Made by a program: the position numbers and the translations under genes. 64,000 nucleotides of DNA from the NCBI RefSeq assembly GCF_008831285.2, contig NC_045138.2, forward strand, positions 15,078,571-15,142,570, read 5' to 3'. The stretch is from Nymphaea colorata. Its lineage: Eukaryota; Streptophyta; Magnoliopsida; Nymphaeales; Nymphaeaceae. This document shows positions 1 through 64,000 of the stretch, in pieces. The notes under the pieces are model-generated. The model had not been told where the DNA came from and did no database searches. It was given only the letters and a program-made list of their open reading frames with translations. Positions within the stretch are counted from its first letter, which is position 1, and each line of letters begins with the position of its first letter.

Positions 1-355
1 AACACAAATTCCACGGACGATGTCATCCAACTGAAAGGCAGCTGTTCTGTTCTTTTCAATGTTTTGAATGTAACGTTTAGCAGAATCTTTCTGCTTCCTC
101 ATTAATTTGAGCAGGTGATGATAGGTATGGCCCATAAGCTAAGTATTGCCAACTTCATTTGGGATCCCCAAAGCAAGTAGATGTTTCTATCAAGTTTGAT
201 AGAAATATTAAATTCTCAAAAGCATTCTACTGAATATGATATGCAGGAAGATCAGACACGGCGAAATCCTCTGGCCATCCAAATCCGTCTAATAATGGCT
301 GCTCAATGAATGTATCAGCCAGCGGCGCTCTGCTTAATGCACCGGTTTTCACCGT
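1..355 (-). CDS. Edge of an unidentified gene (partial, coding-like)
   Basis: Two coding-looking stretches lie on the minus strand and run off the left edge. The first, about 355 down to 240, reads in one frame and includes APLADTFIEQPLLDGFGWPE, followed by a possible GT donor. The second runs from an ATG at 135 to base 1 without a stop (45 codons) and includes KDSAKRYIQNIEKNRTAAFQ. A second frame over part of the same stretch also looks protein-like, so the exon structure is unclear. A candidate intron of roughly 90 bases would lie between them, but I could not find a junction that keeps both frames open, so this could also be a pseudogene. I do not recognise the family. Confidence 0.3.
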
Positions 356-2940
356 CTCGGTGGGTTGGAAGGGGTTAGACAGAGAGAGACGATAAAATGG
401 AAATATATAACAAAATTTGGGGACAAGAAGTCCCCCAAGTACATAAGCAAACCGCAGAAACGAAATATATAAGAGAGAGAGATCACTCTGTCAAGAGTAG
501 GTCCGTCCAATTTTATGGGCCAGAATGTACCTCTCTCTCACTAGAACAAACATATAAAAATAACATATTTTATGCACCCACAAATGCGTGCAAGCCAAGT
601 CGTATATTAGTTTTCAAATATAGTTACTGTGTTTAAAGTGATAGGATGCGACATCTAAGTTGAAAGGTGTACCGTTGCTATCGCTGACACCGACGCAACT
701 CAAAACCTCGGATGCAAGAAAAATGGAGGCACCTTCGAGCGATGGAATGTACCTCTCTCTCACTAGAACAAACATATAAAAATAAAACACAACTCTAAAT
801 TATTATAACTAGTCATGTCCAGATGAAACTAATGCTGATGATTGTAATTGTTGATATGCTCAAATGGAGCGTTGGAAAACACAATTGAGGGCATTGAACC
901 TGCCGCATTCTTCAAAAGAAATTAAGAAACAAATAAATGTAAACGGCTGGGAAGTACTCTGCTTGATCTGGACCTGTCACCTAACCCGGCAAGGTCTAGC
1001 TACTTGTAGTCCTTGCCATACGCTAAATTCACTAGCTCACTGTTCATTCAACACATTGTACGTCACTAAGTTCTTATGAACCACAAGTGCCTATTTTGAC
1101 CATGTTCTAATAAAGTTTATAGAAAGAGAAAGAAAGAGAGGAGAAAAAAACCGGTCCGCTTACCATCAAGCCCCAGCCCTTAACCCAAAGCAACATCTCC
1201 TCATGCCACTAGAACATAGTGCTCCTTAGAATCGAACATGGGACGTGCCTACAACGTGCCAACCTGCTCGGCCAATTATTATACCAGTAGAGTTTTTTTT
1301 AAAAAAAAGAGTCTAGAAAGCCCAATTTCTTACATTTATTTATTTGTTTTTTGACCTTTCCACATTATTCAATGTAAGTACTAAGGAACCCACATTGGTA
1401 GACTCGTGCCTTTTTCTTCTTCTTTCCTTTTCTTTTTGCTAGTTTTGTCCCTCTTGCTTGTCCTGTGAGACGGGTCCGTCCTCGTTCGTGCTGCAACCGA
1501 ACCTAATGGAATCCTCATTGGTTTGGAGCCCAGGATCTGAACTATTTGGATTTGAACTGAGATGTGATTTCTGAACCTGAACCAGGCTATGTCTAATTTA
1601 AGATCCAACATTTTCTCCTCATATATCACATATGAATGATGTCCTGGGCACTAACCCAATGTAAATCCAAAAACTACATGTCGACATGCAAACCCGGATC
1701 TAAACATGTGATCTTTCGTTTTTTCCCAAAGTGACTCCAGTCAAACCCGGATCTAAACATGCAATCAAATAAATTTCTTCCCCATAAATATTAACGGGTA
1801 TTCATTCACGATGATGATTGGGAGGCATCGACATAGAAAAAGGCTATCTAATATCAAACTGAAGCAGGAAATGTGATTTGATATAGGCACTCATGCAGTG
1901 AATAAGATCTTTTAGATCCTCCTAAACATGCAATCAGCTAAAACTAGGGTAAAATAGGAACGCATGCAGACAAATAAAAATCGAAAGCAAATAACAAGAA
2001 AAGAAAACGAACTGAAAAAAAGTTTAACTCAAGATTTCCCATAACTCAAAACTCTCTTGCAAATGATCCTTCGGCCCCTCTACATGGAGAAACAAATAGA
2101 TTTATCTATTTGGATCTAATTACATAGACCTGGATATGTCCAGCTCCTATCACATGGATATGGATCTTAATATTTGGATCTTTACATTATGGATACAAAA
2201 TGGCGTCCAAACAAACAAAACAACAAATCAAAAGTTTGGTAGCCTAAATCGACTGATAAATCCCTTGAAATCCACAATGAGTCCACTGGGGAAAAGGGCA
2301 ATTAATTAAATGAAGTTGTTCATAAATCAGTCATTTAATCAAATCCCCACTTGCTTGATTTTAACAAATCTTCAGGTATAAGCACATAACCTAGAATTAT
2401 ATATTATTCTTCAAATTTAGTAACGTGGCTTTATCTCATGTCGCCTTCTAAAGAACCTAGCCCCGTTGTGTTCCAATAATTCTAGCACACTCCACCATGG
2501 TCCACTGCTACGACCAATAAAATAAACTGAGAAAAAGAGAAAGCAGATAAACGCTTAACCCAAAAAAGGTTGGGGCTTATTTTAAAATAAGTTCTTGGCC
2601 TTTTGTAGCTTAATGAAACAAAAAGGAACCATACATTAAATGACATTGAAGATGATGACAATGGCGATGCCCATAATTTGACAATGTTGAAGCTGTGTTG
2701 AAACCATTCAAATTAAAGTCAAATAAATTTGGAGGAGGACAGTTTGACAGAGTCAGTACCTAACTATGAAGAGTTAAATGAGTCTAAGCTGCTGAGGAAT
2801 ATGTTAAGCAAGGTTATGCATCATATATTCATATTTCGAACTTTATCATTTAAATATACATATTATAGTTTTGAACGCATGTTATATATATATATATATA
2901 TAAAAGGGGGCAAGATGGAGGGAAGCCCGGATTGAGGTCC
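356..2940. other. Intergenic region, no gene seen
   Basis: This is AT-rich DNA without a supported gene. It holds an exact 41-bp direct repeat (523-563 and 745-785) and several short oligo-A and oligo-T runs. A (TA)n tract at 2886-2902 lies just before the presumed first exon of the bZIP gene. The short open frames here have no recognisable protein features. Confidence 0.6.
523..785. repeat. Exact 41-bp direct repeat pair
   Basis: Bases 523-563 and 745-785 are identical over 41 bases, beginning GAATGTACCTCTCTCTCACT. The copies are 222 bp apart start to start, in the same orientation. The DNA between them is not repeated. This could be the ends of a small inserted element or a local duplication scar. 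Confidence 0.8.
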
Positions 2941-2944
2941 CCAA

Positions 2945-4122
2945 ACAACAGTATAGTTGGTGTCCAGCGAGGGTCTTACAGGTCAGTGGGCGCCATCCGT
3001 ACAGCCACCACCCTCTCCCTTTCTCCCTCCTTTTTTCAACCCCTCTTTCCATTCTTGCTCACTCTCTCTTTCTTTGCTTTTCGCTCTGTTCACGAAAGCA
3101 CCACCATTATTGTTCAGGTACGCAAGGGCTGGGGAAGTGCATCTATCCTGGTTTTGGGTAGTTTTCTTTGTTAAGCAGAGCAGTTCCCATAATTAATTTT
3201 TTCAAATGGGATTTGGGTTTTCAAATTTTCTTCTTCCCAGGGGAGCTTCGATCCCTGAAGCATGTGTTTCTTGAGAAATTTTGAACGGCCTTGCTTTTTT
3301 TTTGGGATGATTTCCAAAATGTTCCACTGTTTCATCAAGGGTTTAAGTTGTAGTGTTGGAGGTCTTCTCTTGAGTTCTTTTCTTGGTCTCAGAGGAGATG
3401 GGGAGAAAAAAGGAAAAATGGGAAAAAACACTGATAGTTTGACTTCTCGACTTACGTTTTTGGCACCGCATTTTGAGATCCCCCTCTCTCCTTCTCAACT
3501 CTAAGGAAACCTTTTATGGTTTAAAGAATTCCTATTTAACGTTTATTTGGGAAGAACTTCTTCATTTGTTTTTTTTCGAAATGAAGAAATCCTGAAGTTC
3601 ATCAGACATTTTTCCTCTGCTCCTGTTTCTCTTGTACCTTTTGAGTCGAAGTGCTTGGTTTTCCTCAAATGTGATGCTAGGTGAACCTCTGTTTGCCGCT
3701 TTTCATGGTTCGGTAGTCTATGTGAAATCTTCTTGTGAGTTCCTGCAATATTGGGTGCCGATGTTAAAGTGTTTCCTTGGCAGTAGAGTCTTAGCAGTGG
3801 ATTCATAAGATTTCTTTGGTTTGTGATGTGGGTTTTGTATGATTTATTTGTTATGTATATTTTTACTTTGTTTGTGAGTTTGTGTTAGTAACTTGTTCTA
3901 CTACGTGTGAGAAATGCTTCTTTATCTGTATAAAGGGAAAATGGGGTTTCTTTAGTTCTTGTTTTTTTGGATGATTTGAAGTAATTTCATTCTAGAAAAT
4001 AGAAATAGCGATTGAACTTCGTAAGTCAAATATGTGGAGATTTTGGTAGTGGCTAACGGTATAACATACCTTGTCTCAAGTTATAAACTGTCTAAAATAC
4101 TTTTTTATCCGTCTTATCGCAG
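2945..4122 (+). other. 5' UTR exon and leader intron of the bZIP gene (inferred)
   Basis: A pyrimidine-rich stretch (about 2945-3117) looks like a plant 5' UTR and ends in a good donor, CAG|GTACGCAAG, at 3117/3118. An acceptor, TTATCGCAG, ends at 4122. The intervening kilobase is T-rich, as plant introns are. The downstream exon carries the bZIP start codon. No transcript evidence is available, so the exon start is only approximate. Confidence 0.5.
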
Positions 4123-4150
4123 GTGAAGATACTAACCGGCGATAAATTTT

Positions 4151-4165
4151 ATGTGCGGCTTGTAA
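4151..4165 (+). promoter_or_regulatory. Four-codon upstream ORF before the bZIP start
   Basis: The inferred leader contains ATG TGC GGC TTG TAA (Met-Cys-Gly-Leu-stop), ending 12 bases before the main ATG at 4178. If the leader is spliced at 4122/4123, this minimal uORF is in the mRNA and could lower translation of the main frame. Whether it acts is unknown. Confidence 0.5.
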
Positions 4166-4177
4166 ATTATTTTTACC

Positions 4178-7100
4178 ATGTGGAAATATGCCCACCTGCC
4201 TCCTAGGTGCCCGTTGCAGAGTAGAGGCCTCGCTTTCCCAAGTTTGGATTCAGGCTCGTTGCTGAGTGAGAGAAGCCAGGACTCATGCCAAGGACACAAA
4301 CGTTCTCCATCTTTGAGTGCAGTCATAGAAGAGCAGCCATCATGGTTTGATGAATTACTTGGTGAATCTGAAACGGGTCTCAGTGGGAGTCTTCATCGAC
4401 GCTCTTCTAGTGATTCTGCTACATTTTCAGAACCTCCTCAAGCCCTTTCAAGATCAAAATCATTGGAGAGCGACAAGCTTATTCACAAACAGTTGGATGA
4501 GTTAGCAAAAGAATGTCCCAGCTATAACAGGTTGGATAGAAAGGAGGATGCCCCATCGTCCTATGCTCACATACTGATGATGAAACAGCAGAAAGCAAAT
4601 GAGACCTCTTTTGCTATTTCATCTGGTTGCGTATATGGCCCTAATTCTCCTAGATTGAAGCCTGATATTGAAAGTCCCATTGCATCTGAAGAATACAGCG
4701 GTGAGATACCACTCTCATTATTGGCTGAGAACATCTATCCTTTTGCCTCTGAAATTTCCAATTATAATGCAAAAGAAAGTTCTGGTGGCACTGCCGCTAA
4801 TCAAGACCCTGAGGTGAAGGCAGCTAAAAGGTGTGTGTGCAGTTCTTCTCTGAAAAATGAAAATTATAAGCGAAATCATTGTTAATTGTTATTGTATTTG
4901 GAAGTACATTAAGAACAAGTTAATGCGGTTCTAAACCGCTCATATGTACCAAAAAAAAGAAGTACATTAAGAACAAAGAGCTTGCTAACGTAATCTGCTG
5001 TATCTCTAAAATTTGGGAATCCTTCTGAATGTGCTTGACTGCTTAGTATTATTGTAATTTGGATATTTGTAGTCTATTGTTTTTTCCTTCACATGTGTGC
5101 ATTGGTGCTTGTTTGCTTGTCTCTTTTAGCATAGCATATATGACATCTAATTAGGGTCTTCACACGTATGTGTTTGCAACATCAATTATTTTTAGGAATA
5201 AAGGGCGGGGATTCATCTTGGTCCCCTGTAGGAGACAGTGGATACACACAAACAGAAAAGAAACACATGTATCTGTGTTTGCTATTCATGGTTATGCTTG
5301 TGTAGGGATGTCTTGTTGATTTAACAGAGAAAGAATTAGAAGAAATTAAGTAGCCTGCTGGTTCTTTCCAGGTCTTCTGGCATATCTATTTATGAAGAAC
5401 TTAGTTGACTGTCGAGTATAAAAGGAAGAAAAACACCACTAATAGGTGATGACGTGATGTCATCTTGTCCCTGCCACTAGGTATCAACTCCCATCGTCAA
5501 GGGTAAAATAGTTGCTGCTTAATAGAGGTGTCCAATTTTCACTTGCTGGTGCTAAATTCCTGGTTTGATTGCTGAGTTGTCAACTTATTACCAATATCAA
5601 CTTGCCGAATTTGCTTCTTCCCTTGTGCTTATTTCTTTACTTTGCCTGTTGTTAGCCTCACTAGTCACTACCATCTTCTTATTCTGGAGGCTAAATAGTT
5701 TGCTATGTGTAAATATCTATGAGGATGTCAATGAACGCTCAGGTGAATTAGTAATTGCTAATCCTACGTTCTTATCTCACATGAAGGACTAGAGTTAATT
5801 TTTTCCAATGCAATGTAGAAATGCAAGGGCTAAGCTGAAATGTTCACCCCACCAGGCTCTAGTTTCTTTGTGCTTTTGGTCCATTAGTTGTAATTCCTTC
5901 ATATGTCCACAAATGTATGCATTAGCCATGCTCTTTCATACCATGCACTTCTCAGGTCATGTGCCATGTGTACATGAACATACATGGACTCTCTTGACGC
6001 AGTGATTATACTCATTAGAGTTCCTCACTCTAATCCCTGTGGGAAAAGATGCAAAAACATGCAAGAACAAGAGAAAGACACAAAGAACGAATGAAACTCA
6101 ATAACAATAAATAAATTGGGGTTTCTTCATCAAGACAATTAGCAAAAAACAAAAGATTTTTTTTTTTTTTTCGGAGGCCTAAGCCCTAGATCCGAATTGG
6201 ATCTCAGACCCACTAAACAAAAAGGTCCAAATCCCAAAGAACATCAAAATAGTATAAAACTAGATCAATAATGCAATTGGATCTGAATCTGGAAGCCAGT
6301 AACCAAAAACTGCACTGCATCATCTGTATAAACATGGAACTTTAAAAATAGTGGGACAGAAGGATATTTTTTATATCTTAATTTTGTTTATACACCATAT
6401 ATGTGCATTCCTGTTATTCATGCAAGTATGCATGTATTAATTGTGTCTAAAAATATGAAAGGTTATAAAGTAATATTAAGATATGCATTTCTGATTTTCT
6501 ATTATTTCTGCTGTGAGTTGGTCTGAGCTCTGAGGTGTTACACATTTTCTTAGTGCACAAATGGAATCACGAGCAATATGCTATGGTGTATGCTCTTCTC
6601 AGAACTTGCATTTCTGTTTCTGTTCTGGCCTTTTTGTTAGGTTATGTTTCTTCAAGGTCTTTTCTGTCAAGGTTATAGTTAGCATTTCTATTATTGTTGA
6701 TCAATCGGTTGTTGGTGGCAAGTTATGGTATGAACTGTTCCTACCATCATCTGAGCAACAAACTGTCTTTTGTTTATGAAAAGTTGATTGTGCCATCATT
6801 TAGAGGTGTGTGGGCCAACCTGCACTGGACACAGGCAAGTCCTGCATCGGTATTTGATACAACAGTGCTTGTACTGGAGATGGGTCTGGTTCTCACAGTT
6901 TTAAACAAATCCACCTAAGGAAAACAGTGTTTCTTCCCTGCCAGGACAATACAAAACTAACTTGGGCCAGACCCAGTAAACAGTAACCTTTTAAGCCTGT
7001 CACTGTTGACGTGTGGATCTTAATGTGGCTTGGTCAGGCCTGTGTTAGTAAATCTCATATACCTTACCTGTCTCAATATGCTACTTGGTTCTTGTAGGTC

Positions 7101-8899
7101 CCAAACAAATAGGAACCTATCTCTCTTTGTTGCTCCCTTTTTTTGGGGGGCTATACTATACCATGGGTCTCGCATTTTGATGATCAGGTCATATGTGACC
7201 CATCAAAATCCTTTGTTCTGTCCTAAGGAACTTTCTAGTTTGCTTCCAGTAAATGAATTTGATAGGTTGATGTAACTTGAGAATGTGAGCTGGACACATC
7301 CTGGGAGTAGTCATTGTACTTTTGTTAAGAAAAAAAAAATCAGATGGTTGGAAGTTTATGATTTGTGCAGATGGTGCATCTTAAACAAAATATAGTAAGT
7401 AATCTGTGGCTCCTATTTGTCTAAACAGAGGTATGTTCTCTACATTTGGTTAGTTCCAACTTCCAACTCCATTTGAAATAGTGGTCTAAGATGTTATATT
7501 TCCTCCAAAATGGAGTTTCCTATTTCAGTTCCATCCAGTGGAACTTTTTCTGCCAAGCAGACTGTGCTATAAAATCTGTGCCATTCCTCCTCATTATTTT
7601 GATTCTTTGCTTAATAGGCACTCTGGTCAACGATCTAGAGTTCGTAAACTTCAGTACATTGCTGAGCTTGAAAGAAGAGTAGAGATGCTTCAGGTAACTT
7701 TTTGATTGCTCTTTTTCTTTAAACAATCTACATTGTTATTTTTGTAAAACTCTGGCAGTTCGGCTAGCTTGTCTGAATCTGGCTTGTCTGCTGGTGCTTC
7801 AGATATTGGAATCAAGACTGGCAACAAAGGTAGATCTCCTTTATCAGCAGCGTGTTATACTGACAGTTGAGAACAATGAGCTGAAGCACAGGATTGCATG
7901 CCTTGCCAAGGAGAAAATGATAAAGGATGGTAAGCCTCGTAAATGTTTAGCGATTTAATCTTCAAAAATTCTCTGGCAACTTTTGTGAAATAATTACAGT
8001 TTCAGATCTCTATAGTTTCCGTGATGTGTACATATATATCGTTATCATGCTTAAGTCACATGGACCTGGCAAATCTGTCCTCGTATTTGTATCGGCACTC
8101 CAATTCTCCAATACTGGTACTCAGACACGTTGGAACATTTTTTGATTAGTTGGGGTCAGACCCAATCCATGACACATTAAATCAATGCTTGAATTTGTGA
8201 GATTTTGTATATATATACACTAGACCTTATTCAAAATGCATTAAACTCTTATTTTTTAGCAAAATGTTCAGATTTTTTGTGGAATTTTGTATATATTGTA
8301 TGTATGTATTGCTGTGTCTATACCCACATTTTCCAAACCTGCGTTATCTATACCTGCTTCACCAAACCCGTATGCATACTGTATCAGTATCCATGTGATT
8401 TAGAAGCTTAACCTGGTTATGAAGCGGTTGATAGAACAATTTCTTAACATCGTTTGACGAACTATCAATGGTTATTTTTTAGGAGTTTTTCTGATTATTT
8501 TGTCTAAAGTAACCTGATTGCAATCACTCATTCCGGATGTAGCTTATGATCCTCCAATTACTATTTTGTAAAACAATAATGTCTGTCCTTCTTGTTTGCT
8601 TGAAATGAACGCCTATTGAAATTTGTCTTTCAGGAATAATATTATTGTTGTTACTATAATTTGCTTTTGATTCATCGAGCATTTTTGCTTTCTCAATAGG
8701 CCAATGTCAATCATTAAAGAGTCAGATTGAACGGCTGAAATTGGTGCACACAAATCACTCAAAGAACAGAAGGCATTCCTCAAACATGCAGAGGTCACCG
8801 AACTCTTCCTCTGAGTTGAGTTGGCAGATGTTGGACATGAGCAAGCTAAGTCTTGGTGGGGGTCGCCCAATTTCCTTGACAGATAGTTACAGAAGTTGA
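4178..8899 (+). CDS. Atypical bZIP transcription factor (At4g06598/At1g58110-like)
   Basis: Coding exons are 4178-4830, 7618-7693, 7803-7929 and 8700-8899, all with GT..AG borders and consistent phase; they give 351 residues. The N-terminal part carries the conserved blocks LPPRCP, EEQPSWFDELLGE and HRRSSSDSATF that mark this plant clade. The bZIP follows at about residues 211-285: a shortened basic region (KAAKRHSGQRSRVRKLQY) and a leucine zipper starting at IAELERRVEMLQ. The usual Asn of the N-x7-R DNA-contact signature is missing: the residues before QRSR are AKRHSG rather than ILANRQSA. From memory, Arabidopsis members of this clade share this feature. The protein is probably nuclear and may dimerise with canonical bZIPs. 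Intron 2 is long (about 2.8 kb). A Ser-rich tail ends the protein. The start follows the conserved N-terminal block. Confidence 0.85.
4831..7617 (+). other. Large intron of the bZIP gene
   Basis: This T-rich intron separates the N-terminal exon from the basic-region exon. It holds a poly-T run near 6158-6171 next to sequence with TTGGATCTCAGACCC, which suggests a small inserted repeat at about 6010-6360. No gene was seen in it. Confidence 0.6.
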
Positions 8900-9160
8900 T
8901 ACGAGAGAATAGGACGGCGTCAAAATCTTCCAGAGGGGAGGGTGTGCGGGTGCATTCTTGCTAGACTACCATGCTTGCAGAGTCAGCCCTGAAAGCCCCT
9001 GTGCGCTGCTTTTGTATATTTCCACTTGGTGGTGCCAAGGTGAAACAGCATAGGGCTGATGAATTTAGGAAAAAAAAAAAGAGAAGATAGAGAACTGTTT
9101 GTAGTGTAAACTTGTTACTCCTTTTCCTCAAAAGTTAATTTTTAGTCAACTCTTTCTTCT
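8900..9160 (+). other. Probable 3' UTR of the bZIP gene
   Basis: This non-coding sequence follows the bZIP stop codon and becomes T-rich before a (TC)n(TG)n microsatellite at about 9171-9202. The cleavage site cannot be placed without transcripts. Confidence 0.4.
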
Positions 9161-9645
9161 TCAACCTGTTTCTCTCTCTCTCTGTGTGTGTGTGTGTGTG
9201 TGAATGCGTCGTATATTAACACCGGATTCTATAATATGTATAACCGGATTTGCTCAGGCTGCGTTTGAAGGCGGAAATCGATGAACATTCTTGTGGACTT
9301 CTATTACAAGATGGCGTTGTATTACGGGTGCATGGTTAAATCTGTTTGCATCTCCTTTGCGATAAGGATTCGGAAAGCTTTGTAAGGATGAGCAATGGCA
9401 TTTTCTGGTCGGATCAGTCTCTATCTGAAAATCATGTGTATTAGTTTTTTCTTTTATGACAAATTGACAACAACCAGGTGTAGTTTCCATGTCTGAATAT
9501 CTACAAAACGATGCAAAATTCATGTAATCTCTTGTTTCTGCAAACACGATTTCACACAGGCTGTTAAAGACCGATGGGATGAACTCTCTTGTAAAATCTC
9601 TTCTACACATCTGGCAAACACGTTCCCTATGGTCAGACACGAGAC

Positions 9646-9678
<33 letters not shown>

Positions 9679-10230
9679 TCAGAAAAAGGTTGCAAGGATG
9701 TACGTTTTCATAACTGAACTCATCTCTACATCAGATCTTGCTGGATCTGAACTGGATTTTAATGTTTCAAATTCGAATTTGGTCTAAACAAAGTGGATCC
9801 GTATCGTGTCGCTTAGGTTGTGTTTGAAACACATTCAAGCAAAATTAATGTATACAACTCAGCCAAATCAAGATCATGCTGCTCATCCAACAGGATCAAT
9901 GGAAGCTACTGTCCAACGTACACCAGGCTTTTATTTCGATATTCAGGCGAATTAAATGGTGGGAAGAGTAGGAATTTAACGGAGCACCTGCCATTGAAGT
10001 CGATCTACCGTATTAAGGGCAGTATCTTCATTAATTCCAGAAATGGCAGAGTCTGGTTGATACAGAATGTTTATAAGCTTACACGGTGCTGCACTTGTGA
10101 TTAATTTTTTAATCCAGTTTAATGAGCAGAGCCATCCGGTCGCCCTGCATAGAAAGGAAGCATGACAGCAAGGAACCATTAATGCGGTTCTTTTCGGCGC
10201 TTCATTAGGGGGAAGAAGAAAAACACATCG

Positions 10231-10312
10231 AAAGAAAGATGGTGGCAGTTTTTTTTCTTTTTCAGGCATAGAAAGAAAGATGGTGGCAGTTTTTTTTCTT
10301 TTTCAGGCATAG
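10231..10312. repeat. 41-bp tandem duplication
   Basis: The unit beginning AAAGAAAGATGGTGGCAGTT occurs at 10231-10271 and 10272-10312 with no visible differences, followed by the start of a third copy. It looks like a recent slippage or unequal-exchange product. Confidence 0.85.
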
Positions 10313-12205
10313 AAAGAAAGGAGAATTCAATCAACCACAGGACGCCATGGGAGGGAAGGACGACTCCATCGCTCGGTCATTGATTGATGACGGGACTAAC
10401 ATAGTCTTCCCCAACTTGAATGCATTTGAGCAGTGGCTTCTTGTGATTCTGGAACACGTGCTGGGGAGTAACCAAAAGGTTGCAGACCTGTTCAACAGGC
10501 TCTGAGATCAGAAGGTGGTCAGTGACATCAATGGCAGCTACTTTTCTCAACTGTCTCAGCATGTCAAAGACTAACAAAACCGCAGGAGGAACAGATGGAG
10601 AGCTATCCTGAGGAACAAGTGCCTTAGTAACCATTGAGCGGGTGCGCTTGATAACAACATTGTGTTCCAAAAAATGTTCTTATCAAACACCTTCTTGCTG
10701 TTGTCTTTCCCTGTGCTCACATTTTCACAAAACCCTCCATGGTGTGCATGCTTACTATAGGCCTCGCTAGAACTGGGAGGATTTTGTCATCATTGGGAGT
10801 TCATTTAAGCTTGATGGATTAGACCGTATGTGTAGAAACAATTTAGCTTAGTTTTTATGACTACCCAAGTTGTTTTGACGCAATCCAATTATGTAAATGT
10901 GTTCTGCAGCCAGCATAATAAGAGCTAATCTAACCTTACCCAATAATTTAAATTTTAAACCATCAAGTGCAGGCATTATTATGGTGAACTAAGAAAAAAT
11001 TAATACCAAAGAATATGTTAGATAAACTTGTTTATTGATTTGGAGCTATTACATTCATTTTTAATCTGAACTCTACTTGATGCTTACATTTCAGATTTGG
11101 TTCGCAATTATTATGACTTGAATATGGTGTATTTGCAACCACCATATTCGCCTTTCTTGATGAGATTTAGCAGATGATCATGTCTTCGATGCTCTTTATG
11201 ATAAGGAAAAATGTGAAATGAAAAAAGCATACTATAATTGAGATGTACTTCAGGTGGCTATATACAAATTACTCAAACTTTTATTAAAAATATTTTGAGC
11301 AAAAAATCTAGTAGAAAAAACTCATCATATTCGAATTCCTAACCTCGTTGGGTATCTATATAGCAAAAACAAATACCAAAAACGGGAGAATAGACAGAGT
11401 TTTGTCCAACCAATAACAATACAAAAGTATGCATCTAAAAATAAGAAACCGGCATCTTCTATTATCATAAAATGACAATAGATGTTGGTTGGCAGGCTTA
11501 CACATACCTATTCAGATAATGCACATCACACCGAAATCATTTATATATATGTCGTTTCCTTAGTTTGTTAAATAACTCAAATTTCCTACTAAATAATAGA
11601 TAGAAGGATCTCATGTTTGAAGAATTAAGCAGTGGTAGGAAAACAGAATGTTTGGTGCTGCACTAGGTCGGCTATTAACTATTATTATGTCTTATCATTA
11701 TTTTTTAATACATTGTGCTCTCACACTACCCGGAACGAGGTAATGTGCTGTTATACTTTGTTGGATATAAAATTAATTGCTGTCGTATCTGTGCTTTTCT
11801 GGGTGGTTCTCCCAATATTAGTTTTCATCCAAATGACGAAAGCTCTTAGATGAAAAGATATGAGCATACCTAATCTAGCTGCACAACAACCATTCGATGA
11901 CAAAAAAAGCTAAGACAACAAACTACCAACTCCCAAAATCTAAATGAAAAAGGAACGATTCTTCCATTTTTATGCGCTTTTGTTGAAGAGAGGTAAAAGC
12001 TGGTGTATATTATGAACGCAAAAGAAAAAGAAAAAGAAAAAGTAAAGGTAAAAAAAGTAATTGACCAAGTAGAATAATTTATAATGTCACTTAAATTTTA
12101 GTTAGAGAGAGGGTGATTTAGGTGTCCTGCCCTTTTACTGTCGCAAAAAAAAAAAAAAAAAACAAGACAAACAACCTACTCTGATAAAAAAAAAGACATT
12201 ACTTT

Positions 12206-12295
12206 TTTTAATATTTAAAAACTTTTGTTTTCCAAAACGGAATAATTCATTTTTAATATTTAAAAACTTTTGTTTTTCAAAACGGAAATAATTCA
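12206..12295. repeat. 45-bp AT-rich tandem duplication
   Basis: Two adjacent units share TAATATTTAAAAACTTTTGT and end in AAACGGAA(A)TAATTCA. They differ by a substitution and small length changes. Confidence 0.8.
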
Positions 12296-12884
12296 ATGAC
12301 ATCACCGTCGGGGCTGTTGCTGAATTGGATCCGAAGACAGGATCGCGTGATGTGCTAGGAGTTAATTGCTGCAGGGAGGCAAACAGCAATTACTTTAGCT
12401 TTTATGTGCACTTCTGAATTTACTAGTAACTCATAATCCTGGACAAACTTTTCCATATGTTTGAAAATGGTTTTTTTTTTTTTAAAAAAAAAAAATCTTA
12501 AGGTCAATCCCTTCTGAGATGTGGCCCATTAGTTGATTTGTTCCATTACCACAAAAGTTGAATCTTGTGCTGATGTACATTAATAGATCTAACTATGTGA
12601 CACAATAAAGTCGACCACACAAACAACTGTGTACCACCATATATATAATATAATATGACAAGCTAAACTGTTTCTCTCTTATGCTTGCACGCATATATGT
12701 AGGCTTGTGTGGGCAGTTGCTCACACAGTTTCACAAAAATCTGTATATCCACTTATTGAATCTTAGTCTCGACCAATTTTACTTATTTATATACTGGTGA
12801 ATTATTTATATACTGGTGCACCTTAATCTTTTAGTTATCTATACATGATGGCCCTCAATCATTTTACTATGTATAATGTATGTG

Positions 12885-12915
<31 letters not shown>

Positions 12916-14825
12916 AATTGTCAAGCCTATAATTTGGTTCTCAATCGGACCCAGTAATAATTCTACTTGTCGAGGGGAACAGAAGTCACGTTATATGTAT
13001 ATGGGCTGCCACTCACCCAACTTCTTCTTCTCCAGATCTTTTCAAACACGAAATTCCTTGGCTTTTATCATGCATGGCACACTCCCCATGGTCCACCGCA
13101 CCATCAGACGACTTCGTCTTCTTCTTCTTCTTCTTCATTGTGCAGCTCAGTTTTATGTGTTCTTGAACCATCTTTTTTCTTTTCTCCATAAAACAATGAA
13201 GATGTTGATGATGAAAAATCACATAAGTTTACGAGCATGAGCGGAGCTGTTTGCATCAGTTTTCTCCTTGATATGAATTAATCACTTTTTGGATCCACAT
13301 CCGCGTGCACAGCACAGATTCTTTTTTATGATTCTGAGTTCAAAGTTTGTGCTTCGCAAGTGCAGCCATGACCAAATATTAATGCAAACTTATGAAAGCT
13401 TTGCGGAACTTACAGCGGGTGTCCCCAATTATCCTAAATAAAGTTTTGGACATCCATTAGATTTGATAAGGAAAAAAATATATTTGCATTATTAGTTTGT
13501 TTGATTCGAATTTTTTGGTTATCAAAGTCAACTGCTTGAATCCAAAAGGTGACCAAATATTAGATTATGTCTCCCCCATTGGTATCTTAACTCCGTTACA
13601 TGCGGTTCTAATTATTTTCTGGATGAGAAAAATTAGAAAGAAGATAACCCAAGATCATCTTTCCTAACTTCTAATAGATTTGGACAATAACCATGAACCT
13701 GAAACTTCTTAATATAAAAAGATAATCCTAAATTTCCTTTACGAAACTTCGGCTCCTTGGATCCCACGGATTCAAATCAGATGTCCCGTATTTCTGATCC
13801 GCTTTGCATCGAGCGTCGGCGTCGGGTCAACCCCGAGTGGCATGAATTGGACCGGATCTGGTCATAACCATATCGGCAGGCACGTTCTGGAACACACCTG
13901 TAAACTTCCATCTGTCGATTTCAAAACTTAAAAAATGAATAAATAAATAATAAGTAGGTGAATCATGAAGGTCACTCTTGCCAAATAAACCGAAATAAGG
14001 CGAAAAAGGAAAACCTTTTTTTTTTGTTATTATTAAAAAGAAAGTTTGTCAAAAATTTTGCTACTAATTTGATAAAGCAGTCTCACATTTCAAAATTTCC
14101 TAAATCATGCACCACACATTTATTTTTTGCCAAAAGGCAAATAATTGCTTCCTTCGCAATCTAAAGGTCTTGGCATACCAACGAAAATGATATCCACATT
14201 CAAGTTATACCAGCTGAACACGGCTTTCCATATCGTTCTCAAAGTTAAACTTTACAAATTCATGTGCAATGTGCTTTTTCTTTTCCAGTTTCTGAACTTA
14301 ATTTAAAATAATTTAAGTCAATTTTGAATAAAAATGTAGATTAAGATGCTGTAATCCAAGATTATTAATGGGCATCGACTGATGTGCTGGATCCGTGAGG
14401 AAATCAATAGAGATTTAATATCTATATTAGTAACGACCGCTATCTAAGGTTTCAATAAAATTGAGCACTCAAATGAAAATCAATACAAAAATTTGGACCT
14501 TGGAAAATAATGTCTAAAAAAAAAATTTCAATTCTCCCGACCTCCCGTCTCGTGAAATGGTTAGATTCTCATTTTATCGGCTCTCTGTGAAATGGTGGGT
14601 AACGTGTGTTCAAAAGTAAAGGGCATCAGAGAGGAGAAGCGAATTCCTCTTGCCTTCCTCCTTCCCCATCGTCTCCCGCCACCGCTACCATCGCCATCAC
14701 CGCCACGGCGCCACCGCCACCGTCACCAGACCAAATATCTCTTCTGCTTCACATGAGGAATGAAGGAAGCAGAATAGAAGGACAAAACTGAGTCCTTTTC
14801 ACTGCCGCCACCACCAGCCAAAGAA

Positions 14826-17800
14826 ATGCCACTCCCCACGAAGCCAAAGGGCCTCCTCCGGCCAGTCCTCCTCTCTATCCTCGTGTTTCTCTCCACTTCT
14901 ACCACCGATCCCGGCGATGTCGCCGTCCTCCGGGCCTTCGAGAAGGGACTAACCAACCCTTCCCTCCTCAAGTGGCCTCCCAACGACTCCGACCCCTGCG
15001 GCTCTTCCTGGCCTTACGTCTTCTGCTCCAACTCCCGTGTCACCCAACTCCAGGCCAAGAACCTCGGCCTGGAGGGACCTCTTCCGGCCAACTTCAACCA
15101 ACTCAAGTATCTAGCCAACCTCGGCCTCCAAAACAACCGCCTCTCCGGCCCCCTCCCTTCTTTCAGCGGCCTTTCTCTACTCCAGTACGCCTATCTCGGC
15201 AACAACCAGTTCGACTCAATTCCGGTCGATTTCTTCGACGGCCTGTCCGCCCTTCAGGTTCTATCTATCGAACTCAATCCCCTTCTCAACCAGAGCTCCG
15301 GTTGGACCCTCCCCACTTCCCTTCAGAACTCCGCCCAGCTCACCAATCTCTCCCTCTCCAATTGCAACCTCGTCGGCATCATTCCTGACTTTCTTGGCTC
15401 GATGCCTTCTCTGAGTCTTCTCCGGATGTCCTATAACCGCCTTTCCGGCCCAATTCCGGCGAGTTTCAATGGCTCGAATTTGCGGTTTGTGACGCTCAAC
15501 AACCAGGTTGGTCCCGGTCTGAGTGGCCCCCTCGACGTCTTCGCCACCATGAGCTCGCTGCAGCAGCTCTGGGTCCACGGCAACCAGTTCTCTGGCGTGA
15601 TTCCAGCAGCTTTCTCGAAATGCGTCTCTTTGGCCGATCTAAGGCTTAATAACAATAATCTCGTGGGACCAATTCCGCCGGAATTGGGAACGATTCCGGC
15701 GCTTCAGGTGCTTCTGCTGGACAACAATAAGCTCACCGGCCCGATTCCAGATTTCAAGTTCGCGAATTACTCGTATACTTACAATTCCTTCTGCCAGAGC
15801 GTCCCTGGGGTGCCCTGCGCTCAGGATGTCAGTGCATTGCTGGATTTTCTCAAGGCCGTTAATTTTCCGTCCTCCCTCTCTGCAAATTGGGCTGGAAATA
15901 AACCGTGCTCGAGCCAGTGGCTGGGCGTCTCCTGCAACTCCGACGGGACTGTTTCTGTTTTGAACCTTCCGAATCGTAATCTAAATGGTAGCATCAGTCC
16001 TTCACTTGGGAAGCTTACTTCATTGGTGAACATCATTCTGGACAGGAACAATTTGGTGGGTGTGATTCCACCGGAATTGACGGGATTGAAATCTCTTCGT
16101 CTCTTGAATGTTAGCTCGAACAATTTGGGCCCTCCGGTTCCGACCTTCTCCAAGGATGTCGTAGTTGTTATCGACGGGAATCCGCTTCTAGATCCGAACG
16201 CACCTCCGAGGTCATCGCCGCCGTCCTCTGCTGGCTCCCCTCCGTCTTCTACGGGTGGTTCACCATCTTCTCCTGGTAATACGACACCCGGTACTGAGAC
16301 TCCCGGTGGAAATCAGTCGAGGAAGACGGTTGCCATCGTCGCACCACTCGCTGCGGTTGCAGCATTTCTTGTCGCCTTCGTCCCCATTGTTATTTTCTTC
16401 GTTAGGAAGAAGATGAAGAAGAATCAGGAGGCAGCCTCGTTCGTCGTCCATCCTAGAGACCCATCTGATCCTGGAAATGTTATTAAAGTTTCCGTCGCGA
16501 CTAATTCTGATGCTAGCAGGTCGGCCATGAGTTTACAGAGTGAAACACAGGTTGTAGACTCCGGAAACCTCTTGATCTCGGTCCAGGTCCTGCGTTCTGT
16601 GACAGGGAATTTCTCACCAGAAAATGAGATTGGAAGGGGCGGATTCGGAGTTGTTTATAAGGGTGCGCTAGATGATGGCACCATGATAGCAGTGAAGAGG
16701 ATGGAGGCTGCAGTGATCAGCAACAAGGCATTGGACGAATTCCAGTCGGAGATCGCCGTGCTCTCGAAAGTTCGGCACCGGCACCTGGTTTCCCTAATTG
16801 GGTACTGTATAGAAGGCAATGAGAAGCTCTTAGTTTATGAGTACATGGAGGGGGGTGCTCTCAGCCAGCATCTTTTCCAATGGCAGAAGTTGCATTTGCA
16901 ACCTTTGTCCTGGAAAAGAAGGCTCATCATTGCTCTGGATGTTGCCAGAGGGTTGGAATACCTTCACAATATGGCTCATCAAAGCTTCATTCACAGGGAT
17001 CTTAAGCCTTCTAATATCCTTCTTGGAGACGACCTCAGAGCAAAGATTTCAGATTTCGGTTTGGTGAAGCTTGCGCCCGACGGGAAGACTTCGGTGGCCA
17101 CGAGGCTTGCCGGCACCTTTGGATACTTGGCACCAGAGTATGCAGGTAAAAATAGCAAACTGTTCCTGCAACTGCTTTATCTTCCTCTTGGAGCTGCTTC
17201 AAATTGTGGTTGGTCGTATCTGTGGCTATTTGTTCGCGTATATGGTAGTCCTTTGTCGAGAATGAGTCTGTTCTTCTTAGACCATTCCAACCTCTTACTG
17301 GGCGAGAATTTCTTTATAAATGATAAAAAATTGGACGCATTGGACGTGACCTTGGGAATATCTGTCTGTCCTGTCATTCACAGTCACAGAGATCCCCTTG
17401 TATGTCGTTTTACTGTGATTCTGTACCGAATATTTGGGCCATGTTTTGATTCCACATATCTGAGGACTCCCGTCTAACAAATACCTGTTGAAATCATAGC
17501 TATAGGCCATTTTTGTCCTTTAGGGATACTAGATTTGATACTGTTGCTACCAATATCAGGTCGATGTTCAGGGTGCAGGTTGTGGAAAATTTCTGATTTC
17601 TGATGATGAACAGATATGAGTGACTTGACGCCTATTCACATGATGCATTCCCACGTTTCTTCCTGTTTGGTTTTGTACAATCTCTTTTAGGCTGTGCTCT
17701 CTGTATTCCTGTGTTGTACATGTGCATGCTACAATATGCAGACAGAATCAACTTGACATCTCCCATATTATGCATTTCCCCAGTTCTTGCTGTACAATCT

Positions 17801-18498
17801 CTTTTTAAATTGCCTGCTTTGTATTACTCTGTTCTGCATGTTTGCTTATGGTGCATATGGATCTGGTAACAATGAATGATCTGCATAAGTTGTGTCGTAT
17901 ATTACCCTTTTACTGTTAAAGTCACTAATCTCGAGCCTCTAAAGCTAAAAGTACTGAAGCACAAAAGAAATGGTTCATCTATGCAGTGACCGGGAAGGTG
18001 ACAACGAAGGTAGATGTCTTCAGTTTTGGTGTGGTGCTTATGGAGCTTTTGACTGGATTAACTGCACTGGATGAGGACAGACCGGAGGAAACGCGATATC
18101 TTGCCTCTTACTTTTGGAAGATCAAAATAAACAGGGAAGCTCTGCTTGCTGCTCTTGATCCTGCACTTGATGTTACAGAAGACGCTGTTGACAGCATTCA
18201 GATTGTTGCGGAACTTGCCAAGCATTGCACCTCAAGGGAGCCGCAGCAGCGACCGGACATGAGCCATGCAGTCAATGTGTTATCACCACTCGTGGAGAAA
18301 TGGAAGCCAACCAACGAAGAAGATGATGAGTATGACGGAATCGCTTTTGACAAGCCATTGCTTCAAATGGTGAAAGTCTGGCAAGCTAGTGATGAAGCTG
18401 CTGTGAATAATGCAACACCATCAGATGACAGCAGGAGCAGCATCCCTGCAAGGCCAACCGGATTCGCAGAATCATTCACTTCCATGGATGCACGATGA
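14826..18498 (+). CDS. LRR receptor-like kinase, TMK1 family
   Basis: Exons 14826-17145 and 17987-18498 join in phase to 943 residues, close to Arabidopsis TMK1 (942). A hydrophobic signal peptide (about residues 1-26) is followed by two leucine-rich repeat blocks with a Cys-rich non-LRR island between them (CSSQWLGVSC region), a Pro/Ser-rich stretch and a transmembrane helix near 500-526. The cytoplasmic Ser/Thr kinase has the glycine loop GRGGFG (603-608), catalytic Lys624, HRDLKPSN with Asp725, DFG at about 743-745 and APE just before the intron. The single intron after EYA matches the family layout. TMK proteins act at the plasma membrane in auxin-dependent growth and cell-wall acidification; that role is inferred from the family. 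All key kinase residues are present, so it should be active. A frame reading through the intron gives a false 883-residue product. Confidence 0.93.
17146..17986 (+). other. Intron of the TMK-like kinase gene
   Basis: The donor GCAG|GTAAAA and acceptor ATGCAG|TG bound an 841-base T-rich intron that splits the kinase domain just after the APE motif. Nothing else was seen in it. Confidence 0.85.
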
Positions 18499-20656
18499 GT
18501 CATATTTTCATTCCATGTTGATGAAGCTTCTTCCAACTATTGCAGAAGATGTACATAGAAAGAATAATAGTACCACAGTTTTGTCTGTATCTGTTCTTCT
18601 GTGTTCTTGTAAGTTTGTCTCTGTTTTGAGGCAAAGTTTTCAATTTATATATTGATTGCTTGGATGGGGTACCTTCCCAAACCCCAACTTATGATTGTCA
18701 TTTTCAATTTATTATCCAATGTTTAATTATCCTTGTCTGCGTCTATGTTGGCTCCCTGCCTATGCAACATTCCTCCTTTTTTGTGGGTGACCTTTTTTTA
18801 CAAAAATGTTATCATATACTTTTCTTTCTATGATTGTCAACTGCAATTATCTTTCGCTTGCAAGGTACATGTCAATCCTCTCTCTCTTCTCTCTCTCTCT
18901 CCCCCCTCCTTGCCTTCCTGTCCCTTGACTCTCTAGGCGTGCCTTTGGCTTTTCTTCTTTGGTTTCTTCCAACACTTTCGACCAACTCCAGTAGCTTCGA
19001 TTGATTAATCTGTCAACCGCTGCCACCTCTCCTGCTTTGGTCCCAAATCCTGTCTCCAGTCATTTCTCTTGTCCACTGTTGCAGCGTCTGTTCTTCGTCA
19101 ACTAACCAGACGTTTCCTTGGGCCTTTTAGATCTCACCACCCCTCATCAGTTCACGTGTTTTCCACTTTCTTTATTGTCCTCCGGGTTTTACCTTTTAGT
19201 GTGTTGGTCTGCAATCATCTTATGCTATCCACAGGCTACCCACAGGGTAAACAAACACTAGATTTCACCATTATGTAAACAAAAGAATTTGAGATCCACC
19301 TCAAAAATCCTCAGATTTAAGATTCCCAATAATCTCAAATAATCTCAAAACACTTCCTAGCGATTTTGGTTCATTTGTTGCGGTGGATCATTGAAAGAGT
19401 GTGTAAATGGAACTACAGCTACCACAAAAATTGAGGTAAATTTCATGTATGTACCACAAAAATTGAGATAAATTTGTGAAAGAGTATAACACAGTGTTTC
19501 ATTTAACCATTTGTTACTGTTTTCAATACTTTATGTTGGTTTCTAAGTTGATTCTTCGTCTTACATTGAAGACGTACAAATGTTCCCAAGGACAGATCAA
19601 TCTCTGACTACCACCAACACTTAAAAGAGCGTGTTTTATCGTCGTTCCCAAAACATTCGAAATGGACACACCCTGTCTCCCGTTACTGCATGTTCTGCTT
19701 TTGGAAAAACGGGCCAGAACGTCAAAGCCCGCCCACAATGTTGTTTCTTCGAACACCAGTTTTTTTATTAAATAGTTTGTCGAAGCAGGAGAATCAAACG
19801 CAACCGCGTCTCCCGCTGTCGTGTAAGAGCACCAGGAAGAAAGCCTTTTCAATTTTAAGACGTGAGATCTTCTTAAGACTAGATTTTTGCATCTTTAACT
19901 TTGTTTTTTTGGGATAAACATTAAAACCTCTAAATTTTCCTTTTGTCCCCGACGCGGTGCAAGTTTAAGAAGAAAATTATTTCTTTGGATAGAAAAAATA
20001 ACGTCGGCCATACTTTTTCTGACCATACCAACAGATAAACATTCTAAATATCTAACTCTTCGATTCTGACCTTCTTCAACCTAGAGGCTCCAAGTAATCG
20101 TACCTAGAGAAGGTAGTTTTCGCAGTTAAAGAGCTATTTTTGTGGGTAACAAAAGAAAAAGTTGTTGATGAAAGAAGCCTTCTCCTCCATAAGGGGTATA
20201 GATCAAATATGGATATGCTAAACATATAAGAAATGATATTTATATGAAACAGTAGGACAACAAACCAAAAAAAAAACAAAATTCTCCTGAAAAGGATATG
20301 TACATGTAGTGGAAATGGAGAATCAGATCTTTTTCAAAAATAATTCATTATAATAATAGTAATTGTCGGACAAACATAAACTGAGAAGCAACCAGAAAGC
20401 GCGGATTTGAATGTTTGAGAGAGGGTAGTTGTTTCAATGTGTGTTTGAAATTGTACAAAAAAAAAAAAAAAGGCAAACATTGGCAAAGCAAATGGGAAAG
20501 CTTTTTGGCACGCTTTCATTGCATTAGGTAGCCTTTTGAGAGGGCAGCACTCAATTGAAAACGGAGTGACCCTTCTCATAATTAATACATAAAACTTCCC
20601 CAACAAGTGCCTTTTTTTTAAAAAAATCAAGTCCCAATTCTGTCATTCGTTCACTT

Positions 20657-20659
<3 letters not shown>

Positions 20660-20707
<48 letters not shown>
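20660..20707. repeat. (TA)n microsatellite
   Basis: This is a perfect alternating AT run of about 48 bases in intergenic DNA. Confidence 0.95.
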
Positions 20708-20709
<2 letters not shown>

Positions 20710-21698
20710 CCGATATAGTTATTATCATATCCAACCATTGGGCAATTTTTAATTTCAACATTTTGAACCAATTCAGATTTAAATATAAAAATTATAAAGT
20801 CTTATTTATAATTAGACATGTAGTTGTATTCAAGGACAAAAAGCCCACATTTTTTCATGAGAAGACCCGAATTAAAGTTTCTAAATTTTGACAAGATTTT
20901 AAATATCATTTTTCAAAATTTTTGTATCGAACAAGTGAATTTTTTTAAAATTTACATGTAAATCTTATAAAAAAAAATGAGGGGGGCATGGTCCCTGCAG
21001 GCCCCCCTTGGCTTCGCGCATGATTGTTTTTAGATGTCAGTGAAAAATGTATATCTACCAAATTCAGAAAAAAATGGTAATTTAGATGTAAATTTTCTTA
21101 AGAAATCCACCTGCTTGAATCAAACGATTGGCCAAAACCAAATGTTAGTCTACATGTACTTTTCTCCATTCTTATTTTATTTTAGTCGTTTGGAATGAGA
21201 ACCTATATCAAAATATGCCAGTGGAAGCAGGGCCTCTGCATTTAATGCCAACAGTTGAACCAACTTATAGAGATGTGCTTTTAAATTCGTTTGGTTGGAT
21301 TCAGATGAGCTCAAAGGGGCAGCAGACTGAGGAATCGTTAACAATATTCTCATCAATTCACATCTCAAGGCGGCAAGTCTCCATCTGCATTCATGATCCC
21401 CACAACTTCTAGGAAGCACAATAATGACCAGGAGTTCAACTTGCGCCTTTAGTAAAGGAGGGAATTTGAGAACCACTCATTAATCTTTTGAAAGGAAAGG
21501 GCAAGCAATTATAACTTTGCAATAGATAGTATATCATATAATGATGAAACGCAGTGAATAGCTGGTAAATCTGCCACAACTAGAGATGACTGAGAATGGT
21601 GGAAGAAACATCTAGCTTGACTTTAACAGCACACCAACCCCCCACCCTGCCCCAGCAAAAAAAAGAAAAAAAAGAACCTCTGTGCTAAAAGCAAAAGG

Positions 21699-21703
<5 letters not shown>

Positions 21704-21789
<86 letters not shown>
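21704..21789. repeat. (TA)n(GA)n compound microsatellite
   Basis: About 56 bases of TA repeats pass directly into about 30 bases of GA repeats. The same compound order recurs downstream of CLE-A and CLE-B. Confidence 0.95.
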
Positions 21790-21791
<2 letters not shown>

Positions 21792-22258
21792 CCGACAAAA
21801 TGAAAATTCATTAACAAAATTGAGAGTCAGTAGTTACAAATAACATCAAAAAGTTAGGGGAAAAAAAAGAGATAGCAAAGTTAACAAAGAAGCAACTAAT
21901 CGAAGAAAAAAACAAGAGATATGAGAAAGGGAGAGGGAGGGAGGGAAGGGAGGAAGAGAATGAAAAGCTAATCAATAGCCCAACGCAATCCCTGACTAAA
22001 GAGGATGGAATGCAAGATGCACATCGGCCTTGAACAGAGTCTGCGGATGCTGTCGTATTTCTGAACACCCTGTTATTGCCTTCGTCTCAAATCTGCCACA
22101 AGCAACTGATAAGCTATAAGCTACTAATACCGCCAAAAAACGGGAGGTAGACTGCGAAGGGGTGAAAAGAAGAGCAAGCAAAAGAGAGAGGAATACGCGC
22201 CCTTTGGTAATGTTATGACACCGGGCGACAAAAGTGTTCTTGTAACACCCCAGATGTT

Positions 22259-22303
22259 TAGTCCCGTATCGAAGATTGTGAGGGATCTTCAAGGGCTTAT
22301 AAA
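22259..22303 (+). promoter_or_regulatory. USE-like element plus TATA box, copy 1
   Basis: TAGTCCCGTATCG (22259-22271) precedes TATAAA (22298-22303) by 26 bases. Pol III-type plant snRNA promoters use about 24 bases between the two elements and Pol II types about 34. No known snRNA follows. Confidence 0.35.
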
Positions 22304-22464
22304 GGGAGGCTTTAATGAGATGATTGTCATGGTTCCTAGCCTTTTTAGGATTGAAACCGAAACTGTTAGGGGACGGGTTGGGATCCGTCGAACCAGGGGC
22401 CCGAGCCCGGGAGTGGGTCGGGTTGTTATCCTTAAGGGGGGTGGATTGTAACACCCCAGATGTT

Positions 22465-22509
22465 TAGTCCCGTATCGAAGATTGTGAGGGATCTTCAAGG
22501 GCTTATAAA
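22465..22509 (+). promoter_or_regulatory. USE-like element plus TATA box, copy 2
   Basis: The same pair of elements as in copy 1, TAGTCCCGTATCG (22465-22477) and TATAAA (22504-22509), with identical spacing. Confidence 0.35.
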
Positions 22510-22559
22510 AGGAGGCTTTAATGAGATGATTGTCCTGGTTGTCGGGTTGTTATAGTTCT

Positions 22560-22704
22560 ATAAATTGGAGAGGACAACATCCATTGGAACCCACCAATGT
22601 GCTCATGTATATCATCATCATCCCTGTCTTGAACAACTAGAATGCCTTTAAACAGGACGTCCGAATATTGGACTTCCCACCATTCATTCTTGTGGCCGGG
22701 GACA
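22560..22704 (-). pseudogene. Unidentified coding-like fragment joined to the PPR pseudogene
   Basis: On the minus strand this piece reads openly and includes NEWWEVQYSDVLFKGILVVQ followed by an acidic DRDDDDIHEHIGG stretch. It is not part of the PPR gene: the intact PPR copy has unrelated sequence here. It sits between the tandem promoter-like repeats and the broken end of the PPR pseudogene, separated from the latter by a 26-bp tandem repeat. It may be an exon fragment carried in by a transposon. I do not recognise the source protein. Confidence 0.4.
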
Positions 22705-22756
22705 TTTGATTCCGCCGTGACCAGTGTCCATTTGATTCCGCCGTGACCAGTGTCCA
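22705..22756. repeat. 26-bp tandem duplication at the pseudogene junction
   Basis: Units 22705-22730 and 22731-22756 are identical, beginning TTTGATTCCGCCGTGACCAG. They mark the breakpoint where homology to the intact PPR gene stops. Confidence 0.85.
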
Positions 22757-24425
22757 TTTGATTCATAGAATGGAAGCTACCCAATGTTTCGGTTGTCATC
22801 TCAGAGTCAGCTAACGCTCCGATCATCGCATTCCATGAAGCCTAATCACGCTCCATCATCCTACTGAACAGTTCTCAAGAATCATTTAACTCCCAGATGA
22901 AGCATACATAGCGAGAAAGGAATTTCCAACAGAAACATCAAAGTCCAGGCCCCGTTTTATAATATGAGAATGAATTTTCTGCCCAGCCTGAAAAGAGGCC
23001 AAGTTCCCGCATGAGCTCAATGTGCTTACAAATGTCAAGTTGTCTGGCACAAAACATTCCCTCATCATCACAAGGAAGGTCTCAAATGATTCTTGGTAGC
23101 ATTCATTTTTATCAAGCCCCGGAGATCATTGCATTCCACGAGATGGGGTCCTTCTTAGGATGCGGTCCTTCTTAGGCATGAATTTAAACACTCTTCTTGC
23201 ATCATGGATAGCACCACCCTTAGACTACATGTTAACCAGAGCATTTCCAACGGCAGTCTCATGCTGGATGCCAGTTCCGAATACATGAGCATGAACTTCT
23301 CTTCCCCACCGTGGTTCACTTCCACAAGCACAGGCACTGAGAAGAACAACAATAGAATCAGTATTCATCTCAAAGCAAAATCTCCTGAGCTTCTTCCCAG
23401 TCCTGTTTCATATAGCCAACCTGCATCAGACCATTTATTGAAACAACATTCTTTTCCACCACGTCTTCGAATATGCCACGGGCAACAGCAACCTGCCTAA
23501 ATCTTGCGTAGGTGCCAATCACAGCACTCCCAACATGCATATTGCATAAGTAGCCAGATTTCATGACATACGCAAGAATCTGCTCGACATGTTCCTGGCA
23601 ACAGCTTATAAGGCTTCTCAGTGTGTAATCATCCGGATACTTACCCATGTGTCGCAGCACCGAGAAAAGCTCAAGAACCAAATCATTGTTCACCGCGAAC
23701 AAGCTGATATGATACCGTTCCATGACATCATACTACTCTCAGGACAACAAACAGTGTAAACGCATCATCAATCGAACCGCAGTTCCCATATATTACCATT
23801 AATGCATTACCAACATCCATGTGCAATACATATCCACTCTTGACCACGAGTCCATATACTGCTCCCCAGCCGCCGATCACGTTGCTCACTGCACGCCTGG
23901 ATCCCACTGTCGAGCGCAAAGTGGGTAGGCTCAAAACCATCCCCTCTCATCTCGAAGAAGAGAGATACGGCATCTCTCGGTTGTCCGTGGCGAACGTGAC
24001 CAGCTCCACGAAATGGCGTTTCATTGGGGCAATTCGTCGAACAACTTTCGCGTATCTGCAACGCTCGAAACGTTGATGTACAAGTTGGCGAGGAAGTCTG
24101 CATCGAAGCCGAAAAGGATGGCGAGGAGATGATGGCACCGCCTTTCGCTTGGAGAGGACGAGGTGTTGCAGTCGTCGACCAGGAAGGAGTAAGTGCTCGG
24201 AGGGAATGGAGAGTCTTCGGCAGAAGCTGTGGAATGGCAGAAGGAGGCCCGTCTGACCCTTGATAAAGGTGGTCGCCGGTGAAAACTAATGGCGGTGGAT
24301 TCGGTAAGGAAAGAGTACGATTAGCTGTCGTGCCGGGGGTTCTTGGTCGTCGATGCATGTTGTAGAATGTGCCACCCCATATCCTCAGAGTACTACAACC
24401 ACAGTCGGATCAAAGATATCTTCAT
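22745..24425 (-). pseudogene. Truncated PPR pseudogene, copy of the gene at 53049-56129
   Basis: This stretch matches the 5' part of the intact DYW-class PPR gene, from just upstream of its start codon to about residue 540 of 1026. Recognisable pieces include YPDDYTLRSLISCCQEHVEQ, DNLTFVSTLSSCGNLASFQA and MIGALAD. The reading frame is interrupted by several frameshifts, stop codons and small deletions, so homology is scattered over many short frames. The 3' half, with the later repeats and the E and DYW domains, is absent. It cannot make an editing factor. Its place and orientation relative to CLE-A mirror those of the intact PPR gene relative to CLE-C, so it is the relic of a block duplication rather than a retrocopy. 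Confidence 0.9.
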
Positions 24426-26969
24426 GCTATAGGGAAGACCTCTCCGTCTCCCTCCCCTTCGTTCGTGGTGATAGGCTTCTTGTAGAGCAGGCAGGCAGAA
24501 TATTCGATTTAAGCAGAAGTTTGTTGGTTCTACTTCGAACTACGGGCTGCAAATGGCTTGAATCCGAGTTAGGGGCATTGAGATGTAAAAGGTTTCCAAT
24601 ATCATCTCATACCTAATCTGACACAACGTTGATTGGTTATTTTGATAAGAAAATTGTGAATAAAAATTAACGACAGAATTTGAATTTACAGAATCAGAAG
24701 GACATTTGATTCCGATAAATATTCGAACTACGGCATGTTTTATGGAATATAGGAATCCAATTCTCCAGTGTCTATCATATTCGTCGAAACAAAAATTAAG
24801 ATATGATTACTAATTAAATTTGGATTTGCTATGTAGTTTCACATTTGAATTTGAATCTAAGTCTCATATTCAACTATGATAGGCTAAAAGACTGACGTGA
24901 TTACATCTGAACATCAGACTTGCGCTAGTCAGATGTGAATCCAAGAGCATCAAACGTGCATGTAGCTGTACATTTAAAAATTGAATTATGTTAATACATT
25001 TCAATAGTTTGATTGACAATAAGCACATGCGATTCAAATCCAATGCATTCACATGCAACCTGTTCATTCGTATCAAACTAACTTTTAATTAACTTTTGGA
25101 TGAGCAAAAAGTTAACAACCAATTACCTAGTTAAGAGGCCCAATGATCACCCTTTTCCCCTTTGCTTCTAAGGCCTTGAGTTGTATCAGTAATGACAGCA
25201 ATGCACCCTTTTAACTTATGTGCTACACTTCATTACTTAAGTTACTGCCCATGAGAATCAATCTAGAGATGTGCCTATTCACATGCCTCTAACCCGACTA
25301 GATGTGACCAACTAACTTTCAATTAACTTGCTCATATATTTATATCCGGATAATTCAGTTTCTACGACATGTTAAGCATGTAACAATTATCTTATGTGGA
25401 AAATAATTGCGACTAATCTTATATCAATGAGTGAGTACTTAAGAGTCTGAATGCTCCTATGCAACAATAAAATGCGAAACTACGAGATTTCGATTCCATG
25501 AAACTAGTATCGAGCAGGTTCTCTAATGTCTAAACCAAAAGGAAAGTATTATAGAACCGCAAGATCTCTATCTTGTGTCTGCTCATCCAAGTGTATGCTT
25601 CAAAAAAGTTTAATATAGTGGAAAAAAAGTCTTACTGGAAACTAAAACCATAAAAGACAGTGGATAATTCTTAACATAGAAGAAACAATTTCTAGATGCA
25701 ATATATCCGAATGTTTTTTACTCGATCTAAGTCGATTAGTTATCTCTTCGTTCTAGAATCACAAACTTGACAAGACTGAACTTTCTATGTCTTCTCGAGA
25801 GAAATTCGGGAAGTACGATTCTACCTCATTGAGATAAATTTTCATCAGTCATGCTCTGCTATTGCCAATAAGGTTGTCCTCATCAATGTAATCTGTCTTA
25901 TAGCATTGGCCGCACGTTCTCATCAATGTAATCTGGTACACCGCAGTTCCTGCAATTATGTATATTTGGACACGGTACTCATATCCATACATGTTCCATC
26001 TAGGATTTGGAATTTGTAGAAGAAAATACGTTTTAACTTTTGGTAATATATACAGTAAGATGCTGACAACTTTCGGAACAGAACTTGTTGCATGGAAGCA
26101 AAAAATCAATCACCACCACTGAGCCAAATATTCACTTTTTAGCAACAAAAGTGCTAAAGAAAGCATACATATTTTGCTTCTTAGAATGAATGCTAAAGCT
26201 TGATTGAGTTGATGAAACTCAAATCAAATAACTATTCTGCTCATTCATAAAATGAGTCGAGATTGAATTGCCCAGCCCCAAGCACCAACATGTTGGAATG
26301 CCGAATCCGTTTTCCTTGTTAGATCTTAGATCCACGGTTCTCAATGTAAAACGGATTTGAAAATCATGGACCCCAAACAAAGCTGGATTTCCTTGTAATT
26401 ATGGACCCCATATCAGAATCGGACCAAATAAATTGAGATGGGTGGAAAAAAAGATTTCCTCAAAGGTTTTTCCACGGCAAAAGTTCCGTTGTTTATTTTC
26501 CATCGGTTAAAAAAGATCCCAAATCGGTGAAGAAAAGAGAAACTCAATACGAAGTCAATGATTTTGGATTTAGATTTAAATTTGGATCTAGATTTGACAG
26601 GTTGAAAAGGGTTGATTTACACGCCTTCTCGACAGGATACTCGATTCAGTTTGCTACAACATTCATTCACGTCCATCCATTGCCAGTACAAACGATGAGT
26701 ACGTTGTTAATATTCTCAAAGACAATCATTATCAATAGAACAAAACCACCGGTATTCCGTGTGGACATGAAATCCGTTGAACCAATTTCAAAGAGAAAAT
26801 CCAGGTTGATTCAACAGCTAAATTCGAGTTCAATGTCCGAAGCTTTCGAAAGAGATTTTAATTATATCTGATTTTGACCGATATCCGGATCTGATATATA
26901 GAAAACCCAATTTAGTTATAAATTTCTTTATTCATCTTCGAATCTGACTCCCACTGCCATGAAACAACG
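24426..26969. other. Intergenic region between psiPPR and CLE-A
   Basis: AT-rich DNA with no supported gene. Bases about 24690-24900 resemble 57160-57370 in inverted orientation. A 17-base word, CTCATCAATGTAATCTG, occurs twice near 25880 and 25918. Recognisable collinear homology to the CLE-C upstream region begins near 26970. Confidence 0.5.
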
Positions 26970-27279
26970 CTGCATTCAGTCCACTAATGCACTCAATTGG
27001 GTTTTCTTTATCTCTGGAAATAGCAACATCGAATACCAGAGATCCGGATCGCGCATGTAACTTTGATGAGATTGATTGGTAATTAGATTCAACTTCAACT
27101 GAATTATTACGTATGATTAGGTTCCGATATTGTTCAGAAACAAATCTCCACAACAGATCTCCGATTAAATACGAGACTAAATCTGAAATGTAAAACAAAA
27201 TAAAACCACACAATTTACATCTGCGTCCCATCAAATATCAAATCACATCCGAAAAGTTAAATAAAATTATATGTGTTGA

Positions 27280-27769
27280 TAAGAAGGTGTATGGTGCCAT
27301 TGAGATCCAGGGCGGCGCGCTCGTAACGGAAACTGGCTGATCCGGATCCCGAGAGGGAGCAGAGCTCTCCGGTTTCGTCAAGGCAAAGATCCGGGCCGAC
27401 GTCAGCCGTCGGGGGAGTCCGAGGGATACGGGCGCCTCACCTTTCCTCTGCCCTATTAAACATTCCCACCCATCATATTCTTCGCACGCTCCGGCACAGA
27501 GCGGCGGAGGTCCACGTGGCGGTGGCGGCCGAGGGGTTCCGGACGGGACGCCCGGCGCCGGTGAATGATGATTTTTGCCAGCCCCCCACGAAATCATGGC
27601 CGAGCTTTCCCCTCCAGAACGGCTGCGGCAATCATGCCGTCCTCCTGAACCCCCCCCGCCCTCTCCACTATAAATGTTCTACTTCCATTTCTAGAAACAA
27701 CCACCGACCTTCCTCTCCCTCCGCCTCCTCCTTTCTCGACGGAAAAGTTTTGCTTTCTGTGTCGACGAC
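27280..27769 (+). promoter_or_regulatory. CLE-A promoter block, shared with CLE-C
   Basis: This GC-rich block of about 490 bases aligns by eye with 59018-59516 upstream of CLE-C, including GGGCGGCGCGCT, a GACGTCAGC (ACGT-core) site, CCCGGCGCCGGTGAATGATG-like sequence and the TATA box. Such conservation against an otherwise diverged background points to promoter function. CLE-B lacks the block. Confidence 0.6.
27669..27675 (+). promoter_or_regulatory. TATA box of CLE-A
   Basis: CCACTATAAAT lies 101 bases before the CLE-A ATG. The same sequence stands at the same distance before CLE-C. Confidence 0.65.
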
Positions 27770-28199
27770 ATGGCACGCCGCGGGACCGCGCTGCTCTTGG
27801 CGTTTCTCGTGGCCCTGAGTCTTCTTCTAGATGGTGGCAATGGTGAGTTTACGCTCTCCCTGTCTCTTTCCTTCCCTAGTGAAGGAATATTCAACGTTCC
27901 TTCTTCTCAAGAGTTGGTCTGAGTGTCTAAAAGCGAGTGAATGATTTTTGACATGGTTTCTTTTTGCTGTTTGGCGTCTACTTCTGATCGAATTTCTACT
28001 TTAACTTCATTGCTTATCTCTGTTGACTGTGGTTGTAACAGGGGCAAGAGGAGCAGCTGTTCATGGGTTTGGAGCTCCGAAGCTAAGGAGAGCAGCAGGA
28101 AACATGGGAAAGACTGAAGAGTGGCTGCTGAGGCAGGTCCCTTCTGGTCCGGACCCTCTTCATCATAATGGTAGCCCGAGGAAGCCCCAGACTCCTTGA
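27770..28199 (+). CDS. CLE peptide precursor, CLAVATA3-like (CLE-A)
   Basis: Exons 27770-27842 and 28042-28199 (GT..AG, phase 1 intron) give a 76-residue precursor. Residues 1-24 are a signal peptide (MARRGTALLLAFLVALSLLL...). A variable Ala/Gly/Arg-rich stretch follows, then the CLE motif RQVPSGPDPLHH (55-66) and a ten-residue tail, NGSPRKPQTP. The motif differs from the Arabidopsis CLV3 peptide RTVPSGPDPLHH at one residue, as recalled, and has the Asp8 typical of CLV3 rather than the common Asn8. A tail after the motif is also a CLV3 trait. The mature, probably hydroxylated 12-13-mer would be secreted and perceived by CLV1/BAM-type LRR kinases; a role in meristem-size control is inferred from the family. 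Copies B and C are below. Confidence 0.88.
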
Positions 28200-28528
28200 T
28201 ATCGTTTTTCCATAGCGTCGGTTCGCCCTCTGCGGCTCACAATTTCACCTTTTTCTTGGTGCGGCTAATCTTTGTGATGGGAAATCTTATATAATATATA
28301 CACATGAATGGACGTGTAGCTCTGTGGCCTTGGTTCACAAGTTAAGCGTACGTACCGGTGACTTTGTGGATCATCGTCGTCGATATATATGTAATATGTA
28401 CGTAGGAAATTGACGTATTAAAGGAGAAGATGGCCATGTTCTGCCTCTTTTGATGTAATGCTTTTGCACCCTCGTTTTCATAATGAAAATTTAATGTGTA
28501 AATGATCTTAGCCGTCTATCTTTCTTTC

Positions 28529-28585
<57 letters not shown>

Positions 28586-29100
28586 GGCCTGTTTATATCC
28601 TTGAGTGGAGTGATTGTCCTTGCACCTCTAGAAGCACTTCGTGCGTTTATAGTTCGATTGGGGTTTGCAGCTTTTCTCTTGCTTACGTTGTTAGCAGCAG
28701 AGGTTCCCACAGTTCTGGAATTTCCATACCAAACTTAAAAGTTTTATTGATAATGGTCAAAGCATAGTCCCTCCCATTCCATCCATCCATGCTGACAAAA
28801 ATTTCAGTTAGTAATGAGCAGAATTACTTTATCTTGGATTGTTATCGTATTCATTAGTTATCGTTACTTTTTTCTAGTGGGTAAGGCATCAGTGGGCGCA
28901 AGCACAAGTTTATGAAACTTGCATATCTTATAAGAGGAAAAAAAAAAGTAAATTTTCAAAATTTTATTAATAGCTACCTTAATAGAAATCATCTCATGAA
29001 TTCGGTTTCTTTCTAATATTATATGACAATTGTGGTCTTGTCGTGTATTAATCTTTTGCTTGTCCTTGAGAAAGTCCTGTATTTTCAAAATTCTTTACGT
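28200..29100. other. CLE-A 3' region with microsatellite
   Basis: The 3' flank (GATATCGTTTTTCCATAGCG onward) is strongly conserved with CLE-B and less so with CLE-C. A (TA)n(GA)n tract lies at 28533-28586; CLE-B has the same compound tract at the matching place, CLE-C does not. No gene was seen. Confidence 0.6.
28533..28586. repeat. (TA)n(GA)n microsatellite downstream of CLE-A
   Basis: TA repeats pass directly into GA repeats. The orthologous tract after CLE-B is at 33818-33870, which supports a common origin of the A and B units. Confidence 0.95.
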
Positions 29101-29149
29101 CTGTAAAATATAAGTGAAGAACAAACTTCTGTTAACAAATTAACGTTAA

Positions 29150-30060
29150 TGATCAGACTAAAATGGGTTAAGTCGCAAAGGTAGAATCTTGGTCGCCCGT
29201 AACTTAATAATGAACCTGAGGATCATCCAAATGGGAGAGAGGCAGTCTGTCGATGCTTTTTTTGATGGGTATGGGTGATTTACGTGAAAGATCTGTCAGA
29301 GATTACGGCAGAATCTTTCTTTTACGTTTATCGGTGACAGGATCATGCAGGGAAGAAGATTTGCTTTCAATTAACTCGGTGTCAGATCTTCGAGAACGCA
29401 AAATTCATAACGCCGGCCGCATTAATTTAACAGCTTCAAACCAGAAGACGACGCATTACTCGATGTTTAATGTGATCAGAGACGTAGCTGATTTAACGGC
29501 GACCAACTAATTCTTATAAATCTATAAATTGCTTGAATTGAACGCATACTTAAGACTAAATATCACTTCATACGTACGATTAAGAGTCATGGACACACAA
29601 CCCTCTCGTGCAAAACTTTTTCATGGATCGCATGTCACGATCCGTCCTTCGAAAACAATAATTGCTAGATTCTCGACAAGTGTTTTTGCCGTTTGGGCAC
29701 AAGTGTCCTGCGTTTGGGGCAGTGACCTACACTTGACGTCACGAGGGATACGGACCCGATGGGGCTCTTAACGGACTCTTCAGCGTACGAAGAGCAGGAC
29801 AAAAAAGGGTATTTCGGTAAATGAGCACGTCCCGGCACCCCATAATTCGGAAGAAGGGCGGGAGCGGCATCTCTGGTTAGTGTTTGTAAGGCGACGGCGG
29901 TACAGTTGGCCGAGGGTTAGATCCGGATCCTGATGTTTGATTGAAACCTTTCGGGTCCAATTTGTAATCATCAACGTTGGATCTCCAGCCCCTGCCTGTT
30001 GGACATGGGCAGATGGAAGATTAAAGCACCAACACAAAAAAAAAAGGAAAAGGGATGATG
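29150..30060. promoter_or_regulatory. Conserved spacer block, copy A
   Basis: This roughly 900-base block recurs at 34420-35335 (B) and, more diverged, at 61490-62320 (C). It is more conserved than the surrounding spacer. It contains TTGACGTCACG (bZIP-type palindrome, intact in A and C, TTGCCGTCACG in B), GCCGTTTGGGCAC and AGATCCGGATCCTGATG. A short minus-strand frame with KVSIKHQDPDLTLGQL stays open in all three copies. It may be a distal promoter of the downstream LEA2 gene or the remains of an unrecognised gene. Confidence 0.45.
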
Positions 30061-30230
30061 TTACGGGCCCGGGACGCTGGGGAGTTCGGATCGGATGGAG
30101 CGTTTGTTACTCTTTCATGAATTTGCTTCATAAACTAGATCAGATTCTCTTAAAATTGTTACTCAATGTTTCATGATTCTACTTTAATATTTAGGACAGG
30201 TTTACGATGAAGTAACAAGTTGTCGTTGTT

Positions 30231-30757
30231 GCTAAAAAATGTCTCTTATGGTTATCGAGAATTTGGATCTCTCTTGCATGTCTTTTGTTTCTCCAAAATT
30301 CAGTCAACTTCATTAAATGCAATGTTTTCCAAGTTCTTTTTTTTTTTGTTTTTCTTTTTTCCAACTTTCACTTCATGTAGTGTTTCCTTTAGACGGCAAA
30401 CTGTTTAAACTTAATTTTGAGTTCACTCCCGCCTAGCTTTCAACATCTTTCATTCATTTAAATATTTGGTATCTAAGGATGTCAATAGATTGGGTTTGAA
30501 ATGGATGCAACGTTTACCATATCTAATTTTTCGAATGTTCAATACAAATAAACAAAAGTTTATCCCATTTCCAAATCCGATTTTTAGATTAGCGATTCCA
30601 ATCAGACTTTTATTTTCATATCTGAATCTCATTTTGAACACCCAACTAAATATGAACCGCAATATGATGGGTTAAGAACCTACCTTGAAAATGTAACTAG
30701 AATATTGGATGTTTATTTGAAACTCCGTTCAACACAATCAACTACTTGTTTAAAAAT
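30231..30757. other. About 520-bp segment present in unit A, absent from unit B
   Basis: Units A and B align up to ...GTTGTTGCTAAA and again from TGAACCGGAATCGG. Between these points A has roughly 520 extra bases, while B has about ten. The segment is AT-rich with no terminal repeats or coding features I can see. It could be an insertion in A or a deletion in B. Confidence 0.55.
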
Positions 30758-31489
30758 GAACCGGAATCGGAAAAAATGCTGTTTTCTTAAATTCAAATCT
30801 AATCCAATTTTTTAATCAAATGTTAAACCTTTTTTGTTACATAACCCACTTTTTTGTATCAGATCGATGGGATATCTGATTCAAGTAGAAGCTTCTTCTT
30901 ACATCTTCTGTATAAATACATTGAAAGTGGAAAAGTAGTTTGCACAGTTCCTGGAAAAACAGTTTGTGGGAATCTACCAAGTCAACCTTCGTATCATTTC
31001 TGCGTTCCAAGAGTACAATTTCCATGTTTTTTTTTTCTATGCTCACTGAAATAAGTTTTTAGAATATATACCGAAGAGGAGGGAAGCTTTATGGACGGTC
31101 ATAATCCACCAATAGTGTCTAACATAACTGTAGAGCTGTCGAATTTTAGCGGTTATTAGTAGACTCCACTTGCTTTTCAACTATTGTTATTATATATATA
31201 TATATACCCATAGATTCCATTATCTTCCTGTCAGCCAGAATTGACATCTTCTGTACACCAGTGAATTATGAAATATGATTTCAGAAATCCTGCGCATCCA
31301 AACCAGGTGCTCCCTGGCTTCTCCAACCCAACTTATGATGTTGCCCTTCATTTTAATTCTACTCCACACCACCTCTTCTGGCTATACTCATTTCATTGAT
31401 TCATTCCTTGCAAATATTTCTCCTCTCTTGGGTTTCCAAAAGATTCATGCCAAGTTATCAAGGGGCACGTCCAAAGGCAAGCCAACCCA

Positions 31490-32242
31490 ATGAAGCACAG
31501 CAGCAGGCCACAGCAAGCTACTGCAGTTTCTGCAAGCGAACACCACAACCATCAATTGTACCATGAGCCCAGTGACAACTGCTATGTGAAATTCAACGGC
31601 AGCCATGGACGGATCCTCAGCCTCTTGCTCAAGTTTGTTCTTGCCTTCTCTGTCATCCTCTGCTTTGGTGATCCGATTGCCGTGCTCCTTCTCAGACCAG
31701 CCATGGTTGAGGTCAGCTTTGAGAAGGCATCACTAACAAAGTTCAGCATCACCAACAAGAACATCCTGAATTTCAATCTTGCTTTGGATGTCAGAGTGAG
31801 GAGCCCCAACAAGAAAATTGGCATCTATTATGAAAGCCTTGAAGCAGTTGCTTTCCACAGGGGCGAGCGGCTTGGTTCGGTTTCGGTGCGGAGTTTCTAT
31901 CAAGAGCTTGAAAACACGACGTAAGTTCACCCTGTATTTAGGGGCCACTTACCGGCCGGTCACTATGTTGTGGTTGAAGATAGGGCTTTTAGTGCAGGGA
32001 GATATGAACCGGAGGTGAATTGCCCTTTGTTGATTCACTTGGGCTCTGTAACTTCATCAAAAAATGCAGAGCTCAAATGGTCAAGATGTGAGGCTGAATT
32101 TCACCCTCTGATTTTTTCCCCTCGGATTCTAAGCTATATTGTCCCCTTCACGTTGGTTGTATTATATTTGTTGGTACCGGGTTTTGTACATTTTATACGA
32201 TTGAGTCTTGGAGGAAAAAGGAAAGTACCGTTCAAGCTTTGA
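31490..32242 (+). pseudogene. LEA2/NHL pseudogene (LEA2-A)
   Basis: This copy is nearly identical to the intact gene at 36196-37014. It opens with MKHSSRPQQATAVSASEHHN and keeps the membrane segment and the LEA2 core with SPNKKIGIYYES. Relative to the B copy, the codon TAT (Tyr) after ENTT is TAA, which ends the protein at 144 residues. About 74 bases are missing soon after (CCGGCCGGTC joined to TTGTGGTTG), shifting the frame. The upstream in-frame start used by copy B (MPSD...) is out of frame here because of one extra G. Coding sequence resumes up to the stop at 32242. A shortened membrane-anchored product remains possible, but loss of half the LEA2 domain argues for a pseudogene. Confidence 0.85.
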
Positions 32243-32411
32243 ATGAAAGGCTTGTGAGTTCAAGTTGAAGAACGTAAAGAGCTGGACGCATGTTCCTGCA
32301 TCCTTAACTAATCGGTGTAATTCCGCCTAGCCCCTGTTTGCTGATCACGAAAATGTAAAACAAAGATGTAAAGTGTATCGAGAAAATGTAAAACTTCGAG
32401 AAAATCTAACT

Positions 32412-32730
32412 GAAATTTGGGTGGCGATAATGACGTGTATGGATTGTCCTCCTCTTAAGAAGCGATGAAGACAAGTTAGGCATTCAGGTTGAGATCTGTT
32501 CTAAGACAGATGAGTATGGCCATGAAGTCCGGATGTCACAAAAGATGGTGTTTTCCTGCCACAGGTTTGTCCTTTTTTCTTAATGCAAGAAAGTAGACAC
32601 AACTAAGACAAATGAGGAAAAGTGCTACTTCTTTTGAAGTACGTTCTGGTTGAGAGAACGAACACGAGCTGTGGGGGCTGTTGACTGATGTTCTGGGCTG
32701 TCTGTTTATTCTTTTGTAAGATGCTTACCC
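32412..32730 (+). other. Conserved module downstream of psiLEA2-A
   Basis: This stretch aligns with 37254-37620 behind LEA2-B. Open pieces such as EICSKTDEYGHEVRMSQKMV are shared, but the terminal open frame seen in B is interrupted by a TGA here. See the B copy. Confidence 0.4.
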
Positions 32731-32781
32731 TTTATGTGTTTGTTCTTCTTAACAAAAGAACCAGGGATCTATATATGTTCA

Positions 32782-33025
32782 TGTTAAGGAAAGATGTCAA
32801 CGGATGAAGATTGGCTACCGTGTGAAGAATCATCTTATCTTATTAAGGAAAGAGATGTCAACGGTTAAAGATTGGCAATCAAGGATTTACCCTGTCAAGA
32901 ATCTTCTAATATTACCATATGTATAGCAGCCTTGTAACATTGTACTGTGTACAACCTTATTGCCAAATAACTCCACTTTGTAACGTGTAATCAATACATT
33001 ATATAATCTAAAGAATACTCTTGCA
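32782..33025. mobile_element. LTR-like fossil, possible solo LTR (copia-type) at the A/B junction
   Basis: A segment of about 244 bases starts TGTTAAGG and ends CTTGCA, with TG..CA termini and the AT-rich, TGTAACATTGTA-like interior typical of short copia-type LTRs. No target-site duplication is visible. It lies exactly between the end of homology in unit A and the start of unit B, so it may be a solo LTR whose flank was lost in the rearrangement. No internal coding region is present. Age cannot be judged from one copy. Confidence 0.35.
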
Positions 33026-33100
33026 AAAAAAACGCCTACCTTCCTCTCCCTCCGCCTTCTCCCTTCTTGACGGAAAGGTTTTGCTTTCTGTGTCGACGAC

Positions 33101-33532
33101 ATGGCACGAGGCCGGACCGTGCTGCTCTTGGCGTTTCTCGTGGCCCTGAGTCTTCTTGTAGATGGTGGCAATGGTGAGATTGCGCTCTTTCCGTCTCTTT
33201 CCATCCCGAGTGAAGGAATATTCAACGTTCCTTCTTCTCAAGAGTTGGTCTGAGTGTCTAAAAGGGAGTGAATGATTTTTTACATGCTTTTTGGTGTTTG
33301 GCGTCTACTTCTGTTCGAATTCCTACTTTAACTTCATTGCCTGGCTCTATTGACTGTGGTTCTTACAGGGGCAAGAGAAGCAGCTGTTCATGGGTTTGGA
33401 TCTCCGAACGTAGGGAGAGCAGCAGGAAGCATGCGAAAGACAGAAGAGCGGCAGCTGTCGCAGGTCCCTTCTGGTCCAAACCCTCTTCATCATAATGATA
33501 ATGGTAGCCCGAGGAAGCCGCAGACTCCTTGA
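33101..33532 (+). CDS. CLE peptide precursor, CLAVATA3-like (CLE-B)
   Basis: Exons 33101-33173 and 33369-33532 give 78 residues, with the same phase 1 intron as CLE-A and a near-identical signal peptide (MARGRTVLLLAFLVALSLLV). The CLE motif is SQVPSGPNPLHH (55-66): the Arg that normally opens the peptide is Ser, and position 8 is Asn. The tail has two extra residues (NDNGSPRKPQTP). The first Arg matters for processing and receptor binding in known CLE peptides, so this copy may be altered in activity. Homology to CLE-A starts only about 70 bases before the ATG, so the TATA box and GC-rich promoter of A and C are absent; an LTR-like piece and the 3' flank of psiLEA2-A lie upstream instead. It may be weakly expressed, differently expressed or silent. 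Confidence 0.8.
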
Positions 33533-33838
33533 TATCGTTTTTCCATAGCGTCAGTTCGCCTTCTACGGCTCACAATTTCACCCTTTTCTCGGTGCGCCAA
33601 ATCTTTGTGATGGGAAATTTTAGTTAATAAATGGACGTGTGGCTCTGTAGTCATTTATTTTAGTTAATAATTTATTTTAGTTAATAAATGGACGTGTGGC
33701 TCTGTGTTCTTGGCTGACAAGAAATCGAGCGTTCGTACCGGTGACTTTGTGTAGCATCGTTTTCATAATGAAAATTTAAAGCGTAGATGATCTTTGCCGT
33801 CTATCTTTCTTGTCTTTTATATATATATATATATATAT

Positions 33839-33870
<32 letters not shown>

Positions 33871-34400
33871 CCTTCATATTTGGGATTTGCAGCTTTTCTC
33901 TTGCCTACGTTTCTAGCGGCAGGGTTTCTCACAGTACTGGAAATTCCAGACCAAACTAAAGTTTAAGTTTTGATGATGGACACAGCATAGTCCCTCCCAT
34001 TCCATCCGTCCATGATCCAAACATAGTGTGAGCTGACAAAAAATTCAGTTAATAAGCAATAATTAGCAGAATTACTTCATCTTGGATTGTTATCGTATTG
34101 ATTAGTTCTCGTTACTCTTTTCTAGTGGGTAAGGCATCAATGTGTGCAAGGCAAGTTTATGAAATTTGTATATCCTTTATAAGAGAAAAAAATGTAAATA
34201 TTCCAAATTTAATTAACAGCTATCTTAATATAAGTCATCTCATGAATTTGGTTTCTTTCTAATATTATATAACAAATTGTGCTATTATCGTGTATTAATC
34301 TTTTGCTTGTGCTCGAGAAAGCCTCTCTATATTTTCAAAATTCTTTACGGATGTACAATATAAGTGAAGATCAAACTTCTGTCAACAAATTAACCTTAAT
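33533..34400. other. CLE-B 3' region
   Basis: Conserved with the CLE-A 3' flank. It has a duplicated stretch (ATTTTAGTTAATAAATGGAC with GTGTGGCTCTGT, near 33624-33704) and the (TA)n(GA)n tract at 33818-33870. No gene was seen. Confidence 0.55.
33818..33870. repeat. (TA)n(GA)n microsatellite downstream of CLE-B
   Basis: The compound tract occupies the same relative place as the one after CLE-A. Confidence 0.95.
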
Positions 34401-34419
34401 GATCAGACTAACATGGCTC

Positions 34420-35335
34420 AGGTCCCAAAGGTAGAACCTTGATCGCCCATAACTTAATAATGAACCTGAGGAAATTAAACTCTGATCAAACCCATCCAAA
34501 TGGGAGAGAGAGGCAGATTAAGGCCAGTGTGTCGACGCTTTTTTTTTATGGGTATGGGTTATTTACGTGAAAGATCGGTTCAGAGATTACGGCAGAATCT
34601 TTCTTCTGCGTTTATCGGTGACAGGATCATGAAGGGAAGAAGATTTGCTTTCAATTAACTCTGGGTGTCAGATCTTCGGGAACGCAGAAAACGTAACGCC
34701 GGCCGCTTCTTCTTCCTGTCATTAATTTAACAGCTTCAAGTTCAAACCAGAAGACGACGCAGTACTCCATGTTTAATGTGATGCGAGAAGTAGCTAATTT
34801 AACGACGACCAACTTCTTCTTAAGACTAAATATCGTTTCATACGTACGATTAAGAGTTGCGGACACACAATCCTCTCGGACAAAACTTTTTCCTGGATCG
34901 CATCTCACGATCCGTCCTTCGAAAACAATAATTGCTCGATATGTTATTCTCGATGAAATGTTTTTGCCGTTTGGGCACGAGTGTCCCGCGTTTGGGGCAG
35001 TGTCCTACACTTGCCGTCACGAGGGATACGGGACCGATGGGGCTCTTAACGGACTCTCGAGTGTACGAAGAGCAGGACAATAAAAGGGTATTTTGGTAAA
35101 TGGGGAGGACTGAGCATCGCTTAATTAGGAAGAAGAGCGGGAGCGGGAGCGGCATCTCTGGTTCGTGTTTGTAAGGCGACGGCGGTACAGTTGGCCGAGG
35201 GTCAGATCCGGATCCTGATGTTTGATTGAAACCTTTCGGGTCCAACCCGTAATCATCATCGCTGGATCTCCAGCCCTGCCTGTTGGACTTGGGCAGATGG
35301 AAGATTAAAGCACAAAAAAAAAAGAGAAGGGAAGA
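34420..35335. promoter_or_regulatory. Conserved spacer block, copy B
   Basis: Counterpart of 29150-30060 and 61490-62320. The ACGT palindrome is altered to TTGCCGTCACG. The minus-strand frame with KVSIKHQDPDLTLGQL is open here too. Confidence 0.45.
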
Positions 35336-36195
35336 TGTGACGGGCCAGGGACGCTGGGGCGTTCGGATCGGATCGAGTCATAGGAAGAGTTGTTTCTATT
35401 TCATGAATTTGCTTTATAAATTAGGTCAGATTCTCTTAAAATTGTAACACATTGTTTCATGATTCTATTTTAATATTTAAGACAGTTTTATGACACAGTA
35501 GCAAGTTGTTATTGTTGCTAAATTGCTACATATGAACCGGAATCGGAACAAATGCCGTTTTCTTAAATTCAAATCTAAAAAATGTTAAAAACTTTTTTTG
35601 TCCACATCCCACTTTTTTGAATCAATTCGATGGGATATCTAATTCACATAAAAACTTCTTCTTACATCTTCTGTAAGAATACATTAAAAGTGAACAAGTA
35701 GTTTGCACCGTTCCTGGAAAATGAATTTGTGGGAATCTACCGAGTCAACCTTCGTATCATTTCTAAGTTTCAAGAGTACAATTTCCATAATTTTCAATGC
35801 TCTCTGAAATAAGTTTTTAGAATATATACCGAAGAGGAGCGCAGCTTTATGGACGGTCATAATCCACCAGTAGTGCCTAACATGTCTGTTGAGCTGTCGA
35901 TTTTTAGCGGTTATTGGTAGACTCCACTTGCTTTTCAACTATTGTTATTATATATATATATATACCCATAGATTCCATTATCTTCCTGTAAGCCAGAATT
36001 GACATCTTCTGTATACCAGTGAATTATGAAATATGATTTCAGAAATCCTGCGCATCCAAACCATGTGCTCCCTGGCTTCCCCAATCCAACTTATGGTGTT
36101 GCCTTTCATTTTAATTGTACTTTTCTGGCTATATACTCATTTCATTGATTCATTCCTCGGAAACATTTCTCCTCTCTTGGGTTTCCAAAGGATTC

Positions 36196-37014
36196 ATGCC
36201 AAGTGATCGAGGGCAGGTCGAAAAGCAAGCCAACCCAATGAAGCAGAGCAGCAGCCCACCGCAAAGTACTGCAGTTACTGCCAGCGAACACCACAACCAT
36301 CAATTGTACCATGATAACTGCTATGTGAAATTCAACGGCAACCATGGACGGATCCTCAGCCTCTTGCTCAAGTTTGTTCTTGCCTTCTCTGTCATCCTCT
36401 GCTTTGGTGACCTGATTGTCATGCTCCTTCTCAGACCAGCCATGGTTGAAGTCAGCTTTGAGAAGGCATCACTAACAAAATTCAGCATCACCAACAAGAA
36501 CATCCTGAATTTCAATCTTGCGTTGGATGTTAGAGTGAGGAGCCCCAACAAGAAAATTGGCATCTATTATGAAAGCCTTGAAGCAGTTGCTTTCTACAGG
36601 GGCGAGCGGCTTGGTTCCGTTTCGGTGCCAAGTTTCTATCAAGAGCCTGAAAACACGACGTATGTTCACCCTGTATTTAGGGGCCGCTTCCCGGCCGGTC
36701 TCGGTTATGGTGTTTTCCGGGATTATATTAATGGGAGACATCAGCGTTGGTTTCAAGTTGACGTTAAGTTTTTCACTAAGTTGTGGTTGAAGATAGGGCC
36801 TCTGAGTGCAGGGAGATATGAACCAGAGGTGAATTGCCCTTTGTTGGTTCACTTGGGCTCTGTAACTTCATCAAAAAATGCAGAGCTCAAATGGTCAAGA
36901 TGTGAGGCTGAATTTCACCATCTGTTTTTTTCCCCTCGGATTCTAAATTATATTGTCCTCTTCACGTTGGTTGTATTATATTTGTTGGTACCGGTTTTTG
37001 TACATTTTATATGA
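36196..37014 (+). CDS. LEA2/NDR1-HIN1-like membrane protein (LEA2-B)
   Basis: A single exon of 272 residues from ATG 36196; a second ATG at 36238 would give 258. A hydrophilic N-terminus is followed by a hydrophobic segment at about 53-79 and the LEA2 domain, with FSITNKNILNFNLALDVRVR and SPNKKIGIYYES, the family's NPN(K/R)(K/R)IG(I/V)YYD-type signature. The domain ends near WSRCEAEF, where the NHL3-type paralogue at 40888 stops; here a further hydrophobic segment, ILNYIVLFTLVVLYLLVPVF, runs to the C-terminus. That would give two membrane passes with the LEA2 domain between them. NHL proteins are plasma-membrane proteins tied to defence and abiotic stress. This gene is the intact sister of psiLEA2-A. 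Its spacer upstream contains the conserved block and a short TA tract. Confidence 0.85.
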   Translation: MPSDRGQVEKQANPMKQSSSPPQSTAVTASEHHNHQLYHDNCYVKFNGNHGRILSLLLKFVLAFSVILCFGDLIVMLLLRPAMVEVSFEKASLTKFSITNKNILNFNLALDVRVRSPNKKIGIYYESLEAVAFYRGERLGSVSVPSFYQEPENTTYVHPVFRGRFPAGLGYGVFRDYINGRHQRWFQVDVKFFTKLWLKIGPLSAGRYEPEVNCPLLVHLGSVTSSKNAELKWSRCEAEFHHLFFSPRILNYIVLFTLVVLYLLVPVFVHFI

Positions 37015-37253
37015 TTCAGTCTTGGAGGAAAAAGGAAACTACTGATTCAAGCTTTGAATGAAAGGCTTGTGAGTTGAAGTTGAAGAACGTTAAGAGCTTG
37101 ACGCATGTTCCTGCCTCCTTAATTGTCGGTGTAATTCCGCCTAACCCCAGTTTGCTGATCCGGAAAATGTAAAAGAAAGACGTAAAGTGTATCGAGAATC
37201 TCAATGAGAACAAAAAGTTTTCATTCATAACTTTAATGTTTTTGAGAAAAATT

Positions 37254-37620
37254 TCGAGAAAACCTAACTGAAATTTAGGTGGCGATAATGACGTGCATGG
37301 ATTGTCCTCCTCCTAAGAAGCGATGAAGAAAAGTTAGGCATTTAGGTTGAGATCTGTTCTAAGACAGATCAGTATGGCCATGTAGTCCGGATGTCACAAA
37401 AGATGGTGTTTCCCTGCCACATGTTTGTCTTCTTTTCTTAATCCAAGAAAGAAGACACAACGAAGACAAATGAGGAGAAGTGCTACTTCTTTTGAAGTAC
37501 GTTCTGATTCAGAGGATGAACACGAGCTGTGGGGCCTGTTGACTGATGTTCTGGTTATGGCCCTTGGCCTATTCTGCTCTGTTTATTCTTTTGTAAGATG
37601 CTTACTGTAAGTGTTTGTTC
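37254..37620 (+). other. Conserved module with a 46-codon open frame behind LEA2-B
   Basis: This block is kept in both A and B units. It contains MTCMDCPPPKKR-stop, then an open stretch with EICSKTDQYGHVVRMSQKMV, then ATG 37470 to stop 37610 (46 residues, MRRSATSFEVRSDSEDEHEL followed by a hydrophobic end). In the A copy the last frame is interrupted. It could be exons of a small unrecognised gene, the LEA2 3' UTR, or a captured gene fragment. Confidence 0.3.
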
Positions 37621-37659
37621 TTCTTAACAAAAGAACTTGGGATCTAAATGTATCCATTA

Positions 37660-40522
37660 CGGTGAGCTTTCAAGGGAAACTGCTAAGGAAGATGAAGAAA
37701 ATTTGCTGGTCCAAATAAACATAGATGGATCAAATGCCCATTTTCTTCACACTTGACGGTTCATTTGTTTTTAATATCTCGAACTGCAACCTATTAAAAC
37801 TGAAAGGGTTTAGCTGGTGTATCTAGGATCTGACTGGCGTCAAAAGCAGTCAGAGTTCGAAAGTGATGAACATTACTCTCTGCAAAAGCAGAAAGCGTGT
37901 GCAGGCCGGAGGCCAAGGTACCGGTCCAGATTTTTAGCAACTGGGACTGTAATTAAAATCTCGCTGCCTGTCTAGGTGCAGCTTTCTCCTGTAAGAATCA
38001 AGGACCAAAAGAAAAAAAAGCAGTCCTTTCCCAACACAACCATCATCTTATCATGAGACAGCTTGATGATCGAATTTGCCGCAGTTGGCTCATGGCTTCG
38101 TCTTTGTACAACTCTCATAGCCATATACCCACAAATTCATGGTTCAGATTTCTGCTTTTCAATATTAGCGGGAACGCTGCAAGAACCATAACATTTAATG
38201 GGCATAATCTATGTCCTGAGATATTCTGAGACCTTTGAAGCTTATAGAATGGCAAGGTTTGGGACTTGGTCTAAGATCATAACTCGACCAACAACATTTA
38301 CTGTTCCATAAATAAGATTGATATCATTTCATGCTTCCAACTTACCACTCTCCAGTCGAACAGCTGTCAAATAAATACTTTAGTACTTGTTGGGTGGTAG
38401 AAGTAGTATTTCATTCGACCACTGGAGGCAGGAGTCCCCACCCTTCCCCTTGTCCCTTCTGGGTACCAGTCGATGCTTCGAGATGACACCCATGTTATGT
38501 TATGCTTCAACATGCTATAGCACTGGAAGTTGATGCTGTGAAATTCAAAATAGAGACTGTCTGATTTGCATTTTACTTATAAAAATGTGTTCAACCGTCT
38601 TTATAAACCCGTCATCAGGTCTTAAGAACACCTCAACAATGAGACTGTAATCTTTTTGGAATAAATTTAATGCATTATGTTTGCACAGGCTTCTTTACAG
38701 ACAGATATATTACATCCAATAGAGAACCCCTTCATGTTTAGGATATGGTTTTAGGACTTTGGCTTTCTTACTCGTTGCCAAATTCAATTTCTGATGAATT
38801 TAAATGTGTCACAAAATTCCGCATGAATCGGCCAATTTGGATCGATTGGTAGTGATTCGAGATTGGCCCGGTTCAGATCACAATTAGGGGGAGATCGTGA
38901 ATCGGCCGATCTTCGGTAGAATCAGCTGAATCTATTTTCCTTTTCGGTCACTTTTTTTCTTCATAATTTTCTTTCACGGGTTTTTTTTTTCTGTTTTCTT
39001 CGCCAATTCCTAATTTTTGTTAAAATGTGATCTTATTAAATCTGGTTCACAAACGATTCGCTTCTTAGGGTCTACTTTTGCATGCTTCTGCTTAGCCTGG
39101 TTTAGATTTTTTGGATTCATCTTTCGTGAACCAATTGGTTGATTATGAACGAATATCACTGATCAACCAAAAAAAAAATCTCTCCATTGATAGGATTATT
39201 CAAAGGTTGCCACCTTATATATTGCATTCATAAAATATAAGAATTTGGAAATATGAAAGTTTTATATAAATTATTGTGGGCCATATGATCAAATCAATGA
39301 AGGTCCATATGCTGTGATCAATTTAAAAAAAAAATTCCTCTAAAAGGACAAATAGCAACAACCCATTTGACTTTGTAAAAAAAGTATTTTTAAAGCGGCA
39401 CTAGATTGTCCAGTCAAGTCATCATATTTTCAAAATTTCACTTTTTAATTTCTTGGTTATCATACTGACGTATATTGTATTAGGATTTTGAATCGGCTTA
39501 GTCGACTCCAAGAAAGAAATTTGATAAAGATCTAGCTCGATTGCATATGACATATAAATGTCAGATCTTTTGTCAGCAACTCCAAATTCAGTTTCTGAAT
39601 TTTAGTTTTATTATTCAATCAGCACAAAGAATCCATCTGATTAAATTTGCATTTGTTTAAAGCTGGATAATACTTGAATAAAAAAACTCACATCCCTAGG
39701 TAAATTTGTTAGCTTGTTCTTTTCATTTTGACCACACAAATGTAAAACCACTTACTTTATTCAACGCAACAAGTGTCTTAAGTGCGGTTTCTTTGTTCGT
39801 TGGCAATTCTTATATGTAATATATAAGAGTTGGAGAAATCAAGGGCCTGCAATAGACAAAGGAACAACTCAAAGAGAAAACTTAGAACTCATTAGAAGTA
39901 CATTCCGATACAACTGACTTGTACGCCCCCGTTTGATTGCGCTAAAATATTTTCATAATTTCAAGTCTCTTCATCAAGATTTCCAATTTCACTTCGACCT
40001 TCTTAGGTCAGACTGAAATCCAGTTCACATTGCACCTGGATGGCTTCCATGTAGAAAAATATCCAGGATTTGTTGTGTTCTGTTTGGCTTGTTAAGCTTC
40101 CTAGAGAATTTGTATGTAAAATCAAACACATCCCCATAAAAGTCCTAGTTAATTTGTATGTAAAAACAAACACATCCCCAAAAAATCCTTTTAAGAGGAT
40201 TAGGACTTACCACTTGGAGCCAAAACCCTTTTTCCTCCTTAAGAGCTGTTCCTGTATCTGATGAACAGACTATAACTGACATTTTGGTACTGTTCTCTTT
40301 AACAGGTCACACATTATTTTGGCGTCACCAACACAACCAATTAAGTTGTGCTCGTTGGAGCTCTCAAACAATCCTCTTTGAGGTATTTGGCAGCAAAAAC
40401 ATTGTATTACTGTTTCATGAATATGTTTTAATTTACAGGAACATACATTCAATATGATATTATTACCAAACGCTCTTTTGGATCTCATTAAACATACAAT
40501 TAATACAAACCAATGACAAAAT

Positions 40523-40580
<58 letters not shown>
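37660..40580. other. Intergenic region between LEA2-B and the NHL3-like gene
   Basis: No supported gene. Homology to unit A ends near 37650. A stretch near 38820-38940 has several GATTCGGCC/GGCCGATC motifs in both orientations, suggestive of a small inverted-repeat element. A 31-base direct repeat built on AAACACATCCCC and AATTTGTATGTAAAA lies near 40108-40178. The region ends in a (TA)n tract (40528-40579). Confidence 0.5.
40528..40579. repeat. (TA)n microsatellite
   Basis: A perfect TA run of about 52 bases some 300 bases before the NHL3-like start codon. Confidence 0.95.
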
Positions 40581-40583
<3 letters not shown>

Positions 40584-40887
40584 TCTTTATTCAATCGTTC
40601 AACCATGAAGAACAGGTACCAAGCATATCATGTTGAACCAAACGTGGTACGCGGACTTCAAGTTCAAACACGAAATGGTCATAACGAGGGGGCCATGAGG
40701 CTGCTCCACAAATTTCCAGCCAACCTCCTCCCTTCTTATGGCTCCCACCTCCTTAAAAGAATAAGGTACTCCCCATTGACAATTTACAGAAGCTATAAGT
40801 CCTCTCTGTTCTGTCCTCATCCCCTCCAATCACTCCACCTTCACCCTTTCCCATTCTCTCAGCAGTTCAGGAACCAGTTTCACAGGA

Positions 40888-41577
40888 ATGCCTGGTCCCA
40901 AGGAAGGTCATTTGCCGGGGGGATATGCCGGCACTCCGCAAGGCACTCGGCCCCTTCCGCCCTACCGCCGCCCCCACCGCGGTCGCGCCTGCTGCGGAAT
41001 CTGCCTCCTCCTCAAGGTCTTGATCAAGATCATCGTCGCCATCGTCATCGTCCTGGCGATTGCCGCCCTCGTCGTCTGGCTGGTTCTCAGACCGACTAAT
41101 TTGGTGTTCTACGCCGAAAACGCCTATGTGACAAGTTTCAATCTCACCAACGCTGGCATTCTCACTTACGATCTCAAGATGGACATGAGTCTGAGAAACC
41201 CCAACAAGAAAGTTGGGGTTTACTATGAGGATGTAGAGGTACTGGCTTTCTATGGTGGGCAGAGATTTGGGTGGATCAATCTTCCGAGTTTCTACCAGGG
41301 GCACAAGAACACCACCATGATCTACCCTGCTTTCGGTGGAAAACCTACGATGATTTCTGAGGGCTCGGTTGGCAACGAGTTCAACAGAGATAGTGTGAAG
41401 CAATTGTATCATATTGTAGTGAAGTTGAAGACCAACATGAAGTTCAAGGTTGGGAGCCTCAAGACGAACAAGTTTTCCGCCAGAATTGTTTGTGATTTGT
41501 TGGTTCCATTGGCTGCAACTAATTCATCTGGTGAAGTTGGTTTTAGCAGAACCAAGTGTGATCTTCACGTTCTGTAA
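40888..41577 (+). CDS. NDR1/HIN1-like protein, NHL3/YLS9 type (LEA2-D)
   Basis: A single exon encoding 229 residues. A Pro/Gly-rich cytosolic N-terminus leads to a Cys-containing juxtamembrane stretch (RACCGICLLL) and one transmembrane segment at about 40-67, then VLRPTN and a LEA2 domain (about 80-210). Family motifs are clear: LRNPNKKVGVYYEDVEVLAF, FYGGQRFG and SFYQGHKNTT. The protein closes with SRTKCDLHVL, the usual C-terminal end of NHL3-type proteins. NHL3 relatives are plasma-membrane proteins induced by pathogens and senescence; the role here is inferred. It is a diverged relative of LEA2-A and LEA2-B and lacks their C-terminal hydrophobic extension. The start is the first ATG after a C-rich leader. 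Confidence 0.92.
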   Translation: MPGPKEGHLPGGYAGTPQGTRPLPPYRRPHRGRACCGICLLLKVLIKIIVAIVIVLAIAALVVWLVLRPTNLVFYAENAYVTSFNLTNAGILTYDLKMDMSLRNPNKKVGVYYEDVEVLAFYGGQRFGWINLPSFYQGHKNTTMIYPAFGGKPTMISEGSVGNEFNRDSVKQLYHIVVKLKTNMKFKVGSLKTNKFSARIVCDLLVPLAATNSSGEVGFSRTKCDLHVL

Positions 41578-44500
41578 CTGTGGTCTTCGTTCTTCTGTTT
41601 AATTTTTCTTTTTTTGGGTTTTCATTTGTTTTTTTCCATCTGTTCTTTGTCAGATATTCTATTTTCCATTGAACCAGTGGGGTTGAAAGCCAAGAAGGGC
41701 CGATCAAGGCTGTCACGTTCAGGCACTGGTGTCCATCACATGAGTTTTGCAAATTCCCTGCCTAAGCTAATAATTCTTTTTCTAGTTGTGATATTGACCT
41801 TCTCTTCACCTTTTTCTGCGTCGGACTTCCAGAGTTTGCGTATGTGGAAACTACAAATTTATGATATAAAATTATCAAGTCATTGATTGTACATCCTATC
41901 TTCTTTGCTCCGTTGAGAAAGATAGTTGGAAAAAAAAAACGGGTTTTTAAACTACTCAATAAAGACTTCACGTCTGTGGTTGACTAAAGACGCATAGATT
42001 TAATTCTGAGCTGCTTTTAATATCCCTTTATCTTCGCTCCGTTTATAAACGGATCCTGCCAAAGAAGCCCAGATCTCTCCAGGCAACCTGGCATTGTAGA
42101 GTTAAGATACGAGCTTTTTCTTTAAGATAAGAAAGATACTCAACATGGATTTTATGTAATGTATAAAAGAGCAAGAATGAAATTATGAATTGACTCAATA
42201 ACAATTCATTGCCAATGGAAAAAGGAAGGAAGCAGATTTTTCTTCCAAGGCCAATCTCTTTAGAAGCCAGCATTTACGGGACAAGATGTACATTTGGGGA
42301 GCTTTAATGCATCAAGGCAGAAACAATAAGTGCACTTCAACATAAACTTCGGTGAAATCATCCAAGGAAAGATTGGTGGTGGTGTTTTATTCATGAGAAT
42401 TTTGCATAAAAAATCCTCGAGTATCTCTTGGCATGATCCAATTGGCAGTCTGTCTTTCACATCCTTGAGGTTCCACCACTCATTCTCCATTCAAAGGTGG
42501 AAAAGTCATGACCTTTGCAAATTTTAGGGCCAGGGATTTAGATCCATATTCACGAGCGATGCATCTGGTTGACCCTCTTGGCATTCATTTTTTAAGAACT
42601 TTCTTGGCGAATGTCTGGTCAACAAATTGTAATGTCGATTAGATATGGGTTGTCCACATCCTAATACATCATATCATAATAATAATAACAATAGTAATAG
42701 TAAAGTCATACCATTTTTTCCCAGGAGACCCACCTTGGATCTTGAGGGATATTGAGGCCTTATTCTCTATCAGTTCAAAGATTTTAATTTTTCAACTTCC
42801 CAAGCTAGGTTGACGGAGATATTGTTATAAACTGCTCTCTTCCTTTGCGAGTCGCCCTAAGAAGGGCCGAAGCTCTCCCTCCTTTTTTCTTCGTCCTTAT
42901 ACACTACTTGATATCAGGGTAGACTATGGTACTCTCATAAACTTGAGTGTCGTATGACGCATCTTTATGTGTGCCACCTACCCAACCAGCAACTTTACAA
43001 CAATTGAAGGCACTATACTCTTTCCGCCCATGCTACAAGGTAGAAACTACCTTTAACCGGTTCAAGACATGATTACGTCAAATTACTGGGATGTGACTAT
43101 GATAATCCAGATTTGGATGGGCTCTGCAACCATTAAGAAAGCAATTAAAGTGTGTTTGACTGTCTACGACTCCTTTCCATGTGCTAGGGATAAAAGTTTT
43201 GTAAGTAGTAATAACTGCAATTCCATATCAGGTCGTCTAATTCTTTTTTAAAGAGTAGTCGGCGCTGTGCACCAAAGAAGAGTTCAATTCGATTTTTTTA
43301 TTTGTTATCCAGTTTATCATAATCTGTCATTAAAAATATATTAATTGAATGATCTAGGATTTGGATAATAAAGTCATTTGTCATCCTGACATTTAACATT
43401 AATAGCCTAGTTCACAATTTTATTGACTTGAGTGATTTTTAAATCGTCGGGAAGCGAACATATTTGCATTGAACTTTATGACATGTTAAAAGTTCAAGAT
43501 GAGTTAAATGTGTAGTAAAGAAGAGGGTGGCTTTTCTAAAGTCTGGCTTTCGGCTCAACTAGAATTGCAGTTTCCCAAGGTGATGAAACTGGCTCCTGTG
43601 CCCAACTGTTGTAAAATGGGAATAACTAAAATTGGCCATCATAAATTATTGGCTGTGCCTCTGGAAGGGTCAAACTGGTCTTAGAAACATATATTCATTA
43701 ATCAATAGTAGCCACATAAATATCTGAACTCTACTTCCATGAAGGTTTTGGGAAGGTGTACCATTGAGAACCATGGAATTTAGGAAGAATTGATATTAGT
43801 CCGTCAGATATTGATTGAACATGGAATTCTGAACTAACGAGTTATGACGTTAGAAGTTTACCACACTCTCTCTCTCTCTCATACACACGCACACCAAGTG
43901 ATGGGTAGTGCGCAACCGGTCGGGTTGGGTAATGTGTTATAGCAACATCCTAAACTTAATTCCTGAAATTCCCATCCTAAGCTCGATTCCTGGAATTCCT
44001 AGAAGGTGTTATCCTGATGGTATTGAAGAATAGTGTTAATCTTGAGATTAAGAGTGTCATTACGTGGCTGTGGACCTATTTTGTCTCTCCCTTTCTCCCC
44101 TCCTCTCTCCTCTTTGTCTGTTAGTGCGTGAGTGTGAGTGTGAGTGTGCGTGGAGTGCATGTGCATATGACTGAAAATTTACATGAACCACCATGTTCTG
44201 CAAATCTGTCACAAAATCGTCTCCGCACATTCTATCCATACCATTTTAGATGTCTGAATAGAGACTTAATCGTTCAAATTTGATGTTAACCAGAGAGTTC
44301 ATGAATAAATACAAAAGTATCGAACCACTGATGTACGCTCGCGGAGAGGAATCTGACGATCCAGAGGATAGTCCTTTGTGCGATCAGGCAGTCGGATTAT
44401 GTCAATGTTTTAGAATTTCGGGGAAAAGCGACAAAAAGTAAAACTGGCAACTTGTATATATGGCTGCTCACAAGTCAGCTGAGTCCTCTTTCTACTTTTT

Positions 44501-44869
44501 CAGAGAAAGTGGATTTATGTTGGTCAAAAGACAAGGAATTCAAGTGACTCCTGGTTTCCGGTTTATTTTTGTTGCATTGTCAGATCCTCTGTGAAAGCTG
44601 AAACAGAAAAAGCCTGTAACGCACCAAAATTCTCCTTTCAAAACAGAAGCTCAAAAATACACCAAAAAAAAAAGGCCAGAATAAAAAAAGAAGAGGCCAA
44701 AAATTCTTCAAGTTACTGATAACTGGGTAAAGGCGTACCCAATAATGAAAGCTACACAAAGAAAGCACAATCTCATATGCTCCAACACAATGCCATATAA
44801 GAGAACACACAGAAATCAGAATTTTACAGCTTAATATACTTGCACAGTCCCAAGCTCATGTCATGCTCG
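41578..44869. other. 3' flank and intergenic region, no clear gene
   Basis: The first 100-200 bases are probable 3' UTR of the NHL3-like gene. The rest is AT-rich. A minus-strand open frame at 42260-42490 is Cys-rich near its end (CTYCFCLDALKLPKCTSC) but matches no family I know. A (CT)n/(AC)n tract lies near 43868-43894. The last part is probable 3' UTR of the oxidoreductase on the minus strand. Confidence 0.5.
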
Positions 44870-47800
44870 TCACAAGCCAGAAGGATCCAAACCTAACTCT
44901 TTTCTGGTTTTTCCAACAAATAAATCCCTAGATTTTATGTATCCTGGAATGTACCCAATGGTTGTAAGGAAAGGTAACTGAGCAACAGCTTGTTTCCTCC
45001 CAAGGGACACAATGGCAATTGCTGAGCCCTGTTTGTATCGGTGGAGATCACTTTCACTTCTTCCCTCCAGCAGCAGTTTGAGGTTCTTGGCAGCCAGCAA
45101 TGCATGCTTGTGAGCAATGTATCCTTGCTTCATTTCCTGTATAACACAAGCAAGGTTAAAAATTTCGATTTATTCTGTTACATATCGGCCAAGCGTCCAA
45201 TTTCACTATGAACGTATAGATGGCAAAGCAAGAATCATATTGAAGAATTTCCCAGCGGTTTTCTTTCTTCCCTTCCTCTTTCTGGACTAGACTATGCAGA
45301 TGCCTGCAACTATTCTATAATACTAAGTGTCAAGCTCATGAGGTTATTCAGCAAGTTTCAAATGCCACAATATGCGGCCTAAAAGTAAAGAAATAAATAT
45401 TACTGACATCACTAGCTGTTAAAGCAACAAATTGATAGTTTATATGTTGGTAGTTGGTACAGACCAAGAAGCCATAGTAACGTTTGCCAAATGATGAAGT
45501 GTGCAAATGCGTGCGTGTGCGAGTAACATCCAGAATTTATGAACTGCAAGTTCACCGTACACTTGCATCCCACTGTCAAACTTGAGAGCATATTAATTTC
45601 ATGAACTAACTATAACCCATTGGCGCTAGAATAAACCCTTGGATAGCTCATATGATGGATTGCCTATATACTGTTGAGAAGGAAGACTCTTTGGATCGTG
45701 TAAAAGAAAGGGAAAGAAAAATAGATAGATCTGAAATTTATGAGGTTATAAGGCGTAAACATTCGGATTAAAAATGGAATAGGAGGTTGTGGATGAATGA
45801 TTGCAATTTCTAGAGCTAAATTGTTCCTAGTTTTGGCATGTAAGGACAAAATCTTGACTTCTAAGGGGCTCCAACGTCTTAGTCTTGCTGTGGCCAATCG
45901 CTGCAAATTCTGTTAAATTGGAAGGGGAGTTTGTGTCTCATCTGGTTTGTTTCTGTCCGGCATCCAAAATATTGTAGAAGTTCATGGGTGCTAAATTAAG
46001 AGCTAAGGGAGATTTGGTCGAGTGCATCATTTCCTGCTAGGAGGACACTGATGCTGGAGGCTTTTATTTGCCCTTGTCATTTGGGAGATCTGGCAGTACA
46101 GGAACTCCCTCCTTCATGACGGGAACCAGTACGTAGTAGATAATATGTACTTTTGGGTCGTACAAGGAGCATAGACATTAATTCATGTGTCTAGATGCAT
46201 GCCAATTTTGAGTTCATGCCTTTGTATTCACCCTCTGAAGAATGTGCAATGATAAAGTCAAGATAACAATTACCCGGATATCAGTGATGTCTCCGATAGC
46301 AAATATGTTTTCCTTGCCCTTAACTCGGAAGTGTTCATCAACCATCAACTGCCCACGCTCGTTCAGACAGCCGTGCAATATACCCTCTGTTAACCACGAA
46401 GACCCGACCCCCTTTCCGATGCAATTGAACCAGCAGTCTGCCCTAACTTTAACACCTTCACTTGTAACAAATTCGGTTTGCGTATCATCGAGCTGTTCTA
46501 AACTAATTTCTTGGTTAAATAAAACCTGCACTTTCCTTGAAGTCAGCCATGCCAACGCTTTCTCTGAAGCCTTTGGGCCAACAAATTCCAATAGTCTGGA
46601 CCCTTTATGAACTATAGTAATCTGCTTCTCCGGGAAATCAACGGCAATCTCACCGGCGAGCTCCACACCAGTCGGCCCACCACCAACAATCAAAACAGAG
46701 TTTGATGCTTTGATCTTTTCATAGGCTGCCATAGGGACATAGGAAAGGCTCATAAATATCGTACTTTCAAGTAAAATTACAAATTTCAGGTAAAATTTTA
46801 AATTTGAATCATGAAACTATAGAAAATGGAATCTAGACCTACAGAAAAGGATAGATCAAAGACACCTTTTTCTGGAGTTTTGATTTTCTACCAGTCAAGA
46901 AAAGGCTCAAACCTTGCAGGAAGAAGCATATGAACATTTTAAAAACACAAAATGGCATACAACATGACAGTGGAACGACAGTTCTAAGCCTGTTCAGCTG
47001 GGTCTCAAGTCAATCGACGATTTCCGGTAATAAACTCTCTGTTTTTACAGTATATAGGATTAGGACAGTAGGTAGACAAGTATTATTCTAGCATCATGTC
47101 AAACACTACGTGTATATTATTTTTACAAGACTGATGTTTACGACACAAAAAGGCAGAAATATAGGAGGAATCTCACAGTATAGTTCATATTTTGGTTTTC
47201 TGCGATGTGTTGGAGGCGAAAGCAAGTGCCATCATCTTCCAAAACGGTTCTTTTTAAATAAATAGGTCTATCAATCTTCACTATCAGTCCGTCTCATCTA
47301 ATCATTCTCAAGATAAAGGTTAGCTTCACGAAAAAGGCATACTACTAGTGTTCATAATGGTGACCGCCCATGATCTATCACCAAAATGAAGGACGAAGAT
47401 TTCAGATCCCATTAGAAATATGATTTGACAAAGTACATAGACAGGTCAGGTTAGCCACCTTAACTCTTAAGCATCTTGACAACGCAATGACGTAGCAGAT
47501 TTCCAGTATATCTGACACCTGGAAAGTATTTGCCAGCTTTTGGTGATTGAAAAACATCTTGCGCAAAATGAGAAAAAACCTCTTAAGATATTCGCCTGGT
47601 TCCTGTTACTCTGGTCCAAATAAAGAAGGGGCTCACCGAAGAAAAACCATGAACATCTCCAGGCTATGAAAGCCGTTCAGACCTTCTGATAAATGGGGCA
47701 AAGGTTAGTCCATTTAGCATCCAGCCAAGTCCACTCACTAGGCGATCCGGGCATAGAGCACGGATCTATTAAAAAATGGTCTCATTTGGACTCGAACCTG

Positions 47801-50800
47801 AACCTATTAAGGTAGATCTGACTCATTTTCCAACTAGAACGACAAGAAAATAACAACATGCAGTCAAGTTCAGTCACCCAGGGGATCGGGGCAAAGAGCT
47901 CGGATCTAATCCAAGATGGTCTCATTTGGACCGGTACCGAAATACCTATTAATGGTAGACCTGACTGGCTGACCCATTTGCCAACTAGAACGCCAAGTAG
48001 ATACGGGTTCAGTTTAGATACGTACATTCCTGAAACTCTTTAAGTCTTTCGGATCGAGTCGTCGGGAATGTGTTAGGGTGCCCAGTGGCGATGACGAGAT
48101 AGTCGTAGGGAATGCATCGTCCTTCTGAAGTCACGATCTCCCTCTCGGACACCTTGACGGCGGTGGAAGTGACCACCCTGGCGTTGCCCAAGTAGTCCTT
48201 GTGCTCGATCAATGTCCGTTGGGCGAAGGCAGGCTCGACCATACACCGCAATGCTGCCCATGGCACTTCATAGTAGTCCTTACTGCAGTTCACGATGAAT
48301 AGAGAAAAGAGAGATTTACAAGTAAAAATCGAATTTTTAAGGTGTTACCATAAATAATCAAGAAAAAAGAAAAACCCATGTCAATTCATGAAACGTTTTA
48401 CTGATTTTTCATGTTCAAAGTATCATATGACCATGTTATAAATTTCTGATATAACCAATTCGATGAATTTTACCTTTTGGTTTCAAAAGCCAAAAATTTG
48501 ACGTTGTCATTTTGCAGTTTTGCCCTTCCGAGGGGTTCGAAATTTGTGACTACTTTAAGTAAAAACGACATTAAAATCCAATCATCTATGTTGTATGGCC
48601 ACCAAGGTTTTACATGTTCCAACCAAAAACAAAGAAAGAAAAAAAAACTTTCTTTTCAAGTAACGTGATCCAAAGGTTCCAAACGGAAAAGCTTAAATGA
48701 TACAAGGAACCCTTTAAATTATGAAGAATCATATTCTTAACTTCGCCTATCGTAGCACATCCTATTTTAAGCTCTCTCTCTCCCTCTCCTTTTTTTTTTT
48801 TTTTTTTGCTTTTATAATTCTCTTGCAGTAAGGCATCTCTTATCATTTTGAAAGTAAAGTCATTCCTTAATGATCTGCCTTGGATTTTAATAATATATCA
48901 TCGGCTGAGTCAATGACAAGCTACCGTTTTAGGGACCATTTCACATTTAATTTTTATTTAGAAGGAATCTACTAATCTTGCTTAACAATACAAATTCGTG
49001 TTTTCTGCTACTTTAAACACGGTTATCAGTGTATCATTAAGCAATGGGCAAAATGAATGTATATTATTTGAAATCAACTTCCGCTTTTTTTTTTTTTCCT
49101 GTGAAGGTATTTACGTTATTCGGTTGAAAGCAGACACATTCACTGGCTTGAAATGCCCAAGAAAACAATAAGGAAGAATTCGTCCATAGCTACAAGGCAG
49201 CGATTACCTCGATAGAAAGAAATCCCTTTTCTTATACTTATCCTAATGTGACCAGCCAAATAGAACGCCGTCGATTCGGACTTGGTTGGGAGCTCAATTG
49301 TCAACTATCGTTCACTTCCAGACCACACACTTTAAAACGACCTGACGCTTCTTCACTCTCAGGTCGTTCTCAAATTAAGCTCAATGTAAATGATGGTGTC
49401 CACTAAGAGGTATATTATTGGGCGTCACATAATTGTATGGATCTTTAAGAATATGACGAGTCGGATGATTAATGGTTTGAGACTTATCAAGAAGTGGATG
49501 CGTCGGACTCGGACTTGATTTGTAGGAAAACTCAGATTCGATAATAAACCTTTGTTGGGTCCCTCTTTGTACGAGGTGTGCCGCTTATAGAGAGAAGAAA
49601 AGGATGTTCCTCTACGATAGAAGGGTGGAAGGATGAACAGACATGTCCATACCAGTTCACTCCGTTTTTCTATTTAATGTTGTATAAATGGTCATGGCGA
49701 ACATGTTGGCGACAAAGGGAACTGCAAATAGCTAGTCCTCATTATCACCAAACGCATCCTAAGGGAAACTTTAGTCCAGTGTTTGTAACGGGCTAAAACT
49801 GTCCGAGCATTCATTCTGTTGCGTTTCAACCTGACTGGCTGGCCAGTCTCGGTTCACACTCTACAAAAACTACAGACCAAGACATTCGATTAAATAACAT
49901 AGGGGTATATAAAGTTATAAACCCCTCAAGGTTCTTTGAAATCTTCATACAAAATTATGCTCAATTCCTTCCCCTAACATCAAGTATTCCACTCACCCTT
50001 AGAAATGGGAAATATGACAAACAAATTGAACGAGGCATGTTCGAGCTAAATTCATTAATTTAGCTCAGTGTCAGCTTGAGCTTGAGGCTGCAAGCAAATC
50101 AGTAATCACGAGATCATATAACCATAATTTAATCTTAAACTACATAAGTCAATTTTTGCTTGTGAGTTTAATTAATTCATATGAGTTGACATAAATTCAG
50201 AAATATAAGTAAAAAAAAAGGAAAATTAAACTGCCCTAACAAACATAAACATGTAATACAAAGGAATATGGAGCACATGCTATTGGGCACCACGCCCAAT
50301 CAAGTTGAGCAACTCATTAGTAGCTAACTTGAGCAACAAGTCGAGAAGAGCTGAGTAAACTTTGAGAGAGTACAAGCTGTTATTCCTATTTCCTAGCAAG
50401 CCCGTTCACGTTCTAACAGGTAAATTTGTTGAACCGAGCGCGAGGGAACTGACAACCGCGAGTTTACACCCATTGATTCGGTTGGCATTTTTATAATCGA
50501 CCTGGACCTGAACGGGTCCAGTGAACGATTCTGGACCATCTCCTTCGCCATGCTGAGATGGTAGGGAGGCGGAGCAAAGGGGTGGATTCAACCGGAAAAA
50601 TGCAGCAAGAAATTTGACTCCGAAAAGACTCTGATTTCGGGGAATGACGAGACGAGATGCCTATGGCCCAGAAAGCGGCCAGTTTCTAGGTCATCTGACG
50701 ATTATCAAGATTTCTGAAATCCGAGATTTTCTGGACCTTTTCACTCCGCTGAAGCACATCTCGGCTTAAGGACGAAATTGTCTTAGTGGAGACACCGGAA

Positions 50801-51237
50801 AAGTTCGGGAGATTCCCTGTTTCGGCGTATCCGAAAGTCAAGGACTTCCAGAACTGCAAATCTTCCCCTCGCCGGAGGGGGAAATCAACAGAATCGCATT
50901 GATGATCATGTAAACGTAAGAAAATTAGCTGCTTCCGTAGTTCGCGAACATACAAAACTCAAGAAAATGCATTTCTGCACAAAACTGACGCGAACGCGAT
51001 CCATGAGCGAAAACCTTTCGTTTTGTGCGTGGGAAAAAAAAACAACAAGTTGAAAGAGAGACTATGATTCCTCAATTAAAGTAAACGCAAACATGAAAAG
51101 CAAAAGTCGAAGGAGGTGAGAGCTCACGGATCGATTAGGACGAGATCGGCGCCGAATTGGAGGGTTCTGGCGATGAGTGATCCGGCGGCTCCTCCACCCA
51201 CGACAACCACCCGCTTGTTACTCCCGCCGCCTTCCAT
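44870..51237 (-). CDS. AIFM2/FSP1-like FAD/NAD(P)H oxidoreductase
   Basis: Coding exons on the minus strand are 51128-51237, 48026-48282, 46274-46725 and 44870-45136; the junctions keep phase and use GT..AG, giving 361 residues. The first exon has the FAD-binding Rossmann signature VVVVGGGAAGSLIAR. Exon 3 has the NAD(P)H-binding site VLIVGGGPTGVELAGE and the FAD-contact motif FAIGDITD. Exon 2 has WAALRCMVEPAFAQRT and YDYLVIATGH. The order and length match plant 'apoptosis-inducing factor homologue A' proteins. Human AIFM2 (FSP1) reduces ubiquinone and vitamin K and blocks ferroptosis; plant members are presumed NAD(P)H-quinone oxidoreductases, but this is by analogy. The human N-myristoylation signal is absent (start MEGGGSNK). 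The first intron is about 2.8 kb. Confidence 0.93.
46726..48025 (-). other. Intron 2 of the AIFM2-like gene, with a diverged tandem repeat
   Basis: Bases about 47728-47867 and 47868-48000 are two diverged copies of one unit sharing CACGGATCT/CTCGGATCT, ATGGTCTCATTTGGAC and CCAACTAGAACG. The second copy ends close to the exon 2 donor. No gene was seen. Confidence 0.7.
48283..51127 (-). other. Intron 1 of the AIFM2-like gene
   Basis: A long AT-rich intron directly follows the FAD-binding exon. It has a poly-T run near 48790-48808 and no coding features that I trust. Confidence 0.7.
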
Positions 51238-53048
51238 CGATTATCCGGAGAGGATTCCGGCGAGCTCGGGCGATAAGATGCTCCTCCCTCCCCGCCGGGT
51301 TCCCGCTTATTTAGGCACCGGAAAGATGCTTAACGCGCTCCCAATTGATATGACCAAAATACCCTTGAGACTAACGAACGAAGCTTTCCATGAGGTTGGG
51401 TTTTGAAAAAACATGGATCTAAGAATCTAAGATGGACGAGTGATCTGATCTTAAATAATCCATGAATTTGAGATCTGATGTCAAATCACCGTGGATTCAG
51501 ATCTGCAGTGGAACAATTTAAGTATTATATTTCAAAAAGGTCCAACCTTTAAGAAAAAAAAATGAATGGATGGAGTGAAGCCTATGAGTAGTTAAATAAA
51601 ATCCCTTTTCCCTTCACATAGAGTAAATCTTTATCAATCACTTGTATAGCTTCTTTATATATGGACAGAGCCTATGATTGCTAAGAACATGATAAAATAT
51701 CTATTTATGATTGATTTCTCTAGAAGATTTCCCGCTCCAAGTAAACAGGATAAAGTGGGAAGTTGTTTGACCACTTGATTTCATCCTGAAGCCAAAATGG
51801 TCAATTGCTTGCGTTATATGCGTAGAAAAAGAGGCATTTGCTTTGTCTGTTGCTCCTTCTAGATAAGGAAAATAGAGGAATTGGATTCGGGTCGGATTGG
51901 ATTGGATTTTGTTATCCACATCTGTAGTTCTAATATCAAGGTGTGAGCTGTGAATACGTCATGATGAGGAGGGGAAGAGCATATGCACTATTCTACCATT
52001 TAATGAGCATAATGAAACTTCATAGGGCTGGCTCCTAGATCATATAATGTTTAACTTGTCAACTCAAATGGACTTCCTTTTTTTGGTTGAAGATTTTTGA
52101 AGAAATCATAAGCTGGACAGTGCCTGCAACAGAGAAGCTTAAAGAAATTGAAAAGGCTTCCCTTTTTTCCTCTTTTGTACGCAAGATTTTATGTAATTGG
52201 ACTTCAGGTTCAAACTTGAATTCAAACTCCAATTTTTAAAACTGAATCCAGATATGAGATTCAACATTTATATGTAATCGAGTTGAAATAGTATCAGAGC
52301 CCAGTTAGATACCACACGCAAATTCAAATTCAAATTCAAAGCTGATAGTAATTAAATCCAGGTTGAACCAGATCCAGCTAAACAGAGTTGAAGTCTCTCG
52401 CATACTTGCGTCAGACATGCCACTGCTAAATCGGGCTTCGTTTATTAAGCTAAATCTTTGTTGAAGACCAAGGAAGTTAAAAGAGTTCCACAACCAAGGA
52501 ACTTGATTATTGATTTACTAGGATAGGCGTTTGTATATCTGAAAAGGAAAAAAAAAAAAAAAAACAAAAGACTGCGCGACTTATCATTGAGGCACTGACT
52601 GCGTCTTTCACAATATGAACATGGTCATTTTGGTTACGATACGGCCACTTACTTCTGTACATGATTTTTTTCGTCCGTAAGGCGCCACGAGTTATGGATT
52701 CGGATTCGACGCCAGCGAAAGGAACGTAGTTATAAAAAATTGAATGCTACTGATTGGTACCAAGTGTCTATAATTGAATATAGATAATGAATTCATGCAA
52801 CAGTCACTACATCAGTATCTTGAATTATCAACTACATCTTCTCTCAGAGCTTCTCGTTTGCAGATTTAAAAAGCTGTCATGTGAAATAGATAAAATAATC
52901 CATTGAGTGTTAAAGTGCTAGCCCATAAATAGTATGGGATATTTATGTGTCAAAGAGATGAAAAGAATCTTGCAGTTCCGCTGGTCCTCCAAAATAGCAG
53001 AGGAGCCTATTGCAGGTCAAATGTTCCTCACTTGCAACCATTTGTTGG
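51238..53048. other. Intergenic region between the AIFM2-like and PPR genes
   Basis: The promoter of the minus-strand oxidoreductase lies at its left side, without a clear TATA box. The rest is AT-rich with poly-A near 52548-52564 and TTGGATTCGGGTCGGATTGG-like simple sequence near 51880. No gene was seen. Confidence 0.5.
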
Positions 53049-56000
53049 TTACCAGTAATCCTTGCAAGAACATTGCCCAGCATCAAAGTGATGAAATCGA
53101 TTGGAATCACGCACAATGATCAGTCTTCCTATGATCTGGGATATGATTTTGAAAGCAGAATGACAGTCCCCACATATCCTCAGATTTTTCATTATTCGAA
53201 TCGGCAACTTCCCTGTCGTGCGCGTCAGAACAAATGCAAGAGCAAGCTTCTCGCTGTGATAGCTAAGCAGCTGTTCTTTGTGTTCTGCTTCAAGGTCATA
53301 CAGGGCAAACTCAGTCTGAGGAACATACCCAGCATTCCTCATTTGCAGATTGAGGTCTTCCAGTTTAGCATAGATCACGGAAGCATCCTGGTGAGATGAG
53401 TCGCCGGATACAAACAAGTGAACACCATCCTTCATCATGACCCAACTGCAACCAGGCTCCTTCTTCACTTTCATCCCCCGCATCATGGTCCTCACTTTGG
53501 TTACCTCTTCCCATTTCCCTCCTGAGGCCAACATATTAGACATGAGCACGTAAGTAACTGGGTTTTGAGGTTCCAATTCCAAAAGCCTTTCTGCAGCTTG
53601 AATGCCTAATTCAATGTTCCCACGCGTTCTGCAACATGCACCCAGCAAAGTCCTCCAAATAAGGCTGTTAGGCTGCATAGGCATGCTTCGAATAATCTCC
53701 TCTGCCTTTGTAACTCGACCAGCACGACCAAGAAGATCAACAATGCATGAATAGTGCTCCATTTTTGGAACCAATCCATAACTACTTCTCATGGACTCAA
53801 AATATTCAAGACCTTCATCCACCAAACCAACATGGCTACATGCAGATAGCACTCCAACAAATGTGACGTGGTCTGGTCTCTTGTCTGATTGCTGAAGCAT
53901 TTTTTTGAACAGCTCAAGTGCCTCTTCCCCATATCCATTCCGTGCATAGCCAGATATCATTGAGTTCCACGAAAACTCATTTCTGTAATCCATGAGATCG
54001 AATAGGCGTGATGCATAGTTTACTCTTCCACATTTGGCGTACATATCAACAAGAGAACTCTCAACAACTACATCTGCTCCGAAAGATGATCTTATGATGT
54101 AGGCGTGAACCTGCATCCCAAGTTCAAGTGCTGCAACAGCAGCACAAGCACTAAGCACCGTGGCACAAGTGAAGCAGTCTAACTGGTGTCCCACGAGCAA
54201 CATATAACCGACGATGTCCATGGCCTTGCTTGCAAGCCCATTATGGGTGTAGCCAGTGATCATGGAGTTCCATGACACAACATCCCTCATGGACATTCTA
54301 CGGAAAACCTGTTCCGCATCGTTCATCTCTCCACATTTTGCATACGAAGAAATAAGAGCATTCTCAATTGCGTTGTCTTTAGCAAGCCCATTTTTCAGAG
54401 TGAGTGCATGGACCTGCCTACATGACTCAAGAACTGAAGCTAAGGACAATGCTGCAAGTACATTTAAGAAGGTCACTCTGTTCACAGTCCATCCTTCATG
54501 AATCATAGAAAGGAAGCAACCCAATGCTTCGGTTGCCATCTCACAGTCAGCTAACGCTCCGATCATCGCATTCCATGAAACCTGATCACGTCCCACCATC
54601 CTATTGAATACTTTGAAAGAATCATTTATGCTCCCAGATGAAGCATACATGGTGAGAAGGGAATTTCCAACAGAAACATCTAAGTCCAGGCCCCGTTTTA
54701 TAATATGAGAATGAATTTGCTGTCCAGACTGAACAGAAGTCAAGTTCCCGCATGAGCTCAATGTGCTTACGAATGTCAAGTTGTCTGGCACAAGTCTTTC
54801 CCTCATCATCACAAGGAAGGTCTCGAATGATTCTTGGTAGCACTCATTTTGATCAAGCCCCGAGATCATTGCATTCCATGATATGGAATCCTTCTTAGGC
54901 ATGAGTTTGAAAACTTTTCTGGCATCATGGATAGCACCACACTTAGCATACATGTTAACCAGAGCATTTCCAATGGCAGTCTCATGCTGCATGCCAGTTC
55001 GGAATACATGAGCATGAACCTCTCTTCCCCAACTTGGTTCACTTCCACAAGCACAAGCACTAAGAAGAATAACAATAGAATCAGTATTCATCTCAAAGCC
55101 TAAATTTCTCATCCTAGAGAAAATTTCTAAAGTTTCTTCCCAGCAGCTCTGTTTCACATATCCAACCATCAGACCATTGATTGAAACAACATTCTTTTCC
55201 ACCATGTCATCGAATATGCGACGGGCAACAGCAACCTGCCTAAATCTTGCATACGTGCTAACCACAGCACTCCCCACATACACATTGCCTAAATGGCCGG
55301 ATTTAACGACATACGCAAGAATCTGCTCAACATGTTCCTGGCAGCAGCTTATAAGGCTTCCCAGTGTGTACTCATCTGGGTACATACCCATGTGTCGCAG
55401 CTCGGATAGGAGCTCAAGCGCCAAATCATTTTCTTGGAACCGCGAACAAGTTGATATGATACCGTTCCATGACACCATATTCTTCTCAGGAATTTCATCA
55501 AACACTGTAAAGGCATCATCAAACGAGACGCAGTTCGCATACATTCCCATTAGCACATTTCCAACAACCGTATGCAATGCATATCCGTTCTTGACGACGA
55601 GTCCATGTACTGCTTCCCCCAGCCGCCGATCACGTCGTTGACTGCACGCACGAAGAACACTGCCCAATGCAAAGTGGGTAGGGTCGAAACCTTCCCTCCT
55701 CATCTCGGAGAAGAGAGATACAGCCTCGCTCGGTCGGCCGTGTCGAACGTGACCAGAGATGATGCAGCTCCATGACACGGTGTTTCGTTGAGGCATTCCG
55801 TCGAACAACTTGCGAGCGTCCTCGATGCACCCCACGTTGACGTACACATTGACGAGAGAGTTGGCAAGGAAAATGTCGGCATCGAAGCCGGAACGAATGG
55901 CATGGAGGTGATGGCGCCGCGCTTCGCTCACACTGGCAGACGTGTTGCAGCCCTCGACCAGTAGGGAGTAAGTGCTCGAACTGAGTGGAGATTCTTCCGT

Positions 56001-56129
56001 AAAAGGTGTGGAATGATAGAGGGAGGCCCATCTGAACCTTGATAAGGTGGTCGCCGGCGAAGGGTAATGACGGTGGATTCTGTAAGCATGGATAGCTGTT
56101 GCGCCGGGGATTCTGGCCCGTTGATGCAT
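53049..56129 (-). CDS. DYW-class pentatricopeptide repeat protein (At5g09950/MEF7-like)
   Basis: A single exon on the minus strand encodes 1026 residues from the first ATG at 56129; the frame is open farther up to 56210 but has no ATG there. An Arg/His-rich N-terminus (about 1-50) could be an organelle transit peptide. About twenty PLS-type PPR motifs follow, with repeated NAL(V/I)xMYAKCG and VSWNxMIxGY units. E and E+ domains are followed by a complete DYW deaminase: HSE near 958-960, CGDCH near 986-990 and the terminal Asp-Tyr-Trp. Such proteins bind an organelle transcript with the repeats and carry out C-to-U editing with the DYW domain. From memory it most resembles Arabidopsis At5g09950 (MEF7, mitochondrial). 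Target sites cannot be told from the sequence here. It is the intact parent-type copy of the pseudogene at 22745-24425. Confidence 0.9.
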   Translation of the reverse strand: MHQRARIPGATAIHAYRIHRHYPSPATTLSRFRWASLYHSTPFTEESPLSSSTYSLLVEGCNTSASVSEARRHHLHAIRSGFDADIFLANSLVNVYVNVGCIEDARKLFDGMPQRNTVSWSCIISGHVRHGRPSEAVSLFSEMRREGFDPTHFALGSVLRACSQRRDRRLGEAVHGLVVKNGYALHTVVGNVLMGMYANCVSFDDAFTVFDEIPEKNMVSWNGIISTCSRFQENDLALELLSELRHMGMYPDEYTLGSLISCCQEHVEQILAYVVKSGHLGNVYVGSAVVSTYARFRQVAVARRIFDDMVEKNVVSINGLMVGYVKQSCWEETLEIFSRMRNLGFEMNTDSIVILLSACACGSEPSWGREVHAHVFRTGMQHETAIGNALVNMYAKCGAIHDARKVFKLMPKKDSISWNAMISGLDQNECYQESFETFLVMMRERLVPDNLTFVSTLSSCGNLTSVQSGQQIHSHIIKRGLDLDVSVGNSLLTMYASSGSINDSFKVFNRMVGRDQVSWNAMIGALADCEMATEALGCFLSMIHEGWTVNRVTFLNVLAALSLASVLESCRQVHALTLKNGLAKDNAIENALISSYAKCGEMNDAEQVFRRMSMRDVVSWNSMITGYTHNGLASKAMDIVGYMLLVGHQLDCFTCATVLSACAAVAALELGMQVHAYIIRSSFGADVVVESSLVDMYAKCGRVNYASRLFDLMDYRNEFSWNSMISGYARNGYGEEALELFKKMLQQSDKRPDHVTFVGVLSACSHVGLVDEGLEYFESMRSSYGLVPKMEHYSCIVDLLGRAGRVTKAEEIIRSMPMQPNSLIWRTLLGACCRTRGNIELGIQAAERLLELEPQNPVTYVLMSNMLASGGKWEEVTKVRTMMRGMKVKKEPGCSWVMMKDGVHLFVSGDSSHQDASVIYAKLEDLNLQMRNAGYVPQTEFALYDLEAEHKEQLLSYHSEKLALAFVLTRTTGKLPIRIMKNLRICGDCHSAFKIISQIIGRLIIVRDSNRFHHFDAGQCSCKDYW

Positions 56130-56210
56130 GTTGCAGAGCGTGCGACTCCATATCCTCAAAGTGCCACAACCACAGTAAGGATCAAAGACATGCAAGGGCC
56201 CTTGAAACAA

Positions 56211-56248
56211 ACCCGTAAATCTTCCAACCTCACCATTTGTTTTCTAGT

Positions 56249-56283
<35 letters not shown>

Positions 56284-58695
56284 CCTCTTGCTGCATGTGG
56301 TTTTGTTGTTGCAGGTTTTGTAGGCTGATACTGCGTTGAGATCCTGAGCGGAATTACAAAGTTCCAACATTGCAAGTTGCAGCTCCGATCAAAATCGTGA
56401 GAGGTTTCAACATTGGCATTAGACTATTAGAGCCTCATTTCTAAAACCTGCAATGATCATTAAATACGCTTCGGATGCCGCCTTCTTTTTGCTGTCAACT
56501 GTGAGGTTATTCGTACGCTCAGTTTAGCCACTGTACCTCAGCCTCGATATTTTATATTTTAATTAGACATTTGGTGTCTCAAGAGAAGATGACCCTGTCG
56601 TTACAGGTGGTGTTACTCTTTCTTTTTCCTCAAAGTATGTGGATGACGATGAATGGTCCATGGTTTTTCATGCCCTTGAATTCTTCATCTTAGTGTAAGA
56701 TCTGACGATTACATGTAATCATGTCTCATGTCTGGTGTTAAGGTCGCTGCTGATAGCTTTGGATCTCAAATTCAGGAGTGATTTACAATCCTTTTGAATC
56801 TCAAATGGAGTGATTTAAGATCCTCTGAACTAAGATTTTAAGATCTTAAACTTGGTTTGATTTTTTTTTTCTCTCTTTCTCTATGTCCTCCTCTCTCCTC
56901 TTACATCGACCAATCTCGACCACCATGGCAGTCGATCTCCTCCTTTTTTTCTTGTGTTCTTGACGGTGAGTCTCTCTCTCTACTGGTTCCTGCCAGCTGG
57001 TGATGCATCCTGCGTCAATTTTCGACATGGATCATAGATCCATGGAAGAAACTGGAGGGGCGTCCGATCTCAAAACCATGGATTCACCCCATCAAAGATT
57101 TGAAATTCACGGTTGTGAGATCCAACGTTTGTTAAAACTATGGATTTCCCCTGAAAATCCAGCCTTAGCATATCATTAGTTGCATATCAGACACAGATTC
57201 AATGCCAATTATGAAACTGCATAACAAAATCCAAACTTAATTAGTAATCATGTCTAAGTTCTTTCATAAATCCGATAATTAACACATTCAAGAGTGGATC
57301 TATATTCATATAGTGCAACAACATGCCTTAGTTCGAATGTTCTCCGTAGTCAAACATCCTTCGGATTCTGTATATTCGATTTCAAGCAATGTTTGATCAT
57401 ATTAGGTACCAGACGATATTCCGCTGCATAGATATCAAATAATATTCGAACATCGACATTACAAAGACCCTGTATCAGATTCATGCAATTTGCAGCCCTC
57501 AGTTCGAAGTAGGAGCAACAAAAGTTGGTCCTCTACCATGGATCATCGGTTTGGCTCATGGCCACAACCATACATCTACTTCAAGTTTGCTCTCACTATT
57601 GTGGGCTTACATCAAAACAGGTACGTGGTTTTGTTTTTCAACATAATATATTTACCGTCAGTTACGAGGCTTCCCATAAACAGGCTTTCTCATCATAATT
57701 AATAGGTTTATGAGTAAATTATAAGGAATTCCATTTGTAAGAATTTTAACAAATCACTTCAACATATCTTCTTCCGTTTCTTTCATATATCTGAATATTC
57801 TACATATCTTCTATTTCTTTCATATATATGAATATTCTTCAATAGCCAGACAATGAGAAGTTGATTTACTTAATATTGAATAACAAGACCCACCCAATGC
57901 TTATTCCAAGTCTTATGACAACAATGAATAGGAAAGGATATATTTAACTTTGTCATTTATCATGAGGACAATAACTCTTTTGTCAACAGGAGTTCCAAAT
58001 AATTTAAGAATATCATTCATTGGATACTCCTTCAAGATATAATCATATAACAACAATGATCAAATAGACTCCCACTTTTCAAAAATTCACATAGACTTCC
58101 AATTGGTTGGCAACTCACGCAGAATTTATTGTGACTTTGTGTAATACAAAGAACAATTAACTGAGAGACTATTTCAAGTTGTACATGGATTTTCCGTCTT
58201 GTAATGCCTTTCCTAATATACCCTTTTATAAAAATATTTTATTTAAATCACCATTGATCAAAGTAGTTTTAACATATAACTGCCAAATATCTAAGGCGTA
58301 ACGTAAGATTTTGTCACTAATTGACATGCCAGATTTATCAATCATTTCATCAAGGCCCACTGCAACACATACCTCCTTCTGATCACTCAAATATGACTAG
58401 AGAGTTTGAGACCTTTATGACTTGTCAATATTTGAGAAGCAGAGAAATTGGATTCGACATGTTTTTTCAAATTGATTCACAGTCATTTCATTGCTAGAAT
58501 GTTTATAAAAATGTCCAACAGATCAAACTTGATGTTAATGGATCACCAGATTTGAATTTTTCAAATAATTTGATTTTGCATCTCTACTCTCAATCAATCA
58601 CATAGTTTCATAAAAAATATTGGTTAAATAGAATCATAATCAATCAGAGGCTTAAGCATCGAAAGCAAGCAAGCCATTGTATCGCACCGGATTGA
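56211..58695. other. Intergenic region between PPR and CLE-C
   Basis: The region begins with a (CT)n tract (56251-56281) that may lie in the PPR promoter or leader. Around 57160-57370 it resembles 24690-24900 in inverted orientation. An open stretch near 57495-57620 (including GPLPWIIGLAHGHNHTS) ends at a donor-like ACAG|GTACGTGG; I do not recognise it. The remainder, 57700-58650, is AT-rich repeat-like DNA. Clear homology to the CLE-A upstream region starts near 58700. Confidence 0.5.
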
Positions 58696-59017
58696 GTTTT
58701 ATAGGAGAATAGCTGCACTCAATTGGATTTCTTTGTCTCTGGGTATGGCAACATTCAATACCGGATCTGGATCGCAGGTGTAACTTAATGTGATTGATTG
58801 GAAATCAGATTCAATTTCACATCTTCGAAATTGAAAGTTACAACTGAATTATTGCGTATAATTAGGTTCAGATATTGGTCAGAAACAAATCTCCATAGCA
58901 TATCTAAGATCACATATGAAACAAAATCTGAAATATAAAATAAAGTAAAATTATGCAATTTACACCTGTATCCAATCAAGTACGAAAATTACATCCGAAA
59001 TATAATATGAAGTTGTA

Positions 59018-59516
59018 TGGTGCCATTAAGATCCAGGGCGGCGCGCTGGTAACGGAAACTGGCTGAAATCCCAAGACGGAGCAGAGCTCTCCGGTTTCGT
59101 CAGGGCAAAGATCCGGCCCGACGTCAGCCATCGTCCCCGTTGCGGGAGCCCGAGAGAAACGGGCGCCTCACCTCCCTCCTCTGCCACATTAAAGATTCTC
59201 TCATCATATTCTTCCCACGCTCCGGCAAAGAGCGGCGGGGGTCCCACCGCACAGCTGCCGGAGAAGGATGGCGGTAGCTGTCCGTTCTCGGACGGGACGG
59301 CCGGCGCCGGTGAATGATGATCTGCCAGCGGCCCACGAAATCATGGCCCATGCTTTCCCTCCTGAACGGCTGCGGCAATGATGCCCTCCTCCTGACCCCC
59401 TTCCACCATCTCCACTATAAATCTGTTGCTTCCATTTCTAGAAAACAACCACCGGCCTCCCTATCCTTGCTTCTCTTCCATTCTTGCCGTATAGTTTTGA
59501 TTACTGCGTTGGCGAT
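59018..59516 (+). promoter_or_regulatory. CLE-C promoter block, shared with CLE-A
   Basis: Counterpart of 27280-27769, with the same GC-rich stretches, GACGTCAGC site, GGCGCCGGTGAATGATGAT and TATA box spacing. Confidence 0.6.
59416..59422 (+). promoter_or_regulatory. TATA box of CLE-C
   Basis: CCACTATAAAT stands 101 bases before the CLE-C ATG, as in CLE-A. Confidence 0.65.
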
Positions 59517-59962
59517 ATGGCAGGACGGGCGATCGCGCTGCTCTTGGCGTTTTTCGCGGCCCTGAGCCTTCTTCTGCTTGGTGGCAGTGGTGAGATTGCC
59601 CTCTCTCTCCCTCTCTTCTTAATTTTCTTTCTCTAGTGAAGGAATGAACAACGTTCCTTCTCATTAGTTGCTGTTCTTCCTCCTGCTGGGAGCCGTAAAG
59701 CGAGTGAATGATTTTTGACATGCTTTTTGGTGTTTGGAGTTTACTCCTGATTGTAACTCTACTTTAAATTCATTGTTTGGCTCTGTCGACTGTGGTTGCA
59801 ACAGGGGCAAGAGAAGCAGCTGTTCATGGTTTTAGAGCTCTGAAGCGAGGGGGAGCAGCAGGAAACAAGGGAAAGACAGGAGAATGGCAACTGAGGCAGG
59901 TTCCGACTGGTCCGAACCCTCTTCATCATAATGGCAGCCCGAAGAAGCCCCAAACTCCTTGA
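59517..59962 (+). CDS. CLE peptide precursor, CLAVATA3-like (CLE-C)
   Basis: Exons 59517-59589 and 59805-59962 give 76 residues with the same intron phase as CLE-A and CLE-B. A signal peptide (MAGRAIALLLAFFAALSLLL) and a basic variable stretch precede the CLE motif RQVPTGPNPLHH (55-66) and the tail NGSPKKPQTP. It differs from CLE-A at positions 5 (Thr for Ser) and 8 (Asn for Asp). It keeps the first Arg, both hydroxylation-prone prolines and Gly6. It is the most diverged of the three copies but retains the promoter block and TATA box, so it is likely functional. The role is inferred as for CLE-A. Confidence 0.86.
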
Positions 59963-61489
59963 TATCTTTTTCCATGGCGTCGGTTCGCCTTCTGCGGCTC
60001 ACACTGTCACTGTTTTCTTGCCGCGGCTAACCTTTGTGATGGAAAGTCTTACATATACACACACGAATGGACGCGTGGCTCTGTGTTCTTGGCTCACAAC
60101 AAAGTGCACGAACCGGTGACTTGGTGGATCATCGTCGTCCATGTACGTAGGAAATTGACGTATTAGAAGAGATGAAGGGCATGTTCTGCTTGTTTTGATG
60201 TAATGCTTTTGCACCCACGTGTTTATAATGAGAGAGTCCTGTTCTTGTCAATGGTTTCTCAGCTTCCTATTGCATGCCATCTTTTATTTCAATGAGTGAA
60301 GTGATTATTCTAACTTTATATATTACAATTTACAGTGGATCTCTAGAAATACGTCGTTCTCTTACAGTTCAGTTGGTGTTAGCAGCTTATGTTGCTTAGA
60401 TTTTCAACGACGGGAGTTCGCATTGCACTGAATTGCGACAGTGAAGGAAGTTTTAATAATAGGTAAAAACATGCACAAATCTTCCTGTTATAGCAACACT
60501 CTTAAATATTTTTATGCCGTTAATTAATTAGAGATCCTTGAGTTATAGCTGACGAAGAGTTCAGTTAATAAGCATAATGAACAGAATGACTTCATCTTGG
60601 ATTGTTATGGTGTTCATTAAGTAGTTGTTAGCCTTTTCCACTGGGTAAGGCATCTCAGGGTGTAATTACTAACTGTGTATGGTAGTTGTATACCTCTTCT
60701 TAAGAGGAAAAAGATTGTACATTTGCAAATTTAACGGCTGTCTTGGTAGAAATCAGCTCATGAATATTTTTATAAAGTACGAAACACATTATTTTTAATT
60801 AACTATGAAAAGTATTTCTAATGTAATATAAAAATTGTGCGATTATCCTGTATCAAATTTTTCTTGTGTGAGAAAGAGTCTCTATTTTAAAAAATGTTTC
60901 TCTCTTTTCTTGTTTCTTGCTTTTGCGTGTGTACATTTGTAACGAAGGTCGAACTTCTATCAGCAAAATTAAGTTTCATGATCATGGAAAATGAACATGA
61001 AGAAGAGAGGGAGAGGGAGAGAGAGCCGACAAAAGAGAAATTCATTAATAAAATTAAGGAGAGGAAGATGGAGAAAGAGCCGACAAAATAGGAATTCATT
61101 AATAAAATTGAGTGATGAGAAGTCGCCGAAGAAAACAAACAGTCAACGTAAAGAAAAAAGAAACAAAGAAAACAGCCATCGAACGAAGAAGAAGATAAAT
61201 ATAAATAAGAAGAGAAAGTGATGATGAAAAGATAATTTGTTGCTCAATGCAAACGCTGGCTAAGGTGAAGTGCTAGATGCACGTCAACTTTCACCAAAAA
61301 GCTATGCAGCTGTATCTCTCAATACTCTATTGTTGTTCTCCTCTCAAATTCGTCATCAATTAATAAGTCACAACCGCCAATGTCAAGAGCAAGAATGCGA
61401 AGGAACAAAGGCAAAAACCAAAAAAAATGAACAGGTGACTCTGCAGTCAACTAGAGAGAGAGAGAGAGAGAGAGATTTGCGTCAACGTG
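59963..61489. other. CLE-C 3' region and spacer
   Basis: The 3' flank is similar to CLE-A and CLE-B for about 240 bases, then diverges. A purine-rich stretch at about 60985-61220 contains the repeated words GAGCCGACAAAA and AATTCATTAATAAAATT. A (GA)n tract lies at 61450-61474. Open frames in the purine-rich part are low-complexity and not credible. Confidence 0.5.
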
Positions 61490-62320
61490 CCGATGCTTTC
61501 TTTTTTGAGAGAGATTTACGTGAAAGATCAAAGATGGATCAGAGATGATCGCAGAATCTGTCTTTCGCGTTTATCGATGACAGCAGGAAGAAAAGAAGAT
61601 TTGCTTTCGATTAATTCCGAGTATCAGAACTTCGAGCTCGAACCTAAAATTCCATCACGCCCGCCGCTGCTTCCTCCTGTTCTCAATCTAACACCTCATT
61701 AATTTTTTCAGGCAGCTTTTCCATGTTTAACTCCACGGCCTCATCGAACTGAACAAAGACGTTCAAAGCTTGAATGCTTTACTGTGGTCTGTAACATTAG
61801 TTGATTCAACAATAACCAATCGCTTGGATCAAACACATACTTAAGATAATGTATCATTTCATACGTGCAATTTGAACACAGTCGTCCAGTACAAAACTTT
61901 TTATTGGATCCCATGTCACGTTGATAACTGCAAAATATGTAGTTTTCTGCCGTTTGGGTCATAAGTGTCCCCCGTTTGGGGCAGTGACCTACAGTTGACG
62001 TCACGCATGGGTACAAGATGGAAGGAAGGGGCAGTTTTAACGGATTATTCTCTGGTGTACGAAGCGAAAGGACGGGAAAGGCGGCATCTCATGGGCTTAG
62101 AATTAATGAGGGCATTTCGGTAAATGAAAGAAGTCCGAGCATCCCATAATTAGGAAGAGGGGCGGATCGGCATCTCGGATTCGTGTTTGCAAGGCGACGG
62201 CGGGACAGTTGGCCGAGGGTCAGATCCGGATCCTGATGTTTGATTGAAACCTTTGGGGTCCAATCCGTAATCATCATCACAGGATCTCCATGGACTTGGG
62301 CAGAGATAAAATTAAACAAG
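61490..62320. promoter_or_regulatory. Conserved spacer block, copy C
   Basis: Counterpart of 29150-30060 and 34420-35335, with TTGACGTCACG intact and AGATCCGGATCCTGATG near its end. More diverged than A versus B. Confidence 0.45.
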
Positions 62321-63206
62321 ATGGGAGGCGCGTCAGCGGGGGAGGGAGAATGTGACGGCTACCGAGTTCGGATCGAACTGAATCCGAAATCCTATCTTAA
62401 AGATTGGTTCACATCAGTAGAATCTGCCTTAAAAAAAAAGTGAATATGTTTATGGGACAGTAATTTTAGTGTTTCGTGAATTTATTTCAGAATATCAACC
62501 TTGAATGAGATATTGTGAGAGTGTACCGTGAATGTAATCAAAGATATGTTCATTTGATACTAGTTTTAATGTTTTATGAATCTATCTTATTCTTACATAA
62601 AACACACTCATAAGTTCTTCCTGCCAAACGGCTTCTACTTGGAGGCAGCGATCAACTTCGTCGTCGTCTTCTCTTTATCCTCTTTATTAGTTCAACGTAT
62701 CATGCATTGAGCAGCTGCTTTGTGGTGGTAATCATTTGCTGCCGATATCTTTTTCTCGAAATCGATTCCCTTTGAGAACCTATCTCGGAATAGCTGTCCA
62801 TGTCTAAATTGATCGGTGGTGGATTGCATTGAATGGCGTGGTGCCAAGCGCTGGGCTTTGGATTTAAATACCTTGATTTATCTCCATCTGATTCGTATTG
62901 CCAGTTTTTCCCTTCTTTTTAACGCGATTCGATTCAGAAAGTACTGTTCCCCAAACCTTGCCAGTTGCATGAACAGTTCCCAGACGACTTTGTGAAGACA
63001 CCATCGTTTCGTGGTAACAAGAGGTTGATGAAGCTCTTTCTCTTTCTTTACCTCTAAGATCTACAGAACTTACTACTTTCTTCGACCAGAGTCTGTCATC
63101 TTTTGTAGTCTAAAGAAATAATAAAGATGATAATTGAATTGATGACTAGAACCTCTCATACTCAACCGATTGCAGAAGAACGAGCGAGCTGTCAAAAAAT
63201 TTAGCT
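62321..63206. other. Spacer, no gene seen
   Basis: AT-rich DNA after the conserved block. No coding features or clear repeats were seen. Confidence 0.5.
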
Positions 63207-63765
63207 TTGAATGAATGGCAACGAATCAATTTTTATTTTCTATCTTTTAAAATATTTTTATTTTCTTTATCTTCAAAACAAGGTTAAATATTCTTTTTCT
63301 TTTCTTTTATTTTTTTTTTGTGTTGCGAGTAGACCTGAGCAACGGGTTGGGTACCCATGGAGTAACCGAGTACTCGGCCCGGTAGGATCTGGGCCTGATG
63401 TACGGCTTGGCCCAGCCCGATCTAACCCGTTTATAATTAAAAAAATAATTTTCTAATTTTTTTAAAATTTAGTAATACTTATTTTATTAGTAAAAATATA
63501 TTTTATATTAATAAAAATTTATTTTATAATTAAAAAATATTTTTTATTACCAAACAAACCGGGCCGAGCCGGGTCGGGGTCGGGCCGTGGCCGGGACCCG
63601 AGCTATCGGGCCAGGTTTCGAGACCGACGAGCCGACCGGGGCAGGGTTTTACAAGGCCGAGCGGCCAGGCCCGACCGGTTGCCCAGGTGCAATGGCAAGT
63701 AAACTTGAATGAATGGGGACCAATCAATATTTTTTTTTTCTATCTTCTAAAATATTTTTTTGTTT
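63207..63765. repeat. GC-rich element flanked by 60-bp direct repeats
   Basis: Imperfect direct repeats of about 60 bases (63207-63265 and 63705-63765; both with TTGAATGAATGG, CAATCAAT/GAATCAAT, TTTTCTATCTT and TAAAATATTTTT) bracket about 440 bases. The interior has two GC-rich arms full of GGGCC, CGGGTC and CCCGA words around an AT-rich middle. This GC-rich arms/AT core pattern suggests a non-autonomous repeat. No coding capacity is seen. Confidence 0.6.
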
Positions 63766-63959
63766 TTTATAGATTTTCAACCGATTCAACTAAATCGAAT
63801 TTTCAACAAAATCAATGACGACAAGTCAGAAAGGAAAAGGACCCTTTGACACCAACTTAGGATGAAGGAGGATAAGAATACCGTGTAAGAAACACTGTTG
63901 TCTTCACAAAAACAAATATACATTATTATAATTAAAAATAAATGAAGAGAATGCCCCTG

Positions 63960-64000
63960 GATAACGAACAGTCATAAACCACAAATAGTGCTTAACATGT
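63960..64000 (+). other. Start of LEA2-type upstream homology at the right edge
   Basis: The last 40 bases (GTCATAAACCACAAATAGTG and on) match GTCATAATCCACCAATAGTG at 31098 and GTCATAATCCACCAGTAGTG at 35860. In units A and B this sequence stands about 340-400 bases before the LEA2 start codon. The unit C copy of LEA2 should follow outside the window. Confidence 0.55.

Follow-up and report, generated by a model that had tools for sequence, protein, structure and literature searches.

The three CLE genes in the window (the whole stretch of 64,000 nucleotides analysed) are read here, with moderate confidence, as a three-copy tandem of the CLV3/CLE40 group that arose by two segmental duplications, in which CLE-A and CLE-C are most likely ligand genes and CLE-B is most likely a displaced copy. 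What the locus shows is a known kind of gene duplicated locally, not a new signalling system.

Scanning all six reading frames with a CLE regular expression gave three matches in the window, all on the + strand, and the predicted genes occupy 27770-28199 (CLE-A, precursor of 76 aa), 33101-33532 (CLE-B, 78 aa) and 59517-59962 (CLE-C, 76 aa). Chance is excluded as the source of these matches by the 78-89% DNA identity among the copies over the longer matching pieces of a BLAST self comparison. In the gene models, exon 1 is 73 nt long in every copy (27770..27842, encoding the signal peptide, in CLE-A; 33101..33173 in CLE-B; 59517..59589 in CLE-C) and is followed by a phase-1 intron with GT...CAG borders, of 199 nt in CLE-A (27843..28041, GT-AG, with comparative indels as additional evidence), 195 nt in CLE-B (33174..33368) and 215 nt in CLE-C (59590..59804). 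The introns appear to be real, since the differences among their lengths are not divisible by three, while the sole difference in exon length is an in-frame 6-nt insertion in CLE-B. Read without splicing, the exon-2 frame runs into an upstream stop in each gene. Exon 2 carries the motif RQVPSGPDPLHH (28131-28166), preceded by a variable region, in CLE-A (28042..28199), SQVPSGPNPLHH (33458-33493) in CLE-B (33369..33532) and RQVPTGPNPLHH (59894-59929) in CLE-C (59805..59962); the tail behind it fits NGSP[RK]KPQTP in CLE-A (NGSPRKPQTP) and CLE-C (NGSPKKPQTP) and is NDNGSPRKPQTP in CLE-B.

CLE precursors are described as having about 60-120 residues and a C-terminal motif of 12 residues (PMC2254619), and here the motif lies at residues 55-66. 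The exon-1 leader is strongly hydrophobic (Kyte-Doolittle peak of 2.8-3.1 over 13 residues), in keeping with the signal peptide of the family. The initial annotation had claimed three CLE genes with these 12-mers, a common exon structure, a shared signal peptide and a tail kept in every copy, as well as Asp8 in CLE-A, Asn8 in the other two and the loss of Arg1 in CLE-B, and all of this is borne out by the scan and the gene models. Gln2 and Pro7 are common to the three motifs; residue 5 is Ser in CLE-A and CLE-B and Thr in CLE-C, and residue 8 is Asp in CLE-A and Asn in the other two. Residue 1 of CLE-B is Ser instead of Arg, the codon differing at two bases (AGG to TCG), and the loss is assigned to CLE-B because CLE-A and CLE-C agree at this position; Ser1 occurs in 0 of 118 printed CLE motifs. 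A Pfam profile scan of CLE-A, the one copy scanned, returned no family at E<=0.01, and the three 12-mers were not found in the CC-licensed PMC papers searched. A search for relatives in viral contigs gave 53 pattern matches, none of them confirmed, and neither a structured RNA at Rfam gathering scores nor a tRNA was found.

The motif of CLE-A is one residue from AtCLV3 (RTVPSGPDPLHH), as the initial annotation had stated, and two from AtCLE40 (RQVPTGSDPLHH), both peptides as printed in PMC5538625. In soybean and common bean, all Group I (CLV3 and CLE40) genes have a predicted intron and the CLV3 orthologues carry a C-terminal extension (PMC4526924); the phase-1 intron, supported by comparison, and a C-terminal extension are present in all three genes here. 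The motif ends in DPLHH in CLE-A, as in nine of the 118 printed motifs, AtCLV3 and AtCLE40 included, and in NPLHH in CLE-B and CLE-C, as in eight of the 118, among them AtCLE8, 11 and 13; the use of DPLHH as a group mark is our own reading of these tabulated motifs and not a published rule. The intron, the tail and the motif of CLE-A fit the CLV3/CLE40 group. The earlier interpretation is supported as to tandem paralogues of one gene with the architecture of this group; its label 'CLV3-type' is too narrow in that Gln2 is the CLE40 residue. Orthology of the locus to CLE40, with a role in differentiating cells instead of as the stem-cell signal itself, is a possible but doubtful reading, compatible with the others discussed below and judged separately from them. 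Gln2 in all three motifs and Thr5 in CLE-C match CLE40, which belongs to the same intron-bearing group (PMC4526924). CLV3, however, is matched by Pro7 of every copy and by Ser5 of CLE-A and CLE-B, and CLE-A lies closer to it. The short precursor and the tail ending in TP presumably resemble CLE40 and would count towards it, and microsynteny with Arabidopsis CLV3 through an adjoining NHL/LEA gene would favour CLV3 for this locus. In the Arabidopsis shoot, the action of CLE40 is opposite to that of CLV3 (PMC8594942).

The duplicated units are larger than the CLE genes. One is a PPR-CLE block, with a broken PPR copy upstream of CLE-A (22759..24419, - strand, matched in several frames over residues 13-569 of 1053) and an open PPR-DYW frame of 1053 aa upstream of CLE-C (53049..56210, - strand), the two having an identity of 0.85. 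The other is a 5.3-kb tandem unit delimited by BLAST self comparison, in which the CLE-A body, its downstream DNA and a LEA_2/NHL-type gene (27695..32804, + strand) recur as the CLE-B body, downstream DNA and a second such gene (33026..37677, + strand). The LEA_2/NHL-type gene next to CLE-A (31460..32197, +) is broken by an in-frame stop and a stretch that is missing relative to its counterpart next to CLE-B (36115..37014, +; PF03168), an open frame of 299 aa from a TTG within which the true ATG probably lies. Identity amounts to 79-89% in pieces of the A-B unit and to 78-81% in the long A-C pieces. These distances suggest an order of events: the PPR gene and a CLE gene with its promoter would have been copied as a block, giving CLE-A and CLE-C, and the 5.3-kb unit, comprising the CLE transcribed region and the NHL gene without the CLE promoter, would later have been copied in tandem from CLE-A to CLE-B.

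The upstream regions differ among the copies. That of CLE-A (26988..27694, +; TATAAA at 27669) is homologous to that of CLE-C (58714..59441, +; TATAAA at 59416), with 566 of 675 aligned columns identical, and it contains the best 100 A-C columns of all (identity 0.94, at 27306-27409). Homology between CLE-A and CLE-C reaches about 780 bp upstream of the ATG, whereas that between CLE-A and CLE-B ends at 75 bp, and no counterpart of the approximately 700-bp A/C region was found upstream of CLE-B. The DNA directly upstream of the B copy (32805..33025; 67% A+T, window 60%) is unrelated to the A/C region and gave no match at the right end of the second tandem copy; its TATATA at 33000 lies at the same distance from the ATG, 101 bp, as the TATAAA of CLE-A and CLE-C.

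With CLE-C as outgroup in a local alignment, 41 unique changes fall in the gene body of CLE-B and 14 in that of CLE-A (p=0.0004), and the downstream DNA has an A:B ratio of 67:54. A global alignment gives a B excess downstream as well (62:98), and gene body and downstream DNA then no longer contrast (p=0.14); 44 of these 98 B changes come from one poorly aligning segment (28311-28485). Change has also been faster in the CLE-B gene body than in the DNA downstream of it (p=0.006), a difference not expected from simple relaxation, and the UTRs and intron of CLE-B are fast-changing as well. The excess at the amino-acid level (9 unique changes in CLE-B, 4 in CLE-A) is not significant (p=0.27). Gene conversion between CLE-A and CLE-C is unlikely to be behind the excess in CLE-B, since the A-C identity of the gene body (0.74-0.87 by segment) is no higher than in the upstream region (0.84) or the PPR copies (0.85) except in exon 2 plus 3' UTR (0.87); CpG decay is rejected, CpG transitions making up 3 of the 41 changes. 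For the motif plus tail, pN/pS is 0.24 between CLE-A and CLE-C (p=0.053) and 0.21 between CLE-B and CLE-C (p=0.010), while the remainder of the precursor gives 0.80 and 1.51 for the respective pairs, and by this measure the motif plus tail is conserved at the protein level; over the whole CDS, pN and pS differ significantly for none of the three pairs. The low B-C value for motif and tail includes the branch of CLE-C.

The missing A/C upstream region and the 41 against 14 unique changes suggest that CLE-B is probably a displaced, decaying copy, which would be under relaxed constraint and heading for loss or for a new expression pattern. Against decay, CLE-B may be expressed and useful, because it retains its frame, its splice sites and its downstream DNA, has a TATATA at 101 bp and shows a low B-C pN/pS in motif and tail. 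From knowledge of the family, CLE-A and CLE-C most likely each give a secreted prepropeptide from which the signal peptide is removed and a C-terminal motif of 12-13 residues is cut out and modified, and the peptides would then act as ligands of CLV1/BAM-class receptors in a meristem.

Islands common to the three copies lie about 0.6, 1.1 and 1.4-1.8 kb past the stop, and the 3' region of CLV3 is known to hold a TAAT cluster (PMC9365274). A conserved downstream control region recalling that of CLV3 was considered and is kept as a weak lead alone. The A-C identities of the islands are 0.77, 0.81, 0.74 and 0.89, against 0.85 for the PPR copies, so that only the last (131/147) is a little above the PPR rate; its best 100 columns reach 0.92 (p=0.034 if the PPR rate is assumed, with no correction for the many windows). 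TAAT/ATTA occurs 35, 38 and 37 times in the 2 kb after CLE-A, CLE-B and CLE-C, and at least 35 times in 7 of 100 other 2-kb windows, a comparison uncontrolled for A+T content. Their densest 130-bp stretches contain 7, 8 and 8 cores (at least 7 in 27 and at least 8 in 13 of the 100), and the densest spots of CLE-A and CLE-B correspond, while that of CLE-C is elsewhere. The TAAT-rich 2 kb are a weak lead towards WUS-dependent expression in shoot stem cells.

A reading in which every copy encodes an active meristem ligand and the ligands are redundant, related by dosage or compensation as are the tandem SpriCLV3a/b of Solanum prinophyllum, is unlikely, though it deserves some weight. Frames and splice sites are intact throughout, the downstream DNA, a possible 3' control region rich in TAAT cores, is partly kept by all three, and a dosage relation between tandem CLV3 copies has been published (PMC11964936); CLE-B, however, has no A/C upstream region, an unusual Ser1 and a faster gene body. 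The earlier proposal of dosage growth or subfunctionalisation takes the copies to be equal, whereas CLE-B has no A/C upstream region and a faster gene body. Still less probable is a neofunctionalised or competing CLE-B ligand, with a Ser1/Asn8 motif under new upstream sequence. The change from AGG to TCG at residue 1 with most of the motif and tail kept, the role of residue 1 in CLE receptor specificity in TDIF-TDR work (PMC5383425), an A-B pN/pS above 1 (1.45 over the whole CDS and 2.46 when motif and tail are left out, both without significance) and a gene body faster than its flank could all point this way. Drift in a promoterless copy would give the same pattern, however; none of the tests of positive selection reaches significance, and the fast UTRs and intron are not accounted for by selection on the peptide. 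Similarly improbable is a reading of CLE-B as a naturally promoter-swapped ligand of the CLV3/CLE40 group, with Ser1 and Asn8, expressed outside the parental domain and either altered in receptor preference or competing with the CLE-A and CLE-C peptides. An assembly artefact, in which unmerged haplotypes were taken for tandem copies, is hardly credible given the divergence of the A-B and A-C pieces, the different genes damaged in the copies and the different flanks around them within one sequence.

Changes in meristem size can draw on copies of a stem-cell ligand as their raw material, and in Solanum part of the variation in fruit-organ number is explained by tandem CLV3 copies (PMC11964936). 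Under the favoured reading of a tandem with one displaced copy, a single locus combines an upstream region kept in CLE-A and CLE-C and lost in CLE-B with differences in the peptide at positions 1, 5 and 8, and so offers a natural comparison of promoter loss with ligand change. It makes a good test case and is not a surprise.

Arabidopsis CLV3 and its orthologues share with this locus the intron-bearing gene, the signal peptide and the C-terminal extension, with CLE-A one residue off. Arabidopsis CLV3 has two introns, unlike the single intron here, and the precursors of 76-78 aa and the Asn8 of CLE-B and CLE-C also differ from CLV3. Arabidopsis CLE40 is matched in Gln2, in Thr5 of CLE-C and in belonging to intron-bearing Group I (PMC4526924), and is unlike the locus in having Ser7 where Pro7 is found, in the Asn8 of CLE-B and CLE-C and in the Ser1 of CLE-B. 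The common bean genes PvCLE15a-d are likewise tandem CLE genes, two of them having Val (a) or Lys (d) in place of Arg1, but are described as having no predicted intron and as orthologues of neither CLV3 nor CLE40 (PMC4526924). A local CLV3-like family, which the initial annotation considered unusual, has precedents in the tandem CLV3 copies published for several Solanum species (PMC11964936). In spiny Solanum these also arose by local duplication and include intact and decayed copies; in S. prinophyllum the two intact copies do not differ in coding or cis-regulatory sequence and their dosage relation was shown by editing (PMC11964936), whereas here the motifs differ and one copy is without the shared upstream region.

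Six-frame scanning for the CLE pattern and spliced modelling place three tandem CLE precursor genes on the forward strand, CLE-A (27770–28199), CLE-B (33101–33532) and CLE-C (59517–59962), and agree exactly with the coordinates and the three 12-residue motifs of the initial annotation, which had claimed three CLAVATA3-type CLE genes in one locus. The precursors comprise 76, 78 and 76 residues, respectively, the spliced-model translation of CLE-A being MARRGTALLLAFLVALSLLLDGGNGARGAAVHGFGAPKLRRAAGNMGKTEEWLLRQVPSGPDPLHHNGSPRKPQTP. Each gene has a 73 nt exon 1 coding for a hydrophobic leader, a single phase-1 intron of 195–215 nt with GTGAG[TA]...ACAG borders and an exon 2 that carries the motif and the C-terminal tail. 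Exon lengths are equal across the copies except for a single in-frame 6 nt insertion in CLE-B, while the intron lengths of the other two copies differ from that of CLE-A by 4 and 16 nt; this comparison is good evidence that the predicted introns are spliced.

The presence of both an intron and a C-terminal extension supports, but does not prove, assignment of the three genes to the CLV3/CLE40 group. In the soybean and bean classification of PMC4526924, Group I contains CLV3 and CLE40 and all members have a predicted intron; the C-terminal extension is described there for CLV3 orthologues, and introns also for a few CLE genes outside Group I. The sequence evidence is split between CLV3 and CLE40: Pro7 in all three motifs and Ser5 in CLE-A and CLE-B are CLV3-like, whereas Gln2 in all three and Thr5 in CLE-C are CLE40-like. 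The distinction matters, as CLV3 is reported to restrict WUS via CLV1 and CLE40 to promote meristem size via BAM1 (PMC8594942). Grass FON2 regions are described as not perfectly collinear even among themselves (PMC7917188).

The motifs were compared with 118 printed motifs from poplar (50; PMC4776436), tomato (52; PMC9670457) and Arabidopsis (16 peptides; PMC5538625), none of which is identical to any of the three. Within this set the CLE-A motif is closest to AtCLV3 and PtCLE25 (one difference) and differs at two positions from AtCLE40 and likewise from AtCLE11 and AtCLE13. The motifs nearest to that of CLE-C, each one residue away, are AtCLE8 and the poplar and tomato motif RLVPTGPNPLHH; AtCLE40 differs from it at two positions. 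The CLE-B motif is closest to AtCLE11 and AtCLE13 (two differences). On the motif alone CLE-B and CLE-C would be grouped with the CLE8–13 type, yet their precursors are plainly paralogous to that of CLE-A. The Asp8/Asn8 difference comes down to one G/A base of the codon and is a common alternative, position 8 being 50% Asn and 47% Asp in the motif set of PMC7552357. Asn8 occurs in both CLE-B and CLE-C, and if the outgroup has Asp, as CLV3 does, both possible histories require two changes. Position 1 is Arg in 93, His in 23 and Lys in two of the 118 printed motifs and Ser in none; since CLE-A and CLE-C agree, the loss of Arg1 is derived in CLE-B.

Self-BLAST and repeat finding within the window identify two layers of duplication. 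In the first, a PPR gene (22759–24419) matches 54499–56191 and the upstream region plus CLE gene (26988–28486) matches 58714–60231, with more matching pieces as far as about 30.0 and 62.3 kb; this layer apparently gave rise to CLE-A and CLE-C. In the second, from which CLE-A and CLE-B appear to derive, 27695–32804 matches 33026–37677 in several pieces as a 5.3 kb tandem unit of the CLE body and an LEA_2/NHL-type gene (PF03168). Synonymous distances of 0.069 (A–B), 0.232 (A–C) and 0.230 (B–C) agree with an earlier A–C split and a later A–B split. Gene damage is reciprocal between the duplicated blocks: the PPR copy is broken near CLE-A and open (1053 residues) near CLE-C, and the NHL copy beside CLE-A is interrupted by an in-frame stop and lacks a stretch, while that beside CLE-B is open. 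No NHL match was found 3′ of CLE-C within the window. Self-BLAST also shows that a segment between the PPR and CLE genes (24520–24887 and 57165–57522, 69% identity) runs in opposite directions in the blocks of CLE-A and CLE-C, indicating that it was probably inverted after the first duplication, and that 22240–22334 and 22446–22540 form a 95 bp direct repeat (98% identical).

A domain search finds LRR kinase, PPR-DYW and LEA_2 genes in the window, a set that points to a land plant. An LRR receptor kinase gene with LRR, LRRNT and kinase domains occupies 14826–18498 on the forward strand (ORFs 14826–17477 and 17986–18498) and presumably resembles TMK-type kinases. A further LEA_2/NHL-type gene (40888–41577, forward strand, 229 residues), 36–37% identical to the copy beside CLE-B, follows the B unit and precedes the C block, and a partial pyridine nucleotide-disulphide oxidoreductase gene (PF07992) lies at 46214–46753 on the reverse strand.

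The alignment of CLE-A and CLE-C begins ∼780 bp 5′ of the ATG. Over 26988–27694 of CLE-A, 566 of 675 columns are identical, and the two genes have a TATAAA in common (27669 and 59416). Similarity between CLE-A and CLE-B begins only at 27695/33026, 75 bp 5′ of the ATG; further upstream the two are no more alike than unrelated sequences. CLE-B lacks the upstream region common to the other two and is probably a promoter-displaced copy. Inside this region, 27306–27409 contains the best conserved 100 columns of the A and C blocks (0.94) and is a candidate promoter element. The 221 bp in front of CLE-B (32805–33025) are 67% A+T and do not match the right end of the second tandem copy. This stretch includes a TATATA at 33000, which precedes the ATG by 101 bp, exactly the spacing of the TATAAA in CLE-A and CLE-C, so that CLE-B may be transcribed.

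With CLE-C as outgroup, a local-type alignment of the gene body (27695–28310, 607 aligned columns) gives 14 unique changes in CLE-A and 41 in CLE-B (p = 0.0004); the downstream counts are 67 and 54 (Fisher 0.0003 for the contrast). The gene-body excess persists when segments are aligned separately (14 and 43) or globally (14 and 38; p = 0.001), but the contrast is lost in the global alignment (62 and 98 downstream; p = 0.14), in which 44 of the 98 changes come from a single poorly aligned segment. The excess is spread over UTRs, intron and exons alike, CpG transitions account for three of the 41 changes, and the protein-level difference (nine in CLE-B versus four in CLE-A) is not significant. 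The gene body of CLE-B is faster (p = 0.006) and that of CLE-A slower (p = 0.009) than its own downstream DNA; relaxation alone fits the slow CLE-A gene body better than the fast CLE-B one. Whole-CDS pN/pS is 1.45 (A–B), 0.60 (A–C) and 0.84 (B–C), and 2.46, 0.80 and 1.51 outside the motif and tail, none significant. Values for the motif and tail of 0.49 (p = 0.59), 0.24 (p = 0.053) and 0.21 (p = 0.010), without correction for the nine tests made on so short a gene, hint that this is the constrained part, as expected for a CLE precursor.

The 2 kb 3′ of CLE-A, CLE-B and CLE-C contain 35, 38 and 37 TAAT cores, and seven of 100 other 2 kb stretches of the window contain at least 35. This richness, which CLE-B retains, recalls the WUS-bound TAAT elements described for the CLV3 3′ region (PMC9365274). 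CLV3-like 3′ control is a lead only, since the copies are related, A+T content is uncontrolled and conservation of the shared downstream islands does not clearly exceed that of the PPR pseudogene. Repeat finding also gives a 134 nt noncoding stretch ∼1.7 kb past the CLE-A stop (29858–29991), repeated at 35143–35276 (B, 95% identity) and 62161–62294 (C, 85%), with no Rfam match and conservation not clearly above the neutral level.

By analogy with the family, the signal peptide would be removed, a peptide of 12–13 residues cut out (the residue directly after the 12-mer is Asn in all three), its prolines modified and the product bound by CLV1/BAM-class receptors. As residue 1 is reported to be important for receptor choice in TDIF–TDR (PMC5383425), Ser1 of CLE-B likely weakens or alters binding. 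Loss of Arg1 in tandem CLE copies has a precedent in bean, where two of the four PvCLE15 copies are described as lacking it (PMC4526924).

Within the CC-licensed PMC literature, the locus represents a further case of the kind of tandem duplication known for CLV3 from spiny Solanum, for which some copies are reported as decayed and others as intact with a dosage relation (PMC11964936). Compared with the Solanum copies as described there, those of N. colorata are more divergent and one is promoter-displaced.
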